Assembly (NCBI RefSeq): GCF_016785945.1 | Contig: NZ_JAEMEF010000006.1 | Coordinates: forward strand, 1 to 64,000 | Direction: 5' to 3' | DNA length: 64,000 nt | Origin: Olleya sediminilitoris | GTDB lineage: Bacteria > Bacteroidota > Bacteroidia > Flavobacteriales > Flavobacteriaceae | In this document: positions 1-64,000 of the stretch, piece by piece | How positions within the stretch are numbered: the stretch's first letter is position 1 | Layout: the number at the start of each line of letters is the position of its first letter | The notes under the pieces: generated by a model | Database searches by the model: none | Seen by the model: the letters and a program-made list of their open reading frames with translations, nothing else | Told to the model about the DNA's origin: nothing | Made by a program: the position numbers and the translations under genes

Positions 1-19
1 CTACATACACCGAAAGATT

Positions 20-126
20 TAAGGTGATTATAGCGATGGGGCTCACCTCTTACCATTCCGAACAGAGAAGTTAAGCCCATTTGCGCCGATGGTACTACAT
101 TGTGGGAGAGTAGGTCGTCGCCTTTT
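20..126 (+). rRNA. rrf: 5S ribosomal RNA
   Basis: The stretch carries the conserved bacterial 5S core, including CCATTCCGAACAGAGAAG and the GGGAGAGTAGGTCGTCGCC 3' end that pairs with the start near position 22. It is the last gene of an rRNA operon whose 16S and 23S genes lie outside the window. A strong intrinsic terminator follows at once. The ends are placed by eye and may be off by a few bases. Confidence 0.93.
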
Positions 127-131
127 TTAGA

Positions 132-167
132 GAATCCTCAACATTTATTTGTTGAGGATTTTTTTTG
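132..167 (+). terminator. rRNA operon terminator
   Basis: A perfect 10-bp stem (AATCCTCAAC / GTTGAGGATT) with an 8-nt loop is followed by eight T. It starts a few bases after the 5S rRNA, so it ends the rRNA operon. Confidence 0.9.
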
Positions 168-179
168 TTCTATACTTTA

Positions 180-496
180 CTACAATCTTAAATAGGATAT
201 GATTAGAATACTTGTCATAGCTTAAACTAATTACAGAATTATTGAATACTTTAATCCTCCAAAGTGTGTTAATCTATTTATTAAGAATAAGAGTTTAATA
301 CACGAGGTCATATCCATTTAATTTAGGTCATAATGTGACAAGTTTACTAGTATTAAAACCAAAGACTATTACTGTAGAATAAAATAAACTTAATAAGAGT
401 TTAAAACACGAAATCAAATTTATATCAACAGCTAGATACTAAATTTGAAAATTAGATGTTTTATTATAGTCTTTAAATAAGATTGTCCAAAAAAGA
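180..496. other. Non-coding gap with a 20-bp direct repeat
   Basis: I see no gene here. AATAAGAGTTTAATACACGA at 286-305 recurs with one mismatch at 392-411 (direct orientation, 106 bp apart). The gap lies between the rRNA terminator and the end of the small membrane protein gene on the other strand. The role of the repeat is unknown. Confidence 0.4.
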
Positions 497-739
497 TTAT
501 TTATACTTCTTACTTTTAAATATACTATCTAAAATAGTATTGATACCTTTAAATATAAATATTACAGCTATACAACATATGATTATCGATATTGTTAATA
601 GCAAATAAAAGAATGGTCGTTCTCTGTTGGTTAATACTAAATGTAATAAAGTAGGTCCAAGTATTAATAGTGTAAGTGCAATACCTAATTGTTTTATTCC
701 TTTTACTAATATATCTTTATCTGTAGATTTAGTTTTCAT
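497..739 (-). CDS. Small two-helix membrane protein (DUF6095-like)
   Basis: The 80-residue product has two hydrophobic helices, about residues 15-35 and 42-64, joined by a short charged loop (NRERPF), and a lysine-rich C-terminus (FKSKKYK). It therefore should sit in the inner membrane with both ends inside. The gene overlaps the end of murQ by 11 bp, so the two are translationally coupled and share a transcript. Size, layout and position next to murQ fit the small DUF6095-type proteins of Flavobacteriaceae, but that assignment is from memory. No function can be read from the sequence. Confidence 0.75.
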   Translation of the reverse strand: MKTKSTDKDILVKGIKQLGIALTLLILGPTLLHLVLTNRERPFFYLLLTISIIICCIAVIFIFKGINTILDSIFKSKKYK

Positions 740-1547
740 TGTTGTAAGTATTTATTGCTTTACGAACCGTTTTATGTTTTGTAAGTAATGAGTTAGCTTC
801 AGTGTATGGTACATTTAATTCGCTCATGATCATTTTTATACCTCTATCAACTAATTTATCATTGCTTAATTGCATATCAACCATTTTGTTGCCTTTTACT
901 TTTCCTAATTGAATCATTGTTGAAGTAGATATCATATTAAGTATTAGTTTTTGAGCAGTTCCTGCTTTCATTCTAGAACTACCAGTCACAAATTCAGGTC
1001 CTACAATTACTTCAATTGGGAATTGTGCTGTTTGACTTAACGGACTGTTTTTATTACAAGTAATGCATCCTGTAATTATATTGTTTTTATTGCATTGTTG
1101 TAATGCTGAAATTACATATGGAGTTGTACCTGATGCTGCTATCCCAATAACTACATCATTATCTGAAATTTTATGTTTTTGTAAATTTGTCCAACCTTGG
1201 TTTGTAGAGTCTTCAGCAAACTCTACAGCCTCTCGGATTGCTTTATCTCCTCCAGCTATTAACCCTATTACCAAATCATATGATACTCCGAAAGTTGGTG
1301 GACATTCTGATGCGTCTACGATACCTAATCTTCCGCTTGTTCCTGCTCCAATATAAAATAATCTTCCTCCTTGCTTTAACTTTATGACTATTTGATGTAC
1401 TAAAATTTCTATTTGGGGAATGGCTTTTTGAACTGCAAGAGGTACTGTTTGGTCTTCTTTATTTATATTGTTTAACAGGTCTGACAAGGACATTTTTTCT
1501 AAATGATTGTAATTTGAATCTTGTTCGGTTGTTTTTATAAATGACAT
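729..1547 (-). CDS. murQ: N-acetylmuramic acid 6-phosphate etherase
   Basis: MurQ cleaves the lactyl ether of MurNAc-6-phosphate to give GlcNAc-6-phosphate and D-lactate, in cell-wall recycling in the cytoplasm. The SIS-domain sugar-phosphate loop GAGTSGRLG is at residues 67-75 and the second loop GIAASGTTPY near 136-145. Glu81 in ASECPPTFG and Glu112 in EFAED fall two residues before the positions of the two catalytic glutamates known in E. coli MurQ (83 and 114). At 272 residues it is slightly shorter than the usual 290-300, with only the C-terminal helix shortened. No kinase or transporter of the pathway is next to it; the only partner is the overlapping small membrane protein gene. Confidence 0.95.
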   Translation of the reverse strand: MSFIKTTEQDSNYNHLEKMSLSDLLNNINKEDQTVPLAVQKAIPQIEILVHQIVIKLKQGGRLFYIGAGTSGRLGIVDASECPPTFGVSYDLVIGLIAGGDKAIREAVEFAEDSTNQGWTNLQKHKISDNDVVIGIAASGTTPYVISALQQCNKNNIITGCITCNKNSPLSQTAQFPIEVIVGPEFVTGSSRMKAGTAQKLILNMISTSTMIQLGKVKGNKMVDMQLSNDKLVDRGIKMIMSELNVPYTEANSLLTKHKTVRKAINTYNNEN

Positions 1548-1569
1548 TGCTTAATTATTGTTGTGTTTT

Positions 1570-1647
1570 GCGTTAGGGATTGAGGCATTTGTTGAAGCTC
1601 CTCGCAGAGAGCGACTGCCGAAAGCGCAACCCTTGTGGTAAAGCCCA
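1570..1647. repeat. GC-rich structured intergenic repeat element
   Basis: A block much richer in G and C than its surroundings lies between murQ and the DUF4249 gene. It starts GCGTTAGGG and ends GTGGTAAAGCCC. AGGGATTG (1575-1582) can pair with CAACCCT (1627-1633), and an inner TCGC/GCGA hairpin sits in the middle. Similar GCGTTAGGG...CCCTTGTGG blocks are familiar to me as dispersed intergenic elements of Flavobacteriaceae, but only one copy is in this window, so its repeat nature is inferred. Confidence 0.5.
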
Positions 1648-1651
1648 AATT

Positions 1652-2464
1652 TTATTGTACAATATAGGTAAATTGATAGGCTTGTGAAACCCTAAAGTAT
1701 CCTAATGGATAGTTTTCTGGATTTGTTATATTCACACAGTTTCCTCTAACTGTTGCTGGTTGTGTTTCAAAAGGACCTCCAGAATCAGAACTTGATTGTT
1801 GTAATAATAGATCCATGAATTGATAGAACTGTTGTGAGATACCATAATTTGTGATTGTTACTTCGTCTCCTGATTGTAAGTCTTCTTCTGTATAGAATGC
1901 AAAAATTTGGTTTCCGTCTGTAAATTGATCATCATATACTTCAAGATTTGGTATCTGTGCTATGTTTGTTTCGAATTGATAGAAGTAATAATTATTGATG
2001 TTTGCTGGATCTGTGTAATAGGCTTTAAGTTCTATATCTTCTCCAGAAAATCCGCCTTCATCATTTTGTTCTATATAGTCTACAGCTGTTGTTGTAATTA
2101 ATGTTTCTGTACCAACATAGGTTTGATTATTATAAATAATTGTTAGATTATATTCTTGATTTATTTCTGGTATAAAATTGTTTGTTTGATAGATTCCTGT
2201 GTTATTAATTTCTGTAAAATTAAATAGGTTTCCGTTTGTATCTTCAACGTTTATTATAGCATTATTTGCTGGTGGAACCTGACTGTCAAAAAAAGGAGCT
2301 GATAGTGATAGTTTTATTTGTTGTTGAGATCCATCTGTACCTTCAAACCAATTTAATGAGGCCTCTATTACTAATTTTGGATCTGCAGTTGGTAAATCTA
2401 AATCTATTACGTCCTCACAATTAAATAACAATATTGTTATTATTAAGTATATTGTTTTTTTCAT
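1652..2464 (-). CDS. DUF4249 family lipoprotein
   Basis: The 270-residue product starts with a lipoprotein signal peptide (IITILLFNCED, lipid anchor at Cys16) and should be tethered to the outer membrane. The motif DLDLPTADPKLVIEASL directly after the signal is typical of DUF4249 proteins. Its start lies 4 bp after the stop of a TonB-dependent receptor gene in the same operon, the usual arrangement for this family, which suggests a periplasmic or surface accessory to that receptor. The substrate is unknown. A C-terminal CVNITNPENYPLGYFRVSQ segment is also typical. It is not a SusD protein: length and sequence differ. Confidence 0.8.
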   Translation of the reverse strand: MKKTIYLIITILLFNCEDVIDLDLPTADPKLVIEASLNWFEGTDGSQQQIKLSLSAPFFDSQVPPANNAIINVEDTNGNLFNFTEINNTGIYQTNNFIPEINQEYNLTIIYNNQTYVGTETLITTTAVDYIEQNDEGGFSGEDIELKAYYTDPANINNYYFYQFETNIAQIPNLEVYDDQFTDGNQIFAFYTEEDLQSGDEVTITNYGISQQFYQFMDLLLQQSSSDSGGPFETQPATVRGNCVNITNPENYPLGYFRVSQAYQFTYIVQ

Positions 2465-2468
2465 GTTA

Positions 2469-4844
2469 TTAAAATTTAAAATTGTAAGATACAGAAGGAA
2501 TTAGCCCGAAAATAGCAAGTCTTGTTGCTTCGTTATTACCTGACATTCTATTTTCTCCAAAAGTTATTGAAGCAGCATTACGACGATTATACGCATTATA
2601 AATACTAAATACCCAATAGCTTTGCCATCCCTTACTTGTTTCGGGTTTAGGTGTGTAATTTGCCGAAAGGTCTAAACGATGGTAACTTGGTAATCTATCG
2701 GCATTACGATTACTATAACTTGGTATACTTATATTATTATAAATATATTGACCATTTGGATACGTTGTTGGTTGTCCTGTTTGATATAAGAAATTAGCGC
2801 TAAACACCCATTTTTTATTAAAGTCATAACTAGTTGTTATTGATATATCATGAGTTTTGTCATAAGCTGTATTGTACCAATTACCATTATTTATTCCTGT
2901 TTCTTGTGGTGTTCTTCCAGGTGTTTTTTGTTCTGATTTAGATAATGTATAGGATAACCATCCTTTAAATTTACCTTGATTTTTACGAAGTAATACTTCT
3001 AATCCGTAAGCTCTAGCTTCTCCGTTTAAAATGACTTGCTCTATTGCATCATTTGCTATAAGATCTGCTCCATCTATATAATCAATTCTGTTTTTATTTT
3101 TTTTATAGAAACTTTCTACTTCTAGTGAGTATTTGTCTTCATTTATACTTTTAAAATAGCCAATTGCAACTTGATCTAATTTTTGAGGTTGTATGTATTT
3201 ACCACTTGGAGCCCAAACATCCAAAGGTGTAGGAGAGGATGTATTGGATAATAAATGTAAGTATTGAGTCATTTTATTATAACTGGCTTTTACAGATGTA
3301 TCTTCATTTAATTGATAGGATAATGCAAATCTTGGTTCTAGATTTGTAAAAGTCTTTATTATGTGACTACGATTAAAGCTTTCAGTTCCTGTGGGTTCAG
3401 CTTTTTGATAAATTTGAAAATCTTCATTAAATACTATAGCTTGATTGTTGTTGTATGTGTTTAATTGATCTTGCCCTAATCTTAAAAACGAACTTAATCT
3501 AAATCCATAACTTAAAGCTAATTTATCGTTTATAGTATGTTCTGCATCTACATATAATGCATTTTCAAAAGCATATTTGTCTGTAAGTTTAAAAGAATTA
3601 ATACCAGATGATGGTGTTGAAGGTTCTATTTGTCCAGGATTAAATTTATAATACATACTATTTAAACCATATTGTAACTTAAATTGATTTGAAACATAGT
3701 GCTTAAGATCGTATTTGAAATTAAAATTTTGAATACCTGAATCCCAATCAAATTCGACAAAATTTAATTTTAAACCATAATAATAGTCCGAATAAATTAA
3801 AGACATATTAGAAAATAATTTATCAGAAAATAAATGATTCCATCTAAAATTTACTACTGTATTTCCATAGGTATTGTCAAAGCTATCTGCAATTCTAAAT
3901 ACATCTCGGCCAAAATATCCTGATAAGTAAATGCTGTTATTATTATCTAAATCGTAACTTAATTTAGTATTTAAATCATAAAAATAGGCTTTGTTATCTA
4001 TATCAAAAAGTGGTAAAAATAGGTGAGCGTAGCTACTACGACCTCCAAATAAAAAAGAACCTTTGTCTTTTTTTATAGGTCCTTCTGCCAATAGTCTGCT
4101 GGACACTAAGCCAATTCCACCATTCATATGAAACGCTTTACTATTTCCTTCTTTTTGGTAAATATCTAAAACAGAAGACACACGTCCTCCATAGCGTGCA
4201 GGTATTCCTCCTTTATATAATTTTAAATCTTTTATGGCATCAGGATTAAATACCGAGAAAAAGCCGAAAAGATGTGAAGAGTTAAAAACTGTCGCTTCGT
4301 CTAAAAGAATAAGGTTTTGATCTACTGCACCACCACGAACATTAAAACCAGAAGACCCTTCTCCAGCATTTGTAACTCCTGGTAGTAATGTAATTGCTTT
4401 AATTACATCTGCTTCACCAAGTACTACAGGTATGCTCTTAATAGTTGATGCACTAAGTGCATTAACACTCATTTGAGGTTTTTTGATATTTAATTTTTCG
4501 ATGTTTTCAGTAATAATTACTTCGTCTAAGTTTTCAAAAGATTCTTCTAAGCTAAAGTTTTTACTAATATTTTTATTTAAATCAATAGTTTCGGTTATAT
4601 CCGAAAATCCTAAATATGAGACAACAACTTTATAATTTCCTTTAGGGATTGTAATAGAGTAGAAGCCATATTCATTTGTAACTGTACCAGTATTTAATTC
4701 TGGAATAATCACATTTACACTAATTAAAGTTTCATTACTACTAGCTTCTGTTATTTTTCCGCTTAAAGTATAGTTTTCTTGGGCAAAAATGTTTACTGCA
4801 GATAATAGGAATGCGATTAGGAGTCCTTTTCTTATTAATTTCAT
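2469..4844 (-). CDS. TonB-dependent outer-membrane receptor
   Basis: This 791-residue protein has a signal peptide (residues 1-21, ending INIFAQ), a carboxypeptidase-regulatory-like domain (about 25-105, YTLSGKITEAS), a plug domain (about 115-225, with LLPGVTNAGEGSSGFNVRGG) and a long beta-barrel ending in SVSYNFKF, the C-terminal aromatic signature. It imports an unknown ligand across the outer membrane using TonB energy. It is the first gene of a two-gene operon with the DUF4249 lipoprotein. The short plug-to-barrel layout without a SusD partner argues against a polysaccharide utilisation locus. Confidence 0.92.
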   Translation of the reverse strand: MKLIRKGLLIAFLLSAVNIFAQENYTLSGKITEASSNETLISVNVIIPELNTGTVTNEYGFYSITIPKGNYKVVVSYLGFSDITETIDLNKNISKNFSLEESFENLDEVIITENIEKLNIKKPQMSVNALSASTIKSIPVVLGEADVIKAITLLPGVTNAGEGSSGFNVRGGAVDQNLILLDEATVFNSSHLFGFFSVFNPDAIKDLKLYKGGIPARYGGRVSSVLDIYQKEGNSKAFHMNGGIGLVSSRLLAEGPIKKDKGSFLFGGRSSYAHLFLPLFDIDNKAYFYDLNTKLSYDLDNNNSIYLSGYFGRDVFRIADSFDNTYGNTVVNFRWNHLFSDKLFSNMSLIYSDYYYGLKLNFVEFDWDSGIQNFNFKYDLKHYVSNQFKLQYGLNSMYYKFNPGQIEPSTPSSGINSFKLTDKYAFENALYVDAEHTINDKLALSYGFRLSSFLRLGQDQLNTYNNNQAIVFNEDFQIYQKAEPTGTESFNRSHIIKTFTNLEPRFALSYQLNEDTSVKASYNKMTQYLHLLSNTSSPTPLDVWAPSGKYIQPQKLDQVAIGYFKSINEDKYSLEVESFYKKNKNRIDYIDGADLIANDAIEQVILNGEARAYGLEVLLRKNQGKFKGWLSYTLSKSEQKTPGRTPQETGINNGNWYNTAYDKTHDISITTSYDFNKKWVFSANFLYQTGQPTTYPNGQYIYNNISIPSYSNRNADRLPSYHRLDLSANYTPKPETSKGWQSYWVFSIYNAYNRRNAASITFGENRMSGNNEATRLAIFGLIPSVSYNFKF

Positions 4845-4924
4845 TTTTTGATTTTGAATAGTAAAAATAACTAAAAATCAAGTTATATATTACTTTTTAA
4901 TGTTTTCAAATTGTTGTTTATAAC

Positions 4925-4962
4925 AAAAAAAAAGCTTCTTTAAAAAAAGAAGCTTTTTATAT
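4925..4962 (-). terminator. icd terminator
   Basis: AAAAAGCTTCTT and AAGAAGCTTTTT form a 12-bp stem with A/T tails on both sides, shortly after the stop codon of icd on the minus strand. It could work in both directions. Confidence 0.8.
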
Positions 4963-4979
4963 TATTTTAAAAGTATGTT

Positions 4980-7214
<2,235 letters not shown>

Positions 7215-7359
7215 TTAAATTTTGTTTAGTTTTAAGCTTGGCGAATATACAAAAAATAGAAGGTTTTTTAAAGCGAAAACGTTTACTTAACATCTATATT
7301 TAGTTGAATATTAGCCACAACGACGTTTATTGCGGATTTAATAAAATATAGGTGTTTTT

Positions 7360-7932
7360 TTAAGAAATATTAATTTTGTAATGTTCCAGGAGTCCTTCAA
7401 TTTGGTCTTTCGAAAATTTAGCACCTTTAATTCTATTATTTTCAGGATTAATAATATAATTATAAGCTGTAGTAAAATCTGCTTCTTCTAGATTGGTGTT
7501 AAAAAAAATAGCTTTTCTAAAGTCACAATCTTTAAATATAGATTTACTTAAATTAGCTTCTGTAAATTCAGTTTTATTAAAAACACATTTAGTAAATAGG
7601 CTATTAGTTAATTTTAATTGATAAAATGATGCAAAATCTAGTTGGCAATTTTCAAAATTAATAGCCATTATTAATTGGTTACAATCATTAAAAAGCATGC
7701 CTAATAATTTACAATTTATAAATTTTACATTATTTAGTGTAGTATCTGATGTTTTACAATTACTTAAATTACAATCTATAAATTGGCAATCTATAAAGTT
7801 TATCATAGATAAATAGCAATCGCTTAAGTTACAATTGATAAAAGTACAATTATCATACTCAGCTTTTTGTAAAGCAGTTGTAGTAAAATCTATATTTTTA
7901 AAGTCTTGATCAGCTATAAATGGTGCACTCAT
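7360..7932 (-). CDS. Pentapeptide-repeat protein (Qnr-like)
   Basis: The 190-residue product is almost entirely built of five-residue repeats with a central F or L flanked by small or polar residues (CTFINCNLSDCYL, FIDCQFIDCNLSNC, EFTEANLSKSIFKDCDF). These should fold into a right-handed quadrilateral beta-helix. It is cytoplasmic, without a signal peptide. Length and the cysteine-rich repeats resemble the Qnr/McbG group, some of which mimic DNA and protect gyrase from quinolones. Whether this one binds gyrase cannot be seen. It is monocistronic, with no toxin or efflux gene beside it. Confidence 0.85.
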   Translation of the reverse strand: MSAPFIADQDFKNIDFTTTALQKAEYDNCTFINCNLSDCYLSMINFIDCQFIDCNLSNCKTSDTTLNNVKFINCKLLGMLFNDCNQLIMAINFENCQLDFASFYQLKLTNSLFTKCVFNKTEFTEANLSKSIFKDCDFRKAIFFNTNLEEADFTTAYNYIINPENNRIKGAKFSKDQIEGLLEHYKINIS

Positions 7933-7978
7933 GATTAGTATTTATAGTAAAAATACAAGTTTTAGGATTATTAAAAGT

Positions 7979-8027
7979 TAAAAGCCATAACATAATAGAA
8001 TTAACTATTTTTTGTTATGGCTTTTTT
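7979..8027. terminator. Orphan terminator-like hairpin
   Basis: A 13-bp stem with a loop of about 20 nt and six T on the plus strand; the minus strand also ends in TTTT. No gene in this window is obviously ended by it, because it lies upstream of the pentapeptide gene start. Confidence 0.5.
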
Positions 8028-8444
8028 GAGATAACATTTAGCTGTCTTATTTAATTTTCATTAAATCAATCCAAAACTATTGTTTTACATTTTGTCAGAT
8101 CAAGCTTTTAGTTAAATCAAGAGTACATTTATGTGTAACTTTCAAAATGTATTGACCTGTTACTAATTGTACTTGTAAAATTGTTTTTTTTGATTGATTA
8201 TAATATTTATTTCACTAAATATTAAAAATCTAAGGTTTGTATTTAAAACTTAATGTGACTACACCTATATTTAAAATAAAAAAAACAATTGAACTAAATC
8301 AAATTCAACATTTAATTGAAACCAATATTGCTATTGTAATTAATTGTTGTACTAATTTAACTATTTTTCTAATTAGATTTTAATATTTAACTATTTATAT
8401 ATCAACAATTTACAAACAGTAATTATTAACAAAAGTTAATAACT

Positions 8445-8477
8445 AAAAAAGCCTAACTTAATTAAGTTAGGCTTTTT
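8445..8477 (-). terminator. rplS terminator
   Basis: AAAAAGCCTAACTT / AAGTTAGGCTTTTT forms a near-perfect stem with a 4-nt loop directly after the rplS stop codon. Confidence 0.88.
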
Positions 8478-8499
8478 AATATATTTCAGGTCAAAAAAA

Positions 8500-8853
8500 T
8501 TACTTTCTTCTAGCTTCTTTAATTCTAGCTTTTTTACCTGTAAGGTTTCTAAAGTAAAAGATTCTTGCTCTTCTAACTTTACCTCTTTTATTAACTTCTA
8601 CTTTTTGTAAAGCAGGTAAGTTGATAGGGAAGATACGCTCTACACCAACTGTTCCTGACATTTTTCTAATTGTGAAAGTTTCAGAAGATCCTGTTCCTCT
8701 TCTTTGTAATACAACTCCTCTAAAAAACTGAGTTCTTACTTTTTCTCCTTCTCTAATTTCGTAGTACACAGTGATTGTGTCTCCAGCTGAAAATTCAGGA
8801 AAGTCCTTTGTTGTTACAAACTCGTCCTGTACAAATTTAATTAAAGATTCCAT
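8500..8853 (-). CDS. rplS: 50S ribosomal protein L19 (bL19)
   Basis: bL19 lies at the 30S-50S interface. The 117-residue product has the family signatures FSAGDTITVYYEIREGEK, RTQFFRGVVLQRRGTGSSETFTIRK (overlapping blocks, residues 20-65) and GVERIFPINLPAL, with a basic C-terminal tail. It lies 150 bp after trmD on the same strand but has its own promoter in that gap, so it can be made separately. In many bacteria rpsP-rimM-trmD-rplS form one operon; here rpsP and rimM are not next to trmD. Confidence 0.98.
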   Translation of the reverse strand: MESLIKFVQDEFVTTKDFPEFSAGDTITVYYEIREGEKVRTQFFRGVVLQRRGTGSSETFTIRKMSGTVGVERIFPINLPALQKVEVNKRGKVRRARIFYFRNLTGKKARIKEARRK

Positions 8854-8928
8854 CTTTATTTTATTTTAAAATGATTGATTCAGAGCAACATTCACGTATC
8901 TCGCCAGAGGTTAATCCGAAATTGGGTG

Positions 8929-8936
8929 CAAATATA
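8929..8936 (-). promoter_or_regulatory. rplS promoter (-7 box) with 70-nt leader
   Basis: On the minus strand TATATTTG matches the Bacteroidota -7 consensus TAnnTTTG. Transcription would start near 8923 and give a leader of about 70 nt before rplS. Ribosomal protein leaders often bind their own product; I can see only weak pairing here, so autoregulation is a guess. Confidence 0.55.
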
Positions 8937-9003
8937 AGTAAATTGTAAAACTTATAAAGTAAAAACTTTAAAAATATCTAGTTCTTTTTTATAGTCTATA
9001 ATT

Positions 9004-9681
9004 TTAGTCGTCTAATAAGTCTGGACGTCTCTCTTTGGTACGTTTATAAGCTTGATCTTCTCTCCATTTATCAATATTTGCTGCATGTCCTGTTAATAAT
9101 ACTTCCGGAACATCTAAGCCTTTATAACTCCTTGGTTTTGTATAAATTGGAGGTGCTAATAAATTATCCTGAAAACTATCTGTTAAAGCAGAAGTTTCAT
9201 TTCCTAAAACCCCAGGAATTAATCTTATAATTGCATCACAAAGTACAGCTGCACCAAGTTCTCCTCCAGATAAAACATAATCACCAATACTAATTTCTTT
9301 AGTAATAAAAAGATCGCGTACACGTTGGTCAACTCCTTTATAGTGACCACATAGTATAATAATATTCTGTTTTAACGACAAGTGGTTTGCAATACCTTGA
9401 TTTAAAGTTTCACCATCAGGTGTCATATATATGACCTCGTCATAAGTTCTTGCTTCCTTTAATTTTGTAATGCATTTGTCTATAGGTTCAATACTCATAA
9501 CCATTCCTGCTCCACCACCAAATTGAGTATCATCAATAGATTTGTAGTTGTCTGTAGTATAGTCTCTTAAATTATGAAAATGAACTTCAACTAAGTCAGC
9601 TTCTATGGCACGTTTTAAAATGGAAGCTTCAAATGGACTTCTTAATAATTCAGGTAAAACGGTTATAATGTCAATTCTCAT
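9004..9681 (-). CDS. trmD: tRNA (guanine-37-N1)-methyltransferase
   Basis: TrmD uses S-adenosylmethionine to methylate G37 next to the anticodon, which prevents +1 frameshifting. The 225-residue product shows the SPOUT trefoil-knot signatures [10 protein letters not shown] (residues 53-62), [12 protein letters not shown] (near 109-120) and [14 protein letters not shown] (near 131-144). It ends with the usual [12 protein letters not shown] tail. It is on the same strand as rplS. A TAnnTTTG box sits 20 bases upstream of the start codon. Confidence 0.97.
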
Positions 9682-9700
9682 AATTCTATTTTAATGGTTG

Positions 9701-9708
9701 CAAATATA
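9701..9708 (-). promoter_or_regulatory. trmD promoter (-7 box)
   Basis: TATATTTG on the minus strand matches TAnnTTTG and would give a leader of only about a dozen bases. No clear -33 TTTG is seen at the right distance. Confidence 0.45.
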
Positions 9709-9965
9709 GAAGAAATGTTTGAGTAGAAATTGCTGCATAGTCTTAAAATGATATTTAGTATTTAATAAAAATTAAGTTTTTTGTGTTCATTATAAAAAAA
9801 AAAGAATATTTATTGAATAACTAGCTTATATACTAATTTAGTCTTAATATCTTAAAATTTTGTGAAAAGACTGTATATTATTTAATAATATTGGATTATT
9901 TAACCTTTTTGTAGTTTTTTTTATTAAAAAAAAGGTGTTTTGTTGCGAAATATTTAATAAGTTTT

Positions 9966-9995
9966 TTTGATATGTTCTTTTTTTTTTTAATTTTG
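9966..9995 (+). promoter_or_regulatory. Promoter of lipoprotein gene
   Basis: TTTG at 9966-9969 and TAATTTTG at 9988-9995 are separated by 18 bp, matching the Bacteroidota pattern TTTG-N(about 19)-TAnnTTTG. The start codon is about 38 bases downstream. Confidence 0.6.
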
Positions 9996-10033
9996 TAATT
10001 CCTTAAAACTTAATTAATTTAACCACGCTTATT

Positions 10034-10657
10034 ATGAAAAAAATTACTAAAACCTTATTTGGTACTTCACTTCTTGTTGTAGTACTTTTTACATCTTGTA
10101 AATCAGAGCAAGAAAGTGCTTCTCAAAATTCTTATCAAAATAGAGATATGATAGTAAAAGCCAAATTAGAAAAAAGAATAAAATCAAAATTAGAATATCC
10201 AGATAGTTACGAGTTTGTTGAACTTACATTAAAAGATTCAGTTTTATTTAGTGATAATGTTAAATACAACAAAAATTACTACTCACAAATTATAGAAGCT
10301 GACAAAAAAATTATACAAAAACAAGAAATGTATAAAAAAGAAGGTTCTTCTTCATATAAACAAGAAAAGGTAGAGCGTTTACAAGCAGCTATTTCTAAAA
10401 ACGAAAAAATATTAGCTGAAATAGAGAGAGTATCTTCAGGTTTAGGAAACAAAGCTTATGAAACAGCTTCTTGTACTTATACTTATTCTTTTAAAAGTAA
10501 AAACACTTCAGGAAAAGATGGTTCTTACACTTATGTTGTACAAGCAGAACATGCGCCTGAATACAAGGTGACTATGGTTGCAAAAGAGTCTAATTTATTA
10601 GCATCTAATTCTCATTATTTCCCAGGTTATGATGAAATAATGAAATCTTTTGAATAA
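10034..10657 (+). CDS. Putative lipoprotein, unknown function
   Basis: The 207-residue product has a lipoprotein signal (VVVLFTSCKSEQ, lipid anchor at Cys22). The mature part is rich in lysine, with a likely coiled coil at about residues 75-140 (EADKKIIQKQEMYKKEG, KQEKVERLQAAISKNEKIL). The C-terminal third has a beta-rich segment (CTYTYSFKSKNTSGKDGSYTY). It resembles small flavobacterial lipoproteins of unknown function. It stands alone between a good promoter and a terminator. Confidence 0.8.
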   Translation: MKKITKTLFGTSLLVVVLFTSCKSEQESASQNSYQNRDMIVKAKLEKRIKSKLEYPDSYEFVELTLKDSVLFSDNVKYNKNYYSQIIEADKKIIQKQEMYKKEGSSSYKQEKVERLQAAISKNEKILAEIERVSSGLGNKAYETASCTYTYSFKSKNTSGKDGSYTYVVQAEHAPEYKVTMVAKESNLLASNSHYFPGYDEIMKSFE

Positions 10658-10708
10658 TTAATATTTCTACATAATACATTAATATAGTCTTAAAATTATA
10701 TAACAATT

Positions 10709-10759
10709 AAAGGCCAGATTTGATTAAGTGTAAAACACTTTTTCTAATCTGGCCTTTTG
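10709..10759 (+). terminator. Terminator of lipoprotein gene
   Basis: AAAGGCCAGATT and AATCTGGCCTTT form a 12-bp stem, with an inner GTGTAAAACAC hairpin in the loop, followed by TTTTGA. Confidence 0.82.
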
Positions 10760-10809
10760 ACTTTTAGTAATTATAAGTACGTATTTGTATTAAATACTAG
10801 TCTTTTTAT

Positions 10810-10817
10810 TACTTTCG
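10810..10817 (+). promoter_or_regulatory. Possible promoter of ABC-F gene
   Basis: TACTTTCG differs from TAnnTTTG by one base and has TTTG at 10784-10787, 22 bp upstream. The ABC-F start codon follows 18 bases later. Confidence 0.35.
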
Positions 10818-10835
10818 CAACTTAAAAAACAGACC

Positions 10836-12473
10836 ATGATTTCTATAGATAATTTAGCAGTAGAGTTTAGCGGAAGTCCACTTTTTAGTGATGTATCTTT
10901 TGTTATTAATCCAACAGATAAGATTGCTTTAATGGGTAAGAACGGAGCAGGAAAATCTACAATGATGAAAATTGTTGCAGGACAACAAAAAGCAACAAGA
11001 GGTCATGTTAGAGCACCTAAAGATGCAGTTATTGCATATTTACCACAGCATTTATTGACTGAAGATAATTGTACCGTTTTTGAAGAAGCAGCAAAAGCTT
11101 TTAAACATGTGTATGCCATGAAAGATGAAATGGACGCACTTAATAAAGCTTTAGAAACTAGGACAGATTATGAGAGTGATGAATATATGTCAATTATTGA
11201 AAAGGTCTCTGATCTTGGTGAAAAATACTATGCTTTAGAAGATGTAAATTACGATGCAGAAGTAGAAAAAGCTTTAAAAGGTCTAGGTTTTAAGCAAGAA
11301 GATTTTACAAGATTAACTAACGAGTTTTCTGGTGGATGGCGAATGAGAATAGAGCTTGCTAAGATTTTATTACAAAAACCTGATTTAATTTTATTAGACG
11401 AGCCTACAAACCATATTGATATTGAATCTGTAATTTGGTTAGAAGACTTTTTAATAAATAAAGCAGATGCTGTTATGGTAATATCGCATGATCGTGCATT
11501 TATTGATAATATTACTAATCGTACAATTGAAGTTACAATGGGTCGTATTTATGACTATAAAGCTAATTATAGTCATTATCTACAATTAAGAGAAGATAGA
11601 AGAAGTCATCAAATTAAAGCGTATCAAGAGCAACAAAAATTTATTGCAGATAATATGGCTTTTATCGAGCGTTTTAAAGGAACATACTCTAAGACAAATC
11701 AAGTAACTTCAAGAGAACGTATGCTAGAAAAGTTACAAATTATTGAGATTGATGAAGTCGATAACTCTTCCTTAAAATTAAGTTTTCCTCCAGCACCAAG
11801 ATCTGGTGATTACCCAATTACTGTACAAAATTTAATTAAAAAATACGATGATGTTGTTGTGTTTAGTCAGGCTAATATGTCTGTTAAACGTGGTGAAAAA
11901 GTAAGTTTTGTAGGTCGTAATGGAGAGGGTAAGTCTACCATGATTAAAGCTATTTTAGGTCAAATAGATTATGATGGCGAATGTAGTTTAGGTCATAATG
12001 TTAAAGTTGGTTATTTTGCACAAAACCAAGCCGCTTTATTAGATAATGATTTAACTGTTTTTCAAACGGTTGATGATGTAGCTAAAGGAGATATCAGGAC
12101 TGGAATTAAAAATATTTTAGGTCGTTTTATGTTTAAAGGTGATGATATAGATAAAAAAGTTGGTGTATTATCAGGAGGTGAAAAAACTAGGTTAGCTATG
12201 GTAAAGCTATTATTAGAGCCTGTTAATTTGTTAATTTTAGATGAGCCAACCAATCACTTAGATTTAAAATCAAAGGATGTTTTAAAAGATGCGTTGAAAA
12301 CTTACGATGGTACTTTGGTTTTAGTGTCTCACGACAGAGATTTTTTACAAGGATTATCTGAAAAGGTTTTTGAGTTTAAGGACCAACGTGTTATTGAGCA
12401 TTTTGAAACTATTGATGTTTTTTTAGAACGCAACCGAATTAAAAGTATTGCAGATATAAATTTAATGAAATAG
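10836..12473 (+). CDS. ABC-F family ATPase
   Basis: The 545-residue soluble protein has two ABC domains and no membrane helices, so it is an ABC-F translation or stress ATPase acting on ribosomes and not a transporter. Domain 1 has Walker A GKNGAGKST (residues 34-42), signature FSGGWRMRIELA and Walker B LILLDEPTNHID. Domain 2 has Walker A GRNGEGKST (360-368), signature LSGGEKTRLAM and LLILDEPTNHLD. The linker of about 80 residues (QLREDRRSHQIKAYQEQQKF onward) is the basic P-site tRNA-interaction motif. It looks like the YdiF/YbiT branch common in Bacteroidota; the branch is not certain. It ends 1 bp before the end of the convergent DUF4421 gene. Confidence 0.93.
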   Translation: MISIDNLAVEFSGSPLFSDVSFVINPTDKIALMGKNGAGKSTMMKIVAGQQKATRGHVRAPKDAVIAYLPQHLLTEDNCTVFEEAAKAFKHVYAMKDEMDALNKALETRTDYESDEYMSIIEKVSDLGEKYYALEDVNYDAEVEKALKGLGFKQEDFTRLTNEFSGGWRMRIELAKILLQKPDLILLDEPTNHIDIESVIWLEDFLINKADAVMVISHDRAFIDNITNRTIEVTMGRIYDYKANYSHYLQLREDRRSHQIKAYQEQQKFIADNMAFIERFKGTYSKTNQVTSRERMLEKLQIIEIDEVDNSSLKLSFPPAPRSGDYPITVQNLIKKYDDVVVFSQANMSVKRGEKVSFVGRNGEGKSTMIKAILGQIDYDGECSLGHNVKVGYFAQNQAALLDNDLTVFQTVDDVAKGDIRTGIKNILGRFMFKGDDIDKKVGVLSGGEKTRLAMVKLLLEPVNLLILDEPTNHLDLKSKDVLKDALKTYDGTLVLVSHDRDFLQGLSEKVFEFKDQRVIEHFETIDVFLERNRIKSIADINLMK

Positions 12474-12474
12474 A

Positions 12475-13401
12475 TTATAAACCTAAACGGTCTTCGATAT
12501 TACTAACGGTTTGTTTTAAAAACTTTGGTGGATTAAATCTATATCCAAAATAAAGACTAGCATAACTTTTATCATTTACCATACTTTGTTTTAAATCTTT
12601 ATTTACTGCATTGTTATCAAAGTTAAATCGTGCTCCTGCACTTATAGTTTCAGAGGTGTATCCAAACTGAAATGTAAGGTCTAAAGATCGCGTAATAAAC
12701 GTATCTTTTTGTGTGTTGTCGTTTGATTTTTCAGTTGTGAAGCGTACACCAATAGCAGGAGCAATAGAGGAGGATATAAACCAATACTTTTTAAAAGCCC
12801 AAGTATAATAGTAAGCAGGAGCAATGGATAAGTCAAAACTGTTTTCTACTACTTTTTGAGCATCAATATTATTACTTAATCTATTAAAACCATAATGTAG
12901 TGTTGGTGTAAAACTACCAGCAGTTACACGTTGCCATTCTGTTAAATGAGTTAAGTGTTTTAAAGAAAAATCATGATTTAATACATAAGAAGTTGTACCA
13001 GTCCAGCTTGTTGTTTTTAAATCCGGAAACTCAGCCAATTCTTGTGCATTGGTTTCTTGGTAAAAACCTTGAACTTTACGGTATTCAAAACTTTGAATCC
13101 ATTGTTTAATAAAAATATTTAATTGCGGATTTAAAAACTTTGATTTTAACCCAGAAGACTTGTTACTTGGTGAAAAACCAATTTTTAAGCCTAAAAATTT
13201 GTAATTAGCACCAACTTCTAGTCGGTATGTATTATTAGCATTAACTAAAATAGATTGTCCATTGTCTTGTACAGAAAAAGATTCGGTTTGTGTATTAATA
13301 TTAGATTTTAATAATAGTTTTTCTTTAAATGAAAGTACGCTATTTTGACCATAGGTTATGGTACTTAGTAAACCAATAACTAACAAGTGTTTAATGGACA
13401 T
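12475..13401 (-). CDS. Outer-membrane beta-barrel-like protein (DUF4421-like)
   Basis: The 308-residue product has a signal peptide ending ITYGQ near residue 19. It then shows alternating hydrophobic and polar strands typical of an outer-membrane barrel, for example YRLEVGANYKFLGLKIGFSP, HYGFNRLSNNIDAQK and ISAGARFNFDNNA. The lineage of DUF4421 proteins has the same NTYRLEVGANYKFLGLKIG-type strand. It lies 2 bp after the sirtuin gene and closes a three-gene operon. The role is unknown. Confidence 0.75.
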   Translation of the reverse strand: MSIKHLLVIGLLSTITYGQNSVLSFKEKLLLKSNINTQTESFSVQDNGQSILVNANNTYRLEVGANYKFLGLKIGFSPSNKSSGLKSKFLNPQLNIFIKQWIQSFEYRKVQGFYQETNAQELAEFPDLKTTSWTGTTSYVLNHDFSLKHLTHLTEWQRVTAGSFTPTLHYGFNRLSNNIDAQKVVENSFDLSIAPAYYYTWAFKKYWFISSSIAPAIGVRFTTEKSNDNTQKDTFITRSLDLTFQFGYTSETISAGARFNFDNNAVNKDLKQSMVNDKSYASLYFGYRFNPPKFLKQTVSNIEDRLGL

Positions 13402-13403
13402 AG

Positions 13404-14075
13404 TTATAATATTGAAATAAAAGTATTCATACCGTTTGTAGCTGTTTCAGGAATAACTGTTAAGTGCTTAGTACTAGAAATTGATGGATTAGGGTCTATA
13501 AAATACTTTGGTGTACTTTCTGGCACATAATGCATTAAGCTTGCAGCAGGATAGACCTGTAACGAAGTTCCAATAATTAAAAGTAGGTCTGCTGTAGCAC
13601 AAATATCTACAGCTGTATCAATTAAAGGCACAGCTTCTCCAAACCAAACTATATGAGGACGTAACTGGTTTCCGTTTTTGTCTAAATCACCTAAATTTAA
13701 GTCTTCTTTCCAGTCCAAGATAATAGTTTCATCTTTAATGCTTCTAGCTTTTAGTAATTCGCCATGTAAATGGATCACGTTTGTGCTTCCTGCACGTTCA
13801 TGTAAATCATCTATGTTTTGTGTTACAATAGTGACTTTAAAGTGCTTTTCTAAAGTCGCTAAGTCTATATGTGCTTGATTAGGATTTACAGTTAATAATT
13901 GACGTCTGCGTTGGTTATAAAATTCTAAAACAAGTTCTGGATTGGTTTTAAAACCTTCAGGAGATGCGACTTGCATAACATCGTGTCCTTCCCAAAGTCC
14001 ATCTGCACCTCTAAATGTTTTAATACCACTCTCTGCACTCATACCAGCACCTGTTAAGACTACTAAATGTTTCAT
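13404..14075 (-). CDS. cobB: Sir2-type NAD-dependent protein deacylase
   Basis: Sirtuins remove acyl groups from lysines and consume NAD. The 223-residue product has the NAD loop GAGMSAESGIKTFRG (residues 9-23), TQNIDDLHERAG (85-96), the catalytic His104 in HLHGE and VWFGEAVP (143-150). Tyr53 and Arg56 in FYNQRRR form the YxxR motif linked in SIRT5 and CobB to desuccinylation and demalonylation. The zinc-binding cysteines found in most sirtuins are absent: between His104 and VWFGE there is no cysteine. It is the middle gene of an operon, 4 bp after a TPR protein gene and 2 bp before the DUF4421 gene. Confidence 0.93.
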   Translation of the reverse strand: MKHLVVLTGAGMSAESGIKTFRGADGLWEGHDVMQVASPEGFKTNPELVLEFYNQRRRQLLTVNPNQAHIDLATLEKHFKVTIVTQNIDDLHERAGSTNVIHLHGELLKARSIKDETIILDWKEDLNLGDLDKNGNQLRPHIVWFGEAVPLIDTAVDICATADLLLIIGTSLQVYPAASLMHYVPESTPKYFIDPNPSISSTKHLTVIPETATNGMNTFISIL

Positions 14076-14079
14076 TTTT

Positions 14080-15297
14080 TTAATTAACGCTTTTAAGTTT
14101 CCAGTTTTTATAGCTTTTAGAGTCTACTAAGGGTTGTAGTATGTTTAAGCCAAAGGCATCATTTTCTTCAATGTAATTAATAATGTCTTGTTTTGCATAA
14201 CCATCTTTTATTAAAGACGCTACATATTTAGTGGCTTTATCATAATTTTTCATCATAACTAAAGTGCTTAAATAACCAGCTTGACCTTCAAAAAAATCAG
14301 GATAATTATCAATAGTATATTTATAATTATTTAATGCAAAGTCATAATTTTTGTCTTCAAAGGCAACATTAGCTTTTAGGTAATTTAAAAAATCATCCTC
14401 AGTTTCTACTTGTAATTGATTAATCACTTGAATAGCTTCAAAATATTCGTTTTTATAAATATGATAATCAATTTTATTTAAAACAATAGTTGGGTCGTTT
14501 GGGTAAGTGTTTATTAATTCTTCTAAAGCAGCTAAATATTTATTATCATCTACATTACTTGCAATAAGTGTTTTAAAAATTAAAAAAAACTTATCCTTAC
14601 TAACTTCAGATTTTATAGTATTTATTAGTTTGTATGCTAGCTCATAATGACCAGAGTTTTTAAATTTCAAGGCAACAAAAAGATTGTCAATATCTTTGTT
14701 TTTTGGCGAGTCTACTAAACCTAATATTTTGTCTTTTGGTGTGACATAGCTCATTAACCTTGACATGGTTTGTGATAAATTTTCTCCTGAATAATAAATA
14801 TAGGCGTCAGAAAATAGCATTTCGCCATTTTTTTTGTGCACTCTAAAATCATGATAATTCATGCCACCTTCGGTTGAATATAGTCTAAATAATAAATAAT
14901 AAGTTTGCAAATATTGATCGTATCTGTAATTTACAAAGTCATAATAAGAACCATTTTGGACTTCTGTAACAATCTCGTTTGGAAATTTATCTAATCCTTT
15001 TTTGATACCACTAACAAAGGTTTTGGCGTAATCAGCAGTCATGCTGCCAGAATTTGGGTTTAAATCAATGATACGTTTAATAAATACATTTTTATACCAT
15101 TTGGAAATAAAATCATCCACCTGATTGTTATGGACAGCAGCTTCAATAGCGCTACCCAAGGCAACTACTTTTTCGCTGTTACTATCATTATAAGTGATAG
15201 TGTCGTTAGGGTTGATTTTAAAAGTCTGTTGCGCATCAACTGTCTTAGATAATAGTAATAATATAACTAAAGAGGATATGAGTTGTTTTAAAGCCAT
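14080..15297 (-). CDS. Secreted TPR-containing protein
   Basis: The 405-residue product has a signal peptide (LVILLLLSKTVDAQ, about residue 22). A mixed region to about residue 200 contains SEGGMNYHDFRVHKKNGE, and then helical tetratricopeptide-like repeats follow (FKNSGHYELAYKLIN, YLKANVAFEDKNYDFALNNY, GYLSTLVMMKNYDKATKYV). It should be periplasmic and bind protein partners. It is the first gene of the operon with the sirtuin and the barrel-like protein; a functional link to the sirtuin is not obvious. Confidence 0.82.
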   Translation of the reverse strand: MALKQLISSLVILLLLSKTVDAQQTFKINPNDTITYNDSNSEKVVALGSAIEAAVHNNQVDDFISKWYKNVFIKRIIDLNPNSGSMTADYAKTFVSGIKKGLDKFPNEIVTEVQNGSYYDFVNYRYDQYLQTYYLLFRLYSTEGGMNYHDFRVHKKNGEMLFSDAYIYYSGENLSQTMSRLMSYVTPKDKILGLVDSPKNKDIDNLFVALKFKNSGHYELAYKLINTIKSEVSKDKFFLIFKTLIASNVDDNKYLAALEELINTYPNDPTIVLNKIDYHIYKNEYFEAIQVINQLQVETEDDFLNYLKANVAFEDKNYDFALNNYKYTIDNYPDFFEGQAGYLSTLVMMKNYDKATKYVASLIKDGYAKQDIINYIEENDAFGLNILQPLVDSKSYKNWKLKSVN

Positions 15298-15545
15298 TAA
15301 TATTTTATTACTTTTGGTGTTTAGATTATAAACTTAAGATTAATCCCTTTACTATCTTAATGCTTTGCAAAAAAAAGTTGATATTTAAATATTAATCTCT
15401 AATAAATATAAAACACTTTTGTTAATTATTAAAATACTGTTTTTATAAATTGTTCAGATAATAGTAATTAAGACCAGATTGCTATTTTAGATTTTAAAAT
15501 TTTGATATTAAAGACTCTAACAACTAAGTTTTTTATTTTAAATAT

Positions 15546-16214
15546 ATGGTAGACTTACAATTATTAAAACATTTAGAGACGTATTTAACGGATCATAGAT
15601 TACAACGTTTTACAAAAGTTTTAAAACAACGCACCAAACATTTTACAGTTGCAACAGAAGATGTGTATCAATTACATAATACTAGTGCTGTAATGCGTAG
15701 TTGTGATGTTTTTGGTATACAAGAAGTTAATATTGTTGAAGAAGTTAATAGTAAAAGTATTGATGGAGAAATAGCAATGGGAGCACAAAAGTGGGTAGAT
15801 TTAAATAGATACCATTCCGTTACCAATTGTATAACCGATTTAAAAGCTAAAGGTTATCAAATAGTTGCAACGACACCACATACTGAAGATTGCGAATTAT
15901 ATGATTTTGATGTAACAAAAAAGTCTTGTTTTTTCTTTGGAAGAGAAACCGAAGGTTTATCTGACGAGGTTATTAAACAAGCAGACAGTTTTTTAAAAAT
16001 ACCTATGGTTGGTTTTACTGAAAGTTTAAATATATCTGTCAGTGCTGCCATAATATTACAACATGCTACATCTAAATTAAAAAAAACTAATATTGAATGG
16101 CAATTAACTGAAACCGAAATATTAGAAAAACGACTTGATTGGTGTAAAAAAACAATCAAGAGTTATGATGATATTGTGACTAGATTTTATGAGAATAATT
16201 CTATAAATCAATAG
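15546..16214 (+). CDS. trmH: tRNA (guanosine-18-2'-O)-methyltransferase (TrmH/SpoU)
   Basis: This SPOUT methyltransferase adds a 2'-O-methyl group to G18 in the D-loop of tRNAs. The 222-residue product shows motif 1 NTSAVMRSCDVFGIQEVNIV (residues 46-65), motif 2 FFGRETEGLSDEV (near 132-144) and motif 3 IPMVGFTESLNISVSAA (near 153-169), with the catalytic Arg in motif 1. Its length is close to E. coli TrmH (229). It is a single gene, bounded by a very long perfect terminator palindrome. Confidence 0.93.
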   Translation: MVDLQLLKHLETYLTDHRLQRFTKVLKQRTKHFTVATEDVYQLHNTSAVMRSCDVFGIQEVNIVEEVNSKSIDGEIAMGAQKWVDLNRYHSVTNCITDLKAKGYQIVATTPHTEDCELYDFDVTKKSCFFFGRETEGLSDEVIKQADSFLKIPMVGFTESLNISVSAAIILQHATSKLKKTNIEWQLTETEILEKRLDWCKKTIKSYDDIVTRFYENNSINQ

Positions 16215-16220
16215 GATAGG

Positions 16221-16272
16221 ATAAGACATGAAAAAACTCAAATTTAATAATTTGAGTTTTTTTATGTCTTAT
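16221..16272. terminator. Bidirectional terminator, trmH / convergent gene
   Basis: A near-perfect palindrome: ATAAGACATGAAAAAACTCAAATT pairs with its complement across a short loop, and T runs occur on both strands. It lies between the convergent trmH and the 16284-17129 gene, so it can end both. Confidence 0.9.
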
Positions 16273-16283
16273 TGTGTGTACAA

Positions 16284-17129
16284 TTAAATTCTTTTTTTAC
16301 GACCTCTGTTTAGTACTTTATACTCTTCATAACACTCACTAATTGCATCTAATATTTGAAGGTCATTGGCTGTTGTTACAAATTCTTGCGAATAATTACA
16401 TTGGCTAACAATCTCATCTAAGTCAACTTTATTGACACCAAGTAATGCTGTTAGCATTTCTCTGTCAAATCGTGTTGCTAAAGTGTTTCGGATGTTATCA
16501 TCATCTTTCATCTTTTTTAGTTTACGTAACTCTTTACCTTTAGAGCTAAACGTATTATATAAAAAATCTAATGGATTAAATATAGAGCCTAAAACCTTGG
16601 TAACTGCACTTGGTTGTCTTTTTCCAGCTTCATAACCATTTGATAAACCAGAGATGCTATATCTGTAATTTGTATTTATATTAACCTGTTTAATGTCTAC
16701 TTCTAAATAGCCAGTTAATTGTAAACCTGTAACAACAACTTCTTCTAAAGCTAAAGCCAACTCTGTTAAAGTGATGGTAGATTTTTCAATTTTATTCACC
16801 CAATCGTTAGTTACTTTTACCTTAATAGATTTAAATCCTAAATAGGATAGGTGTAGTGTATCATTAGCTTGTGCACGTAATTCAAATTCACCTTTATTAT
16901 TTGTTGCAGTACCAATAACTTGATTTAAGTTAACAATATTTACATTTTCTAAAGGTCTTTTTGAAGTGGCATCAATAATAATACCTTTTACAGTTGAGTC
17001 TTTATTGATAGATGTCGAGTCTGTATTTTTTTGTGTAGTTGCAACAGTCGTTTGGCCTTCAGATTTTACTTGTGCTAATCCAAAAGTTGTGCTTAAAGCC
17101 AACAGAACAATTAATAGGTAGTACTTCAT
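16284..17129 (-). CDS. Secreted protein with carboxypeptidase-regulatory-like domain
   Basis: The 281-residue product has a signal peptide (LLALSTTFGLAQ). A single CarboxypepD_reg-like beta-sandwich occupies about residues 45-135 (VKGIIIDATSKRPLENVNIVN, LHLSYLGFKSIKV), as at the front of TonB receptors, but no plug or barrel follows. The C-terminal half is helical (GKELRKLKKMKDDDN, ILDAISECYEEYKVL). It belongs to a group of Bacteroidota periplasmic proteins of unknown role and is monocistronic. Confidence 0.82.
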   Translation of the reverse strand: MKYYLLIVLLALSTTFGLAQVKSEGQTTVATTQKNTDSTSINKDSTVKGIIIDATSKRPLENVNIVNLNQVIGTATNNKGEFELRAQANDTLHLSYLGFKSIKVKVTNDWVNKIEKSTITLTELALALEEVVVTGLQLTGYLEVDIKQVNINTNYRYSISGLSNGYEAGKRQPSAVTKVLGSIFNPLDFLYNTFSSKGKELRKLKKMKDDDNIRNTLATRFDREMLTALLGVNKVDLDEIVSQCNYSQEFVTTANDLQILDAISECYEEYKVLNRGRKKRI

Positions 17130-17148
17130 GTATATGTTTATAAATATA

Positions 17149-17192
17149 AAAATACAAAGAAAACGCTAAATATGGCGTTTTCTTTGTATTTT
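17149..17192 (-). terminator. Terminator of DEAD-box helicase gene
   Basis: An 18-bp perfect stem (AAAATACAAAGAAAACGC with its complement ending GTATTTT) and an 8-nt loop lies about 50 bp after the helicase stop codon. Confidence 0.85.
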
Positions 17193-17242
17193 GACTAAAT
17201 ATTAACAGAAAGGTTTAATTAAAATTAAACTAAAGTTTAGTT

Positions 17243-19105
17243 TTAATCTTTACGTCTAGAGCGTGTTGGTCTAGAGTGAGAAGTTTTAAAAACCGATTTA
17301 TCTCTATCTCCACGTCTTTCTCTTCCTTCTGAGTTTCCATCGTTATTTCTGCGTCTATCGCTTCTGTTTCCAGAGTTGTCATCACTACGTCTAGAACGTC
17401 TATCTCCTCTTGGTTTATCATCACGACGTCTACGGTCTCCACCATCACGACGTCTTCCGCCACCTCTATTTCTGTCGCGTCCACCACGACCACCACGTCC
17501 ACCTCTGTCTTCTGTAACTTCTACATTAACAAAGCGTCCATTGTCTTTATAATCTGTGAAAAAAGCTAATACTTTTTCTTGGTGTTCTTTTTCTGTATTG
17601 AAAAAAGAGAAAGTTTCTTTTACATCTACTTTAAATACATCATCACGTCCTAAGTCTAAAACTTCTTTCAAGAAATCTTTTAACTTCATCCAGTCATAAC
17701 CATCTTTTTCTCCTACATTAATAAAGTAACGTGTAGCGCTTCCAGAAGACTGACTTCTTCCTTCACGATTACTATCTCCAGCTGAAACATTTAAATTTTT
17801 AGCTTTTTGGTAGTAGTTAAAGAAACGTGTAAACTCAACTGAGAAAAACTTTTTAATTAATTCTTCTTTTGAAGTCTCTTCAAATAATGTGTTTATTTCT
17901 TCTAAATATGGATCAATCTCGCGATTGATTTCAGTAGTATGAATTTTGTTTGCTAAGGACTTAAGTTGTACTTCACAAATTTCCATTCCGTTAGGAATTT
18001 CTTTTAATTCAAACTTTTTATTTATAATACGTTCTATACTTTTTAAACGACGCATTTCGCTTCTAGAAACAATTACCATAGATACACCAGTTTTACCTGC
18101 ACGACCTGTACGACCACTTCTATGCGTATATGTTTCTACTTCATCACTTAATTGGTAATTAATAACGTGTGTTACATCATCTACATCAATACCACGTGCA
18201 GCAACGTCTGTAGCTACTAACATTTGTATTTGACGTGTTCTAAATTGCTTCATCACAATATCACGTTGATTTTGACTTAAATCACCATGCAATGCTCCAG
18301 CACTATAACCATCTTCAATTAATTGTTCTGCAACTTTTTGTGTATCACGTTTTGTACGACAGAAAATAACAGAAAATATATCTGGATTAGCATCTGCTAA
18401 ACGTTTTAAGGCCTGGTAACGGTCACGTGCATTAACCATGTAATATTCGTGAGAAACGTTACTTGTACTTTCATTTTTATGTCCAACTGTAATTTCCTTT
18501 GGATCTAACATGAATTTTTTGGCTATTCTAGCAACTTCTTTTGGCATTGTTGCAGAAAATAACCAAGTGTTTTTGTCTTCAGGAGTACCAGATAAAATTT
18601 CTGTAATATCCTCTTTAAAACCCATGTTTAACATCTCATCAGCTTCATCTAAAACTGAATATTGAATTTTTGTAATGTCAACTAATCGTCTGCTAATCAT
18701 ATCTTTCATACGACCAGGAGTAGCAACAATTATTTGTGCACCACGTTTTACTTCTCTAGCTTGATCAGTAATACTTGAACCACCATAAATAGCAACCACA
18801 TTTAAACCTTTACAGTATTTACCATAGGCTTTCATCTCGTTTGCAATTTGTAAACAAAGTTCACGCGTTGGAGATAATATTAAACCTTGAGTTGTACGAC
18901 TGTTAACGTCAATTTTTTGCAACATTGGAAAACCAAATGCTGCTGTTTTACCAGTTCCAGTTTGCGCTAATGCAACTAAATCTGTTTCTTCACTTAATAA
19001 AATTGGGATTGCTTTTTCTTGTACTTCAGATGGTTTTTCAAATCCTAAATCTGTTATACCTTTTAATAGATCTTCGTTAAGACCTAAATCTTGGAATGTG
19101 CTCAT
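17243..19105 (-). CDS. DEAD-box RNA helicase (DeaD/CsdA-like)
   Basis: The 620-residue protein unwinds RNA in ribosome assembly and mRNA turnover, mainly in the cold. In order: Q-motif region (FEKPSEVQEKAIP, 22-34), motif I AQTGTGKT (47-54), DEAD (153-156), SAT (near 183), motif VI HRSGRTGRAGK (near 332-342). A DbpA-type RNA-binding domain follows (about 450-530, FINVGEKDGYDWMKLKDFLK). The tail of about 85 residues is rich in RGG, RD and RR (GGRGGRGGRDRNRGGGRRR). This layout is that of DeaD/CsdA. A second reading frame is open through the tail but only because of its repetitive codons. The gene has an unusually long, structured 5' leader. Confidence 0.95.
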   Translation of the reverse strand: MSTFQDLGLNEDLLKGITDLGFEKPSEVQEKAIPILLSEETDLVALAQTGTGKTAAFGFPMLQKIDVNSRTTQGLILSPTRELCLQIANEMKAYGKYCKGLNVVAIYGGSSITDQAREVKRGAQIIVATPGRMKDMISRRLVDITKIQYSVLDEADEMLNMGFKEDITEILSGTPEDKNTWLFSATMPKEVARIAKKFMLDPKEITVGHKNESTSNVSHEYYMVNARDRYQALKRLADANPDIFSVIFCRTKRDTQKVAEQLIEDGYSAGALHGDLSQNQRDIVMKQFRTRQIQMLVATDVAARGIDVDDVTHVINYQLSDEVETYTHRSGRTGRAGKTGVSMVIVSRSEMRRLKSIERIINKKFELKEIPNGMEICEVQLKSLANKIHTTEINREIDPYLEEINTLFEETSKEELIKKFFSVEFTRFFNYYQKAKNLNVSAGDSNREGRSQSSGSATRYFINVGEKDGYDWMKLKDFLKEVLDLGRDDVFKVDVKETFSFFNTEKEHQEKVLAFFTDYKDNGRFVNVEVTEDRGGRGGRGGRDRNRGGGRRRDGGDRRRRDDKPRGDRRSRRSDDNSGNRSDRRRNNDGNSEGRERRGDRDKSVFKTSHSRPTRSRRKD

Positions 19106-19233
19106 TCTTTAAATATGTATTTCAATGTCAATCTGTTTGGTGTTACAAATAGAAGTGCATTGAACATACTTAACCTAAAACTTCTAGTAACACATCCTCT
19201 CTCTGAGGAGTAATAAACCACTTGGGTTTTTCA
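19106..19233 (-). promoter_or_regulatory. Structured 5' leader of helicase mRNA
   Basis: From the predicted start near 19233 to the helicase ATG the leader is about 128 nt and folds into three hairpins. ACTTG/CAAGT lies at the 5' end (19220-19236). TCCTC (19195-19199) pairs with GAGGA (19205-19209) around a 5-nt loop. A 13-bp hairpin has arms at 19140-19155 and 19181-19193: GTGTTAC plus TAGAAG pair with CTTCTA plus GTAACAC, with a 3-nt bulge and a 25-nt loop. Cold-shock helicase mRNAs of other bacteria carry regulatory leaders; function here is inferred. Confidence 0.6.
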
Positions 19234-19238
19234 AGTTG

Positions 19239-19246
19239 CAAAGGTA
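19239..19246 (-). promoter_or_regulatory. Helicase promoter (-7 box)
   Basis: TACCTTTG on the minus strand fits TAnnTTTG exactly. No clear -33 element is seen. It sets the 5' end of the long leader. Confidence 0.6.
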
Positions 19247-19372
19247 CACTTTTATTTAACATTACTACTAAAGGGATGTTATTATTGCTTTAAGTTACTA
19301 ATTGTACAGTGTTTAAAGGTAATTACAAAGGTTTTACATTTAAAAAAAAATGTTTAATTATAGTTTTAAAAA

Positions 19373-19405
19373 TAAAAAAGCGATTCTGAAAACATCAAAA
19401 CCGCT
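19373..19405 (-). terminator. acr3 terminator
   Basis: On the minus strand AGCGGTTTTG pairs with CAGAATCGCT (two wobble pairs), followed by six T and ATTTTT. It lies just after the arsenite exporter gene. Confidence 0.8.
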
Positions 19406-19431
19406 AGAGATTGTATTTTTTATGGTAAAAT

Positions 19432-20478
19432 TTATGTTGCACTTTTGCTAAAGTACTTTTTACGCAACCAAAAGGACACACGTACTAATAGTATTAAAGC
19501 TGGTACTTCTACCAATGGACCAATAACACCAGCAAATGCTTGTCCAGAATTTAGTCCAAATACAGCAATGGCTACCGCAATGGCTAATTCAAAATTATTA
19601 CCTGCTGCAGTAAAAGCTACAGCTGCTGTTTTATCATAATTGGCTCCCATTGCTTTAGTAAAGAAAAAGCCAATAATAAACATTAACGTAAAGTATATTA
19701 ATAAAGGAATAGCAATGATTAAAACATCCATTGGGATTTCTACTATTAACTCGCCTTTTAAAGAAAACATGATTACAATTGTAAATAATAATGCGATTAA
19801 TGTCATTGGTGAAATGGTTGGTATAAACTTATTATTATACCAATCTTCTCCTTTTAGTTTGACTAATAGTAATCTGCTCAAAATTCCTAATACAAAAGGG
19901 ACACCTAAATAAATAGCAACACTTTCTGCAATTGTAGCTACAGATATGTCAACGATAGCACCTTCAAAACCAAAGTAAGGCGGTAAAACCGTTATAAACA
20001 ACCAAGCATAAAAACTATAAGCAAACACCTGAAAAATACTGTTTAAAGCGACTAACCCAGCTCCATACTCGCTACTACCTTCAGCTAAGTCGTTCCAAAC
20101 TAAAACCATTGCAATACAACGTGCTAATCCAATTAAAATTAAGCCAACCATGTATTCTGGATAATCTTGTAAAAAAGTTATCGCTAAAATAAACATTAAA
20201 ACAGGTCCAATAACCCAGTTTAATAACAATGAAATAGAAAGAATTTTAGTGTTTCTAAAAACTTTAGGTAATAAAGAATAGTTAACCTTTGCTAGAGGAG
20301 GATACATCATTAATATTAATCCGATTGCTATCGGAATATTTGTCGTTCCGCTATTAAATGAATTGATAACATCCGGAAATGATGGAACAAAATATCCAAT
20401 TGCAACACCAATTGCCATAGCGACAAAAATCCAAAGGGTTAGATTTCGGTCAAGGAAACTTAATTTTTTTTTAGTCAT
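19432..20478 (-). CDS. acr3: ACR3-family arsenite efflux transporter
   Basis: The inner-membrane protein exports arsenite. It has ten predicted helices and the conserved cysteine in [13 protein letters not shown] of helix 4, the residue known to be essential in Acr3. I chose the start at ATG 20478 ([12 protein letters not shown]), which gives 348 residues; an in-frame start nine codons upstream is possible but the alignable family start is here. No arsR, arsC or arsM is beside it, so it is a solitary exporter gene. A 16-bp near-palindrome about 35 bp upstream could be a repressor site. Terminator directly behind. Confidence 0.93.
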
Positions 20479-20512
20479 TTTTATTATATTAAAATTACTA
20501 CTCAATTTGTAT

Positions 20513-20528
20513 ATCGCAATATTACGAT
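20513..20528. promoter_or_regulatory. Candidate ArsR-type operator
   Basis: ATCGCAATATTACGAT is a palindrome with a single mismatched pair, upstream of the arsenite exporter start. ArsR/SmtB repressors bind AT-centred inverted repeats of this kind. No arsR lies in the window, so the link is inferred. Confidence 0.4.
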
Positions 20529-20574
20529 TAATAAATTTTTACAACAAGCTATTTTAATTTAAATGTATGTTAAA

Positions 20575-21150
20575 TTACATTGAGTTTAAAAAATCAATTA
20601 GAAGTTGGACTGCTTTACCACGATGACCTATGGTGTTTTTTTGTGTTAAATCCATTTGTGCAAAAGTTTTGTCAAATCCATTAGGTTTAAATATTGGATC
20701 ATAACCAAACCCTTGGTTACCTTGTTTAGTAGATGTAATTTCTCCTTTACAAATCCCTGTAAATGTATTTAGTTTACCATCTAATTCTAAGGCTATGACA
20801 GTTTTAAATTGTGCGTCTCTTGTAGGTTTGTTGTTAAGATTTTTTAGAAGTAAATCCATGTTGTCCTGATCATTACGTTGTGGTCCAGCATATCTAGCTG
20901 AAAACACACCAGGAGCTCCATCTAACGCTTCAACTTCTAAACCAGTATCATCAGCAAAACAATCGTAACCATAATGTTGTTTAATGTAGTTTGCTTTTTG
21001 TTTAGCATTACCTTCAATGGTTGGTTGTGTTTCTGGTACGTCTTCAAAGCATTCAATATCTTTTAAGCTTAAAAGTTTGATATGACTAGGTATAAGACTT
21101 TGGACTTCTTTAACTTTATTTAAGTTGTTGGTAGCAAAAACAATTTGCAT
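20575..21150 (-). CDS. rdgB: Non-canonical purine NTP pyrophosphatase (RdgB/HAM1)
   Basis: The enzyme hydrolyses dITP, ITP and XTP to monophosphates and so keeps deaminated purines out of DNA and RNA. The 191-residue product has the family start FATNNLNKVKEVQ (residues 4-16), CFADDTGLEVEALDGAPGVFSARYAG (blocks near 60-87) and GFGYDPIFKP near 148-157. The C-terminal SHR motif is present as GHRGKA. Length is typical. It is transcribed alone, divergent from the small membrane protein at 21210. Confidence 0.96.
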   Translation of the reverse strand: MQIVFATNNLNKVKEVQSLIPSHIKLLSLKDIECFEDVPETQPTIEGNAKQKANYIKQHYGYDCFADDTGLEVEALDGAPGVFSARYAGPQRNDQDNMDLLLKNLNNKPTRDAQFKTVIALELDGKLNTFTGICKGEITSTKQGNQGFGYDPIFKPNGFDKTFAQMDLTQKNTIGHRGKAVQLLIDFLNSM

Positions 21151-21209
21151 AATTTAAAATTTTAATTAAAATTGTGTAACAAAGTTATAGAATTTACGTC
21201 TTATCCAGT

Positions 21210-21404
21210 ATGAAAAAAATAATTATAATCAACGCAGTTATTTGGGCAGCTTTTATATTGCTAGGCTCATATTTATTTAAAGACAATGCTAATTGGAAAT
21301 ATTTTTTTGGATTTGCATTAATGTCTGCTACAATAATGAACAGTTTACTATCAAATGCTTCTAAAAAGGAGATTAAATCCTGTAAGGTTAGAAGTAAAAA
21401 GTAA
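21210..21404 (+). CDS. Small membrane protein, unknown
   Basis: The 64-residue product consists of two hydrophobic helices (IIIINAVIWAAFILLGSYLF and WKYFFGFALMSATIMNSLL) and a basic cytoplasmic tail ending KVRSKK. It lies about 60 bp from the divergent rdgB start and is followed on the same strand by another membrane protein. I do not recognise the family. Confidence 0.6.
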   Translation: MKKIIIINAVIWAAFILLGSYLFKDNANWKYFFGFALMSATIMNSLLSNASKKEIKSCKVRSKK

Positions 21405-21467
21405 CACCTGTTTTTTAAATTGAAATATAATATTACACACCAAGATTTAGAAAAAAGGAGTTATGGT

Positions 21468-21926
21468 ATGTCTTTTAAGTACTATAATGATGATTTTTTG
21501 AATTATATAGACCTTCAAAAAAAGCAAAACAATCCTATTTTAAGTCATGCAAATATTAGTTTAATTGAACAGAAAACTTTAAAAAGTATCAATCAAAGTA
21601 TTGTGTTATTTTCCGTTTTTGGTTTGTTAGCTATCAGCTATGGTGTGTTTGTTTTTATAAATTATCAACCTAGGTTAGCTGTAAATTTATATACTCAATT
21701 TCCTTACATTGATAATGGTTCTGTAACAATAGTTTTAGGTTTAGCTTGTTTAATCGGTAGTTTTATTAGTTACATAAAACGTGATGCTGTATTAATAAGT
21801 AAAGTTAAAACTAAACTAATTGAAGATTTAAAAAAAGAGAAAAACCATTATAAGCCTTCTACAGTTTCAAAAAAGCAGAAACGTTTCAGACAAAAGTTTA
21901 AACATCATAAAAAGTCTAAACGCTAA
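21468..21926 (+). CDS. Two-helix membrane protein, unknown
   Basis: The product (152 residues from this start) has two central membrane helices, about SIVLFSVFGLLAISYGVFVF and VTIVLGLACLIGSFISYI, and a very basic C-terminus (KKQKRFRQKFKHHKKSKR) that could bind RNA or lipid head groups. I chose ATG 21468 because an AGGAG lies 7 bases before it; an in-frame TTG at 21420 would add 16 residues. It ends 8 bp before the end of the convergent rlmH. No known family recognised. Confidence 0.6.
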   Translation: MSFKYYNDDFLNYIDLQKKQNNPILSHANISLIEQKTLKSINQSIVLFSVFGLLAISYGVFVFINYQPRLAVNLYTQFPYIDNGSVTIVLGLACLIGSFISYIKRDAVLISKVKTKLIEDLKKEKNHYKPSTVSKKQKRFRQKFKHHKKSKR

Positions 21927-21934
21927 TCATATCT

Positions 21935-22408
21935 TTATCTATGATGGTAAGGTTCGTTTCTTAAAATAGTAAATCCACGATATAATTGCTCAATAACAAA
22001 AAGGCGTACCATTTGATGTGAAAATGTCATTTTAGATAACGATATTTTACCTTGCGCTTTAGCATACACTTCAGGACTAAACCCATAAGGTCCACCAATT
22101 ACAAAAACCACTTGTTTAATACCAGAATTCATGTGTTTTTGAAGGTAATTAGAAAATCCAACCGAGTCAAATTGCTTTCCATTTTCATCCAATAAAATCA
22201 AAATATCAGTAGGTTTTAGCTTATTTAAAATAAGCTCACCTTCCTTTTGTTTTTGTTGGTCTTCGCTTAAGTTTTTTACCTTCTTTAAATCCGGAATAAT
22301 GTCTAAGTCAAATCCAATGTAAAAACCTAAACGTTTTGTATATTCATCAATTAAGTGTTGTAATTGCTTATTGTCCGTTTTGCCTATGGCTAGTAGTTTA
22401 ATAGTCAT
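21935..22408 (-). CDS. rlmH: 23S rRNA pseudouridine-1915 N3-methyltransferase
   Basis: RlmH methylates pseudouridine 1915 in helix 69 of 23S rRNA on assembled ribosomes. It is the smallest SPOUT enzyme. The product has FVIGGPYGFSPEV in the knot, SLSKMTFSHQMVRLFVIEQLYRG and the terminal ILRNEPYHH, all diagnostic. I take ATG 22408 (MTIKLLAIGKT, 157 residues, the usual length); a TTG two codons earlier is also in frame. A TAAATTTG box directly abuts the start codon, which is too close for a normal leader. Confidence 0.96.
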   Translation of the reverse strand: MTIKLLAIGKTDNKQLQHLIDEYTKRLGFYIGFDLDIIPDLKKVKNLSEDQQKQKEGELILNKLKPTDILILLDENGKQFDSVGFSNYLQKHMNSGIKQVVFVIGGPYGFSPEVYAKAQGKISLSKMTFSHQMVRLFVIEQLYRGFTILRNEPYHHR

Positions 22409-22510
22409 ACGCAAATTTACAATTTAAGATTTTACGGATTATACTTTTTTTATTCTAAAAATAGTATTTCAAAAATCAATTCTTATTTTTACATTAAATA
22501 AATACACAAC

Positions 22511-23371
22511 ATGATAAGTAAAGCTCAATTTGATAAAGAAATAGATTTAATTATTGCCAATGCAATCCGTGAAGATGTTGGAGATGGTGACCATAGCTCA
22601 CTATCATGTATTCCTGCGTCAGCACAAGGTAAAGCAAAATTACTTGTAAAAGACGAAGGGATTATTGCAGGTGTAGCATTTGCTAAACAAGTGTTTAATT
22701 ATGTTGATCCAAATATGACTGTGGAAACCTTAATTGAAGATGGAAGTCCTGTCAAATATGGTGACATTGTTTTTTATGTTACAGGTGCATCACAATCTAT
22801 TTTAAAAGCAGAGCGTCTAGTGCTTAATGCTATGCAACGCATGAGTGCTATTGCAACTAAAACCAGACAATTTGTAGATTTACTTGAAGGTACAGGTACA
22901 AAAGTTTTAGATACACGTAAAACAACTCCAGGTCTAAGGGCTTTAGAAAAATGGGCAGTAAAAATAGGAGGAGGTGAAAATCATAGGTTTGCATTATATG
23001 ATATGATCATGCTAAAAGATAATCATATAGATTTTGCAGGAGGTATTACCAAAGCAATAGATAAAACCAAACAATATTTAAAAGACACTAATCGTGATTT
23101 AAAAATAATTGTTGAAGCTAGAGATTTAAACGAAATTAAAGAAATTCTTGAATCTGATGGAGTTTATAGAATCTTGATAGATAACTTTAATTACGAAGAT
23201 ACTAAAACAGCAGTTAAACTAATAGGAGACCAATGCTTAACAGAAAGCTCTGGTGGTATTAACGAAAAAACAATTCGCGAGTACGCACTTTGTGGTGTGG
23301 ATTATATTTCTTCAGGAGCATTAACACATTCAGTTTACAATATGGATTTAAGCCTAAAAGCTGTAGACTAA
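22511..23371 (+). CDS. nadC: Nicotinate-nucleotide pyrophosphorylase (carboxylating)
   Basis: NadC converts quinolinate and PRPP into nicotinate mononucleotide in de novo NAD synthesis. The 286-residue product has the PRPP and quinolinate site DTRKTTPGLRALEKWAVKIGGG (two overlapping blocks near 136-157), NHRFALYDMIMLKDNH (near 158-173) and the C-terminal SSGGINEKTIREYALCGVDYISSG. It starts the operon nadC-yihY-DUF2147-priA; the next gene starts 11 bp after its stop. Confidence 0.97.
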   Translation: MISKAQFDKEIDLIIANAIREDVGDGDHSSLSCIPASAQGKAKLLVKDEGIIAGVAFAKQVFNYVDPNMTVETLIEDGSPVKYGDIVFYVTGASQSILKAERLVLNAMQRMSAIATKTRQFVDLLEGTGTKVLDTRKTTPGLRALEKWAVKIGGGENHRFALYDMIMLKDNHIDFAGGITKAIDKTKQYLKDTNRDLKIIVEARDLNEIKEILESDGVYRILIDNFNYEDTKTAVKLIGDQCLTESSGGINEKTIREYALCGVDYISSGALTHSVYNMDLSLKAVD

Positions 23372-23382
23372 AAATATATTTG

Positions 23383-24354
23383 ATGCCAGAAACAATAGAA
23401 GAGGAGCTGATTAAAGAACAAATGGTGGAAGAGCAGTTAAAAGAAAAATTGCTAAAAATACCAGTGCTTAATATTTTAATCAAACTACTAAGTAAAGTCA
23501 AGCTTCCAGGATTAGTAGGATTATCCTTATATGACTTATTAGAGCTTTACATCATAGGTATTGCAAAAGGAGCCCTAACAGCACGTGCAAGTGCAATTGC
23601 CTATAGTTTTTTTATGGCATTGTTTCCGTTTTTGTTATTTGTTATTATTGTTATTCCTTACGTGCCAATAGACGATTTTCAAACAGATTTTTTGATGTTT
23701 TTAGAGTCCTTTTTACCTCCAACAACATCAGATTTTTTCTCTGATAATATCTTTAATAACATTGGAGGTAACCAAAGTGGTAGTTTAGTGTCATCAGTTT
23801 TTTTGTTGTCTATATTCTTGATGGCCAATGGTATAAATGCTTTGTTTTCAGGTTTTGAAAATTCATACCATCAAATTCTTACAAGAAACGTTTTTAAACA
23901 ATATATTTACGCTTTAGGTGTGGCATTAATTTTGTCTATACTATTAATGTTAACAGTAGCCTTTTTAGGATATTTTAATATTTATGTATTAGACAATTTA
24001 AAAGATCATGGTTTTATAGAAAAACGTCAAGTTAGCATCTGGAGCACTTTAGCACAATATGGCTTTTTTGTGTTAATGGTATATCTAGCAACAGCAGTAT
24101 TGTATTACTTTGGAACAGCAGAAGGGAAGTCTTCAAGGTTTTTCTCGGTTGGTGCCTTATTTACTACAATATTAATTATGGTAACCTCGTTTTTATTTGG
24201 AATCTATATCGAAAATTTTGCCAAATATAATGAGCTTTACGGTTCCATTGGAGCCATTTTAATCTTGTTGTTTTATTTATGGTTAAACGCCAATATCCTT
24301 TTATTAGGATTTGAGCTAAACATGTCATTAAAGCAACTCCGTAAAAATTTTTAA
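23383..24354 (+). CDS. YihY/BrkB-family inner-membrane protein
   Basis: The protein has six or so transmembrane helices and the family signatures ARASAIAYSFFMALFPFLLF near residues 66-85 and GSIGAILILLFYLWLNANILLLGFELN near 285-312. YihY proteins are conserved but of unknown function; early reports as RNase BN were corrected. I start at ATG 23383 (MPETIEEE, 323 residues). An in-frame ATG 93 bp upstream would overlap nadC and add a segment without family similarity. The acidic N-terminus (EEELIKEQMVEEQLKEKL) is cytoplasmic. Confidence 0.9.
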   Translation: MPETIEEELIKEQMVEEQLKEKLLKIPVLNILIKLLSKVKLPGLVGLSLYDLLELYIIGIAKGALTARASAIAYSFFMALFPFLLFVIIVIPYVPIDDFQTDFLMFLESFLPPTTSDFFSDNIFNNIGGNQSGSLVSSVFLLSIFLMANGINALFSGFENSYHQILTRNVFKQYIYALGVALILSILLMLTVAFLGYFNIYVLDNLKDHGFIEKRQVSIWSTLAQYGFFVLMVYLATAVLYYFGTAEGKSSRFFSVGALFTTILIMVTSFLFGIYIENFAKYNELYGSIGAILILLFYLWLNANILLLGFELNMSLKQLRKNF

Positions 24355-24356
24355 TT

Positions 24357-24776
24357 ATGAAAAAAAGTATTTTAGTATTAGCCGTATTTTTAATCAGTTT
24401 ATCAACTCAAGCGCAAAGTATATTTGGGCAATGGACAACAGTTGATGATGAGACTGGAGCCAAAAAATCTATTGTAGAAATCTACAAGAAAGATGGAAAA
24501 GTATTTGGTAAAATAGTTAAGATTTTTGATCCTGCTAAACAAAAAAATCTTTGCAAAAAATGTAAAGGAGAAGATTACAACAAACCAATTTTAGGATTAC
24601 ACCTTATTAAAGATATGACTAAAGATGGTAAGTATTACAAACATGGATCAATCGTAGATCCGCAAAACGGAAAAGTTTATGACTTACGTTTAGCTGTAAC
24701 AGACGAGGACAAACTTCAAGTTAGAGGTTACATAGGGTTTTTATACTCGACGCAATATTGGGAACGCGTACAATAA
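24357..24776 (+). CDS. DUF2147 family secreted protein
   Basis: The 139-residue product has a signal peptide ending QAQ (residue 20). The DUF2147 signature follows: IFGQWTTVDDETG, then SIVEIYKKDGKVFGKI, the CKKCKG cysteine pair and the C-terminal GYIGFLYSTQYWERV. The fold is thought to be a lipocalin-like barrel in the periplasm; function is unknown. It follows the yihY-like gene by 2 bp and precedes priA by 33 bp. Confidence 0.92.
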   Translation: MKKSILVLAVFLISLSTQAQSIFGQWTTVDDETGAKKSIVEIYKKDGKVFGKIVKIFDPAKQKNLCKKCKGEDYNKPILGLHLIKDMTKDGKYYKHGSIVDPQNGKVYDLRLAVTDEDKLQVRGYIGFLYSTQYWERVQ

Positions 24777-24809
24777 CACCCAATAATTAATCAAAAATAT
24801 ACGCATCCA

Positions 24810-27263
24810 TTGCATTTTATAGATGTCATCCTTCCAATTCCTTTACAAAATCGCTTTACGTATAGTATAACGCAAGCAGAAAGTGGTTTTTTAAAGGAAG
24901 GAATGCGTGTTTCCATCCCTTTCGGGAAATCCAAAATTTACACAGGTATTGTAGCAGCAATACACCAAACCAAACCATTAATATACGATGCTAAGCAAAT
25001 ACATCAAATATTAGATGACACACCAATTGTAACTCAAAAACAATTGCAATTGTGGCAATGGATTGCAAAATACTATATGTGTACAGAAGGTGAAGTCATG
25101 CGTGCAGCTTTACCTAATGCTTTTTTGCTTGAAAGCGAAACTATTATTAGTAAAAACAATGCTATTCAATTAAATGAAACCGAGTTAAAAGACGACGAAT
25201 ATTTAATTTACGAAGCATTGCAACATCAGTCTTCACTTAAGATTCAAGATATATCTAATATATTAGATAAAAAAAATGTGCTTCCTGTAGTAAAACGTTT
25301 GGTAGAAAAGGAAGCTATAATTTTAAACGAAGAAATTTACGATAAGTATAAACCTAAATACGTTAGATACGTAAAATTAACCCAAGCTTATACTTCCCAA
25401 GATAGTTTAAATCACTTATTAGAAAACTTAAGTAGCAGAGCCACAAAACAACGCGATGTTATTTTAACTTTATTTTCAATAGCAGCAAAAACTAAAAAAC
25501 CTGTAAAAGTAGCTGATGTAGTTGCAGAAAGTAATGCAACATCTTCTACAATAAAAACATTGATAGATAAAGGTATTTTAGAAGATTATCATATACAAAT
25601 AGATCGTGTGGTTTATGAAGGCGAAGACAATGAAGCCTTAAAACAATTAAACCAGTATCAAACCGAAGCTTTGCAGCAAATACAGCAAAGTTTTAAAACC
25701 CAAAATGTGGTTTTACTTCATGGTATTACTTCTTCAGGTAAAACCGAAGTCTACGTAAAACTAATAGAACAAGCTTTATTAAATAATCAACAAGTATTGT
25801 ACTTATTGCCAGAGATAGCTTTAACCACACAATTAGTGACGAGGTTGCAAAATTATTTTGGAGAGCAAGTGGCTGTGTTTCATAGTAAATACTCGGCTCA
25901 TGAGCGTGTAGAGGTCTATAATCAAGTGCTTAGTAATTCCGCGAAAGCGAAAATAGTTTTAGGTGCTAGATCATCTATATTTTTACCATTTAGTGATTTA
26001 GGATTAATAATTGTGGATGAAGAACACGAGTCTTCCTTTAAACAATTTGATCCTGCGCCAAGATATCATGCACGTGATGCTGCAGTAGTTTTAGCTTCAA
26101 TATTTAAAGCTAAAACGTTGTTAGGTAGTGCAACACCAAGTATTGAAAGTTACCATAACGCACAACAAAAAAAATATGGTTTAGTTAACATCAATAGACG
26201 CTATAATAATGTCCAATTACCAGATATAGAATTGGTAGATATTAAGGATAAGCAAAAGCGTAAAAAGATGAAAGGTCATTTTTCGGATAGATTAATTGAA
26301 GAAATGAATGAAGCCATTAAAGAAGGACATCAAATTATATTATTTCAAAATAGAAGAGGATATTCTCCAATTGTAGAGTGTAACACTTGTGGTCATTCTC
26401 CGCAATGTCCTAACTGCGATGTAAGTTTAACGTATCATCAATATCGTAAACAATTGCGTTGTCATTATTGTGGTTATAATAGTGCAATGTTAATTAAGTG
26501 TATGGCTTGTGGCACACCTGGATTAGATACGAAAGGTTTTGGTACAGAACAAATAGAAGCTGAGGTTAAATACATTTTTCCTGATCTTAAAGTGGGTCGT
26601 ATGGATTTAGATACTACACGTGGTAAATTTGGTTATGAAAAAATAATTACAGCTTTTGAACAAAAAGAAATTGATGTTTTAGTTGGGACACAAATGTTAA
26701 CTAAAGGTCTTGATTTTAGAAACGTAAAATTGGTTGGTATAATGAATGCCGACAATATGTTGAATTTTCCAGACTTTAGAGCTCATGAACGTAGTTTTCA
26801 GTTAATGCTTCAAGTGTCAGGAAGAGCAGGACGTACAGAAAAACGAGGAAAAGTATTAATACAAACCTATAATCCGTATCACAAAATATTACAACAAGTC
26901 TCAACTAATGATTATGTTGGTATGTTTAAAGAACAGTTGGAAGAGCGTTATAATTATAAATATCCACCATTTTACAGATTAGTAAAAATCACATTAAAGC
27001 ATCGTGATTATAATAAAGTAGACATGTCTGCAGACTGGTTGGCAAAATCATTAACGCAATTGTTTAAACATAATGTTTTAGGACCAGAGTTTCCTCCAAT
27101 TTCAAGAATTAGAAATCAATATCATAAAAATATTTTAATTAAAATACCTCAAGGACAACCTTTAGGGAAAACAAAAGAAGCCATTAAAAAGGTGCAAACG
27201 TCTTTTGAAGCTATTGGTAATTTTAAAGGTGTCAGGATTGTGGTAAATGTAGATAATTACTAA
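24810..27263 (+). CDS. priA: Primosomal protein N' (replication restart helicase)
   Basis: PriA recognises stalled forks and reloads the replicative helicase. The 817-residue protein has the N-terminal 3'-DNA-binding domain (HFIDVILPIPLQNRFTYS), Walker A GITSSGKTEVY (near 304-314), Walker B IIVDEEHESSFKQ and eight zinc-binding cysteines in four CxxC-type pairs (CNTCGHSPQCPNC, CHYCG, CMACG, about 528-571). Helicase motifs GTQMLTKGLDF and QVSGRAGR are intact. The start appears to be TTG, since no in-frame ATG is found near the conserved HFIDVILP start. Last gene of the nadC operon. Confidence 0.95.
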   Translation: MHFIDVILPIPLQNRFTYSITQAESGFLKEGMRVSIPFGKSKIYTGIVAAIHQTKPLIYDAKQIHQILDDTPIVTQKQLQLWQWIAKYYMCTEGEVMRAALPNAFLLESETIISKNNAIQLNETELKDDEYLIYEALQHQSSLKIQDISNILDKKNVLPVVKRLVEKEAIILNEEIYDKYKPKYVRYVKLTQAYTSQDSLNHLLENLSSRATKQRDVILTLFSIAAKTKKPVKVADVVAESNATSSTIKTLIDKGILEDYHIQIDRVVYEGEDNEALKQLNQYQTEALQQIQQSFKTQNVVLLHGITSSGKTEVYVKLIEQALLNNQQVLYLLPEIALTTQLVTRLQNYFGEQVAVFHSKYSAHERVEVYNQVLSNSAKAKIVLGARSSIFLPFSDLGLIIVDEEHESSFKQFDPAPRYHARDAAVVLASIFKAKTLLGSATPSIESYHNAQQKKYGLVNINRRYNNVQLPDIELVDIKDKQKRKKMKGHFSDRLIEEMNEAIKEGHQIILFQNRRGYSPIVECNTCGHSPQCPNCDVSLTYHQYRKQLRCHYCGYNSAMLIKCMACGTPGLDTKGFGTEQIEAEVKYIFPDLKVGRMDLDTTRGKFGYEKIITAFEQKEIDVLVGTQMLTKGLDFRNVKLVGIMNADNMLNFPDFRAHERSFQLMLQVSGRAGRTEKRGKVLIQTYNPYHKILQQVSTNDYVGMFKEQLEERYNYKYPPFYRLVKITLKHRDYNKVDMSADWLAKSLTQLFKHNVLGPEFPPISRIRNQYHKNILIKIPQGQPLGKTKEAIKKVQTSFEAIGNFKGVRIVVNVDNY

Positions 27264-27265
27264 AC

Positions 27266-27299
27266 AAAAAAAGCCTACTTGAATAAGTAGGCTTTTTTT
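27266..27299. terminator. Bidirectional terminator, priA / response regulator
   Basis: AAAAAAGCCTACTT and AAGTAGGCTTTTTT form a 14-bp perfect stem with a 4-nt loop between the two convergent genes. Confidence 0.88.
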
Positions 27300-27319
27300 T
27301 AGGGCTTATATTTTGTTAG

Positions 27320-28015
27320 TTAAATACTATTTAAAGCATCAACTAATTGTGTTTTTTTGTTTCGGCTTAAAGGTATTTCATAGGCACCAACTTCAACATT
27401 TTTACTATTAAATCTATCTACTTTGTCAAGGTTAACAATATAAGATTTATGGATTCTTAAAAACTTACCTTCTGGTAATTCGTGTTCAAATGCTTTCATT
27501 GTAGATAAAACAACAAGACTTGTATCTTCGGTCACTAACTTAACATAATCACCAAGTGCTTCAATCCATTTAATGTCTCTAATGTATACTTTACGTTTTT
27601 TTAGGTTACTTTTAACAAAAATATGCTCGCCTTCTTCTTGGTTAAAATCAAGTTTAAGTTTGTGTTGCTCTACAGCTTTATCAACCGCTTGACTAAAACG
27701 TTCTCTAGTAATTGGTTTTTGTAAATAGTCAGTAGCATCATAGTTAAAAGCTTTAAATGCATATTCTGTTTTACCTGTTACAAAAACAATCTGAGGTTTA
27801 TTATTTAATACATCTAATAACTCAAAACCATTAAGTACTGGCATTTCTATATCTAAAAATATAAGATCAACCTTGTGTGTGTTTAATCCATTTTTAGTCT
27901 CTAAAGCACTGCTGTATTCCGCAATTAGATTTAGATGATTGTTATTTTCAATTAGCTTTACAATAGATAGTCTTTGTATTGCTGAATCATCAACTACTAC
28001 ACAATTTAATATCAT
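27320..28015 (-). CDS. LytTR-family response regulator
   Basis: The 231-residue protein has a receiver domain (residues 2-118, acidic pair Asp9-Asp10, phosphoacceptor Asp55 in LIFLDIEMP, conserved Lys near 104 in LQKPI). The LytTR DNA-binding domain covers about 130-228 (IFVKSNLKKRKVYIRDIKWIEA, FLRIHKSYIVNLDKV). It acts as a transcription factor under a histidine kinase. No kinase gene is adjacent, so its partner is elsewhere. It is monocistronic and ends against priA. Confidence 0.95.
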   Translation of the reverse strand: MILNCVVVDDSAIQRLSIVKLIENNNHLNLIAEYSSALETKNGLNTHKVDLIFLDIEMPVLNGFELLDVLNNKPQIVFVTGKTEYAFKAFNYDATDYLQKPITRERFSQAVDKAVEQHKLKLDFNQEEGEHIFVKSNLKKRKVYIRDIKWIEALGDYVKLVTEDTSLVVLSTMKAFEHELPEGKFLRIHKSYIVNLDKVDRFNSKNVEVGAYEIPLSRNKKTQLVDALNSI

Positions 28016-28155
28016 AGTATATTTTTTAATAGGTTAATTTATCGACAATAGTACAAAAAATTCGGATTAAAACCAAAAAACATCGCTTAAATGTAAAAAT
28101 TAACATTTTATTTATCATGTGTTGAATGTTATTTATTGATATGGATAAAAAACAA

Positions 28156-28187
28156 TTTGTGAGATTAAATAAAAAGAAGTATTTTTG
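28156..28187 (+). promoter_or_regulatory. rpsF operon promoter
   Basis: TTTG at 28156-28159 and TATTTTTG at 28180-28187 with a 20-bp spacer match the Bacteroidota consensus. The leader before rpsF is about 27 nt. Confidence 0.75.
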
Positions 28188-28220
28188 CACTCATTTTTAA
28201 CACAAATAAATTAGATTTTT

Positions 28221-28559
28221 ATGAATCATTATGAAACTGTTTTCATCTTAAATCCCGTTTTATCTGAGACACAGATAAAGGAAACAGTAAAGAAATACGA
28301 AGATTTTCTTGTTTCTAGAGGAGCTAAGATGGTATCAAAAGAAGATTGGGGACTTAAAAAGTTAGCTTACCCAATTCAAAACAAAAAAAGTGGATTTTAT
28401 CACTTATTTGAGTACCAAGTAGAAGGAGAAGTAATTAATCCTTTAGAAGTAGAGTTTAGACGTGATGAGCGTTTTATGCGTTACTTAACTGTTGCAATGG
28501 ACAAACATGCTGTATCATGGGCAGAACGTAGAAGAGTTAAATTAAAACAAAAAGCGTAA
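28221..28559 (+). CDS. rpsF: 30S ribosomal protein S6 (bS6)
   Basis: The 112-residue product starts [20 protein letters not shown] and has the conserved [22 protein letters not shown] block that binds S18 and 16S rRNA. It is the first gene of the rpsF-rpsR-rplI operon. No ssb gene lies between rpsF and rpsR, unlike in many Firmicutes. It lacks a glutamate-rich tail. Confidence 0.98.
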
Positions 28560-28561
28560 TC

Positions 28562-28858
28562 ATGGCAAGTATAGATCAACAAGCAAAAGGAAAAAAAGAA
28601 GGAGAAATCAGATATCTTACTCCTTTAAATATTGAAACTAACAAGAATAAAAAATATTGTCGTTTCAAAAAGTCTGGAATCAAGTACGTAGATTACAAAG
28701 ATGCAGATTGGTTATTAGGTTTTGTTAACGAGCAAGGTAAAATTTTACCTAGACGTTTAACAGGTACCTCTTTAAAGTATCAAAGAAAAGTGTCTGTAGC
28801 TGTAAAAAGAGCACGTCATTTAGCTTTAATGCCTTACGTAGCAGATTTATTAAAATAA
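28562..28858 (+). CDS. rpsR: 30S ribosomal protein S18 (bS18)
   Basis: The 98-residue product carries the S18 core [20 protein letters not shown] and [33 protein letters not shown] (two overlapping blocks). S18 forms a dimer with S6 on the 30S platform. The N-terminus of about 25 residues is longer than in E. coli, as usual for Bacteroidota. It follows rpsF by 2 bp. Confidence 0.98.
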
Positions 28859-28871
28859 AAATAGCATAACA

Positions 28872-29315
28872 ATGGAACTTATATTAAAACAAGACGTTGA
28901 GAATTTAGGATTTAAAGACGATGTTGTAACGGTTAAGAACGGTTATGGTAGAAACTTTTTAATCCCTACAGGACATGCAGTTTTAGCAACTAACTCTGCT
29001 AAAAAAGCATTAGAAGAAACTTTAAAGCAACGTGCTTTTAAAGAAGCTAAAGAAGTTGAAGAAGCTAATAAAGTTGCTGAAACTATCAAAGCTTTAGAAA
29101 TTAAAATACCTGCTAAAGTTGGACAAGGAGACAAATTATTTGGATCTGTTAACAACATTGATGTAGCAGAAGCATTAGCTAAAGAAGGTCAAAGTATAGA
29201 TAAAAAATTCATTTCTGTAACTACAGTAAAACGTTTAGGTAAGTATACTGCTGCTGTACGTTTACATAGATCAGTAAATGTTGATTTAGAATTTGACGTT
29301 GTTGCACAAGCATAA
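28872..29315 (+). CDS. rplI: 50S ribosomal protein L9 (bL9)
   Basis: The 147-residue product begins MELILKQDVENLGFKDDVVTVKNGYGRN (overlapping L9 signature blocks), then has the long connecting helix (about 40-80) and the C-terminal RNA-binding domain with GKYTAAVRLHRSV. L9 sits at the base of the L1 stalk. It ends the rpsF operon and is followed by a terminator. Confidence 0.98.
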   Translation: MELILKQDVENLGFKDDVVTVKNGYGRNFLIPTGHAVLATNSAKKALEETLKQRAFKEAKEVEEANKVAETIKALEIKIPAKVGQGDKLFGSVNNIDVAEALAKEGQSIDKKFISVTTVKRLGKYTAAVRLHRSVNVDLEFDVVAQA

Positions 29316-29360
29316 TTTGTAATTTGTTAACAAAAAGTTAATAAATTACTTCTAAATATT

Positions 29361-29389
29361 AAAGCTACTCATATCGAGTAGCTTTTTTT
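29361..29389 (+). terminator. rpsF operon terminator
   Basis: AAAGCTACTC and GAGTAGCTTT form a 10-bp perfect stem with a 5-nt loop and seven T. Confidence 0.88.
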
Positions 29390-29393
29390 ATGT

Positions 29394-29401
29394 TAATTTT
29401 G
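29394..29401 (+). promoter_or_regulatory. Promoter of TonB receptor gene (-7 box)
   Basis: TAATTTTG matches TAnnTTTG and begins 5 bp after the T run of the L9 terminator; the receptor start codon is about 49 bases downstream. A -33 element is not clear. Confidence 0.45.
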
Positions 29402-29449
29402 TAAGATATTATGCACGCATAATATGTTTATAACATAACACACAACAAC

Positions 29450-32400
29450 ATGAAAAAATTACAATTAACTATTACTTTATTGTTATTCGCAGTTATGAGT
29501 TTTGCTCAAGTTACTACGTCTAATATCAAAGGTTTAGTCACAGACGACTCAAATGTCACCTTATTTGGTGCTAACATTGTCGCTGTACATGGTCCAACAG
29601 GTACTAAGTATGGTGCAATTAGTAATGTAGACGGTAGATATAACCTATTAAATCTTAGGGTTGGAGGACCTTATACGGTTACTATTTCTTACGTTGGATT
29701 TACAGATAAAACTTTTGAGAATGTTTATTTAACTTTAGGTAAAACAGCAAACCTAGATGCAACAATGAATACTAGCGAAGAGGCGTTAGATGAAGTTGTA
29801 GTTACAGGCTCATCTTCAGGTACTTTTGGTAGTGATAGGACAGGAGCCGAAACTAGTGTTGGAAGAAGAGAATTAACAAGATTACCTACAATTTCAAGAT
29901 CAGCTTCTGACTTTACAAGATTAGAGCCATCAGCTTCAGGAAACTCTTTTGGAGGAAGAAACGATCAGTTTAACAATTTTACTTTGGATGGAGCTGTATT
30001 TAATAATCCATTTGGATTAGATGCTGCAACTCCAGGTGGACAAACAGACTCTCAGCCAATTTCTTTAGATGCAATTGACCAAATTCAAGTGTCATTAGCA
30101 CCTTATGATGTTACCTTGTCTGGGTTTACAGGTGCTGCTGTAAATGCAGTTACTAAAAGTGGTACTAATGAGTTTCATGGTACAGTTTACGGTTTTACTA
30201 GAAACGAAGATATGACTGGAGGAAAGATAAAGGGAGAAGATGTTTTTCAATCTGACTTAAAACAAAACCAATATGGTGTAAGTTTAGGTGGACCAATTAT
30301 AAAAAACAAATTATTTTTCTTTGCAAACTTTGAAAAAGATGAACGTTCTGATTTAGGTACAAACGGTTTTGCTCCTAATAGAGGCACAGGTGCTATTAAT
30401 GAAACTCGTGTTTTAGAGTCTGATTTAATAACTGTTCAAAATGGGTTAGCTAGTATTGGATATGATACCGGAAGATATGAGGGCTTTAATTACGATTCTA
30501 ACTCTACTAAAGGAATATTTAAATTAGATTGGAATATTAGTGACAATCATCGTTTAGCTGTAATTTACAATTTTTTAAATGCGTCTAAAGAAAAACCTGC
30601 ACATCCATCTGCTTTAGGATTTAGGGGACCAAGTTTTGCTACCTTACAATTTGAAAACTCAGGTTATGAAATTAATAATAATATAAATTCAGTTCAATTA
30701 GAATTAAATTCAACATTATCAAGTCGTATTACTAATAAATTACAAGTTGGATATACTCATTTTGATGATTTTAGAAACCCTTTGTCATCTCCAATGCCTG
30801 CTTTTAGAATATTAGATGGAGCAGGAACCAACTATATTGTTGCAGGGCATGAACCCTTTTCAATTAATAATAAATTAGACCAAAAGGTTTTACAATTTTC
30901 TAATAATTTAAATTATGTTAAAGGAGATCACACTTTTACAGCTGGAGTATCTTATGAAAAATTTGAATTTGATAATTCATTTAACCTAGGTGCTTATGGT
31001 TATGGTTTTGGACCAGGTCAATACCCTGAGTATCCAGATGGTGGTTATGTAGGTGCTTTTTATGGTGATTTTGCTGATATTGAAGCGTTTAACACTGCTA
31101 TTTCTAGCGGTATGCTAGCAGATGCTATGGCTAATGCGCAAAATGTTTATGATACAAATACAAATAATGACAGTTGGGCTTTAGCAGAAACTAATGTTGG
31201 TCAATTTGCTTTTTATTTACAAGACGAATGGAATGTTACTGATAATTTCAAATTAACTTATGGAGTAAGATTTGATAAACCATTGTTCTTTGATTCTTCT
31301 ACAAAAGCTCAAGAGGTAATTGATAGAGCATGTTGTTATTCTCCAGATATAGAGTATATTAATCCTAATACAGGAGAAGGCGTATTTTTAGATAATACTA
31401 AAATGCCTTCTAATAAATTTTTAATTTCACCAAGAATAGGTTTTAATTATGATGTGGAAGGAGATAATAGTTTTCAAGTCCGTGGAGGAACAGGTTTATT
31501 TACAGGGCGTTTACCATTTGTTTGGTTAGGTAACCAAATTGCTAACCCAGAAGTTTTCTTTTACCAGATGGTGGATCCTGATTTTAAATTCCCACAAGTA
31601 TGGAGAACTAATATTGGTGCTGATTATAGATTTGATAATGGTATTGTTGCTACGGGAGATATTTCTTACACAAAAGATATTAATGGAGCACACGTACAAA
31701 ATTGGGGATTACGTAATCCATCTGGTACTTTAGGTGCACCAGGTGATAATAGACCTGTTTATACAGATGCAGATATAATTAATAATGCCTATGTATTTAC
31801 AAATTCTGATAAAGGACGTATTTGGAACTTTACTGCTAAAGCTCAAAAAACATTTGATAACGGATTGTATACTAGTTTGGCTTATAATTATTTGAATTCA
31901 AAAGACGTTAACTCAATTGAGGCAGAAATTACAGGAGATGCATTTGCTTTTAATCCTGTAGTTGGTAATGCAAATGATGATGTATTATCCTATTCTAAAT
32001 ATGGTGATACACACCGTTTTATTGGTGTTGCTAGTAAAAATTTTACCTATGGAGATGACAAATGGTCAACTACAATTTCTACTTTTTTCGAGTACGCTCA
32101 AGGTGGACGTTTTAATTACACTTACGGAGGAGATTTAAATGGAGATGGTTCGGCATTAAATGATTTATTATATGTTCCAACTGCTTCAGAATTACAAAAT
32201 ATGCAATTTTCAGGAGCTGGTCAAGCAGAAGCTTATGAAGCGTTTATCCAACAAGATGATTACTTAAGTGAGCGTCGTGGTGATTACGTAGAGCGTTACG
32301 GAGCATTAGCACCTTGGAGAGGTCGTTGGGATCTTAAATTATTGCAAGATTATAATTTTAATGTTGGTGGAGGTAAAACAAATACAATTCAATTAAGCTT

Positions 32401-32602
32401 AGATGTTTTAAACATTGGAAATTTAATAAATAGTGAATGGGGAGTTGTACAACAACCAACATCTGTTCAACCTGTAGGTGTAGATGTTGATGCTTCAGGA
32501 GTACCAACATATACATTTACTGGAGTTACTGAAACTTTTTCATATGATACAAGTTTATTATCAAGATGGCAAGCACAATTTGGAGTTAGATATATTTTCT
32601 AA
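29450..32602 (+). CDS. TonB-dependent receptor, large CarboxypepD_reg type
   Basis: The 1050-residue outer-membrane protein has a signal peptide (LLLFAVMSFAQ), a carboxypeptidase-regulatory-like domain (residues about 22-115, TSNIKGLVTDDSNVTLFGAN), a plug domain with EEALDEVVVTG and FTLDGAVFNNPFG (about 115-245) and a barrel of some 800 residues ending QFGVRYIF. The plug holds SGFTGAAVNAVTKSGTNEFHG, the signature of the OmpA-related TonB receptor group common in Bacteroidota. Ligand unknown. It stands alone without SusD or DUF4249 partner and is bounded by terminators. Confidence 0.93.
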   Translation: MKKLQLTITLLLFAVMSFAQVTTSNIKGLVTDDSNVTLFGANIVAVHGPTGTKYGAISNVDGRYNLLNLRVGGPYTVTISYVGFTDKTFENVYLTLGKTANLDATMNTSEEALDEVVVTGSSSGTFGSDRTGAETSVGRRELTRLPTISRSASDFTRLEPSASGNSFGGRNDQFNNFTLDGAVFNNPFGLDAATPGGQTDSQPISLDAIDQIQVSLAPYDVTLSGFTGAAVNAVTKSGTNEFHGTVYGFTRNEDMTGGKIKGEDVFQSDLKQNQYGVSLGGPIIKNKLFFFANFEKDERSDLGTNGFAPNRGTGAINETRVLESDLITVQNGLASIGYDTGRYEGFNYDSNSTKGIFKLDWNISDNHRLAVIYNFLNASKEKPAHPSALGFRGPSFATLQFENSGYEINNNINSVQLELNSTLSSRITNKLQVGYTHFDDFRNPLSSPMPAFRILDGAGTNYIVAGHEPFSINNKLDQKVLQFSNNLNYVKGDHTFTAGVSYEKFEFDNSFNLGAYGYGFGPGQYPEYPDGGYVGAFYGDFADIEAFNTAISSGMLADAMANAQNVYDTNTNNDSWALAETNVGQFAFYLQDEWNVTDNFKLTYGVRFDKPLFFDSSTKAQEVIDRACCYSPDIEYINPNTGEGVFLDNTKMPSNKFLISPRIGFNYDVEGDNSFQVRGGTGLFTGRLPFVWLGNQIANPEVFFYQMVDPDFKFPQVWRTNIGADYRFDNGIVATGDISYTKDINGAHVQNWGLRNPSGTLGAPGDNRPVYTDADIINNAYVFTNSDKGRIWNFTAKAQKTFDNGLYTSLAYNYLNSKDVNSIEAEITGDAFAFNPVVGNANDDVLSYSKYGDTHRFIGVASKNFTYGDDKWSTTISTFFEYAQGGRFNYTYGGDLNGDGSALNDLLYVPTASELQNMQFSGAGQAEAYEAFIQQDDYLSERRGDYVERYGALAPWRGRWDLKLLQDYNFNVGGGKTNTIQLSLDVLNIGNLINSEWGVVQQPTSVQPVGVDVDASGVPTYTFTGVTETFSYDTSLLSRWQAQFGVRYIF

Positions 32603-32628
32603 CATTTAAATAGACAGATTTTATAAAT

Positions 32629-32669
32629 AAAAAAGCGGATAATTCTAATTTAAGAATTATCCGCTTTTT
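32629..32669. terminator. Bidirectional terminator, TonB receptor / roadblock operon
   Basis: AAAAGCGGATAATTCT and AGAATTATCCGCTTTT form a 16-bp perfect stem around a 6-nt loop between convergent genes. Confidence 0.9.
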
Positions 32670-32688
32670 CTTTAGTAAGAATTTAAGC

Positions 32689-33063
32689 TTATAATTGGCT
32701 TACAATTTCTTTCTTATATTTTTTAAGTAATGCTCTAGTCATACCTAAGTTTGCCTTGTCAGAATCAACAGCTAAGTAAATAAAATACTCACCGTTTTCA
32801 GATACATCAATAATGTGTATTTGACTGTTAAGTGTAATTAAAATATCTTGGATGTTAGCATCAAGGTCTAAAGCTTTAATTGCATTTTTCTTAGCTTTAA
32901 CAACCTCAAGGTTAAAAGCAGATGCGATTTCAGGATCAAAAGTAGGAGAGTTAGAGTGTGATACATAACATACACCAGAGCTAACCTCTGTTACAGATAC
33001 AGCAATGTAACCTGGTACATTTGATTTAATATCCTCTGTGAATTGTTCTAGAAAGTTTGACAT
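32689..33063 (-). CDS. Roadblock/LC7-like domain protein (second of pair)
   Basis: The 124-residue protein has the small alpha-beta fold pattern of the roadblock/LC7 (MglB-like) family: helix FLEQFTEDIKSN, strand YIAVSVTEVSSGVCYVSHS, a long helix SAFNLEVVKAKKNAIKAL, then strands DILITLNSQIHIIDVS and FIYLAVDSDKANLG with a final helix. Such proteins regulate small Ras-like GTPases or serve as scaffolds. It lies 14 bp after a second protein of the same type. No GTPase gene is nearby. The assignment rests on pattern, not on an alignment. Confidence 0.65.
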   Translation of the reverse strand: MSNFLEQFTEDIKSNVPGYIAVSVTEVSSGVCYVSHSNSPTFDPEIASAFNLEVVKAKKNAIKALDLDANIQDILITLNSQIHIIDVSENGEYFIYLAVDSDKANLGMTRALLKKYKKEIVSQL

Positions 33064-33077
33064 AATTGATTTGTGGT

Positions 33078-33401
33078 TTATTTATTAATATTTAATGAAT
33101 TCATTTGTTTAAGTAGTAGTCCAAAACGCGAGATGTTATCGGACGCTAATAAAATTAAATTATCAGAGTCTAATTTATTAACAACCACAAAGTTTTCTTC
33201 AGACCTAGCTATTAACTGATTTAGATTACTACCTGTAATATCTTTAAGTAAGTCATTACACATAGCAAAACTTGTTTCAGTCATTAGTGCTAAATTATTA
33301 GAATGTTCAGTGTTAATAGAGTCTATTACATTACCGTCTTTATCAGCAAGTATAGCAGTAATAGCTCCAGTATCTTGAAGTAATTGTTGTAGGTTAATCA
33401 T
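33078..33401 (-). CDS. Roadblock/LC7-like domain protein (first of pair)
   Basis: From ATG 33401 the product has 107 residues: helix INLQQLLQDTG, strand AITAILADKDGNVIDSI, a central helix ALMTETSFAMCNDLLKDI, then NLNQLIARSEENFVVVNKL, DNLILLASDN and a final helix. This is the roadblock/LC7 order. A start 17 codons upstream is open but would lie on the promoter: TAACTTTG on the minus strand is at 33450-33457, so transcription starts downstream of that codon. It forms a two-gene operon with a related protein. Confidence 0.65.
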   Translation of the reverse strand: MINLQQLLQDTGAITAILADKDGNVIDSINTEHSNNLALMTETSFAMCNDLLKDITGSNLNQLIARSEENFVVVNKLDSDNLILLASDNISRFGLLLKQMNSLNINK

Positions 33402-33449
33402 ATTTAAATTTGGTGATAAGGTCGCAATGTAGTATTTTATTACATTTTG

Positions 33450-33457
33450 CAAAGTTA
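33450..33457 (-). promoter_or_regulatory. Promoter of roadblock operon (-7 box)
   Basis: TAACTTTG on the minus strand matches TAnnTTTG; the expected start is near 33444, giving a leader of about 43 nt to ATG 33401. It decides the start codon of the first roadblock gene. Confidence 0.5.
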
Positions 33458-33618
33458 AATTATTACTAAATACTACACATATAGATTAAGTGTTTGTTTT
33501 TAGCGATTAAAAGCGGGTTTCGAATAAGGTAAAGATGCTTTTTAATCACACATAAATAGGAGTTTAGCTAAATATTATTTAAAATTGCAAATTCAAAACT
33601 ATAACCCAAGTTTAAAAT

Positions 33619-33993
33619 ATGAGCTTAAAAGAAAAATCTAGAGAAGAATTAGTAGACATCTTAGAAAACCGAAAAAAAAGATTTGAGGCAAATAAAACAG
33701 GGCTAAAAAACTATAAGGAAGAGGTAATACAAACTATAACTGAAGAAGCTGATCCAGTAATTGAAGCGATAGAAGTTGCCGAAGTACCTGTTGCTGAAAT
33801 TTTAGAAATTGAAAACCAAGACATCGTTTTTGAAAAGGTGAAACCGGATGAAGTTGAGAGTAAAATTGAAACAGAAACAGATAAAATTGACAGCGATTCT
33901 AAAGCTTCAGGGTTTGATCCAACAGCATCAGGTGCTAATAAAACATACAACGCACGTATGAAAAGCGGTTATTTTGGAAGAAGAAGACGATAA
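33619..33993 (+). CDS. Acidic protein with basic tail, unknown
   Basis: The 124-residue product has a charged N-terminal helix (LKEKSREELVDILENRKKRFEANKTG, overlapping) and a middle rich in Glu, Val and Ile with repeated EVAEVP/EIEN-like steps. The conserved-looking C-terminus is TYNARMKSGYFGRRRR. No signal peptide. The middle should be disordered. It is divergent from the roadblock operon, which hints at a shared process, but nothing more can be seen. Followed by a good terminator. Confidence 0.6.
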   Translation: MSLKEKSREELVDILENRKKRFEANKTGLKNYKEEVIQTITEEADPVIEAIEVAEVPVAEILEIENQDIVFEKVKPDEVESKIETETDKIDSDSKASGFDPTASGANKTYNARMKSGYFGRRRR

Positions 33994-34083
33994 ACAATAC
34001 AGATAGTCATTACATAAAATAATTCTATTGATATTTAAAATCTAGAATTGCAGACTATATAAAACTACAATATATTATGTAAA

Positions 34084-34118
34084 TTTGCGCTCCTTTTAAG
34101 GAGCGCATTTTTTTTTAA
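34084..34118 (+). terminator. Terminator after acidic protein gene
   Basis: TGCGCTCCTT and AAGGAGCGCA pair directly with almost no loop spacing, then nine T. Strong, GC-rich stem. Confidence 0.85.
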
Positions 34119-34143
34119 TCATTTGTTACAAAATCTATTTTAA

Positions 34144-35088
34144 ATGAAATTATTTTATCGCTTTTGCGGAAATCAGGCCATCAAACAGTTAATTTTATTA
34201 GTGTTTTTAATAAGCGTAGTGTCTTGTAAGGATGCAAAAGAAGATGTATCTAACACTACCGAAACTAATACTGAAACCAAAGCACAAACAGAAAAGCAAT
34301 CAGTATTAATTGAAACTTTTAAATATAATCCAAAAGACGATCTAATTATAAGTGTACATCGTGGAGGTAAAGGTTTAAAGCACTATCCAGAAAACTGTCT
34401 AGAAACTTTAAAATATGTCAATGACAGCATACCTGCAATTTATGAGATTGACGTCGCACAAACCAGAGATAATGTATTAGTCTTAATGCACGATAACACT
34501 CTTGAGCGTACAACAACAGGAACAGATAGATTAAACAAATATACTTATGAAGAGCTTCAAGCCTTTAATCTAGTTGATGATTATGGAAATGAGACTACAT
34601 TTAAAATTCCAACATTAAAAGAGGTTTTACTTTGGGCCAAACAAAATAATGTAGTGTTAACTTTAGACAAAAAACGTAGTGTATCTTTTGATGCAATTGT
34701 AGCATTAGTAAAGCAGGTTGAAGCAGAAGATGTTTCAATACTTATCACCTATGATATCAAGCAAGCAACAGAAGCTTACGGATTAGCACCAAATTTAATG
34801 TTATCGGTTTCTGCTAGAAACCAAAAAGAATTAGATTGGTTATTACATTCAAAAATACCAACACAAAATATGCTGGCTTTTACAGGTACAAAATTATCAC
34901 CAAACCAGTTTTATAAAACCGTACAATCGCATGGTATAAAAACAATGTTAGGGACTTTAGGTAACCTTGATAAACAAGCCAAAGCTAAAGGAGAAGTACC
35001 TTACAAAGTTTGGAGAGATAAAGGTATAGATTTGTTTGCAACAGACAGACCATTTGACGTTGCAAAAGCATTAAATATAACAAAGTAA
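34144..35088 (+). CDS. Glycerophosphodiester phosphodiesterase lipoprotein
   Basis: The enzyme splits glycerophosphodiesters into glycerol-3-phosphate and an alcohol. The 314-residue product has a lipoprotein signal (LLVFLISVVSCKD, Cys28). The GDPD TIM barrel holds SVHRGGKGLKHYPENCLETL (about 69-88), EIDVAQTRDNVLVLMHDNTLERTTTG (two blocks, about 100-125) and the C-terminal GIDLFATDRPFDV. The two catalytic histidines (HRGG and HDN) and the metal-binding Glu/Asp pair (EIDV) are present. It is exported and acts in the periplasm. The next gene starts 4 bp later. Confidence 0.92.
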   Translation: MKLFYRFCGNQAIKQLILLVFLISVVSCKDAKEDVSNTTETNTETKAQTEKQSVLIETFKYNPKDDLIISVHRGGKGLKHYPENCLETLKYVNDSIPAIYEIDVAQTRDNVLVLMHDNTLERTTTGTDRLNKYTYEELQAFNLVDDYGNETTFKIPTLKEVLLWAKQNNVVLTLDKKRSVSFDAIVALVKQVEAEDVSILITYDIKQATEAYGLAPNLMLSVSARNQKELDWLLHSKIPTQNMLAFTGTKLSPNQFYKTVQSHGIKTMLGTLGNLDKQAKAKGEVPYKVWRDKGIDLFATDRPFDVAKALNITK

Positions 35089-35092
35089 CATA

Positions 35093-35560
35093 ATGAAGTA
35101 TTCAAGACTTACAAAAGAACAATTTGAAGAATTGCATCAAGAATTTATAAATTTTTTAGCCACACAATCTATCACAGCAGAGGAGTGGGCCACTATTAAA
35201 ACAAAACAACCAGAAGTAGCAGAGCAAGAATTAGATGTTTTTAGTGACTTGGTTTGGGAAGGTGTTTTAAAATCAGTTAAATATGTCGAGCAAATATCAG
35301 CTCAAAATATACATCTTTTTAGTTTTAAAGAAGATCATATGCACGTTATTGGTATTAAAATAGATGGACCAATAGATGTGACCACAAAAGATGGATTTAA
35401 TTGGCTTCGTGAGAATTTAATGGATGAAACCGTAACTTTTACACAAGGTAAAAAAGACTATTCTGAAGATAAAAACTTAGATAAATTTAAGTTAATCCAA
35501 TCAGGAAGCGCTATTACAAAAGGCGAACTGTATGAGTATATGAATACGTTAATTAACTAA
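35093..35560 (+). CDS. Conserved flavobacterial protein (DUF6495-like)
   Basis: The 155-residue cytoplasmic protein starts MKYSRLTKEQFEELHQEFINFL and contains VAEQELDVFSDLVWEGVL and a second half with LFSFKEDHMHVIGIKIDG. This pattern is familiar from a Flavobacteriia-specific family (DUF6495, from memory). Function is unknown. It follows the phosphodiesterase gene by 4 bp and is probably in the same transcript. Confidence 0.7.
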   Translation: MKYSRLTKEQFEELHQEFINFLATQSITAEEWATIKTKQPEVAEQELDVFSDLVWEGVLKSVKYVEQISAQNIHLFSFKEDHMHVIGIKIDGPIDVTTKDGFNWLRENLMDETVTFTQGKKDYSEDKNLDKFKLIQSGSAITKGELYEYMNTLIN

Positions 35561-35627
35561 ATCAATTTTAATAAAAGCAATACTATTGTTTTTCCTTGTA
35601 AAAGTAAACAAAGACAACAGTATTATA

Positions 35628-35635
35628 TATTTTTG
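35628..35635 (+). promoter_or_regulatory. hisS promoter (-7 box) and RBS hairpin
   Basis: TATTTTTG matches TAnnTTTG. Downstream, TTTCTGC (35687-35693) can pair with GCAGGAA (35698-35704) around a TTTT loop, which would bury the AGGAA ribosome-binding sequence just before ATG 35710. Confidence 0.45.
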
Positions 35636-35709
35636 TATTATTAGTATTTTAAATACTATTAAAGTAAAAAGTAATCATTAAAAACATTTCTGCTTTTGCA
35701 GGAAATATT

Positions 35710-37092
35710 ATGGCACAAAAACCAAGCATACCAAAAGGAACAAGAGATTTTAATCCAGAACAAGTAGCAAAGCGAAATTATATTTTTAGTACTATAAAGT
35801 CTAAATTTCAACGTTTTGGGTTTCAACCAATCGAAACACCTAGTTTTGAAAACTCTGATACTTTAATGGGTAAATATGGAGAAGAAGGTGACCGTTTGAT
35901 TTTTAAAATTTTGAATAGTGGTGATTATTTAAATCCAAAAAAAGGAGCTATTTCTCAAGAAGATTACATAAAAAGAGAGAGTAATTTGTTAACGAAGCAA
36001 ATCTCTGAAAAAGCACTACGTTACGACTTAACAGTTCCTTTTGCTAGATACGTAGTACAACACCAAAACGAAATAGATTTTCCTTTTAAACGTTACCAAA
36101 TGCAGCCCGTTTGGCGTGCAGATAGACCACAAAAAGGACGTTTTAGAGAGTTTTACCAATGTGATGCAGATGTTGTAGGTAGCGATAGTTTATGGCAAGA
36201 AGTTGAGTTTGTACAATTGTATGACGAGGTGTTTACAGCCTTAAAACTTGAAGGAACAACCATTAAAATTAACAACCGGAAAATATTATCTGGTATTGCA
36301 GAAGTTATTGGTGCTAGTGATAAATTAATAGATTTTACTGTTGCTTTAGATAAGTTAGATAAAATAGGAGAAGCTAAAGTTAAAGAAGAAATGCTTAGTA
36401 AAGGTATCCCTGAAGAAGGTATAATTAAGCTTCAACCATTATTTACATTATCAGGAGATTTTGGGTCTCAAATCGATAGCCTAAAAACGATATTGTCAAC
36501 TTCTGAAGAAGGACAAAAAGGTATTGAAGAGTTAGATTTTATTAATAATGCAATTGAAATTTTAGGTCTAAAATCGGCTAAATTACAATTAGATGTTACT
36601 TTAGCTAGAGGTTTAAATTATTATACAGGCGCTATTTTTGAGGTTTCAGCACCAAAAGGTGTTGCTATGGGATCCATTGGTGGAGGTGGTCGTTATGATG
36701 ACTTAACTGGTATTTTTGGTCTTAAAAATGTAAGTGGAGTAGGTATTAGTTTTGGATTAGATCGTATTTATTTAGTTTTAGAAGAGTTAGGTTTGTTTCC
36801 TGAAACAATCACAAAATCTACTGAAGTCTTATTTATAAATTTTGGTGAAAAAGAATCGTTATTTAGCTTAAAAGCAATAAAAGCTTTAAGAGAACAAAAT
36901 ATTAATGCCGAGTTATACCCGGATAATGCTAAAATGAAAAAGCAAATGAATTATGCTAATAAGCGTAATATTCCGTTTGTTGTATTAGTAGGTGAAGAGG
37001 AATTGAAAAATAATCAATTCACTTTAAAAAATATGATTTCTGGTAATCAAGATAAAATTGATTTACAGACTATGATTTCTAGACTAAAATAA
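35710..37092 (+). CDS. hisS: Histidyl-tRNA synthetase
   Basis: The class II synthetase charges tRNA-His. The 460-residue product has motif 1 ([12 protein letters not shown]), motif 2 ([24 protein letters not shown], overlapping blocks near 128-150), the histidine-specific [13 protein letters not shown] and motif 3 ([16 protein letters not shown]). The C-terminal anticodon-binding domain starts near 375. Length and motifs are those of a functional HisRS, not of HisZ. A possible hairpin covers its ribosome-binding site. Confidence 0.97.
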
Positions 37093-37105
37093 GCACATTT
37101 AATAT

Positions 37106-37465
37106 ATGACTATCCAAAAGCTACCTGGACAATACCAAATTGAAGGTAGTAATCAGGATGATAATAGTTCAGGTTACAAAGGTATTTTAGACTTACAGTT
37201 GGATGAAAATAACAGAGTTAAAGCTAAATGGCTAATTAATAATAATCAAGAGCAGTTTGGAACTGGTTTTTTTAAACACAACATCTTAGTTATTAATTTT
37301 AATTATAAAGGAGAAGATAATGTTATTTACAAAGGCGTTGTAGTTTACAAATGTGTAACCAATGATATATTAGAAGGTTTTTGGTCAGAAAAGCATGGTA
37401 ATCCATTGTATTTAGGAGAGGAACGTTGCTTTAGGATTAAAAAAACGCCAATACCAATCAATTAG
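37106..37465 (+). CDS. Small beta-rich protein, unknown
   Basis: The 119-residue product has no signal peptide and is mostly beta-strand: YQIEGSNQDDNSSGYKGILDLQLDE, VKAKWLINNNQEQFGTGFF, HNILVINFNYKGED. It could be a small lipocalin- or NTF2-like fold. It lies 13 bp after hisS, so it may be cotranscribed, and overlaps the end of the convergent nuclease gene by 8 bp. I do not recognise the family. Confidence 0.6.
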   Translation: MTIQKLPGQYQIEGSNQDDNSSGYKGILDLQLDENNRVKAKWLINNNQEQFGTGFFKHNILVINFNYKGEDNVIYKGVVVYKCVTNDILEGFWSEKHGNPLYLGEERCFRIKKTPIPIN

Positions 37466-38795
37466 CTTGTATCGTTTTTCTTAAAATTTTCTGGATATCT
37501 AAATTGTCTTTCTGCGGAATTAAATAATGTTCTAATTCTTCTTGATTATTAATTTGTTCTGTTTTATCAATAAATCCATAACCTTGATATATGCTATCTT
37601 TTATAAGTATAAAACCCTCTTCGTTGGTATGTCTACCTTTTTGTTTGATAACCATATCCTTTTTTGAATTAATTGTAAACTGTATCGCAGAATTTACCCT
37701 AAGGTTATAAGCCTCAACAGATTCATTAGCATCACAAATTCCTTTACAAGTTTTTATTTTGTAATGTGAGCATTGTGTAATACCATCTTGTAAGTGACAA
37801 AACTTGGGGCACAATTCAAAATCATTACAAAGTTTTTCTAAGTATGATCTACATTCTGCAATATTAGAAAAGGTTTCAATTGGGTTAGGTGTTGCTTTAA
37901 AATTGTTATATGCTAAGTGTTTTATACCTTGTCTATCTTCATAACTAAAAATTGAAAATGCTTTAGGTGTGCGTTTAGAGACTATATTAAATTCTGGGTA
38001 ATGTTCTTTTATAGCTGCATCTTCCATTAATAAAGCAATCAGTTCTGTTCCAGAAAGTTCAAAGTCTATATCAGAGGTGTTTCGGCATAGGTCTAAAGAC
38101 TTTTGAGCTTTACTGTAAAAGTGGCTTAAAACACGTTTTTTGATGTCTTTAGCTTTGCCAATATAAATAATTTTTCCTTTTTTGTTTTTAAAGTAATATA
38201 TACCAGCTTTATTGGGTAAATTATTAAAAACAGATGTCGGTAAGTTGGAAGGTAATGTCGCTTCTTTGGAAGATTTTTTTAAAAAATCATTAAACACGGT
38301 TTCAGAGTCTTGCTGATTAAGTAGTAATTCAAATAAAATAACCGTTGCTTCCGCATCTCCACGTGCTCTGTGTCTGTCTTCAATATTTATATCTAAATCG
38401 TTACAAAGTTTACCTAAGCTATAAGATTTGTGACCTGGTAAAAGTTTTCGTGATAGTCTTACTGTACATAATTTTTTTCGATTAAAATCTATGTCTATCT
38501 CTTTAAATTCGTTTCTAATAACATTATAATCAAAATTGACATTATGGGCTACAAAAATGGTGTCTGAGGTTATAGCCAAAACATCTTCTGCAATCTCTTT
38601 AAATGTAGGTGCATTGGCTACAGTACCATTATCAATACCTGTTAGTGTTGTGATGTAAACAGGTATGAAAACCTCTGGATTTACCAAAGAAGTAAATTCA
38701 TCTACAATTTTATTTCCATCGTATTTAAATACTGAAATTTCAGTAATCTTATTAGTTGGACCACTAGTTTCTACATCAATAATAGTATACATCAT
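37458..38795 (-). CDS. DEDDh exonuclease fused to GIY-YIG endonuclease
   Basis: The 445-residue protein joins two nucleases. Residues 1-165 are a DnaQ-like 3'-5' exonuclease with Asp7 and Glu9 (IIDVETSG), Asp89 (HNVNFDYNV) and His142/Asp147 (HRARGD). Residues 195-270 are a UvrC-type GIY-YIG domain (KAGIYYFKNKKGKIIYIGKA, Gly198-Ile199-Tyr200, Tyr211-Ile212-Gly213). The C-terminal 170 residues include a cysteine-rich CPKFCHLQDGITQC...CKGIC part. Similar fusions are known in other bacteria as Cho-like repair proteins. It overlaps the S24 repressor gene by 4 bp and should be damage-inducible with it. Confidence 0.9.
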   Translation of the reverse strand: MMYTIIDVETSGPTNKITEISVFKYDGNKIVDEFTSLVNPEVFIPVYITTLTGIDNGTVANAPTFKEIAEDVLAITSDTIFVAHNVNFDYNVIRNEFKEIDIDFNRKKLCTVRLSRKLLPGHKSYSLGKLCNDLDINIEDRHRARGDAEATVILFELLLNQQDSETVFNDFLKKSSKEATLPSNLPTSVFNNLPNKAGIYYFKNKKGKIIYIGKAKDIKKRVLSHFYSKAQKSLDLCRNTSDIDFELSGTELIALLMEDAAIKEHYPEFNIVSKRTPKAFSIFSYEDRQGIKHLAYNNFKATPNPIETFSNIAECRSYLEKLCNDFELCPKFCHLQDGITQCSHYKIKTCKGICDANESVEAYNLRVNSAIQFTINSKKDMVIKQKGRHTNEEGFILIKDSIYQGYGFIDKTEQINNQEELEHYLIPQKDNLDIQKILRKTIQAN

Positions 38796-39565
38796 TTTAT
38801 ACTTTTTTCTAATGCTTTTAACTCAATACCTAACTGATTAAACATGTTAAGTATACTACTTATTTTTAATTCTTCTTGACTGTACTCTTGTGTGTTAATA
38901 CTGCAAGTAAACTCCCATATTTCCAATACTTCGTTAATTGAAATACTGTATTTTTGATAGTTTGAATTGTCAGATATTAATGTTAAAGTTTGGTTTGCGT
39001 CAATGTTATTTTGGACGCGTTTATAAACCATACCATCATTGATGGTTACCAATACATAAGTGCGACCACTTTTAATCTCGTTTCTATCTTCTATAAAACG
39101 ACCAATAACAAACGATCCGTCTTTCATGGGTAACATAGAGTCTCCTTTGATAGGAAATGCGCGATGTTTTCCGGTAGGTAAAAACGGAAGCTTTATTTTT
39201 TGTAACTGCTCAATATATTCTGGGTCATCATAACCTGATAAATATCCCGCAGAGGCTTTTACAGGAACAATCTCAATTAAGTCATCATTAGCATCGTCTA
39301 CAGTAATAGGAAACAGTATACGTTGTTCATTTAACTGAATAAACGTTGTCGCATTACTTTTTGATAAGTCATACTTTAATAGTAAATCTATAGTGATTTT
39401 GAAATGTTTTGATAAAGAAATTAAAAACTCAATAGTTGGAGCAGATCTTTTTTCTTCATAGGATCCAATTCGGGATCTTGACACATTAAGTATTTCTGCT
39501 AAATCTTGTTGAGATAGATTTTTAAGACCTCTTAAGTGTTTTATGTTTGTAGCGATGTAATTCAT
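38792..39565 (-). CDS. LexA-like XRE/S24 repressor, copy 1
   Basis: The 257-residue protein has an XRE helix-turn-helix (residues 5-60, LSQQDLAEILNVSRSRIGSYE) and a C-terminal S24 peptidase domain. The likely self-cleavage site is Ala106-Gly107 (KASAGY), the catalytic Ser143 lies in KGDSMLP and Lys182 in VYKRV. It should be a repressor that cleaves itself on RecA activation. It is 195/257 identical by hand alignment to the copy at 54099. An inverted repeat CTACA-N25-TGTAG starts 5 bp from its start codon. First gene of an operon with the exonuclease fusion. Confidence 0.93.
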   Translation of the reverse strand: MNYIATNIKHLRGLKNLSQQDLAEILNVSRSRIGSYEEKRSAPTIEFLISLSKHFKITIDLLLKYDLSKSNATTFIQLNEQRILFPITVDDANDDLIEIVPVKASAGYLSGYDDPEYIEQLQKIKLPFLPTGKHRAFPIKGDSMLPMKDGSFVIGRFIEDRNEIKSGRTYVLVTINDGMVYKRVQNNIDANQTLTLISDNSNYQKYSISINEVLEIWEFTCSINTQEYSQEELKISSILNMFNQLGIELKALEKSIK

Positions 39566-39569
39566 TATG

Positions 39570-39604
39570 CTACAAATATAGGTAAGAATAACTTGTATTT
39601 GTAG
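39570..39604. promoter_or_regulatory. Operator/promoter of S24 repressor copy 1
   Basis: CTACAAATA (39570-39578) and TATTTGTAG (39596-39604) form a perfect 9-bp inverted repeat, 35 bp overall. On the minus strand the first arm covers the -7 box TATATTTG (about 39573-39580). Binding would block transcription of the repressor operon, so it is probably autoregulatory. The same geometry occurs at 54877-54911. Confidence 0.65.
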
Positions 39605-39726
39605 TTTTTGTTTAAGTCAACGCTAGTTATTTTTCAAAACGAAACATTACGACTTGATCTTTAGTGTTTTAAAAAACTGAAAGATATTTTTTTAAATACT
39701 ATAAAAATTAAGTATTCTGATTTACA

Positions 39727-39783
39727 ATCCAAACGTATTCACAATCGTATGCAAAAGAAGTTGCATACATTAAAATTAAGCAT
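39727..39783 (-). pseudogene. 5' remnant of a second integrase gene
   Basis: Reading on the minus strand from ATG 39783, the first 14 bases (ATGCTTAATTTTAA) equal the start of the intact integrase at 61693. After a diverged stretch TTTGCATACGA and GTGAATACG follow as in that gene. One extra base shifts the frame and TGA follows after 14 codons. Homology stops near 39727. It is the broken front end of a related integrase, next to a copy of the same terminator and tRNA repeat. Confidence 0.7.
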
Positions 39784-39815
39784 AAAAAAACGGTTTAGAA
39801 AACTAAACCGTTGAT
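39783..39815 (-). terminator. Hairpin copy at left island end
   Basis: AACGGTTTA and TAAACCGTT form a 9-bp stem with seven T on the minus strand, a near copy of the tRNA-Met terminator at 61694-61724. It has the same order: tRNA 3' half, hairpin, integrase start. Confidence 0.7.
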
Positions 39816-39830
39816 TTTTAATGTGTAAAT

Positions 39831-39877
39831 TTTGTAGCGAGAACGAGATTTGAACTCGTGACCTCCGGGTTATGAAT
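39831..39877. repeat. attL: copy of tRNA-Met 3' half
   Basis: These 47 bases are identical to 61741-61787, from TTTGTAGCGAG to the anticodon-loop sequence TATGAAT. The tRNA 5' half is missing, so this is not a functional tRNA although it may be called as one. The identity ends inside the anticodon arm, the usual crossover zone of tRNA-targeting integrases. Confidence 0.9.
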
Positions 39878-40060
39878 TCTAAATTTGAATACGTTTAAGC
39901 CTAAATATAGGCTATACCATGCTACTTCTATAAAAAATCGTATGCAGTTTAATCTTTTGATTAATAAATATTTCAGAGCAATTTAAAGAAAATATTGGTA
40001 CATCTTATTATATTTTTCACCATTTTTTTATCACTAAGAGTACTTGAAGGAAATTGATTT
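39878..40060. other. Left island end with integrase arm-type site
   Basis: No gene. TCGTATGCA at 39938-39946 is the same 9-mer as in the repeats next to the right end (61632 and 61656), so it is a candidate arm-type integrase site on the other side of the core. A GCCTAAATATAGGC inverted repeat lies at 39898-39911. Confidence 0.45.
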
Positions 40061-40738
40061 TTAATAGCTTGAACAAATATGTTTCTTAATCATGTAAACT
40101 GTTATTGGTTTCAAGGTTTTTCCAGTTTCAGGATGTAACCCATAACTTGTAAAATAATTTAATTGTTTCTTTTTATTCTTACCATACCATAATTTGACAT
40201 CTCCATTTTCTGAAAAATAGGAGGTTTGGCAATTAGGTTCTATCATTTTGAAATTTTCAATACTCTCTTTTTTATAAATTTTAAGTAAATTAGATTGTAA
40301 CATGTCTTTGATAAATGGAGATTCTTCATAATGGTCATTTTGCCAAACCATCCATTTTTCATTATTTACTTTAAATATATTAATTGTAAAAAGTAACAAT
40401 ATAAAGATAGCGGTAGTAATAATGGGAGTTTTATTTTTCACCAAAAACGGTGTTGACTTTTCCGTTATTTCTAAATTAGTATTTAGACTAGGTTTTATAT
40501 CACTTTCTGTTCCTAAATATTGTTTTAATGCTTCTGCAGCATAAATTTTTAAAACAATTGGTTCGTCTCCATTTTTTATAGCTTTATTGTATTTAATTCT
40601 TAAAATTTTTTCTCCATAAGGTTCTCCAGTATTTTCATTTATATAATCAGAAAGGAATGTACTGATGTGTGTTTTTTTTATAAATCCCTGTTCTTCTTTA
40701 GCTTTTAAGTAAGCGTCCAAAAGTAATTTTCTATGCAT
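40061..40738 (-). CDS. Single-helix membrane protein, unknown
   Basis: The 225-residue protein has a cytoplasmic basic N-terminal part (residues 1-105, HRKLLLDAYLKAKEEQGFIKKTH), one membrane helix (about 106-123, PIITTAIFILLLFTINIF) and an exported C-terminal part of about 100 residues with two cysteines (NCQTSYF, HICSSY). The layout is that of a signalling or anchoring protein but I do not recognise it. It has a leader of about 260 nt from a promoter within a long inverted repeat, divergent from the small lipoprotein gene. Confidence 0.65.
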   Translation of the reverse strand: MHRKLLLDAYLKAKEEQGFIKKTHISTFLSDYINENTGEPYGEKILRIKYNKAIKNGDEPIVLKIYAAEALKQYLGTESDIKPSLNTNLEITEKSTPFLVKNKTPIITTAIFILLLFTINIFKVNNEKWMVWQNDHYEESPFIKDMLQSNLLKIYKKESIENFKMIEPNCQTSYFSENGDVKLWYGKNKKKQLNYFTSYGLHPETGKTLKPITVYMIKKHICSSY

Positions 40739-41069
40739 ATAATTCTAGTTTTTAGGTGTGGAAATTCTTTTCCATAAACTTTCCATATCTATTCCATATA
40801 ATTTTACCAAATCGTTTTTTATTTGACACAGAGTTTGAAAATGCCTTCTCGTAATAAGGCTTGCGAGTTTTTTATTCTCTTATGTGAAGTATTGCTTAGT
40901 ACCAAAATTGTAATTGGAAAGTAACAATTTTTATTGAGTAATAGACTTCACTCTTTCCAAAATAAATGAAGAGTTACCTCTTCTAATTTAGTGTGTTGCT
41001 ATGCAAATATAAAAATCTGATAAAACTATCGGACAGCAACACTATTGTCAAATTTTAAATTTTAATAAA
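40739..41069. other. Divergent regulatory region
   Basis: No gene is supported. It holds the minus-strand promoter TATATTTG (41004-41011) enclosed by the inverted repeat GTGTTGC (40993-40999) / GCAACAC (41036-41042). Near 40843-40872 GCCTT...AAGGC and CTCGT...GCGAG can form two mutually exclusive hairpins, followed by six T on the plus strand. The region separates the membrane protein gene from the lipoprotein and sensor kinase genes. Confidence 0.45.
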
Positions 41070-41237
41070 ATGAAGAAATTATTTATTATAGTGTTTACGG
41101 TTTTCCTTAATGTTGCATTTTATTCATGTACTCCAACTAGTTTAGACGACGAGTCTGATAAAGTTGAAATGGGTACAGGTGGAGAAGATGGAGAGATTCT
41201 TCCAGAAGATCCGGAAGATGATGGAGACAACGATTAA
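41070..41237 (+). CDS. Small acidic lipoprotein
   Basis: A 55-residue open frame starts KKLFIIVFTVFLNVAFYSC, a clear lipoprotein signal with the lipid anchor at Cys19. The mature peptide of 37 residues is very acidic (SLDDESDKVEMGTGGEDGE, EDPEDDGDND) and has hardly any positive charge. It ends 52 bp before the sensor kinase gene on the same strand, so it may be a ligand, a tether or a surface tag linked to the two-component system. Too short for automatic calling at usual cut-offs; codon pattern and signal peptide support it. Confidence 0.7.
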   Translation: MKKLFIIVFTVFLNVAFYSCTPTSLDDESDKVEMGTGGEDGEILPEDPEDDGDND

Positions 41238-41289
41238 TTTTTTTTAATATATGGGTAAAAAATAATTTAATAGTTAATAAATTAGAGGA

Positions 41290-43188
41290 ATGAAAATAGT
41301 CAACAAATCATTCCTCTTTTTTTGCTTAATAAACTTATTTCTGAGTTCTGTTTTGTCGCAGGAGACTCTCAATGATGAAGACAGTATTGCATTTTATTAC
41401 AAAAAAGCAAAGGATAAAACTATAGGTTTTGAAAGTAGGCTAAATTTAATTTCAAACGCATTAAATCGTGTAAATAACAATACAGAAAATAAATATTTTC
41501 TTCAAATAATAAACACAAAAAGCTATCTGCACTATTCCTTGAAACAAACAGATAGTGCATTAATTTTTGCAAAGCTTTTATTGGATAGGAGTAAGGAGAG
41601 TGAGGATTTTAAAATGCAAAAATTGGCATTAAAAAAATTAGCAGACTACAACCGAATAAATTTAGATTACATAGAGTCATATAAGTACTATGTTAATTTG
41701 AAAGAATTAAGTAAAAAAACGGAAGACACTTTATCTGCTATAAAAGCCTTACAATTTATTTCAAGTATCCAAAGTGTAATAGGTTTACCTTATGAAAGTG
41801 AAGCTTCAGCAGTTGAATGTTTAGGTTTGTTAGATGAAATAAACAGCACATCTAAAGTCTTAAAATCTAAAGTAGGTATATATAATCAGTTAGGTATTAT
41901 ATATAAAGATTTGAAAAACTATCAACGAGCATTAATACTTTATAATAAAGCTTTAGCTATTACTAATAATACAGGATATATCTCTACCTTATTAAATAAT
42001 AAAGCAAATGTGTATAGAGAGTTAAACAAATTTGAAGAGGCAGAAAAGCTCTTAGATAGTGTTTACAAAAGAAATATTAACAACAAAAATAGCGCCATCA
42101 GAAACAGAGCATTAGATAATTTAGGCTTTGTACAATCCAAACTCGATAAAGAAATCGGTATTCAAAATTTAAAATTAGCACTCAAATATAGAGAGAAAGA
42201 TAATGACGAATTTGGTGTTTATACAAGTTGCATGCATATAGGTGAACATTATTTAAACAAGAATGAAATAAAAAATGCTAGATTTTATGCTTTAAAAGCA
42301 TTTAATATTGCAGAAAAACTTGAAAGTAAAACATATACATTAGAAGCTTTGGAATTGCTTAATAAGTTATCAGATGATAAGTATGTGAAAGAATATATTA
42401 CGCTCAAAGATAGTATACAAGAGGCTAAATTAAAATCAACTAATAAATATGCTTCGGTTAAATACGACTATGCTAAACAAACACTTTTAGCTAAAGAAAA
42501 TGAATTAGAAAAAGAAAAACAGAAACGCCTGAAGTTTGTATACTTAGCAGGTATTATTTTAATACTAATTAGTGCAGCTTTTTTGTATTTTTTATTGAAA
42601 GCAAAACATAAAAAAGAAAAATTACAGCAAGTATTTAATACTGAAGCTAGAATATCTAAAAAGGTTCATGATGAAGTCGCTAATGATGTTTATAAAGTAA
42701 TGACTAAACTTCAAAGTAATGATAGTTCAATATCCAATGATTTTGTTTTAGATGATCTAGAATCTATTTACACAAAAACTAGGGATATTTCTAGAGAAAA
42801 TAACTCTATAGAAGTTGAAGAAGATTTTGAGAACTTAATTACAGATCTTTTACTAAGTTTTAAAAATCAATCTACCAATATTATTACTAAAAATTTATCC
42901 AATTTAGATTGGACTTCTATTTCCGCATTAAAGAAAATGGCTATATATAGAGTTTTACAAGAATTGATGGTTAATATGAAAAAACATAGTGAAGCTTCTT
43001 TTGTAGTAGTAAATTTTTCAAAAAAGAACGAGAAACTTATTATTAAGTATACAGATAACGGTAAGGGTAGTACATTAAAGAAAGCAAATGGTTTGGATAA
43101 TGTGGAAAACCGTATTTCTGCAATTGATGGAACTATTACATTTGAAACAGAAAGCAATAAAGGCTTTAAAGCTCTAATAATAGTATAG
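41290..43188 (+). CDS. TPR-domain sensor histidine kinase
   Basis: The 632-residue protein has a signal peptide, periplasmic tetratricopeptide repeats (about residues 50-390, e.g. GIYNQLGIIYKDLKNYQRALILYNKALAI in parts), a coiled coil, one membrane helix (about 415-438) and a HisKA_3-type kinase core with His460 in KKVHDEVANDV. The ATPase domain has QELMVNMKKH and TDNGKGS. This is the NarX/DesK-like kinase type that pairs with NarL-type regulators. The next gene, 1 bp away, is its regulator. A GAGG lies just upstream of the start codon. Confidence 0.92.
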   Translation: MKIVNKSFLFFCLINLFLSSVLSQETLNDEDSIAFYYKKAKDKTIGFESRLNLISNALNRVNNNTENKYFLQIINTKSYLHYSLKQTDSALIFAKLLLDRSKESEDFKMQKLALKKLADYNRINLDYIESYKYYVNLKELSKKTEDTLSAIKALQFISSIQSVIGLPYESEASAVECLGLLDEINSTSKVLKSKVGIYNQLGIIYKDLKNYQRALILYNKALAITNNTGYISTLLNNKANVYRELNKFEEAEKLLDSVYKRNINNKNSAIRNRALDNLGFVQSKLDKEIGIQNLKLALKYREKDNDEFGVYTSCMHIGEHYLNKNEIKNARFYALKAFNIAEKLESKTYTLEALELLNKLSDDKYVKEYITLKDSIQEAKLKSTNKYASVKYDYAKQTLLAKENELEKEKQKRLKFVYLAGIILILISAAFLYFLLKAKHKKEKLQQVFNTEARISKKVHDEVANDVYKVMTKLQSNDSSISNDFVLDDLESIYTKTRDISRENNSIEVEEDFENLITDLLLSFKNQSTNIITKNLSNLDWTSISALKKMAIYRVLQELMVNMKKHSEASFVVVNFSKKNEKLIIKYTDNGKGSTLKKANGLDNVENRISAIDGTITFETESNKGFKALIIV

Positions 43189-43189
43189 T

Positions 43190-43855
43190 ATGTTTAAAAA
43201 TGTTTTAGTCTCAGACGATTTATTAAGTATAAACCAAGGTGTTTTAACGATATTAGAAACCTTGAACATTAATAAAGTGCAGGAAGTACAATATTGTGAC
43301 GACGCTTATTTAAAAATTAAGAAATCTATTTTAGATAACCAACCTATAGATTTATTGATCACGGATTTATCTTACAAAAAAGATCATCGAGATCAAAAAT
43401 TGAATTCTGGTGAAGATTTAATTATGGCTTTGTATAATGAATATCCTAAACTAAATGTTATTGTTTATTCGATAGAGGACAGGTTACAAAAAGTAAGAAC
43501 TTTAGTTAATAAATATAATGCCAAGGCTTATGTTTGTAAGGGTAGAAAAGGATTGGTGGAACTAAGTAAGGCTATCGAAACAGTTTATGCTGGAGAAAAA
43601 TACCTATCTCCACAAATTCAGTCAGCATTATCATCAAAAAGTAATATTGAGATAACAGATTTTGATATAGAATTATTACAACAACTTTCCTGTGGTTTAT
43701 CTCAAGATGATATTTCTAAATTTTTAAAAACAAATAACATATCTCCATTTAGTTTAAGTTCTGTTGAAAAAAAAATTAATAAACTTAAAATTCAATTTGA
43801 GGCAAATAATACAATTCATTTAGTTTCAATAGCTAAAGACCTCGGACTTATTTAA
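43190..43855 (+). CDS. NarL-like response regulator
   Basis: The 221-residue protein has a receiver domain (Asp9, Asp10, phosphoacceptor Asp59 in LLITDLSY) to about residue 130. A C-terminal helix-turn-helix follows (about 150-215, FDIELLQQLSCGLSQDDISKFL, VEKKINKLKIQF) that is a diverged LuxR type. It should be phosphorylated by the TPR kinase encoded just upstream. Targets may be the nearby island promoters, but no site can be assigned. Confidence 0.9.
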   Translation: MFKNVLVSDDLLSINQGVLTILETLNINKVQEVQYCDDAYLKIKKSILDNQPIDLLITDLSYKKDHRDQKLNSGEDLIMALYNEYPKLNVIVYSIEDRLQKVRTLVNKYNAKAYVCKGRKGLVELSKAIETVYAGEKYLSPQIQSALSSKSNIEITDFDIELLQQLSCGLSQDDISKFLKTNNISPFSLSSVEKKINKLKIQFEANNTIHLVSIAKDLGLI

Positions 43856-43938
43856 TTTTCTTAAGGCTTAAATGCTTGTAAATAAGTCTTTTATTTGCAG
43901 TTTATGGTATACCGTAATATATAAAATATTCTATTATA

Positions 43939-43946
43939 TAAGTTTG
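43939..43946 (+). promoter_or_regulatory. Promoter of broken lipoprotein gene
   Basis: TAAGTTTG matches TAnnTTTG. A palindrome GGTATACC lies at 43907-43914, 25 bp upstream, where a regulator could bind. Confidence 0.45.
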
Positions 43947-44019
43947 TATCTGTAAGTCGGAACTAACCGAAAACAGACTATAAACAGAAGTAGGTGCTTA
44001 ATTATAAACTTTTTAAATA

Positions 44020-44382
44020 ATGAAAAAAGCCTCTATTTTATTACTAATTGTCTCTCTTTTTTTTACTAGTTGCGCATCACATTATGGTTTGCCTAAAAAT
44101 TAGAATCAAAATACAACAGAAGTTATTTTAACAAAAAATAATTTTAGAGTTGTAGATATTGTTAAGGGAGAAGCAGAAGCGACCTATATTTTTGGAATAG
44201 GTGGTTTAGCTAAAAATGGATTGGTTGCAGAAGCTAAAGCAACAATGTTGAAAAAAGCAGGTATGAAAGGAACAGCAAGAACAGTTGTAAATGAAGTTGT
44301 AGAAGTCAAAACTTCAGGGTTTCTTTTTATAAATAAATATAAGGTCATAGTATCTGCTCAAATAGTGGAGTTTATTGAATAA
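44020..44382 (+). pseudogene. Lipoprotein gene (DUF6567-like) with in-frame amber codon
   Basis: ATG 44020 opens a lipoprotein signal (ILLLIVSLFFTSCASHYG). After codon 27 a TAG (44101-44103) interrupts the frame, which then stays open to TAA 44382: NNFRVVDIVKGEAEATYIFG and KTSGFLFINKYKVIVSA are typical of the DUF6567-like flavobacterial lipoproteins of about 120 residues. No frameshift is needed, only one base change. It is thus a very recent pseudogene, a sequencing error or a read-through case. It has its own promoter and terminator. Confidence 0.75.
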
Positions 44383-44411
44383 AGTTAACTGTTAATTTGA
44401 TTATATCCAGA

Positions 44412-44437
44412 GCCTTACGGAATTCCGTAAGGTTTTG
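44412..44437 (+). terminator. Terminator after broken lipoprotein gene
   Basis: CCTTACGGAATTCCGTAAGG is a perfect 20-bp palindrome followed by TTTTGTTTG. Confidence 0.75.
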
Positions 44438-44452
44438 TTTGTTTATGGGTTT

Positions 44453-44460
44453 AAGTTTGA
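44453..44460 (+). promoter_or_regulatory. Promoter of TM2-TerB-vWA operon
   Basis: TAAGTTTG matches TAnnTTTG and equals the box at 43939. It lies 24 bases before the first start codon; a TTTG 15 bp upstream is rather close. Confidence 0.5.
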
Positions 44461-44484
44461 GGAACTAAACTAAAACAACAAATT

Positions 44485-44778
44485 ATGAATAAACATTATT
44501 TATTATCACAAATGAAATCATCAGGAACTGCATACTTGTGTTGGTTCTTTTTGGGATGCCATTATGCTTACTTAGGAAAATGGGGTTTACAGTTTTTATA
44601 TTGGTTTACTCTTGGAGGTGTTGGTATATGGTGTCTTATCGATTTATTTCATATTCCGGCAAAAGTTAGTAATCACAATATGATAATTAGTAGTCAAATT
44701 GCAGAAATTGAAAAGGGTGAAAAAGAAGAAAATCACTCAAGAAATATGGCAATGATTGCAGCATCTAAATATAATTAA
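44485..44778 (+). CDS. TM2-domain membrane protein
   Basis: The 97-residue protein has two membrane helices (SGTAYLCWFFLGCHYAYLG and LQFLYWFTLGGVGIWCLIDLF) joined by the short GKW turn, the TM2 fold, and an acidic C-terminal tail (EIEKGEKEENHSRN). TM2 proteins are small inner-membrane proteins of unknown role, often near stress or signalling genes. It is the first gene of a four-gene operon with gaps of 1-2 bp. Confidence 0.88.
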   Translation: MNKHYLLSQMKSSGTAYLCWFFLGCHYAYLGKWGLQFLYWFTLGGVGIWCLIDLFHIPAKVSNHNMIISSQIAEIEKGEKEENHSRNMAMIAASKYN

Positions 44779-44779
44779 T

Positions 44780-45172
44780 ATGATATCTACTGAATTGAAG
44801 AGTCATTTTCTAAGACTTTATCAAATAGCTTTTGCTGACGATAATTTTGATGTTTTAGAAATGCAGATGCTTTATAAGTTTGCAGAAGAGCGAGGATTGA
44901 GTAAAGATCAACTTAATCAAATTTTATTAAATCCTTCTCATGATACATTAATTCCTAATTCATTGGAATTAAGAGTAGAGTATTTATACGATCTGGCAAT
45001 TATGATTTGGGCTGATGGTAAAGTTACTGAAGACGAATATATTACTCTAAAAAAGTATTGTAAGAAATTTGAGTTTTTAGATGAAAATATAACAGAACTA
45101 GCAGATTACTTATTGAAATCAGCAAAAGAAGGTGTGAGTAAAGAAAAAATTATAACTGATATAAATTCATAA
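44780..45172 (+). CDS. TerB-like protein
   Basis: The 130-residue product is all-helical and acidic: LYQIAFADDNFDVLEMQMLY, AEERGLSKDQLNQIL, YLYDLAIMIWADGKVTEDEY. The DGxVxxxE step near residue 82 is typical of tellurite-resistance TerB-like domains, which bind metal ions at the membrane in the Ter stress network. ATG 44780 is chosen: it follows the TM2 stop codon by 1 bp, while an earlier in-frame ATG lies inside the TM2 gene. Confidence 0.8.
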   Translation: MISTELKSHFLRLYQIAFADDNFDVLEMQMLYKFAEERGLSKDQLNQILLNPSHDTLIPNSLELRVEYLYDLAIMIWADGKVTEDEYITLKKYCKKFEFLDENITELADYLLKSAKEGVSKEKIITDINS

Positions 45173-45174
45173 AC

Positions 45175-46437
45175 ATGGGAGCGATCAAAAAAATTTTTAA
45201 ATTAAAGAATAGCGAACCAAGTAATTTTTTGACAGATACTACGGGAGAGGCAAGAGAACAAGTTAGGATAACTTACTATCAAAGTGGGTATGGAGCGTCC
45301 AAGAAAGCTGAAGGTAACCCTGTGACATTTGGAGTAGGTTTACATAACTTATTTAATACTTTTGAAAACCTATGTAGAAAACAACTTAATGAACAAAAAA
45401 TATTAAAACAACCTTACATTGAATCTCAAGAAAGAGAACGAACAGAACTAAAAAAAAGAGAAACAGCTAAATCCATTTATGAGGATCAAATAAAAGGTAT
45501 TGAAGACAAAATTGATAAAGCTAAATTCGAAATTATTGATGTTAAACAGTATCCTGATAAATATGGTATTGACTCAGACAAAAGACCTAAAGCACAGTTT
45601 TATATTGGATTGTTTTTATTGTTGCCAATAACAATTTACCTTTTTGTCTTTTATATTTCAGCGACATATTCAGCTTTTTTTAAAGATTTTGAAACAGATA
45701 GCTTAACAGCTGCTATTTTTGACTCTAACGCTTTCGCTAAAGCTATAAGTGATGGATGGTTGGAAGCTATTTTTGTTGGAACTTTGCCATTTGTTTTTAT
45801 GGGGCTTGGCTATTTAGTACATATGTTTCATAAAATTAAAGGTTGGAAGTCAATCATTAAAATAGCATCACTTTATGTGTTAACATTCATTTTTGATGTG
45901 ATTTTGGCATACTTAATAGAAAAGAAAATCTTTTTATATGACGCAGTGCTAGGACAACAATTTTCACCTGCTGATGCTTTGGGTAGTGTTAATTTTTGGG
46001 GGATTATTTTTGCTGGATTTGTTGTTTATATTATTTGGGGTTTAGTCTTTGATTTTGTGATGAAAGAACATGAAAACGTTGATAAAGTCAAAGTTTTCAT
46101 ACTAAATCAAAAAGAGACCATAAAAAATGCTATCAAAAAGAAAGGAGAACTAACTATCCTTGTTGATACAGTGGAAAAAGAGATAACAGCAATTAAAGGT
46201 AAAATCACAGAATTACAAGCAAAAATTGATGGTTTTATTTTTCCCGTAAAGGAGTATTTGCATTATCATTATCAATATGTTGAAGGTTGGTATCAGGCTA
46301 TAAATTCAGAATTACAATTTCCTATAAAACAATTAGATGAAATAAGAGAGAATTGTGAGGTAGTTGCTTTAAAACATCTTGAAAATTTAAATCTTAAAGA
46401 TCTTGAAGTTCAGAATATTATCTATGAAAAAAAATAA
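45175..46437 (+). CDS. Coiled-coil membrane protein, unknown
   Basis: The 420-residue protein has a soluble N-terminal part, a coiled coil (about 75-125, ESQERERTELKKRETAKS), four membrane helices (about 141-165, 195-220, 228-250, 277-300) and a second coiled coil (about 310-360). The final soluble segment is rich in aromatics (YLHYHYQYVEGWY). Both coiled coils should face the cytoplasm, which gives a scaffold for the TerB-like partner. No known family recognised. It lies 2 bp after the TerB-like gene and 1 bp before the vWA-like gene. Confidence 0.75.
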   Translation: MGAIKKIFKLKNSEPSNFLTDTTGEAREQVRITYYQSGYGASKKAEGNPVTFGVGLHNLFNTFENLCRKQLNEQKILKQPYIESQERERTELKKRETAKSIYEDQIKGIEDKIDKAKFEIIDVKQYPDKYGIDSDKRPKAQFYIGLFLLLPITIYLFVFYISATYSAFFKDFETDSLTAAIFDSNAFAKAISDGWLEAIFVGTLPFVFMGLGYLVHMFHKIKGWKSIIKIASLYVLTFIFDVILAYLIEKKIFLYDAVLGQQFSPADALGSVNFWGIIFAGFVVYIIWGLVFDFVMKEHENVDKVKVFILNQKETIKNAIKKKGELTILVDTVEKEITAIKGKITELQAKIDGFIFPVKEYLHYHYQYVEGWYQAINSELQFPIKQLDEIRENCEVVALKHLENLNLKDLEVQNIIYEKK

Positions 46438-46438
46438 A

Positions 46439-47347
46439 ATGATGAAAAATAAAATTAACATATTTTTTTTACTTTTAATTGTTGTTTCCTGTAAAGAAGA
46501 CGTTAACAAAGGAGATACAGATATAGAAGTAAATACAAAAACGTCTGTATCGCATAAATCAAAGGACAACTTAAATATTAGTTTTTTATTGGATTTGTCA
46601 GATAGAATAAGTCCAGAAAAATATCCAAATAGTACAATGGAATATTATCGTAGAGATATAGCCTATATTAAATCTGTGTCCGAAGCTTTTGATATGCATT
46701 TAAGAGGTAAAAAAGTTAGAGCAATTAATGATAAAATGCAATTGTATTTTGATCCAGAACCTAGTAATCAAAATATCAATACTATTTCTAACAGTTTAAA
46801 ATATAGTCTTGACAAAAAGAATGTAACGTTGTCTGTTCTTGATGATATCAAAGAAAGTTATGCTTCAAAGCCACAAAAAATATATGACTTGGCAATTGCA
46901 GACAATAAGTATGTTGGATCTGATACTTGGCGTTTTTTTAAGTCAAAGGTTAATGATTATTGTATTGAAGAAAATTATAGAAATATTTTAGTTGTCCTAA
47001 CTGATGGTTATATCTATCATAAAAACACTAAAATTAAAGAAGATAATTTAACAACATATCTAACACCTAGTTTTATTCGAGAAGTAAAATTAAATAATAA
47101 AAATTGGGAGAGTAAAATTGAAGATCAGCAATTTGGTTTTATTCCAGCAGTTCATGATTTATCTAATCTAGAAATCCTTGTTCTAGGTATTAATCCGGAT
47201 AATAAAAATCCTTATGAGGAAGATTTAATTAAAAAATATTGGAGCGATTGGTTTGATGCTATGAAAGTGAGACATTATCAAATTAAAACATCAGCATTAC
47301 CATCTAATCTGGATAAAATAATTAAAAATTTTATTTTAAATAACTAG
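46439..47347 (+). CDS. vWA-like lipoprotein
   Basis: The product (302 residues from ATG 46439) has a lipoprotein signal (INIFFLLLIVVSCKED). Its core resembles a von Willebrand A domain: strand ISFLLDLSDRISP, where the MIDAS DxSxS is reduced to DLSD; NILVVLTDGY, the second MIDAS Asp strand; and LEILVLGINPD. It is probably held at the outer or inner membrane facing the periplasm. Start chosen directly after the stop of the previous gene; upstream in-frame ATGs lie inside that gene. Fourth and last gene of the TM2-TerB operon. Confidence 0.75.
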   Translation: MMKNKINIFFLLLIVVSCKEDVNKGDTDIEVNTKTSVSHKSKDNLNISFLLDLSDRISPEKYPNSTMEYYRRDIAYIKSVSEAFDMHLRGKKVRAINDKMQLYFDPEPSNQNINTISNSLKYSLDKKNVTLSVLDDIKESYASKPQKIYDLAIADNKYVGSDTWRFFKSKVNDYCIEENYRNILVVLTDGYIYHKNTKIKEDNLTTYLTPSFIREVKLNNKNWESKIEDQQFGFIPAVHDLSNLEILVLGINPDNKNPYEEDLIKKYWSDWFDAMKVRHYQIKTSALPSNLDKIIKNFILNN

Positions 47348-47388
47348 TTTAATTGTATTTTGCTTAAGCTAAAAATCATAACCAAACC

Positions 47389-47922
47389 ATGCCAAAACTA
47401 TTCATAGTATTTTTTTCTGTATTCTTTTGTTCCATTGTAATTAATCAGCCCATATTAGTGAAAAAAACTAATATACATGGTAAGGTTGTAGGGATCATGG
47501 ATGGAGACACATTTAAACTTCTTTTAAGTGATTCAACCACAGTAAAAATTAGATTAGCCAACATAGACTGCCCAGAAAAAAAACAGCCATTTTCAACAAA
47601 GGCAAAGCAATTTGTTTCTAATGCAATTTTTAATAAAAATGTCACCGTTCAAGTATTAAAAAAAGATAGGTACAGACGTTTAATAGCTAATGTCTTTTAC
47701 GGAGATTCAATAAATCTAAACCATCAATTGGTTGAAAATGGATTAGCATGGCATTATGTGAAATATTCAAAAGACACCATTTTACAAAGTTTAGAAGATA
47801 AAGCTAAAAAAGATAAATTAGGTTTGTGGCAAGATCCAAATTCTATTTCTCCTTGGCAATGGAGAGCCAATAAAAAAGAAGCTTCTAGAATTAAAAAACT
47901 TAATAAAGCAAAAGCTAAATAA
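47389..47922 (+). CDS. Secreted thermonuclease-family nuclease
   Basis: The 177-residue product has an N-terminal hydrophobic export signal and a staphylococcal-nuclease OB fold: GKVVGIMDGDTFKLLL (Asp-rich calcium site), VKIRLANIDCPEKKQPF (catalytic Arg and Asp), KKDRYRRLIANVFYG (second catalytic Arg) and NGLAWHYVKYSKD. It should cut DNA and RNA outside the cytoplasm. The tail is basic (KKEASRIKKLNKAKAK). It lies 41 bp after the vWA operon and just before a second exported protein gene. Confidence 0.92.
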   Translation: MPKLFIVFFSVFFCSIVINQPILVKKTNIHGKVVGIMDGDTFKLLLSDSTTVKIRLANIDCPEKKQPFSTKAKQFVSNAIFNKNVTVQVLKKDRYRRLIANVFYGDSINLNHQLVENGLAWHYVKYSKDTILQSLEDKAKKDKLGLWQDPNSISPWQWRANKKEASRIKKLNKAKAK

Positions 47923-47933
47923 ACTTTGTATTT

Positions 47934-48296
47934 ATGAAAGCTTTAAAAATTGTATTTTTTTTTATTGCATTTTCTTTTGGAGTTAATGTGTTTTCGCAAA
48001 CTGTTTACACTACAAAAACAGGCGAAAAATATCATAAATCAACATGTCATTATTTAAAATATTCTAAAAAAGAATATAGTTTAAGCAAAGCTATCACTTT
48101 GGGGTTTAAAGCTTGCTTAGTGTGTAAACCAAATAATAAAACAGTAGATGCTGGCAATGCTTTAGCAAATAGAAAACAAACAAATATAACACCAACTAAA
48201 GCTACTGTAGCAAAACAATGCACAGGTAAAACAAAAGCAGGTAAGCGTTGTAAACGGAAAACAAAAAACGTTAATCAAAGGTGTTATCAACATTAA
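47934..48296 (+). CDS. Exported protein with Ada-like and DUF5763-like zinc motifs
   Basis: The 120-residue product has a signal peptide (IAFSFGVNVFSQ). Then comes a metal-binding Ada-like segment (YHKSTCHYLKYSKKEYSL, FKACLVCKP, residues about 32-66) and a C-terminal CTGKTKAGKRCKRKT...RCYQH motif typical of DUF5763. Both halves should bind zinc. This pair of motifs is often found next to nuclease genes, and here a thermonuclease gene lies 11 bp upstream, so the two may act on extracellular DNA together. Confidence 0.82.
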   Translation: MKALKIVFFFIAFSFGVNVFSQTVYTTKTGEKYHKSTCHYLKYSKKEYSLSKAITLGFKACLVCKPNNKTVDAGNALANRKQTNITPTKATVAKQCTGKTKAGKRCKRKTKNVNQRCYQH

Positions 48297-48348
48297 TGTA
48301 ATTTGTACAGATTACGGTTTTCCTCTTTTTTATTAGGCTTCTGCTATA

Positions 48349-48356
48349 TAGCTTTG
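48349..48356 (+). promoter_or_regulatory. Promoter of lipoprotein gene (-7 box)
   Basis: TAGCTTTG matches TAnnTTTG and lies 25 bases before the start codon at 48382. No clear -33 box. Confidence 0.35.
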
Positions 48357-48381
48357 AATCAAATATTAAAAACTATATGTT

Positions 48382-49029
48382 ATGAGAAAATTATTTACAG
48401 TTCTAATAGTGCTTTTACTTATTTCCTGTTCAACTCCGCTAGATAAAAAATACAATGAGGCTAATTTTGAAAGTGATGCTAAAGAAATAAAAGAGAGCGG
48501 TAAGCTTTCTGAAGAAGAAGCAAAGTTAATGGTAGGCTATATATTAAAAGCGAAATTGAGAGGAGAAAACATTGAGGGGAAATCGTATAATGAAATCATT
48601 CAAACTGCAAAAGACTTTAAAAAAGAACAGTTACAACTTGCAGAGAAGTCTAGAATTGAAGAAGAAAATAAAAGACAGAAACTAAGTAGTGCATTAACTG
48701 TGGCTATGTATGATAAAGGTTATGATAAATACGATTATCAAGATTATTTAACATATAGCTTTGTGTTTAAGAATAAAACAGATAAAGAAATTAGAGCCTT
48801 TAAAGGGAGTGTTTCTATTCAAGATTTATTCGATACAGAAATCAAGGTTATTAATTTAATAGTAGATGATGCCATCAATTCTGGTGAAACAGTAAGGAAA
48901 ACCTATACTTCAGATTATAATCAATTTAAGGACGAAGATTCTAGGCTTAGAAATAAGGATATGGAGGACTTAAAAATAATTTGGACTCCTGAGAAAATTA
49001 TTTTTGCAGATGGATCAACTTTAGAATAA
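48382..49029 (+). CDS. Lipoprotein, unknown
   Basis: The 215-residue product has a lipoprotein signal (VLIVLLLISCSTP, Cys16). A charged helical part follows (residues 25-105, EAKLMVGYILKAKLRGENIEG), then a beta-sandwich-like C-terminal half (YSFVFKNKTDKEIRAFKGSV, FADGSTLE). The last part resembles FxLYD-type domains that follow lipoprotein anchors. No function is known. It stands alone between two gaps. Confidence 0.72.
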   Translation: MRKLFTVLIVLLLISCSTPLDKKYNEANFESDAKEIKESGKLSEEEAKLMVGYILKAKLRGENIEGKSYNEIIQTAKDFKKEQLQLAEKSRIEEENKRQKLSSALTVAMYDKGYDKYDYQDYLTYSFVFKNKTDKEIRAFKGSVSIQDLFDTEIKVINLIVDDAINSGETVRKTYTSDYNQFKDEDSRLRNKDMEDLKIIWTPEKIIFADGSTLE

Positions 49030-49330
49030 TAAATTAACGTCAAACGGGTTATTCGATTTTAAAGCTTACCATGATTTTAGTAGAAAATAGATATGTGTCA
49101 AATATAACAACAAAAGTATTTTGATAGAAGTCTATAATGACTGGCTTGCTAAGCTTAGCTGTAAATAGTTTTATTTACGATTTTTTACAGAATTGTTTTT
49201 TAAAAAGGCTTTATATTTAAACACTCTCCCTAATTATAATTGATTTTTCATAAATGTATTTTGTTGTCAGCTTGGTGCTAAAACAAAATGTGTGTTCTAT
49301 TAAAAGTATCTAACTAAAACAATAAATAAC
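49030..49330. other. Intergenic region, nothing clear
   Basis: No gene on either strand; AT-rich with frequent stops. A TGTATTTTG near 49256 is one base short of a promoter -7 box. Confidence 0.4.
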
Positions 49331-50065
49331 ATGAAAAAAACTATTTTAATTCTATTTGCATCGCTTTATCTTATTCCTCAAAATAGTAATGCTCAAAATG
49401 AAGGTGCTGCGGTAATAGCTGGAGTACTGGCTATTGGAGCCGGTATTGGAGCTGTAGAGCAAATTAAAGAACAAGCAGAATTAACTGCAACACAATGGAT
49501 TTTATCAAATCACCCAGAGCTTAGTAGCTTCTCATTACAAACATTAGATTTTAATGGTAAAAAATTAAAAGATATGTCTGCTGTTTCAGTGATGACATTT
49601 AAAATACAAGAATTTACACCTTCAGATAAGCCAGAGTTGGATGGAAAAAAACAAGTCCTATTTGGATTTACTTCAGCAGGTTGGATTAGTAAATATGGGA
49701 TTAATTTTGAAAAAGTTAATTGGCACTTAGTTGATAATGCAGAGTGGTTAAATATGATGGTATCTTATGTTAAAGTATCATCCAGTGAGAAAAATACTTC
49801 AGAAATTAAAAGCACCTTAAAAGAAGGTAGAGTTGTAAACAAAGGAGTGAAAGTAAAAAATAAGTTAGTAATACCTTTTTTTAAGCTAACAGGAGACATG
49901 TATTTTGTTACAGATTATTCTTCAAATATGAAACTTGTTTATAACGAACGCTCATTAGGTATCTTTTTAAAAGATACTCAAGATTTAGTGCAAATTAGTC
50001 GATCGGGTATTATAGATATTCATCACTTTTTTTTTATGAAGGATAATTTATTTAAAAAAATATAA
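49331..50065 (+). CDS. Secreted protein, unknown
   Basis: The 244-residue product has a signal peptide (residues 1-21, ending NSNAQ), then a glycine- and alanine-rich hydrophobic stretch (AAVIAGVLAIGAGIGAVEQ) that may insert into a membrane, then a mixed alpha-beta domain (LSNHPELSSFSLQTLDFNGKK, QVLFGFTSAGWISKYG). It ends 2 bp before a PH-domain gene, so the two are cotranscribed. I do not recognise the family. Confidence 0.7.
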   Translation: MKKTILILFASLYLIPQNSNAQNEGAAVIAGVLAIGAGIGAVEQIKEQAELTATQWILSNHPELSSFSLQTLDFNGKKLKDMSAVSVMTFKIQEFTPSDKPELDGKKQVLFGFTSAGWISKYGINFEKVNWHLVDNAEWLNMMVSYVKVSSSEKNTSEIKSTLKEGRVVNKGVKVKNKLVIPFFKLTGDMYFVTDYSSNMKLVYNERSLGIFLKDTQDLVQISRSGIIDIHHFFFMKDNLFKKI

Positions 50066-50067
50066 TA

Positions 50068-50445
50068 ATGGGATTATTAAATAAAATATTAGGTAATGCA
50101 AGTCAAGCATCTACAGAACAGTTAAACGAAAAATACGCACGCTTATTAATTGTTAACGAGGAAATAGAATTAGGTTTCAAACTTTTTAGGGACGTATTTA
50201 TGTTTACTAACAAGCGTTTAATATTAGTAGATGTTCAAGGTATAACAGGAAGTAAAATAGAGTATAAGTCTATGCCTTATAAAAATATTTCTAGATTTTC
50301 TTTAGAAACCTCAGGAACATTTGATTTAGATGCCGAACTTAAAATCTGGATTTCAAGTGAGAATATCCCATCGGTTAGTAAAAAGTTTAATAAAAGTATA
50401 GATGTTTATGAAGTACAAAAATATCTAGCAGGAAAAGTGATGTAA
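50068..50445 (+). CDS. PH-domain protein (bacterial PH, YvbH-like)
   Basis: The 125-residue cytoplasmic protein has the bacterial PH pattern: a first helix, then strands RDVFMFTNKRLILVDVQGITGSKIEY (in parts), SMPYKNISRFSLETSGTFDLDAELKIWI and a C-terminal helix. The TNKRLI-VD and SGTFDLDAEL steps are diagnostic of PF08000-type domains. Its ligand is unknown. It is 2 bp downstream of the secreted-protein gene. Confidence 0.85.
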   Translation: MGLLNKILGNASQASTEQLNEKYARLLIVNEEIELGFKLFRDVFMFTNKRLILVDVQGITGSKIEYKSMPYKNISRFSLETSGTFDLDAELKIWISSENIPSVSKKFNKSIDVYEVQKYLAGKVM

Positions 50446-50529
50446 TGCATAACCAAAACAATATTATAATCTGTTTTAAAATTTTAAGAAAAGAAAATAA
50501 AATAGTAGTAGTTTAAAAAGTAAATATAT

Positions 50530-52278
50530 ATGAAAATCATATCATTTGGAGTAAATAATTTTAGAGGCTTATCAGGAGGGATAACTAATAACACTATAGA
50601 GTTTAAGGACTCAAATACTATTTTTTTATTAGGACAAAATAATGTTGGAAAATCAAGTTTTTTGAAGGCTTATGAGTACTTCTATGAGAATAAAAATATG
50701 ACCGCTGAAGATATATACAGAATTGATGTTAAAAATAATATTGAATTTGAATTAATACTTCAACTGGATGATTTTGATTTTGAGAAAGAAGCGATTAAAA
50801 AAAAGCAAGAAGGACTTAAAAAATGGTTGAATGAAGATAATTTACTAAAAATAAGAAAGGTAATTAAGTCAAAAGCAGGTAAGAAAATCACTTTTGAGAA
50901 AACAGAAAATTATACTTGGGATTATACCAATGAAAAATGGGAGAAAAAGAATTATGGAGGTATTGGTTTAGATACAGTTTTTCAGTCGGCTTTACCAACA
51001 CCTATATTTATAAAAGCTATGCCGAATGAAGGAGAAGTGGAAAGTATTATTAATGAAATATTAAAGCAAAAAGCTTCACTAAACTTAAAAGATAAAGAAA
51101 GGCAGGAGCTAAAAGATGCTCAAGATAAGATTCAAGAACTACAAGATAAATTATATAACCCTGAATCTATTTTATCTTATAAAGAAGAAGTTAATAAACA
51201 TTTTCAAGAGCTTTTTCCAAATACAAAAATTGAGCTTGATGAAAAGGATAAAGTAAAATGGACGGAAAATTCAATAGGTAAAAGTTTTTCAATTCATTTT
51301 GAACAAAAGAATAAAGATGGTATGAAAGATGATTCCATACCAACAAATTATGATAAAGTAGGTCATGGAGCTGTTCGTTCTGCAATATTTTCTTTATTAT
51401 TAATGAAAGATATCGCTGAAGAATTTGAAAGAGTTATAAACAGAAAAGATTATATAGTACTTTTTGAAGAACCTGAACTTTTTTTGCATCCAAAGTTAAT
51501 GAAACAGTTAAGGTCTTTAATCTATAAAGTAAGTGAAGCAGAGTCGCCATACCAAGTTTTATGTGCTTCGCATTCACCCCAAATGATTGATATTACTAAA
51601 GAAAAATCCTCTTTAGTAAGAATGGTTAAGGATGATTTTGGGACTATATTTTATCAAATAAATGACGAATTTTTAAAGGAATCCAGAGAGATACAAACTA
51701 AAGTGCAACTAAAACAAGAAATGAATGAACTATTGAGGTTTAATCCTTTTTTATGCGAATCCTTTTATGCGGATGAAGTTATTTTAGTTGAAGGGGCAAC
51801 AGAAGAGATAATTATTAGAGGGTATTTGTCCGAGGTTGAGGTGTCTAAAGACCTTTTTGTTGTAAACTGTGGCACTGTTACTAATATTCCATTCTATCAA
51901 AAGATTTTTGCTAGATTTTCAATAAAATATCATGTGATTTGTGATACAGATTCAGCAATACAAAATGGGGTTGATGAAAACTCATTACCAATTTTTGATT
52001 CAGGAATTCAAAAATCAATTTATGAGCAATGTAAAACAGATTACTTACGTGATAATTATCAATTGGGTTTATTTCAGCTTCATTCAACAACATTTGAGCC
52101 AGCACATCAACATGAGGATTTAAATAAAGAATTGAAATATCCAAATTACAATGTCTCTGATGGTAAGCCATATAACGCAAATTTATACTGGAAAGATATT
52201 TTATCACCAAATTTAAATCATAAGGATATTAATTCTGTTCCTATAATAAAATACCTTAAAAATATAGTTGAGCATTAA
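50530..52278 (+). CDS. OLD-family ATP-dependent nuclease
   Basis: The 582-residue protein has an SMC-like ABC ATPase domain (Walker A GQNNVGKSS, residues 35-43; VLFEEPELFLHP Walker B; CASHSPQMI) split by a coiled coil (about 185-235). A C-terminal TOPRIM nuclease domain follows (Glu421 in ILVEGATEE, Asp472 and Asp474 in CDTD). This is the OLD layout known from phage P2 exclusion and from Gabija GajA. No UvrD-type helicase (GajB) is beside it, so it would be a solitary class 1 OLD protein. Its place in an island suggests phage or plasmid defence. Confidence 0.92.
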   Translation: MKIISFGVNNFRGLSGGITNNTIEFKDSNTIFLLGQNNVGKSSFLKAYEYFYENKNMTAEDIYRIDVKNNIEFELILQLDDFDFEKEAIKKKQEGLKKWLNEDNLLKIRKVIKSKAGKKITFEKTENYTWDYTNEKWEKKNYGGIGLDTVFQSALPTPIFIKAMPNEGEVESIINEILKQKASLNLKDKERQELKDAQDKIQELQDKLYNPESILSYKEEVNKHFQELFPNTKIELDEKDKVKWTENSIGKSFSIHFEQKNKDGMKDDSIPTNYDKVGHGAVRSAIFSLLLMKDIAEEFERVINRKDYIVLFEEPELFLHPKLMKQLRSLIYKVSEAESPYQVLCASHSPQMIDITKEKSSLVRMVKDDFGTIFYQINDEFLKESREIQTKVQLKQEMNELLRFNPFLCESFYADEVILVEGATEEIIIRGYLSEVEVSKDLFVVNCGTVTNIPFYQKIFARFSIKYHVICDTDSAIQNGVDENSLPIFDSGIQKSIYEQCKTDYLRDNYQLGLFQLHSTTFEPAHQHEDLNKELKYPNYNVSDGKPYNANLYWKDILSPNLNHKDINSVPIIKYLKNIVEH

Positions 52279-52517
52279 TTTCACTAGCAATCTATGCATA
52301 CACAACAACACTTCCAACAAACCTTTTTAATATAAAAATTTGGTTACCTAAATTTGGTGGTGCTTTTCAGCACGCTGGTATATTTAAACCTAATACCAAA
52401 GAAAAAAGACGTACGTATTTTAGAAATATGCTAAGAGGTTACGTTGAGAATATCATATTAGACTTCGAATTCAATAACTTAACGTTTTATCATATTTCAT
52501 TATTAGTTATAAGATAA
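52272..52517 (+). pseudogene. Possible gene remnant after OLD gene
   Basis: An 81-codon frame is open here without any start codon near its beginning; it overlaps the OLD stop in another frame. The translated middle (FGGAFQHAGIFKPNTKEKRR, TYFRNMLRGYVENII) looks like real protein. It could be the tail of a lost gene. No family recognised. Confidence 0.3.
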
Positions 52518-52616
52518 GATTTTGTGTGTTATTATTGACTGCAAAAAAAATAATAAAACCAAAAGCAATATTATAAAGGGATTAATTAAAAAACAAAGAA
52601 TAACAATTATAGACTA
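52279..52616. other. Gap after OLD gene
   Basis: Contains only the possible remnant frame to 52517 and then AT-rich sequence up to the next gene. No terminator hairpin follows the OLD gene. Confidence 0.4.
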
Positions 52617-53639
52617 ATGAAACAATTTTACTTACTACTATTACTTGTGTTTTCAACACAATCACAAGCAGAAACAAACCCGATAAATGTAGTCGATTTA
52701 AATTTTAGAATGTCTGCAATGTCAATACATCAATTAGCTTATGGATTTGCAAAAGGCGATAAAATAATACTTAACTACACTGAAGAGAGAGGGAAAAAGC
52801 TTAAAAACTTTGAAGTATTAGAATATAACGGTTCTAATATCTATTCAGACTTTAATGTAGTTAGCATAAATAATAAAGAGCTTACTATAAAGAAAACAGG
52901 TATCTATATTTTTAAATTTGAAAGCACGTCTTTAGCAAGACGTATTTGTAAATTTAAAATAGATAGGATTCCAGTATCAGAAGATTTAGTGTCTTTTAAT
53001 ACAACAGTTAAAGAGCGTACATTAACAGATACTACCTATACAGTTAGACAAGAACGATATATTAAAAGCGAATCCTATAAAGTAAGAGAGATTACAAAAA
53101 ATCAACAATTTTATGTAAATAGTGGTTCTAACGCTTTTTTTAAAGGAGGGAAATCTAGAGTGGTTTTACCTTTTAATTTACCAACTAATACAGTAAAATG
53201 GTATTATTCGGTATCTTCTTTTAGAGATAAAACAAAGATAGAAAGTACATCTAGTCAAATTAATTTAGTTGCTGATTTAAGCCAATTAATTGATGAAACT
53301 GGAGCTTTAGGGTTTGCTATTGAACAATTAGGTAATCCTCCTGGAGCAGATTATTGTGATGTGTATTTATTAGATCATGCCAATAATAGTCTTTTTTTAA
53401 ATAAAGAAGCTTTTATGCATTTTCCAGTTGGTACAAGAGAAAATATTATTGCAGCTAATGTTGAAGTTGGAAATTCTTGGTCAGAACAAATGTATTTAGG
53501 CATTAAAAATCCAGATTCTACACATGGTATTAATGTATTAGTAAGTATTGCAGCAATAGTTTTAGAGCAAGAAATAGGTGAAAGAGAAATTAAAACACCT
53601 CATGTAACTTATACTAAAGAGTTATACCTAGAAAACTAA
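52617..53639 (+). CDS. Secreted beta-rich protein, unknown
   Basis: The 340-residue product has a signal peptide (LLLLVFSTQSQAET). It is built mainly of beta-strands. The first domain (about 25-125) looks like an Ig- or jelly-roll-like fold (KGDKIILNYTEERGKKLKNF, TIKKTGIYIFKFES), and a longer second part contains GADYCDVYLLDHANNSLFL and WSEQMYLGIKNPDSTHGI. The second part resembles surface-exposed domains of other Bacteroidota proteins. No catalytic motif. Monocistronic. Confidence 0.7.
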   Translation: MKQFYLLLLLVFSTQSQAETNPINVVDLNFRMSAMSIHQLAYGFAKGDKIILNYTEERGKKLKNFEVLEYNGSNIYSDFNVVSINNKELTIKKTGIYIFKFESTSLARRICKFKIDRIPVSEDLVSFNTTVKERTLTDTTYTVRQERYIKSESYKVREITKNQQFYVNSGSNAFFKGGKSRVVLPFNLPTNTVKWYYSVSSFRDKTKIESTSSQINLVADLSQLIDETGALGFAIEQLGNPPGADYCDVYLLDHANNSLFLNKEAFMHFPVGTRENIIAANVEVGNSWSEQMYLGIKNPDSTHGINVLVSIAAIVLEQEIGEREIKTPHVTYTKELYLEN

Positions 53640-54098
53640 TTGAAAAAATGAATAAACTTGCAGTAGAATAACTTGAAAATGTTTTATAAAGTTATTGAAT
53701 AATGAAGATGTTACTTAAGTCTTCGGTAATATCATCTCCATAAAATCAGAAGAGATGTCAAGATGTTTTACAAAGCAACATGCTTGAAGATTTTACAGAA
53801 AAGATTATAACTCTTTATCATGAAATCTATGATATTCTAAAAACCATTGCGCATAAATTCGATTTTAATTATCCACCAATTACAAAAGATGAGGTGTTTA
53901 AATCGAGTTTTGAGTAAGTTGAGAATTAAAAAAAGTATAATTAAGTAAACTATTAGGAACATAGAACTCAAAGTTAAATTATCAGAAAGAAGTAGCTATA
54001 AATTATATTGAGAGATAAGAGTCAAACTAAATCGATAGGATTATTATTAAATAATTTAGTTTAGATTTAAGGAAAGCATTTTTCATGTTTTAAACCTA
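53640..54098. other. Decayed region
   Basis: No intact gene. Short frames that start like genes (NKLAVE then stop at 53669; LEDFTEKIIT from 53780) and several broken frames suggest eroded island genes. The region ends at the stop of S24 copy 2. Confidence 0.45.
53780..53917 (+). pseudogene. Probable 3' remnant of a larger gene
   Basis: A 45-codon frame with helical, protein-like sequence (LYHEIYDILKTIAHKFDFNY, then PPITKDEVFKSSFE). It has no promoter of its own and sits in decayed sequence. I cannot name the parent gene. Confidence 0.25.
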
Positions 54099-54872
54099 CT
54101 ATTTCAAAGTTTCCTCTAAAGCCTTCAACTCCATACCTAACTCATTAAACATACCTATAATACTACTAAATTTTAATTCCTCTTGCGTGTATTCTTGTGT
54201 ATTGATGCTGCAAGTAAATTCCCAAATTTCTAAAACTTCATTGATAGGTACATTATAGTTATCATAGGATTTATTGTCTGACTTTAGTAATAAAGAATTG
54301 TTTAAATCAATAGTATTATAAACACGTTTGTAAACCATGCCATCATTTAAAGTCACTAACACATAAGTTTTTCCATTTTTAATATCACTTCTATCTTCAA
54401 TAAATTGACCAATAACAAATGTGCCATCTTTCATTGGAAGCATAGAGTCTCCTTTTATAGGGAATGCACGATGTTTTCCTGTAGGTAAAAAAGGTAATTT
54501 TATTTTTTGTAGTTGTTCAATATATTCAGGATCATCATATCCTGCTAAATAACCAGCAGACGCTTTTACAGGTACTACTTCAATTAAATTTTCATTGTCA
54601 TCATCAACAGTTATTGGAAATAGTACTCGTTGATTGTTCAATTCTATAAAAGAGAAGTCTTTAGCTTTAGTCAAATCGTTACGTAATAAAATGTCTATTG
54701 GTATTTTAAAGTAATCTGAAAACGTAATTAAAAACTCAATGTTAGGAGCAGATCGGTTCTCTTCGTAAGAGCCTATCCTTGATCTAGTAACGTTTAACTC
54801 TTCTGCAAGTCCCTCTTGAGATAGCTTTTTGAGAATTCTTAAATGTTTAATGTTTTTGGATATGTAATTCAT
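54099..54872 (-). CDS. LexA-like XRE/S24 repressor, copy 2
   Basis: The 257-residue paralogue of the 38792 gene has the same layout: XRE helix-turn-helix (residues 5-60), likely self-cleavage at Ala106-Gly107, Ser143 and Lys182. Residues 101-150 are almost identical between the copies, while the DNA-binding helices differ at a few positions (VTRSRIGSYEENR against VSRSRIGSYEEKR). It is divergent from the Y-family polymerase gene with 52 bp between start codons, so one operator can control both. It should repress the translesion cassette until DNA damage. Confidence 0.93.
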   Translation of the reverse strand: MNYISKNIKHLRILKKLSQEGLAEELNVTRSRIGSYEENRSAPNIEFLITFSDYFKIPIDILLRNDLTKAKDFSFIELNNQRVLFPITVDDDNENLIEVVPVKASAGYLAGYDDPEYIEQLQKIKLPFLPTGKHRAFPIKGDSMLPMKDGTFVIGQFIEDRSDIKNGKTYVLVTLNDGMVYKRVYNTIDLNNSLLLKSDNKSYDNYNVPINEVLEIWEFTCSINTQEYTQEELKFSSIIGMFNELGMELKALEETLK

Positions 54873-54876
54873 AATA

Positions 54877-54911
54877 CTACAAATGTAAGCAATGATTACT
54901 AAAATATGTAG
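54877..54911. promoter_or_regulatory. Divergent operator, S24 copy 2 / Y-polymerase
   Basis: CTACA (54877-54881) and TGTAG (54907-54911) are 35 bp end to end, the same as upstream of S24 copy 1, and start 5 bp from the repressor start codon. Minus-strand box TACATTTG (54879-54886) serves the repressor. Plus-strand box TAATTTTG (54913-54920) serves the polymerase genes, whose ATG follows after 4 bases, giving a nearly leaderless mRNA. Confidence 0.65.
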
Positions 54912-54924
54912 CTAATTTTGCAAT

Positions 54925-56139
54925 ATGCAAAATAATATTTTACATCTAGATTTGGATACGTTTTTTGTCTCATGCGAAAGACTAATAGATAGTCGTCTAA
55001 AAAACAAACCTTTATTAGTCGGAGGGACAGGGGATAGAGGTGTAGTGGCAGCTTGTAGTTATGAAACTAGAATGTTTGGTGTTCATTCTGGTATGTCTAT
55101 GAAAGTGGCTAGACGCTTATGTCCAGAAGCTATTGTTATTAGAGGAAATGCTTCAATTTATACAAAGTTTTCACATCAAATTACTGAGATTATAAAAGAA
55201 AAAGTTCCAGTTTTTGAAAAAGCAAGTGTTGACGAATTTTACGCAGATTTATCAGGAATGGATAAATTTTACGGTTGTTATAAATATGCTTCAGAGCTTA
55301 GACAAAAAATAATTAAGGACTCTGGATTACCTATTTCATTTGGATTATCTGCTAATAAAATTGTATCTAAAGTAGCAACAGGAGAAGCTAAACCAAATAA
55401 CCAATTACAAATAGACTCAGGTTTTGAAAAAGATTTTTTAGCGCCATTGTCCATTCGTAAAATACCATCGGTCGGAGAAAAGACATATCAAGTTTTAAGA
55501 GGTTTAGGAGTGGATAAAATTAGCGTCATCCAACAAATGCCATTAGAAATGATGATTAGCGCGTTAGGTAAAAATGGACGTACTATATGGAAGCGTGCTC
55601 ATGGTATAGATAATCCACCTTTAGTACCATTTTATGAGCGCAAATCTCTATCTACAGACCGTACTTTTGGAAAGGATACCATAGATATGGTTAAGCTTAG
55701 AACTACCATTTTTGCTATGGCAGAAAATTTAGCATTTCAATTACGTAAAGGAGATAAACTAGCAGGTACGTTAAGTGTTAAAATCAGATACTCAGATTTT
55801 AATACCTATTCTAAACAGGTTAAAATACCCTATTCTAGTGCAGACCATGTTATAATTCCTAAAGTTTTAGAATTGTTTGAAAAGCTTTATGAGCGTAGAT
55901 TATTAATCCGATTAGTGGGTGTGAAAATTAGCGATATAGTAACAGGAAATTATCAAATTAATCTTTTTGATGATACCGAAGAAATGTTAAGTCTTTATAA
56001 TGCAATGGATACAATAAGAAATAGATATGGGGATTTAAGTATTATGAGAGCCTCTGCAATGGGAGCTAAAACCATTGGTAGGTTTGATAATCCTTTTAAT
56101 GGAGAACCACCAATTTTATTAGCACATCGTAACCAATAA
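54925..56139 (+). CDS. dinB: Y-family DNA polymerase (DinB/ImuB-like position)
   Basis: The 404-residue translesion polymerase starts NNILHLDLDTFFVSCERL with the metal-binding Asp9. Asp103-Glu104 in SVDEFYADLSG are intact, as is the steric-gate region AACSYETRMFGVHSGM, so it should be catalytically active, unlike ImuB. Little-finger residues follow to about 345. Its stop overlaps the start of the next polymerase gene by 1 bp (TAATG), so both are made together under the S24 repressor. Confidence 0.94.
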   Translation: MQNNILHLDLDTFFVSCERLIDSRLKNKPLLVGGTGDRGVVAACSYETRMFGVHSGMSMKVARRLCPEAIVIRGNASIYTKFSHQITEIIKEKVPVFEKASVDEFYADLSGMDKFYGCYKYASELRQKIIKDSGLPISFGLSANKIVSKVATGEAKPNNQLQIDSGFEKDFLAPLSIRKIPSVGEKTYQVLRGLGVDKISVIQQMPLEMMISALGKNGRTIWKRAHGIDNPPLVPFYERKSLSTDRTFGKDTIDMVKLRTTIFAMAENLAFQLRKGDKLAGTLSVKIRYSDFNTYSKQVKIPYSSADHVIIPKVLELFEKLYERRLLIRLVGVKISDIVTGNYQINLFDDTEEMLSLYNAMDTIRNRYGDLSIMRASAMGAKTIGRFDNPFNGEPPILLAHRNQ

Positions 56140-59096
56140 TGTATTTAAATTGTCATTCATATTATTCTTTGCGTTTTGGAACGTTTTCTGAAATCGATCT
56201 CTTGGATTTAGCTCAGACAAATGGACTAAATAGAATTGCGTTGACAGATATTAACAATACATCTGCTTGCTTAAATTTTGTACGTCACGCAAAAAAACGC
56301 AAAATTAAGGCAATAATTGGTATAGATTTTAGAATTGGTGCGCAACAAAACTATGTAGGCTTAGCAAAAAACAACGAAGGTTTTAAGCAATTAAACCAAT
56401 TTTTGTCAAAACATTCTGAAGAAAAAATGAAATTGCCTGATATTGCGCCAACTTTTGACGATGCTTTTATAATTTATCCTTTTGAAAAAATATTACAGCA
56501 TAATAAAAATACTTTTGCAAAAAATGAATTTGTTGGTGTATCAATCGCTGATTTGCGCAAGCTTAGATTTTCAAAATTAAAACATCAAAAAAGTAAAATT
56601 GTTTTATTACAGCAAGTAACAGTTAGAGATAAAAAAGATTTTAATGCTCACAGATTATTAAGAGCCATAGATAATAATACATTATTAAGTAAACTAGATA
56701 AATCAGAAGAGTGTAATCCTTCTGATAAAATGTTGTCTATAGACGAATTAAATACTGCTTTATCTGAATTTCCTTTTATTTTAGAAAACACAAAAGCTTT
56801 AATGCAGCAATGTGATATTAATTTTGGCTTTGGTGATGAAAGAGAGTCTCAAAACCAAAAACTATACACTGACTCGTTTGAAAATGATTGTTTGTTACTA
56901 GAAAAATTATGTGATCAAGGTTTGCCTAAACGCTATACTAACCCAACACCAAAAGTGTATGCACGTTTAAAAACAGAATTAGACACTATCAAGTCTATGC
57001 ATTTTGTTTCCTTTTTCTTAATCAATCACGACATTGTGTCTTACGCTAAAAGCAAAGGTTATTTTCATGTTGGTAGAGGTAGTGGAGCAAATAGTATTGT
57101 AGCTTATATTATTGGAATTACAGATGTTGATCCAATCGAGTTAGACTTATATTTTGAGCGATTTATAAACCCATTCAGAGCATCTCCACCAGATTTTGAC
57201 ATTGATTTTTCTTGGAAAGATCGCGATGATGTGACAGATTATATTTTCAAAAGATTTAAGCATACAGCTTTATTAGCAACTTACAACACATTTAAGTATA
57301 GAGCAGTAGTTAGAGAGTTAGGAAAGGTGTTTGGTTTGCCAAAAGAAGAAATAGATAAGCTTAGTAAGAATAATTATCAGATCGCTAGCTTAGATGACAT
57401 TTCAAAATTAGTTTTAAAATATGGTAAATTAATCGAAGGATTTCCAAACCATTTAAGTGTGCACTCCGCAGGAATATTAATATTAGATAAGCCAGTACAT
57501 TGTTATTCCGCTACAGATTTACCTCCAAAAGGATTTTCTACTGTGCAATTTGATATGATTATTGCAGAAGATGTTGGTGTGTTCAAATTTGATATTTTAG
57601 GACAACGTGGTTTAGCAAAAATTAAGGAAGCACTTGAAATTATAGCAGAAAATAGACCAGAATTACCACTAATTGATATTACAAATGTAGAAGCTTTTAA
57701 AAAAGACCCTAAAATAAATAACCTACTAAAATCAGGAGGAGCAATTGGCGCTTATTATGTGGAGTCTCCAGCTATGAGAGGCTTAATGCAACAACTACAA
57801 ACACAAGATTATTTAGGATTAGTAGCAGCAAGTTCTATTATCAGACCAGGTGTATCTGGTTCAGGAATGAAAGAAGAATTTATTAAAAGACATCGTCACC
57901 CAGAAAAGCGTAGAGAGGCACATCCAATATTATATAGTATTATGCCAGAAACTTATGGTGTAATGGTGTATCAAGAAGATGTTTTGAAAGTAGCAAATCA
58001 GTTTGCAGATTTAACTTTAGGCGAAGCAGATGTACTTAGGAGAGGGATGAGTGGTAAGTTTAGATCTAGAAAAGAATTTGAAGCAGTCGAAGAAAAGTTT
58101 ATTCATAATTGCAGAAATAAAGGGTATGCGGACGATTTAATTTTTGAAGTGTGGAGTCAAATTAAAAGTTTTGCAGGTTATGCATTTGCAAAAGGACATT
58201 CGGCGTCTTATGCTGTAGAAAGTTACCAAAGTTTATATTTAAAATGTTATTTTCCATTAGAGTTTATGACTGCTGTGCTTAATAATGGCGGTGGTTTTTA
58301 TAGTGCAGAACATTATTTTCATGAAGCCAGACAACAAGGTGCAACTGTTTGTTTGCCTTGTATAAACACAAGTGATCATCCAAATAAACTAATTGGTTCC
58401 TCAATTTATTTAGGTTTTGGTTATTTAAAAAAATTAGAAACATACACAGTAAAAAGAGTTTTAACAGAAAGGCAATTGCATGGTTATTTTAAATCGTTAG
58501 ATGATTTTATTGATAGGGTTTTGATTAGTATTGAACAATTAACAATTTTAATAAGAATAGATGCTTTTAGATTTACTAATAAACCTAAAGTAAAATTACT
58601 TTGGGAAGCTATATTTAAATTGAATGCTAAAGGAAAAGAAAGCATACAATCTAAATTATTTAACACAGAACATAAGCAATTTTTTTTACCTAAATTAGAT
58701 AATAATTGGATTGAAAACGCTTATGACGAAATGGAGTTGATTGGTTTTCCTTTATGTAATTATTTTGATTTAGTTGATCAACCTATGGAAGCCGGACATT
58801 TAGCTTCTGAAATGAATCAGTTTATTGGTAGAAATATGCTTATTTATGGAAACCTAGTAACTACGCGTTATAATAAAACATCACAAGGCAAATTAATGAG
58901 GTTAAGTACTTTTGTAGACCGAAAAGGGGCTTATTTTGATGCTGTTCATTTTACTGATGTAGTCAATCAGTATCCAATTAATGGATTAGGTGTTTATGCA
59001 TGTTACGGTAAAATAACAGGTAGATTTGGATTTTATAGCATGAGTATTATTTGGAGCAAAAAACAAGCAATACTTAAAGATCCTAGAAATGAATAA
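56139..59096 (+). CDS. DNA polymerase III alpha subunit, DnaE2-type
   Basis: The 985-residue C-family polymerase has an N-terminal PHP domain (YLNCHSYYSLRFGTFSEIDL, to about 230), the catalytic centre PPDFDIDFSWKDRDD (Asp352, Asp354, Asp356), NHLSVHSAGILI, GYAFAKGHSASYAVESYQS and a C-terminal OB fold (MLIYGNLVTTRYNKTSQGK). It is shorter than a replicative DnaE (about 1150) and lacks the tau-binding tail, as expected of DnaE2/ImuC. Its pairing with a Y-family polymerase matches error-prone mutasomes, but no ImuA-type gene is present. Confidence 0.92.
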   Translation: MYLNCHSYYSLRFGTFSEIDLLDLAQTNGLNRIALTDINNTSACLNFVRHAKKRKIKAIIGIDFRIGAQQNYVGLAKNNEGFKQLNQFLSKHSEEKMKLPDIAPTFDDAFIIYPFEKILQHNKNTFAKNEFVGVSIADLRKLRFSKLKHQKSKIVLLQQVTVRDKKDFNAHRLLRAIDNNTLLSKLDKSEECNPSDKMLSIDELNTALSEFPFILENTKALMQQCDINFGFGDERESQNQKLYTDSFENDCLLLEKLCDQGLPKRYTNPTPKVYARLKTELDTIKSMHFVSFFLINHDIVSYAKSKGYFHVGRGSGANSIVAYIIGITDVDPIELDLYFERFINPFRASPPDFDIDFSWKDRDDVTDYIFKRFKHTALLATYNTFKYRAVVRELGKVFGLPKEEIDKLSKNNYQIASLDDISKLVLKYGKLIEGFPNHLSVHSAGILILDKPVHCYSATDLPPKGFSTVQFDMIIAEDVGVFKFDILGQRGLAKIKEALEIIAENRPELPLIDITNVEAFKKDPKINNLLKSGGAIGAYYVESPAMRGLMQQLQTQDYLGLVAASSIIRPGVSGSGMKEEFIKRHRHPEKRREAHPILYSIMPETYGVMVYQEDVLKVANQFADLTLGEADVLRRGMSGKFRSRKEFEAVEEKFIHNCRNKGYADDLIFEVWSQIKSFAGYAFAKGHSASYAVESYQSLYLKCYFPLEFMTAVLNNGGGFYSAEHYFHEARQQGATVCLPCINTSDHPNKLIGSSIYLGFGYLKKLETYTVKRVLTERQLHGYFKSLDDFIDRVLISIEQLTILIRIDAFRFTNKPKVKLLWEAIFKLNAKGKESIQSKLFNTEHKQFFLPKLDNNWIENAYDEMELIGFPLCNYFDLVDQPMEAGHLASEMNQFIGRNMLIYGNLVTTRYNKTSQGKLMRLSTFVDRKGAYFDAVHFTDVVNQYPINGLGVYACYGKITGRFGFYSMSIIWSKKQAILKDPRNE

Positions 59097-59098
59097 TT

Positions 59099-59530
59099 TT
59101 AAAAAGTATTTAAATATACTAAACTCTTTGTTTCTATATCATAAAAAGGAGATTGTCCATGTTGATTTTTTTCTAAATTATTAATTGGCAAATAGCGTTG
59201 CGTTATTAGTGACTTTAAATCTAATATGTCTTTTTTGGTAGCAGGTTTGTTTTCTGATGATGTAAGTAAAGCTTTTAAACCGTCTGCAAGTATGTTTCCA
59301 GCAGCAGCATTTCCAATTCCAATAGCACTAATGGATTCATTTTTGGTTTGTTGTGGAGTTGAAGTAGTGCTTATGTTTTTACTTTTTAGTTGAGAAGTGG
59401 TTAATGTATTAGGTACAACTTGTCTATAATGGTAAGCTTTAGATCGGCATGAGTTGCTACAGTATTTTTGTACACGTCTACGTGTTGGTTCAAACTCTTT
59501 ATAACAATATTCACAAGTGTACAGTTTCAT
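59099..59530 (-). CDS. Zinc-finger protein, island-borne
   Basis: The 143-residue product starts with a four-cysteine zinc finger (YTCEYCYKEFEPTRRRVQKYC, CRSKAYHYR, residues 3-36), like the short FCS or MYM fingers of mobile-element proteins. A low-complexity Ser/Thr linker, a hydrophobic patch (ISAIGIGNAAAGNILADGLKAL) and a C-terminal part follow. It converges with the polymerase gene and is preceded by a perfect 46-bp palindrome. Function unknown; DNA binding is likely. Confidence 0.7.
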   Translation of the reverse strand: MKLYTCEYCYKEFEPTRRRVQKYCSNSCRSKAYHYRQVVPNTLTTSQLKSKNISTTSTPQQTKNESISAIGIGNAAAGNILADGLKALLTSSENKPATKKDILDLKSLITQRYLPINNLEKNQHGQSPFYDIETKSLVYLNTF

Positions 59531-59534
59531 TTTT

Positions 59535-59580
59535 ATGTAATTTAGCGTAAAACAAACGTTTGTTTTACGCTAAATTACAT
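59535..59580. repeat. Perfect 46-bp palindrome
   Basis: Bases 59535-59580 read the same on both strands: 23-bp arms from ATGTAATTTAGCGTAAAACA, centre AACGTT, no loop. It fills almost the whole 51-bp gap between two minus-strand genes and lacks a T run, so it is not an ordinary terminator. It could be a cruciform, a protein-binding site or a processing site. Confidence 0.9.
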
Positions 59581-59581
59581 G

Positions 59582-60337
59582 TTATTCCTGAATATTGAAA
59601 ATCTGATTTAATATCGCTTTCTCAGCTTGTTGTTCAGAAACTAATATTTTCAGCTTTGGTTTTACTGTTTTATTAGGATTATATTCTTTAGTTTTTTCTA
59701 ATAAATTATCAAAAAAATCATTACTACTAATAGGATATTCTTTTTTACTATTAAGTTCTGAGATTTCTTTAGTTACAGTTAAGTTTATATCAGATTTAAT
59801 ATTTTTAAAATTTGTTTTAATTAAATGTAATACATCTAGCCTGTCATTAGGCATTATTTTTTGATTAGGGTAAAATTGTTTTACAAAGTCTTCAAAATGT
59901 TTTCTATAAGAGTTGAATTGAATAGTGAAAATGCCCAATATTTTGTTATCTAAATTACGTATTTGAGACGTGTTATTTCTGATCCAATTAGCAACATATA
60001 AAGCGCCTTCAGCTTGTTCGTAATATTTGTCTAATAAGTAAGAGAACTCAATCTCTTTTAGTACGCTTTTCATTTGTATGAGATCAAAAATAATTTCTCT
60101 AAGATTAGTAATTTGCTTCATGAATTTATTGCCATCAGTATCAAGGTCGAACTCATAAATATTGATAGATTCACTAATAATTAATAATTTTTGATCAAAG
60201 ACATTTTTCATTACAGTTTTACTTCGTTCTTCTAAAATATCTGATTCAAATAAAAAAATTGGCACATAAAATATTAAATTGCTCCAAGTTTTAAATGTCA
60301 ATTCATTATAGTAATTATTTAAATCTAGTTTGCTCAT
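59582..60337 (-). CDS. Unknown protein next to integrase
   Basis: The 251-residue cytoplasmic protein is mainly helical and charged (YLLDKYYEQAEGALYVANWIRN, FNSYRKHFEDFVKQFYPNQK). Its C-terminal 30 residues have PNKTVKPKLKILVSEQQAEKAI. It starts immediately after the integrase stop (TAAATG), so the two are cotranscribed and coupled. It may be an accessory or directionality factor of the element but there is no recognisable excisionase helix-turn-helix. Confidence 0.7.
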   Translation of the reverse strand: MSKLDLNNYYNELTFKTWSNLIFYVPIFLFESDILEERSKTVMKNVFDQKLLIISESINIYEFDLDTDGNKFMKQITNLREIIFDLIQMKSVLKEIEFSYLLDKYYEQAEGALYVANWIRNNTSQIRNLDNKILGIFTIQFNSYRKHFEDFVKQFYPNQKIMPNDRLDVLHLIKTNFKNIKSDINLTVTKEISELNSKKEYPISSNDFFDNLLEKTKEYNPNKTVKPKLKILVSEQQAEKAILNQIFNIQE

Positions 60338-61693
60338 TTATTCATTCGTATTTTTTAACATTTCAGAATAATCATTAGGTAACTCAGCATCAATATCTCG
60401 TAAGTATTTTTCTAAAGCGGACATACTTAAATGACCCGTAATTAACATTAATTTACTTTTAGCTTCAAAAGGTGACGACTCTTTAACTAAGGCTCTATAC
60501 AATTTAGTAATGTATGTGTGTCTAAAACTATATAGTCCATAGTCTATACCTAAATCAAATTTTTGTTTTACACTTTTTTTAAATCTTTTAGAATAAAAAT
60601 CTCTTCTATTGTTAAGTTTAGCTTCCCATTTACCTCCAATTTTATCACCTGCAAATAATAAGTCATCAGGATCAAATAGAGTAAGGTCAGGTAATTCTCT
60701 CCATAATAATTCAGGAATGATTTTAGTTTTTAAAGGACTGTTTTTAGCTTTAAATTGTATGGTTTTGTTAGCGATATTTATATTTTTTATTTGCAGTCGA
60801 CAAACTTCTATAGGTCTTAATAAATTATAGGATATAAATTTTATAAAAAGTAAAAGTACTTTGTCATTTTCTTCTAAATGATTAAAAATAGCCTCTTGAG
60901 TTTCTTGCGTGTATGTTTTATTTCTGTTGGGTATCGTTTTTAAAGTCGGAATTTTTTTGACAAAGTTTGATTTAATAATTTCATTGTCTTCTAATACTTG
61001 AATAATACTACTTAATTCTGTTCTGTAATTATTTCTATTTCTAGCACTTGTGTTTTCTAAAATATTATTTAAAAATTCAAAAGTGATTTTTTTAGTTAAT
61101 TCATCAATCGTTTTTAATGCTGGATAAGTTTTATTTAACCATTTTAAAAATACATCAATTCTGTTTTTATAACCTCTAAAGGTTGTTACACTAACTAATT
61201 GCTTTTTATAATTAAGCGCAAAACCAAAAGCTTCTTGAATATTTATTTTAGGAGTCTCAATCTTCTCTTTCAATTGTGGTGTTGAAGTTTCTTTAACTTC
61301 TTCGACATGCTTTATTTCAGTATTAACATAATTAAATGTTACTTCAGGTTTTTTTGTTTTCTTTTTTAAACTAGAATGTAATTGGCTATTATCCTCAAAA
61401 GGTGAATACCCTTGTTGTAAAAATTTAAGTAGTGTTTTTCTATATTGAGTTAAAACTTGTAGACGATCTTCTTTGGTTTTATACTTATTAGCATCACCAT
61501 AAAAAGGAGTGACACGTTTTAATTTATCGGTTTGAGGATCTCTGTAAGAGAAATAAACGTACCATCGCTTAGATAAATCACCTTTGGCGTCGTAAATTTT
61601 TGGTGTTGAATATTGTTTTTTCTTTTTCAAATCGTATGCACTATCGTATTCACTTTCGTATGCAAATGTAATGATCTGTTTAAAATTAAGCAT
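60338..61693 (-). CDS. int: Tyrosine recombinase (island integrase)
   Basis: The 451-residue integrase has a SAM-like core-binding domain (about 150-245) and a catalytic domain with Arg293 (LLRPIEVCRL), Lys322, Arg391-His392 in LYSFRHTYITK, His421 (ITGHLSM) and nucleophile Tyr430 (LEKYLRD). The usual first His of the HxxR box is Tyr388, as in many Bacteroidota integrases. The start codon lies directly behind the tRNA-Met terminator. Codons 10-21 are a 12-bp tandem DNA repeat that probably doubles as arm-type sites. Confidence 0.95.
   Translation of the reverse strand: MLNFKQIITFAYESEYDSAYDLKKKKQYSTPKIYDAKGDLSKRWYVYFSYRDPQTDKLKRVTPFYGDANKYKTKEDRLQVLTQYRKTLLKFLQQGYSPFEDNSQLHSSLKKKTKKPEVTFNYVNTEIKHVEEVKETSTPQLKEKIETPKINIQEAFGFALNYKKQLVSVTTFRGYKNRIDVFLKWLNKTYPALKTIDELTKKITFEFLNNILENTSARNRNNYRTELSSIIQVLEDNEIIKSNFVKKIPTLKTIPNRNKTYTQETQEAIFNHLEENDKVLLLFIKFISYNLLRPIEVCRLQIKNINIANKTIQFKAKNSPLKTKIIPELLWRELPDLTLFDPDDLLFAGDKIGGKWEAKLNNRRDFYSKRFKKSVKQKFDLGIDYGLYSFRHTYITKLYRALVKESSPFEAKSKLMLITGHLSMSALEKYLRDIDAELPNDYSEMLKNTNE
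61632..61664. repeat. 12-bp tandem repeat, likely integrase arm sites
   Basis: TCGTATGCA, TCGTATTCA and TCGTATGCA start at 61632, 61644 and 61656, exactly 12 bp apart, inside the integrase coding start. The same 9-mer occurs beyond the left core (39938) and in the left remnant (39745, with ACGTATTCA 12 bp before it). Confidence 0.6.
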
Positions 61694-61724
61694 AAAAAAA
61701 ACGGTTTAGAAGACTAAACCGTTT
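61694..61724 (-). terminator. tRNA-Met terminator supplied by the island
   Basis: AAACGGTTTA pairs with TAAACCGTTT around a 6-nt loop, then eight T on the minus strand. The integrase ATG follows directly after the T run. A near copy lies at the left end. Confidence 0.8.
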
Positions 61725-61740
61725 AAATACAGTGATTTAA

Positions 61741-61787
61741 TTTGTAGCGAGAACGAGATTTGAACTCGTGACCTCCGGGTTATGAAT
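61741..61787. repeat. attR core inside tRNA-Met
   Basis: 47 bases identical to 39831-39877. They run from just beyond the tRNA 3' end to the anticodon loop, so insertion restores a complete tRNA. Confidence 0.9.
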
Positions 61788-61818
61788 CCGACGCTCTAAC
61801 CAACTGAGCTACCTCGCC
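61745..61818 (-). tRNA. tRNA-Met (CAT)
   Basis: The 74-nt cloverleaf starts GGCGAGGTAGCTCAG, has the anticodon loop TTCATAA and T-arm GAGTTCAAATCTC, and ends TCTCGCTA without encoded CCA. It has the usual elongator-type features and a full promoter upstream. It hosts the island. A tRNA-Ile2 with modified CAT anticodon is less likely but not excluded. Confidence 0.93.
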
Positions 61819-61833
61819 ATAATTTTGAGAGTG

Positions 61834-61864
61834 CAAATATATAAAGAATATTGAATGTGGCAAA
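61834..61864 (-). promoter_or_regulatory. tRNA-Met promoter
   Basis: On the minus strand TTTG (61864-61861), 19 bp, then TATATTTG (61841-61834) fit the Bacteroidota consensus very well. Transcription would begin near 61828. Confidence 0.8.
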
Positions 61865-61960
61865 TAAAATTTCAAATAAAAATTTTTATTTCAATTTTTT
61901 TCTAAACTTATTAATTAATGTATATATTGGACAAATAATAATAGACAAGAATACAATTAA

Positions 61961-62347
61961 ATGGAAGATAAAATAAAGTACGAGATGGAATTTGTAGTAC
62001 ATGCTTCTCCATCATTACTATACCAATATATATCAACACCTTCTGGATTATCTGAATGGTTTGCAGATAATGTAAACTCTCGTGGAGAATTATTCAAATT
62101 TATTTGGGACGGTTCTGAAGAGCAGGCTAAATTAATTACAAAAAAATCAGGAGAACGTATTAAATTTAAGTGGTTGGTAGATGAAGATGATTCATATTAC
62201 TTTGAAATAAAAATTCAAGTAGACGAAATAACTAAAGATGTTTCAATTATTATTACTGATTTTGCAGAGGAAGATGAGGTAGAAGAAGCAAAAATGCTTT
62301 GGACCAATCAAATCTCAGACTTAAAACAAGTCATAGGTTCTGCTTAA
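61961..62347 (+). CDS. START-like domain protein (AHSA1/SRPBCC type)
   Basis: The 128-residue product begins KYEMEFVVHASPSLLYQYISTPSGLSEWFAD, the typical first strand and helix of START/AHSA1 folds with a hydrophobic ligand cavity. GELFKFIWDGSEEQAKLI and a long C-terminal helix (AKMLWTNQISDLKQVIG) follow. It is a conserved single-copy flavobacterial protein of unknown ligand. It is the first chromosomal gene beyond the island. Confidence 0.88.
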   Translation: MEDKIKYEMEFVVHASPSLLYQYISTPSGLSEWFADNVNSRGELFKFIWDGSEEQAKLITKKSGERIKFKWLVDEDDSYYFEIKIQVDEITKDVSIIITDFAEEDEVEEAKMLWTNQISDLKQVIGSA

Positions 62348-62365
62348 AAATACATTCAATTAAAG

Positions 62366-62373
62366 TATATTTG
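62366..62373 (+). promoter_or_regulatory. Aminotransferase promoter (-7 box)
   Basis: TATATTTG matches TAnnTTTG. The transcript should begin near 62380, inside the hairpin that ends the upstream gene, and reach ATG 62400 after about 20 bases. Confidence 0.55.
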
Positions 62374-62399
62374 TCCCATTGAAAAATGGGACTTTTTTT
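62373..62399 (+). terminator. Terminator of START-like gene
   Basis: GTCCCATT and AATGGGAC form an 8-bp perfect stem around GAAA, followed by seven T that end at the aminotransferase start codon. Confidence 0.82.
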
Positions 62400-63242
62400 A
62401 TGATAAATTTTAACGGAACACTTCAAGATAATAACGTAGTAATATCTAATACAAATCGTGGTTACTCTTATGGTGATGGACTTTTTGAAACCATCAAAGC
62501 TGTACATGGTAAGCTATTGTTTTTTGAAGATCATTATTTTAGACTAATGGCTTCAATGCGTATTTTACGTATGAAAATACCAATGAGTTTTACAATGGAA
62601 TTTTTTGAAGAAGAAATAAAAAACACCCTTGAAGCTAATGGTTTACTTAGTAAATCTGCAAGAGTTAAAATTCAAATCGATAGATTAGAAGGTGGTTTAT
62701 ACTTACCAAAATCTGATGGTGTAAACTATATTATAGATGTTAACGCTTTAGACGAAGATTTTTACTTGCTAAATGATAATAAATATGAAGTCGATTTATA
62801 TAAAGATCATTACTTGTCACCAAGTTTGTTGTCTACTTTAAAGTCTAGTAATAAGGCTATTAATGTCATAGGTAGTATTTATGCTAAAGAAAACAGACTA
62901 GATAACTGTTTGCTGATTAACACTAATAAAAGTGTTGTAGAGGCTTTAAATGGAAACCTGTTTTTGGTCAAAGGACAGACCATAAAAACGCCACCATTAT
63001 CTGATGGTTGTTTAAAAGGAATTTTAAGACAACAATTATTAGAAATTATCAAACTAATACCAGAATATACTTTAGAAGAAGCTTCAATATCTCCTTTTGA
63101 GTTACAAAAGGCAGATGAACTGTTTACAACTAACGTTATTAAAGGAATACAGCCAATTACTAAATACCGTAAAAAAATCTTTACAAACGAAGTTGCTAAA
63201 ATGCTACTACAAAAGTTAAATGTAAAAGTTAGATTAGGTTAG
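62400..63242 (+). CDS. Class IV pyridoxal-phosphate aminotransferase
   Basis: The enzyme belongs to the fold-type IV family of branched-chain or D-amino-acid aminotransferases and aminodeoxychorismate lyases. The 280-residue product has NRGYSYGDGLFETIKAVHGK (near 22-41), the PLP lysine in SSNKAIN (near 158), VVEALNGNLFLVKG and the C-terminal ELFTTNVIKGIQPI. The exact substrate cannot be read. ATG 62400 (MINFNGTL) is chosen; a TTG 21 bases earlier lies at the predicted transcript start. It overlaps the convergent yqgE gene by 4 bp. Confidence 0.9.
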   Translation: MINFNGTLQDNNVVISNTNRGYSYGDGLFETIKAVHGKLLFFEDHYFRLMASMRILRMKIPMSFTMEFFEEEIKNTLEANGLLSKSARVKIQIDRLEGGLYLPKSDGVNYIIDVNALDEDFYLLNDNKYEVDLYKDHYLSPSLLSTLKSSNKAINVIGSIYAKENRLDNCLLINTNKSVVEALNGNLFLVKGQTIKTPPLSDGCLKGILRQQLLEIIKLIPEYTLEEASISPFELQKADELFTTNVIKGIQPITKYRKKIFTNEVAKMLLQKLNVKVRLG

Positions 63243-63799
63243 TTGTAACTTGGGTTTTCTGGAGCATTAGACCAAATAGAATAATCTTCACCAAGTTCAA
63301 TCATTTTTTCTTTCCAAAAGGTTTCATAGCTTTTTTCAATGATATCCTTTTTGTAAGTATTTTTGGTAACAACCCATGCATTAGATTTTAATTCGGTCTC
63401 AAGTTGGTTACTATCCCAACCAGAGTATCCTAAAAAGAATTTAATGTCATTTGCTGTAATTTGATTATTTGCAATTAAATCTGCAACAATATTAAAATCT
63501 CCTCCCCAAAATATACCTAAAGATATTTCCACACTATTTGGTATTAGGTCAGGACGTTTGTGTATAAAGTAAAGATTGTCTTGTTCAACAGGTCCACCAT
63601 TATAGACATCAAAAGAGGCATCTATTTGTGGTATCAAGTCGCTTATCGAGTAATTTAAAGGCTTATTTAAAATAAAACCAATAGCGCCTTCTTTATTATA
63701 ATCTGTTAGAAGTACTATTGATCTATTAAATGATATATCTCCAATAATTGAAGGTTCAGCAATTAATAAGTCACCCTTTTTTGGTTTGGTTGTAGTCAT
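63239..63799 (-). CDS. YqgE/AlgH family protein
   Basis: The 186-residue product starts KPKKGDLLIAEPSIIGDISFNRSIVLL and has GAIGFILNKPLN, VYNGGPVEQDNLYFIH, and FFLGYSGWDSNQLETEL, the conserved blocks of the YqgE/AlgH family (UPF0301). It is cytoplasmic and its function is poorly known; AlgH was tied to alginate regulation in Pseudomonas. It is a single gene, next to the HU gene on the same strand but with the HU terminator between. Confidence 0.94.
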   Translation of the reverse strand: MTTTKPKKGDLLIAEPSIIGDISFNRSIVLLTDYNKEGAIGFILNKPLNYSISDLIPQIDASFDVYNGGPVEQDNLYFIHKRPDLIPNSVEISLGIFWGGDFNIVADLIANNQITANDIKFFLGYSGWDSNQLETELKSNAWVVTKNTYKKDIIEKSYETFWKEKMIELGEDYSIWSNAPENPSYN

Positions 63800-63872
63800 T
63801 GTAAAAGGATTAGGTTATTTAAATGTAGTATTTTTTTTGTTAAAAAACAATTATTATCAATTATATCAAATA

Positions 63873-63902
63873 AAAAAAGCCTTCATATTGAAGGCTTTTT
63901 TG
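63873..63902 (-). terminator. HU gene terminator
   Basis: AAAAAAGCCTTC and GAAGGCTTTTTT form a 12-bp stem with a 5-nt loop, about 20 bp after the HU stop codon. Confidence 0.85.
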
Positions 63903-63922
63903 AAAATATTTTAAGCAAAGGT

Positions 63923-64000
63923 TTAGTTTACAGCGTTTGCTAAATCAGAACCAGCTTTAAACTTAACTACGTTTTTAGCTTTTATTTTGATAGTTTTTCC
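63923..64000 (-). CDS. HU-family DNA-binding protein (3' end only)
   Basis: Only the last 25 codons are in the window: GKTIKIKAKNVVKFKAGSDL then ANAVN and stop. This is the conserved C-terminal helix and strand of HU proteins (KFKAGSDLxxAV). HU bends and compacts DNA in the nucleoid. The rest of the gene lies beyond the right edge. Confidence 0.9.
   Translation of the reverse strand, partial: GKTIKIKAKNVVKFKAGSDLANAVN

Follow-up and report, generated by a model that had tools for sequence, protein, structure and literature searches.

PICIs are packaged by helper temperate phages. Tycheposons and other tRNA-targeting cargo islands combine a boundary in a tRNA gene with a tyrosine recombinase and variable cargo; according to the accessible parts of two sources (PMC10872708, PMC11389934), packaging by phages has been proposed for tycheposons, and a tycheposon-type case from Methylophilaceae also uses tRNA-Met. 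The three shared traits were found in a 22-kb island inside a tRNA-Met gene, located at positions 39831–61787 of a window (the whole stretch of 64,000 nucleotides that was analysed) from Olleya sediminilitoris. Tycheposons, as presented in those parts, differ in being known from other bacteria, whereas the family of the window island has its own integrase family. A small-gene module, an integrase start abutting a terminator and arm repeats within codons are further traits of the window family; the comparison with tycheposons, made from their description in the same parts, covered the tRNA boundary, the recombinase and the cargo. PICIs, PICMIs and IMEs (named in the accessible part of PMC11389934) are likewise integrase-driven and live in dependence on a helper, as the window island probably does, but it showed none of their genes for packaging or mobilisation.

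Literature searches combining Flavobacteriaceae, genomic island, tRNA-Met and integrase, or Bacteroidetes, integrative, tRNA-Met and island, returned no paper; because most subscription journals lay outside these searches, the gap is no proof of novelty. The locus is very probably an integrative island that inserts site-specifically into tRNA-Met, of a type widespread in one bacterial family and characterised by a core with arms, a terminator-abutting integrase, interchangeable cargo and transfer by a helper. The att sites of a Bacteroidota-type island family are thereby mapped, with core, two arms and terminator, and can be tested directly.

Island boundaries and occupied, empty and reused sites

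The boundaries are set by the following features:

61744–61818, minus strand: intact tRNA-Met (cat), called by ARAGORN; the right att core is formed by its 3' half
61741–61787, minus strand: right att core, from the tRNA-Met anticodon loop to the 3' end plus 3 nt (exact 47-bp repeat)
39831–39877, minus strand: left att core, the displaced tRNA-Met 3' half (exact 47-bp repeat)
60338–61693, minus strand: tyrosine integrase, 451 aa (PHROG integrase, E 2.5e-26; Pfam Phage_integrase, E 3.4e-5)
39733–39783, minus strand: decayed 5' remnant of an older integrase gene, with ATG and two 12-bp-spaced arm repeats, frame broken
39789–39812, minus strand: terminator hairpin outside the left core, part of the older integrase remnant

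A preliminary description of this DNA had reported two identical 47-bp blocks, beginning at 39831 and 61741, of which the right-hand one makes up the 3' half of a tRNA-Met that is itself intact, and a tyrosine integrase directed away from the tRNA. These observations were reproduced: the two blocks are a direct repeat with 47 of 47 positions the same, ARAGORN returned the tRNA on the minus strand, and the integrase is an open frame on that strand. An exact 47-bp repeat within 27 kb is not chance. Nothing was found to support an origin by chance, by faulty assembly or by simple duplication of tRNA-Met, and the probability of such an origin is considered negligible, given the 47/47 repeat on a single contig and the recurrence of the same core and integrase anatomy in other genomes, at independent loci.

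Among 20 integrase regions examined, tRNA-Met was absent from three. A distal copy of the core was present in nine of 17 tRNA-Met-bearing regions and was not seen in the ~8–39 kb of downstream DNA examined for the other eight. Element ends were defined by 13 distal copies, 12 matching the local tRNA at 40/40 and one at 37/40; an additional 33/40 core copy in G407 was left out. The core sequence varies from genome to genome.

Empty tRNA-Met sites, for which a check of related genomes had been suggested, were found in three genomes of other species (G009, G004 and G005). The site in G009 is uninterrupted, and the joined window flanks align collinearly with it over the junction; in G004 and G005, hisS and tRNA-Met lie ~0.3 kb apart. 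The genome G001 contains a sister island, whose gene order is partly common with that of the window island and whose integrase is 86% identical, and tandem arrays of such elements occur in G358, G064, G001b and G268. The empty sites, the sister island and the arrays uphold the preliminary reading of an island produced by a tyrosine integrase that targets tRNA genes, with the amendment that its left flank is not virgin chromosome: an older element once occupied this site, because positions 39733–39812 hold a decayed integrase 5' end and its terminator. G009 has an equivalent of this stub, which the preliminary description had overlooked, at the same position; further ones are found where the G001 island has its far end and, in degenerate form, in G002.

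These stubs show elements decaying at the site and would suit an old insertion, fixed in the chromosome and immobile now. Such a state of the window island is improbable, since its integrase, module genes, arms, terminator and 47/47 core are all intact and its integrase is so close to that of the sister island.

The GC content was also considered as a mark of foreign origin and was rejected, the island (0.27–0.31) being just slightly lower than its flanks (0.29–0.32), which is too small a contrast.

Integration module, arm-type repeats and terminator

The shared part of the elements, which range from 11 to 35 kb, consists of the integrase and two small genes; the remaining cargo varies freely. 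The module and its control sites comprise, besides the integrase:

59582–60337, minus strand: module gene 2, encoding 251 aa with a model that is mostly helical (present in 11 of 13 elements)
59099–59530, minus strand: module gene 3, 143 aa, with an N-terminal CxxC..CxxxC zinc finger (present in 10 of 13 elements)
61700–61723, minus strand: intrinsic terminator hairpin of the tRNA, island-borne; its T run meets the integrase ATG (61691–61693)
61632–61664, minus strand: P arm, three 12-bp-spaced arm-type repeats TGCATACGA/TGAATACGA (tRNA reading direction) in integrase codons ~10–21
39938–39946, minus strand: P' arm, a TGCATACGA repeat ~60 nt inside the left core

The Pfam match of the integrase lies just under Pfam's own cut-off. 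R293, R391, H421 and Y430, which we take to be its catalytic residues, are invariant across 12 homologues. Homologues were found in 71 of 397 genomes of the family; a phylum-wide search at E 1e-70 gave matches in six of 296 genomes, every one labelled as the same family as the window genome. A scan of named genomes yielded five loci only, and a search of a plasmid collection a single weak match (25% identity). At 37 of the 38 distinct loci with a readable start, a tRNA-Met core (25 intact tRNAs, 12 core fragments) was located 44–56 nt upstream of the integrase ATG.

Module gene 2 had no relative in Pfam, PHROG, PADLOC or the PDB, and fold searches with both small proteins gave nothing at E 0.001, the models being weak (pTM 0.30 and 0.60). 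Module gene 3, a candidate excision factor, was matched by an HNH-type PHROG model (1e-6) that covers the finger. Its strong homologues lie within 3 kb of a listed integrase match in 41 of 50 cases; a zinc-finger homologue lies within 3.5 kb of only 42 of the 91 integrase matches listed. The module genes are not universal: both are missing from two elements with divergent integrases, and the zinc-finger gene from G001b1.

Arm sites were established by comparison. The arm motif fell into four classes, and in 14 of 15 elements the two ends carried the same class, the exception (G358c) having a far end of a different class and a core of 37/40. Tyr and His codons ended in C in 106 of 110 cases within codons 8–26 versus 267 of 940 past codon 40 (p 5e-47), and the motif occurred 77 times in 3,420 nt versus five times in 44,460 nt. 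The 12-bp repeat scored weakly against synonymous recoding (mean z 1.28, above 2 in 8 of 38), because the peptide repeat alone produces similarity; placement of the repeats in the integrase codons is thus based on the codon-end test, the motif density and the matching class at the far end, not on this score.

At 38 of 38 loci the tRNA terminator has a T run that abuts the integrase ATG; both integrases of other families found at the same tRNA-Met (2/2) were without this abutment. The hairpin had a fold z of −4.47, and among 34 distinct homologues 98.2% of cells were paired, with changes on both sides in six of ten pairs (0 of 500 shuffles). Because its start codon abuts the T run, the integrase gene of an integrated copy lies behind the terminator, and it would be expressed mainly when transcription reads through or once the element has circularised.

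Judged from this anatomy and the empty sites, the integrase would recombine the core of a circular form, from the anticodon loop to the 3' end, with the same stretch of tRNA-Met; integration restores the tRNA, the island provides the terminator, and the displaced 3' half marks the far end. The integrase may bridge the core and two arms by binding the 12-bp repeats in its own first codons and the repeats ~60–70 nt from the far core, and the zinc-finger gene, its neighbour or both probably assist excision. Tandem arrays and integrase stubs are both observed; new copies may enter between the tRNA and older copies, building up the arrays and later leaving the stubs.

Cargo and the SOS-type polymerase cassette

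The remaining island genes and the adjoining part of the left flank contain:

40061–40738, minus strand: left-end protein, 225 aa, of no family; a homologue lies close to the far end of the G001 island
41290–43855, plus strand: TPR histidine kinase and response regulator (two-component domains below the Pfam cut-off)
44485–50445, plus strand: block of TM2, TerB, membrane and lipoprotein-like proteins of no known family, SNase and bPH, partly common with the G001 island
50530–52278, plus strand: OLD-like nuclease, AAA_15 and OLD-like TOPRIM (Pfam, PADLOC)
52617–53639, plus strand: protein of 340 aa without a Pfam or NCBIfam family
54099–54872, minus strand: LexA-like repressor XRE_B, HTH_3 and Peptidase_S24 (Pfam)
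54925–56139, plus strand: Y-family polymerase, DinB/Pol IV-like (Pfam IMS, 1.6e-42; NCBIfam Pol IV models all below cut-off)
56139–59096, plus strand: accessory DnaE-type polymerase, 985 aa (Pfam; NCBIfam TIGR00594 above cut-off)
37458–39565, minus strand, beyond the left end of the island: GIY-YIG/DEDD exonuclease plus XRE_A, a second LexA-like repressor; together they make up the remaining half of the cassette

The cargo had been described as mostly stress and defence. Among ten island proteins scanned against PADLOC, the OLD-like nuclease matched strongly (Old, 4.1e-65), SNase (2.6e-12) and TerB (1.1e-5) matched weakly, and seven had no match. A vWA label for 46403–47347 received no backing from Pfam, PADLOC, PHROGs or NCBIfam. 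The polymerase genes named earlier are present, but they belong to a LexA-like/DinB-like/DnaE SOS cassette whose other half lies outside the island. The cargo is interchangeable; the window copy bears, among other genes, the nuclease and an SOS mutasome that comes with a LexA-like gene of its own. Sister islands carry polysaccharide-use and metal-efflux genes among their cargo. One integration module is found with cargo genes for defence systems, Cas9-like proteins and Cas1, for polysaccharide use, for efflux pumps and for SOS mutagenesis.

The cassette was also found within the att-flanked islands G407 (11.4 kb; LexA-like, Y-polymerase, DnaE and SRAP genes), G317 and G053. The accessory DnaE occurs in 210 of the 397 genomes, so that most copies of the cassette are carried outside islands. 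Nucleotide identities of polY/dnaE were 90.3/86.6% to G001 versus 83–85/81–82% to G003–G005; hisS was 88–90% identical to every congener with a match, and the XRE_B protein was no closer to G001 (90.7%) than to G003/G004 (90.7/91.1%). Error-prone polymerase genes are known from other mobile elements: rumAB is carried by SXT/R391 ICEs. The imuABC mutagenesis operon is located on a symbiotic plasmid (accessible part of PMC4151985). Both carriers are other element types in proteobacterial hosts.

XRE_B, with a phage-repressor-like HTH, an S24 domain and adjoining DinB/DnaE genes, resembles the non-canonical LexA of Bacteroidetes. In the accessible part of PMC8565304, an S24/HTH repressor, a DinB–DnaE operon and a GIY-YIG exonuclease form one regulon, as they form one cassette here; the difference is that the window repressor and polymerases are carried by an att-flanked island, and the main text of that source never uses the words 'horizontal', 'lateral' or 'plasmid'. 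Exact CTAA-N5-TTAG or GGA-N5-TCC operators were absent between XRE_B and polY and just upstream of XRE_A; CTACAAATRT was present at both places. The missing exact operators do not exclude membership of the non-canonical LexA group, because degenerate variants are functional in clades with several paralogs (accessible part of PMC8565304).

Tentatively, fusion of the integrase start to the T run might silence the gene on integration, with tRNA read-through or circularisation activating it, and some islands (e.g., G407) might in effect act as transmissible modules for SOS mutagenesis that arrive in a new host together with a repressor of their own. The integrase is put forward as a candidate case of control through tRNA transcription termination. 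Islands bringing their own repressor could also explain LexA duplications in the phylum, and a physical route would be offered for those reported in Bacteroidota.

Transfer route and a related temperate phage

Transfer between cells would need a helper. The preliminary description had seen no conjugation or phage structural genes, and Pfam scans of 20 island ORFs agreed: they contained no conjugation family, as an ICE would, and no capsid, portal or terminase, as a prophage would. Relaxase PF03432 was not found in the window genome. Helper-dependent islands are frequently IMEs, and oriT-driven transfer by a helper conjugative element was weighed as one route; it is rather unlikely, seven of eight element-bearing genomes being without a PF03432 relaxase and the eighth (G268) having one only on contigs other than that of the element.

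A slightly better, though still doubtful, candidate is packaging by a helper temperate phage in the manner of PICIs, the integration module being common with such phages. The temperate siphophage Leeuwenhoekiella phage vB_LaeS_Arctus_1 (PP314354.1) has a 33%-identical integrase, and its record ends with the tRNA-Met core, followed by the hairpin, the T run and the integrase ATG one base past it; an IMG/VR contig encodes a 42% integrase homologue whose first codons contain repeats spaced by 12 bp. Against this route, no packaging or capsid genes were found among the 20 island ORFs (Pfam), the element sizes are widely spread, and a common att site would make phage and island competitors. The phage also differs from the islands in being a complete temperate phage and in that their arm motif is absent from its first 300 nt.

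In the integrase codons of vB_LaeS_Arctus_1, another 12-bp repeat, ATCGCAAACAA, was spotted twice by eye.

Island boundaries and occupancy of the tRNA-Met site

The 22-kb island is real and well bounded, is probably mobile or recently mobile, and is of an already known kind, the tRNA-integrating island. The two 47-bp copies of its repeat (the core), called exact in the preliminary description, were found to be identical; the right copy does form the 3' half of tRNA-Met, the repeat spanning from the anticodon loop to 3 nt past the end of the tRNA gene, and the tyrosine integrase (open frame of 451 aa) points away from the tRNA as claimed. The features are as follows:

39733-39812: start of an older integrase gene, directly left of the island
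39831-39877: left copy of the core
59099-59530, minus strand: 143-aa zinc-finger gene
59582-60337, minus strand: 251-aa gene
60338-61693, minus strand: tyrosine integrase
61741-61787: right copy of the core
61744-61818, minus strand: tRNA-Met

Site occupancy was compared among ten genus genomes (G000-G009). The right-hand neighbour, pabC, was present in 10/10. The gap between hisS and tRNA-Met was approximately 0.3 kb in G004 and G005, 14.5 kb in G002, 19 kb in G009, 21 kb in G007, 21.5 kb in G008, 25 kb in the window and 67 kb in G001; the two genes lay on separate contigs in G003, and hisS was not found in G006 (75% complete). Next to its tRNA-Met, G009 has an exonuclease, a LexA-like gene and the stub of an integrase, and lacks an island. 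The empty site proposed as a check was thus encountered in a relative: the window flanks, joined at the core, were collinear with G009 over the junction (83.5% over 1,564 columns), in an alignment that takes in the spacer adjoining the left core and that, like all the empty-site comparisons, is between species.

The older integrase start left of the island consists of a terminator hairpin, an ATG and two arm repeats, with the frame broken. Because integrase stubs were also found in G009 (23 codons), in G001 (approximately 36 codons, at the far end of the G001 island) and, as a degenerate trace, in G002, the tRNA-Met site has been used more than once. The T-arm half of tRNA-Met varies among the congeners (at least three sequences), and in both G000 and G001 the island core is identical to the version of its own host.

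Integrase start, terminator and putative arm sites

Integrase homologues (E 1e-40 or better) were detected in 71 of 397 family genomes. From the window, the search loci and three merged regions, 38 distinct integrase starts were collected; matches reaching the first 45 residues were kept and later-beginning ones left out. A tRNA-Met core lay 44-56 nt (mostly 52-54) upstream of the ATG in 37 of these, as an intact tRNA-Met in 25 and as a core fragment only in 12; the remaining start had no core. The family uses two distinct tRNA-Met genes, one of 75 nt and one of 74 nt. Among 20 regions examined, tRNA-Met was not found in three; a distal core was present in 9 of the other 17, with none within the DNA fetched for the remaining 8. 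Tandem arrays with successive cores approximately 20-31 kb apart occurred in G358, G064, G001b and G268. The label "Flavobacteriaceae-type" is used because the named integrase relatives come from two Flavobacteriaceae MAGs, Pareuzebyella sediminis and, with an identity of 26-28%, Tenacibaculum finnmarkense.

A T run immediately precedes the integrase ATG in 38/38 distinct sequences, when scored as the T-run-plus-ATG closest to the expected start with one non-T base tolerated (0/38 failed); the ATG so chosen is followed by an early in-frame stop in 2/38. The predicted hairpin ends 0-6 nt from the ATG. In 34 distinct aligned sequences it was paired in 98.2% of cells, 6 of 10 pairs had changed on both sides, and 0/500 shuffles reached any of five covariation measures. 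Direct abutment appears to be characteristic of this integrase family, since two other-family integrases at the same tRNA-Met start farther past the T run (second integrase of G256, ~25 nt; Tenacibaculum locus L056, ~100 nt). The terminator at the G004/G005 site is unrelated. Once integrated, the integrase would be silenced by the tRNA terminator.

Repeats spaced by 12 bp (CATACGA and variants) occupy integrase codons ~10-21. Tyr/His codons ended in C in 106/110 cases within codons 8-26 versus 267/940 past codon 40 (p 5e-47); a stricter score for the repeats gave a weak result. The motif recurs 30-110 nt inward of the far core. It falls into four classes, and the integrase end and the far end carried one and the same class in 14/15 elements (13 matches from the main count, plus G053 with the fourth class, found separately). 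The lone mismatch, G358c, has a far core matching at 37/40 and an arm of another class, both probably belonging to another element. This co-variation between the ends is the strongest evidence for the repeats being integrase arm sites.

The temperate Leeuwenhoekiella phage vB_LaeS_Arctus_1, with annotated terminase, capsid and tail genes, encodes an integrase 33% identical to that of the island. Its record (PP314354.1; L122/L124) ends in a layout similar to that of the islands: the tRNA-Met core is followed by a hairpin and by a T run that stops one base short of the ATG; its integrase codons also hold a 12-bp repeat, but of a sequence other than the islands' motif. One IMG/VR contig carries a 42% integrase homologue with 12-bp-spaced repeats. 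The integration module is thus common to phages and islands. In the literature searched, which was available in part, no description was found of the island family, the terminator-fused integrase start, the arm layout or the SOS cassette as recurrent cargo.

Shared genes and variable cargo

Comparison of 13 elements (266 ORFs, 193 clusters) gave only three clusters common to more than three elements: the integrase (13/13), the 251-aa gene (11/13) and the 143-aa zinc-finger gene (10/13). Of the 50 strongest zinc-finger-gene homologues, 41 had a listed integrase match no more than 3 kb away; in the reverse direction, such a homologue lay within 3.5 kb of only 42 of the 91 integrase matches listed. 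Neither small protein gave a fold match, the structure models being weak.

Sister-element cargo was scanned in 145 ORFs of at least 180 aa from 12 elements (set A1, 62; set A2, 83), with 12 ORFs crossing a fetch border excluded. It included defence (type I restriction, GajA, oligonucleotide cyclase and Mokosh proteins), polysaccharide use (SusD/TonB, alginate lyase and chondroitinase B; A1 elements of G001, G268, G064 and G085) and efflux (AcrB-type efflux, E1-E2 metal ATPases). The G001 sister island (L033, 6327-18768) holds a Cas9-like protein and Cas1 adjoining Mokosh-like proteins. DnaB-like, AAA_25 and DUF6371 proteins, IS110 transposases and second integrases occurred in some elements; scarce mobility genes may be overlooked, because the tallies give the 25 commonest families per set. 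The PF03432 relaxase was not found in 7/8 genomes, and the G268 copies lie on other contigs.

The SOS cassette

The cassette is a divergent unit, with a GIY-YIG exonuclease and a LexA-like gene in one direction and a Y-polymerase and an accessory DnaE in the other, and is intact in G001, G003, G004 and G005. In the window, the exonuclease and one LexA-like repressor (XRE_A) lie outside the island, and the polymerases and a second repressor (XRE_B, 75.9% identical to XRE_A) inside. Both repressor promoters contain CTACAAATRT boxes (window 54877 and 39570), which differ from both published Bacteroidetes SOS motifs. By DNA identity, the window polymerase genes were closer to G001 than to G003-G005. 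For hisS, in contrast, identity was 88-90% to every one of the eight congeners with a match, and pabC was no closer to G001. The closeness of the polymerase genes to G001 is a modest sign of transfer; it was absent from the XRE_B protein comparison.

Accessory DnaE was found in 5/10 congeners (not in G009). As it occurs in 210/397 family genomes, it is for the most part not island-borne; 5 of 30 DnaE positions, picked among the matches listed in integrase-bearing genomes, lay within 23 kb of an integrase. The cassette lies inside four two-core islands (window, G407, G317 and G053), and its differing positions and orientations suggest repeated capture by islands. The integrase is divergent (~44.5% identical) in G317 and G053, neither of which showed a match to the 251-aa or 143-aa gene. 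In G139, cassette and exonuclease adjoin an integrase, with no far core within 30 kb; G137 has a distant cassette version in a region where the tRNA was not found. The att-flanked G407 element (L116, G407:C3, ~83.8-95.3 kb of the contig) is 11.4 kb long and carries mostly SOS genes (LexA-like, Y-polymerase, DnaE and SRAP), together with a second tyrosine integrase.
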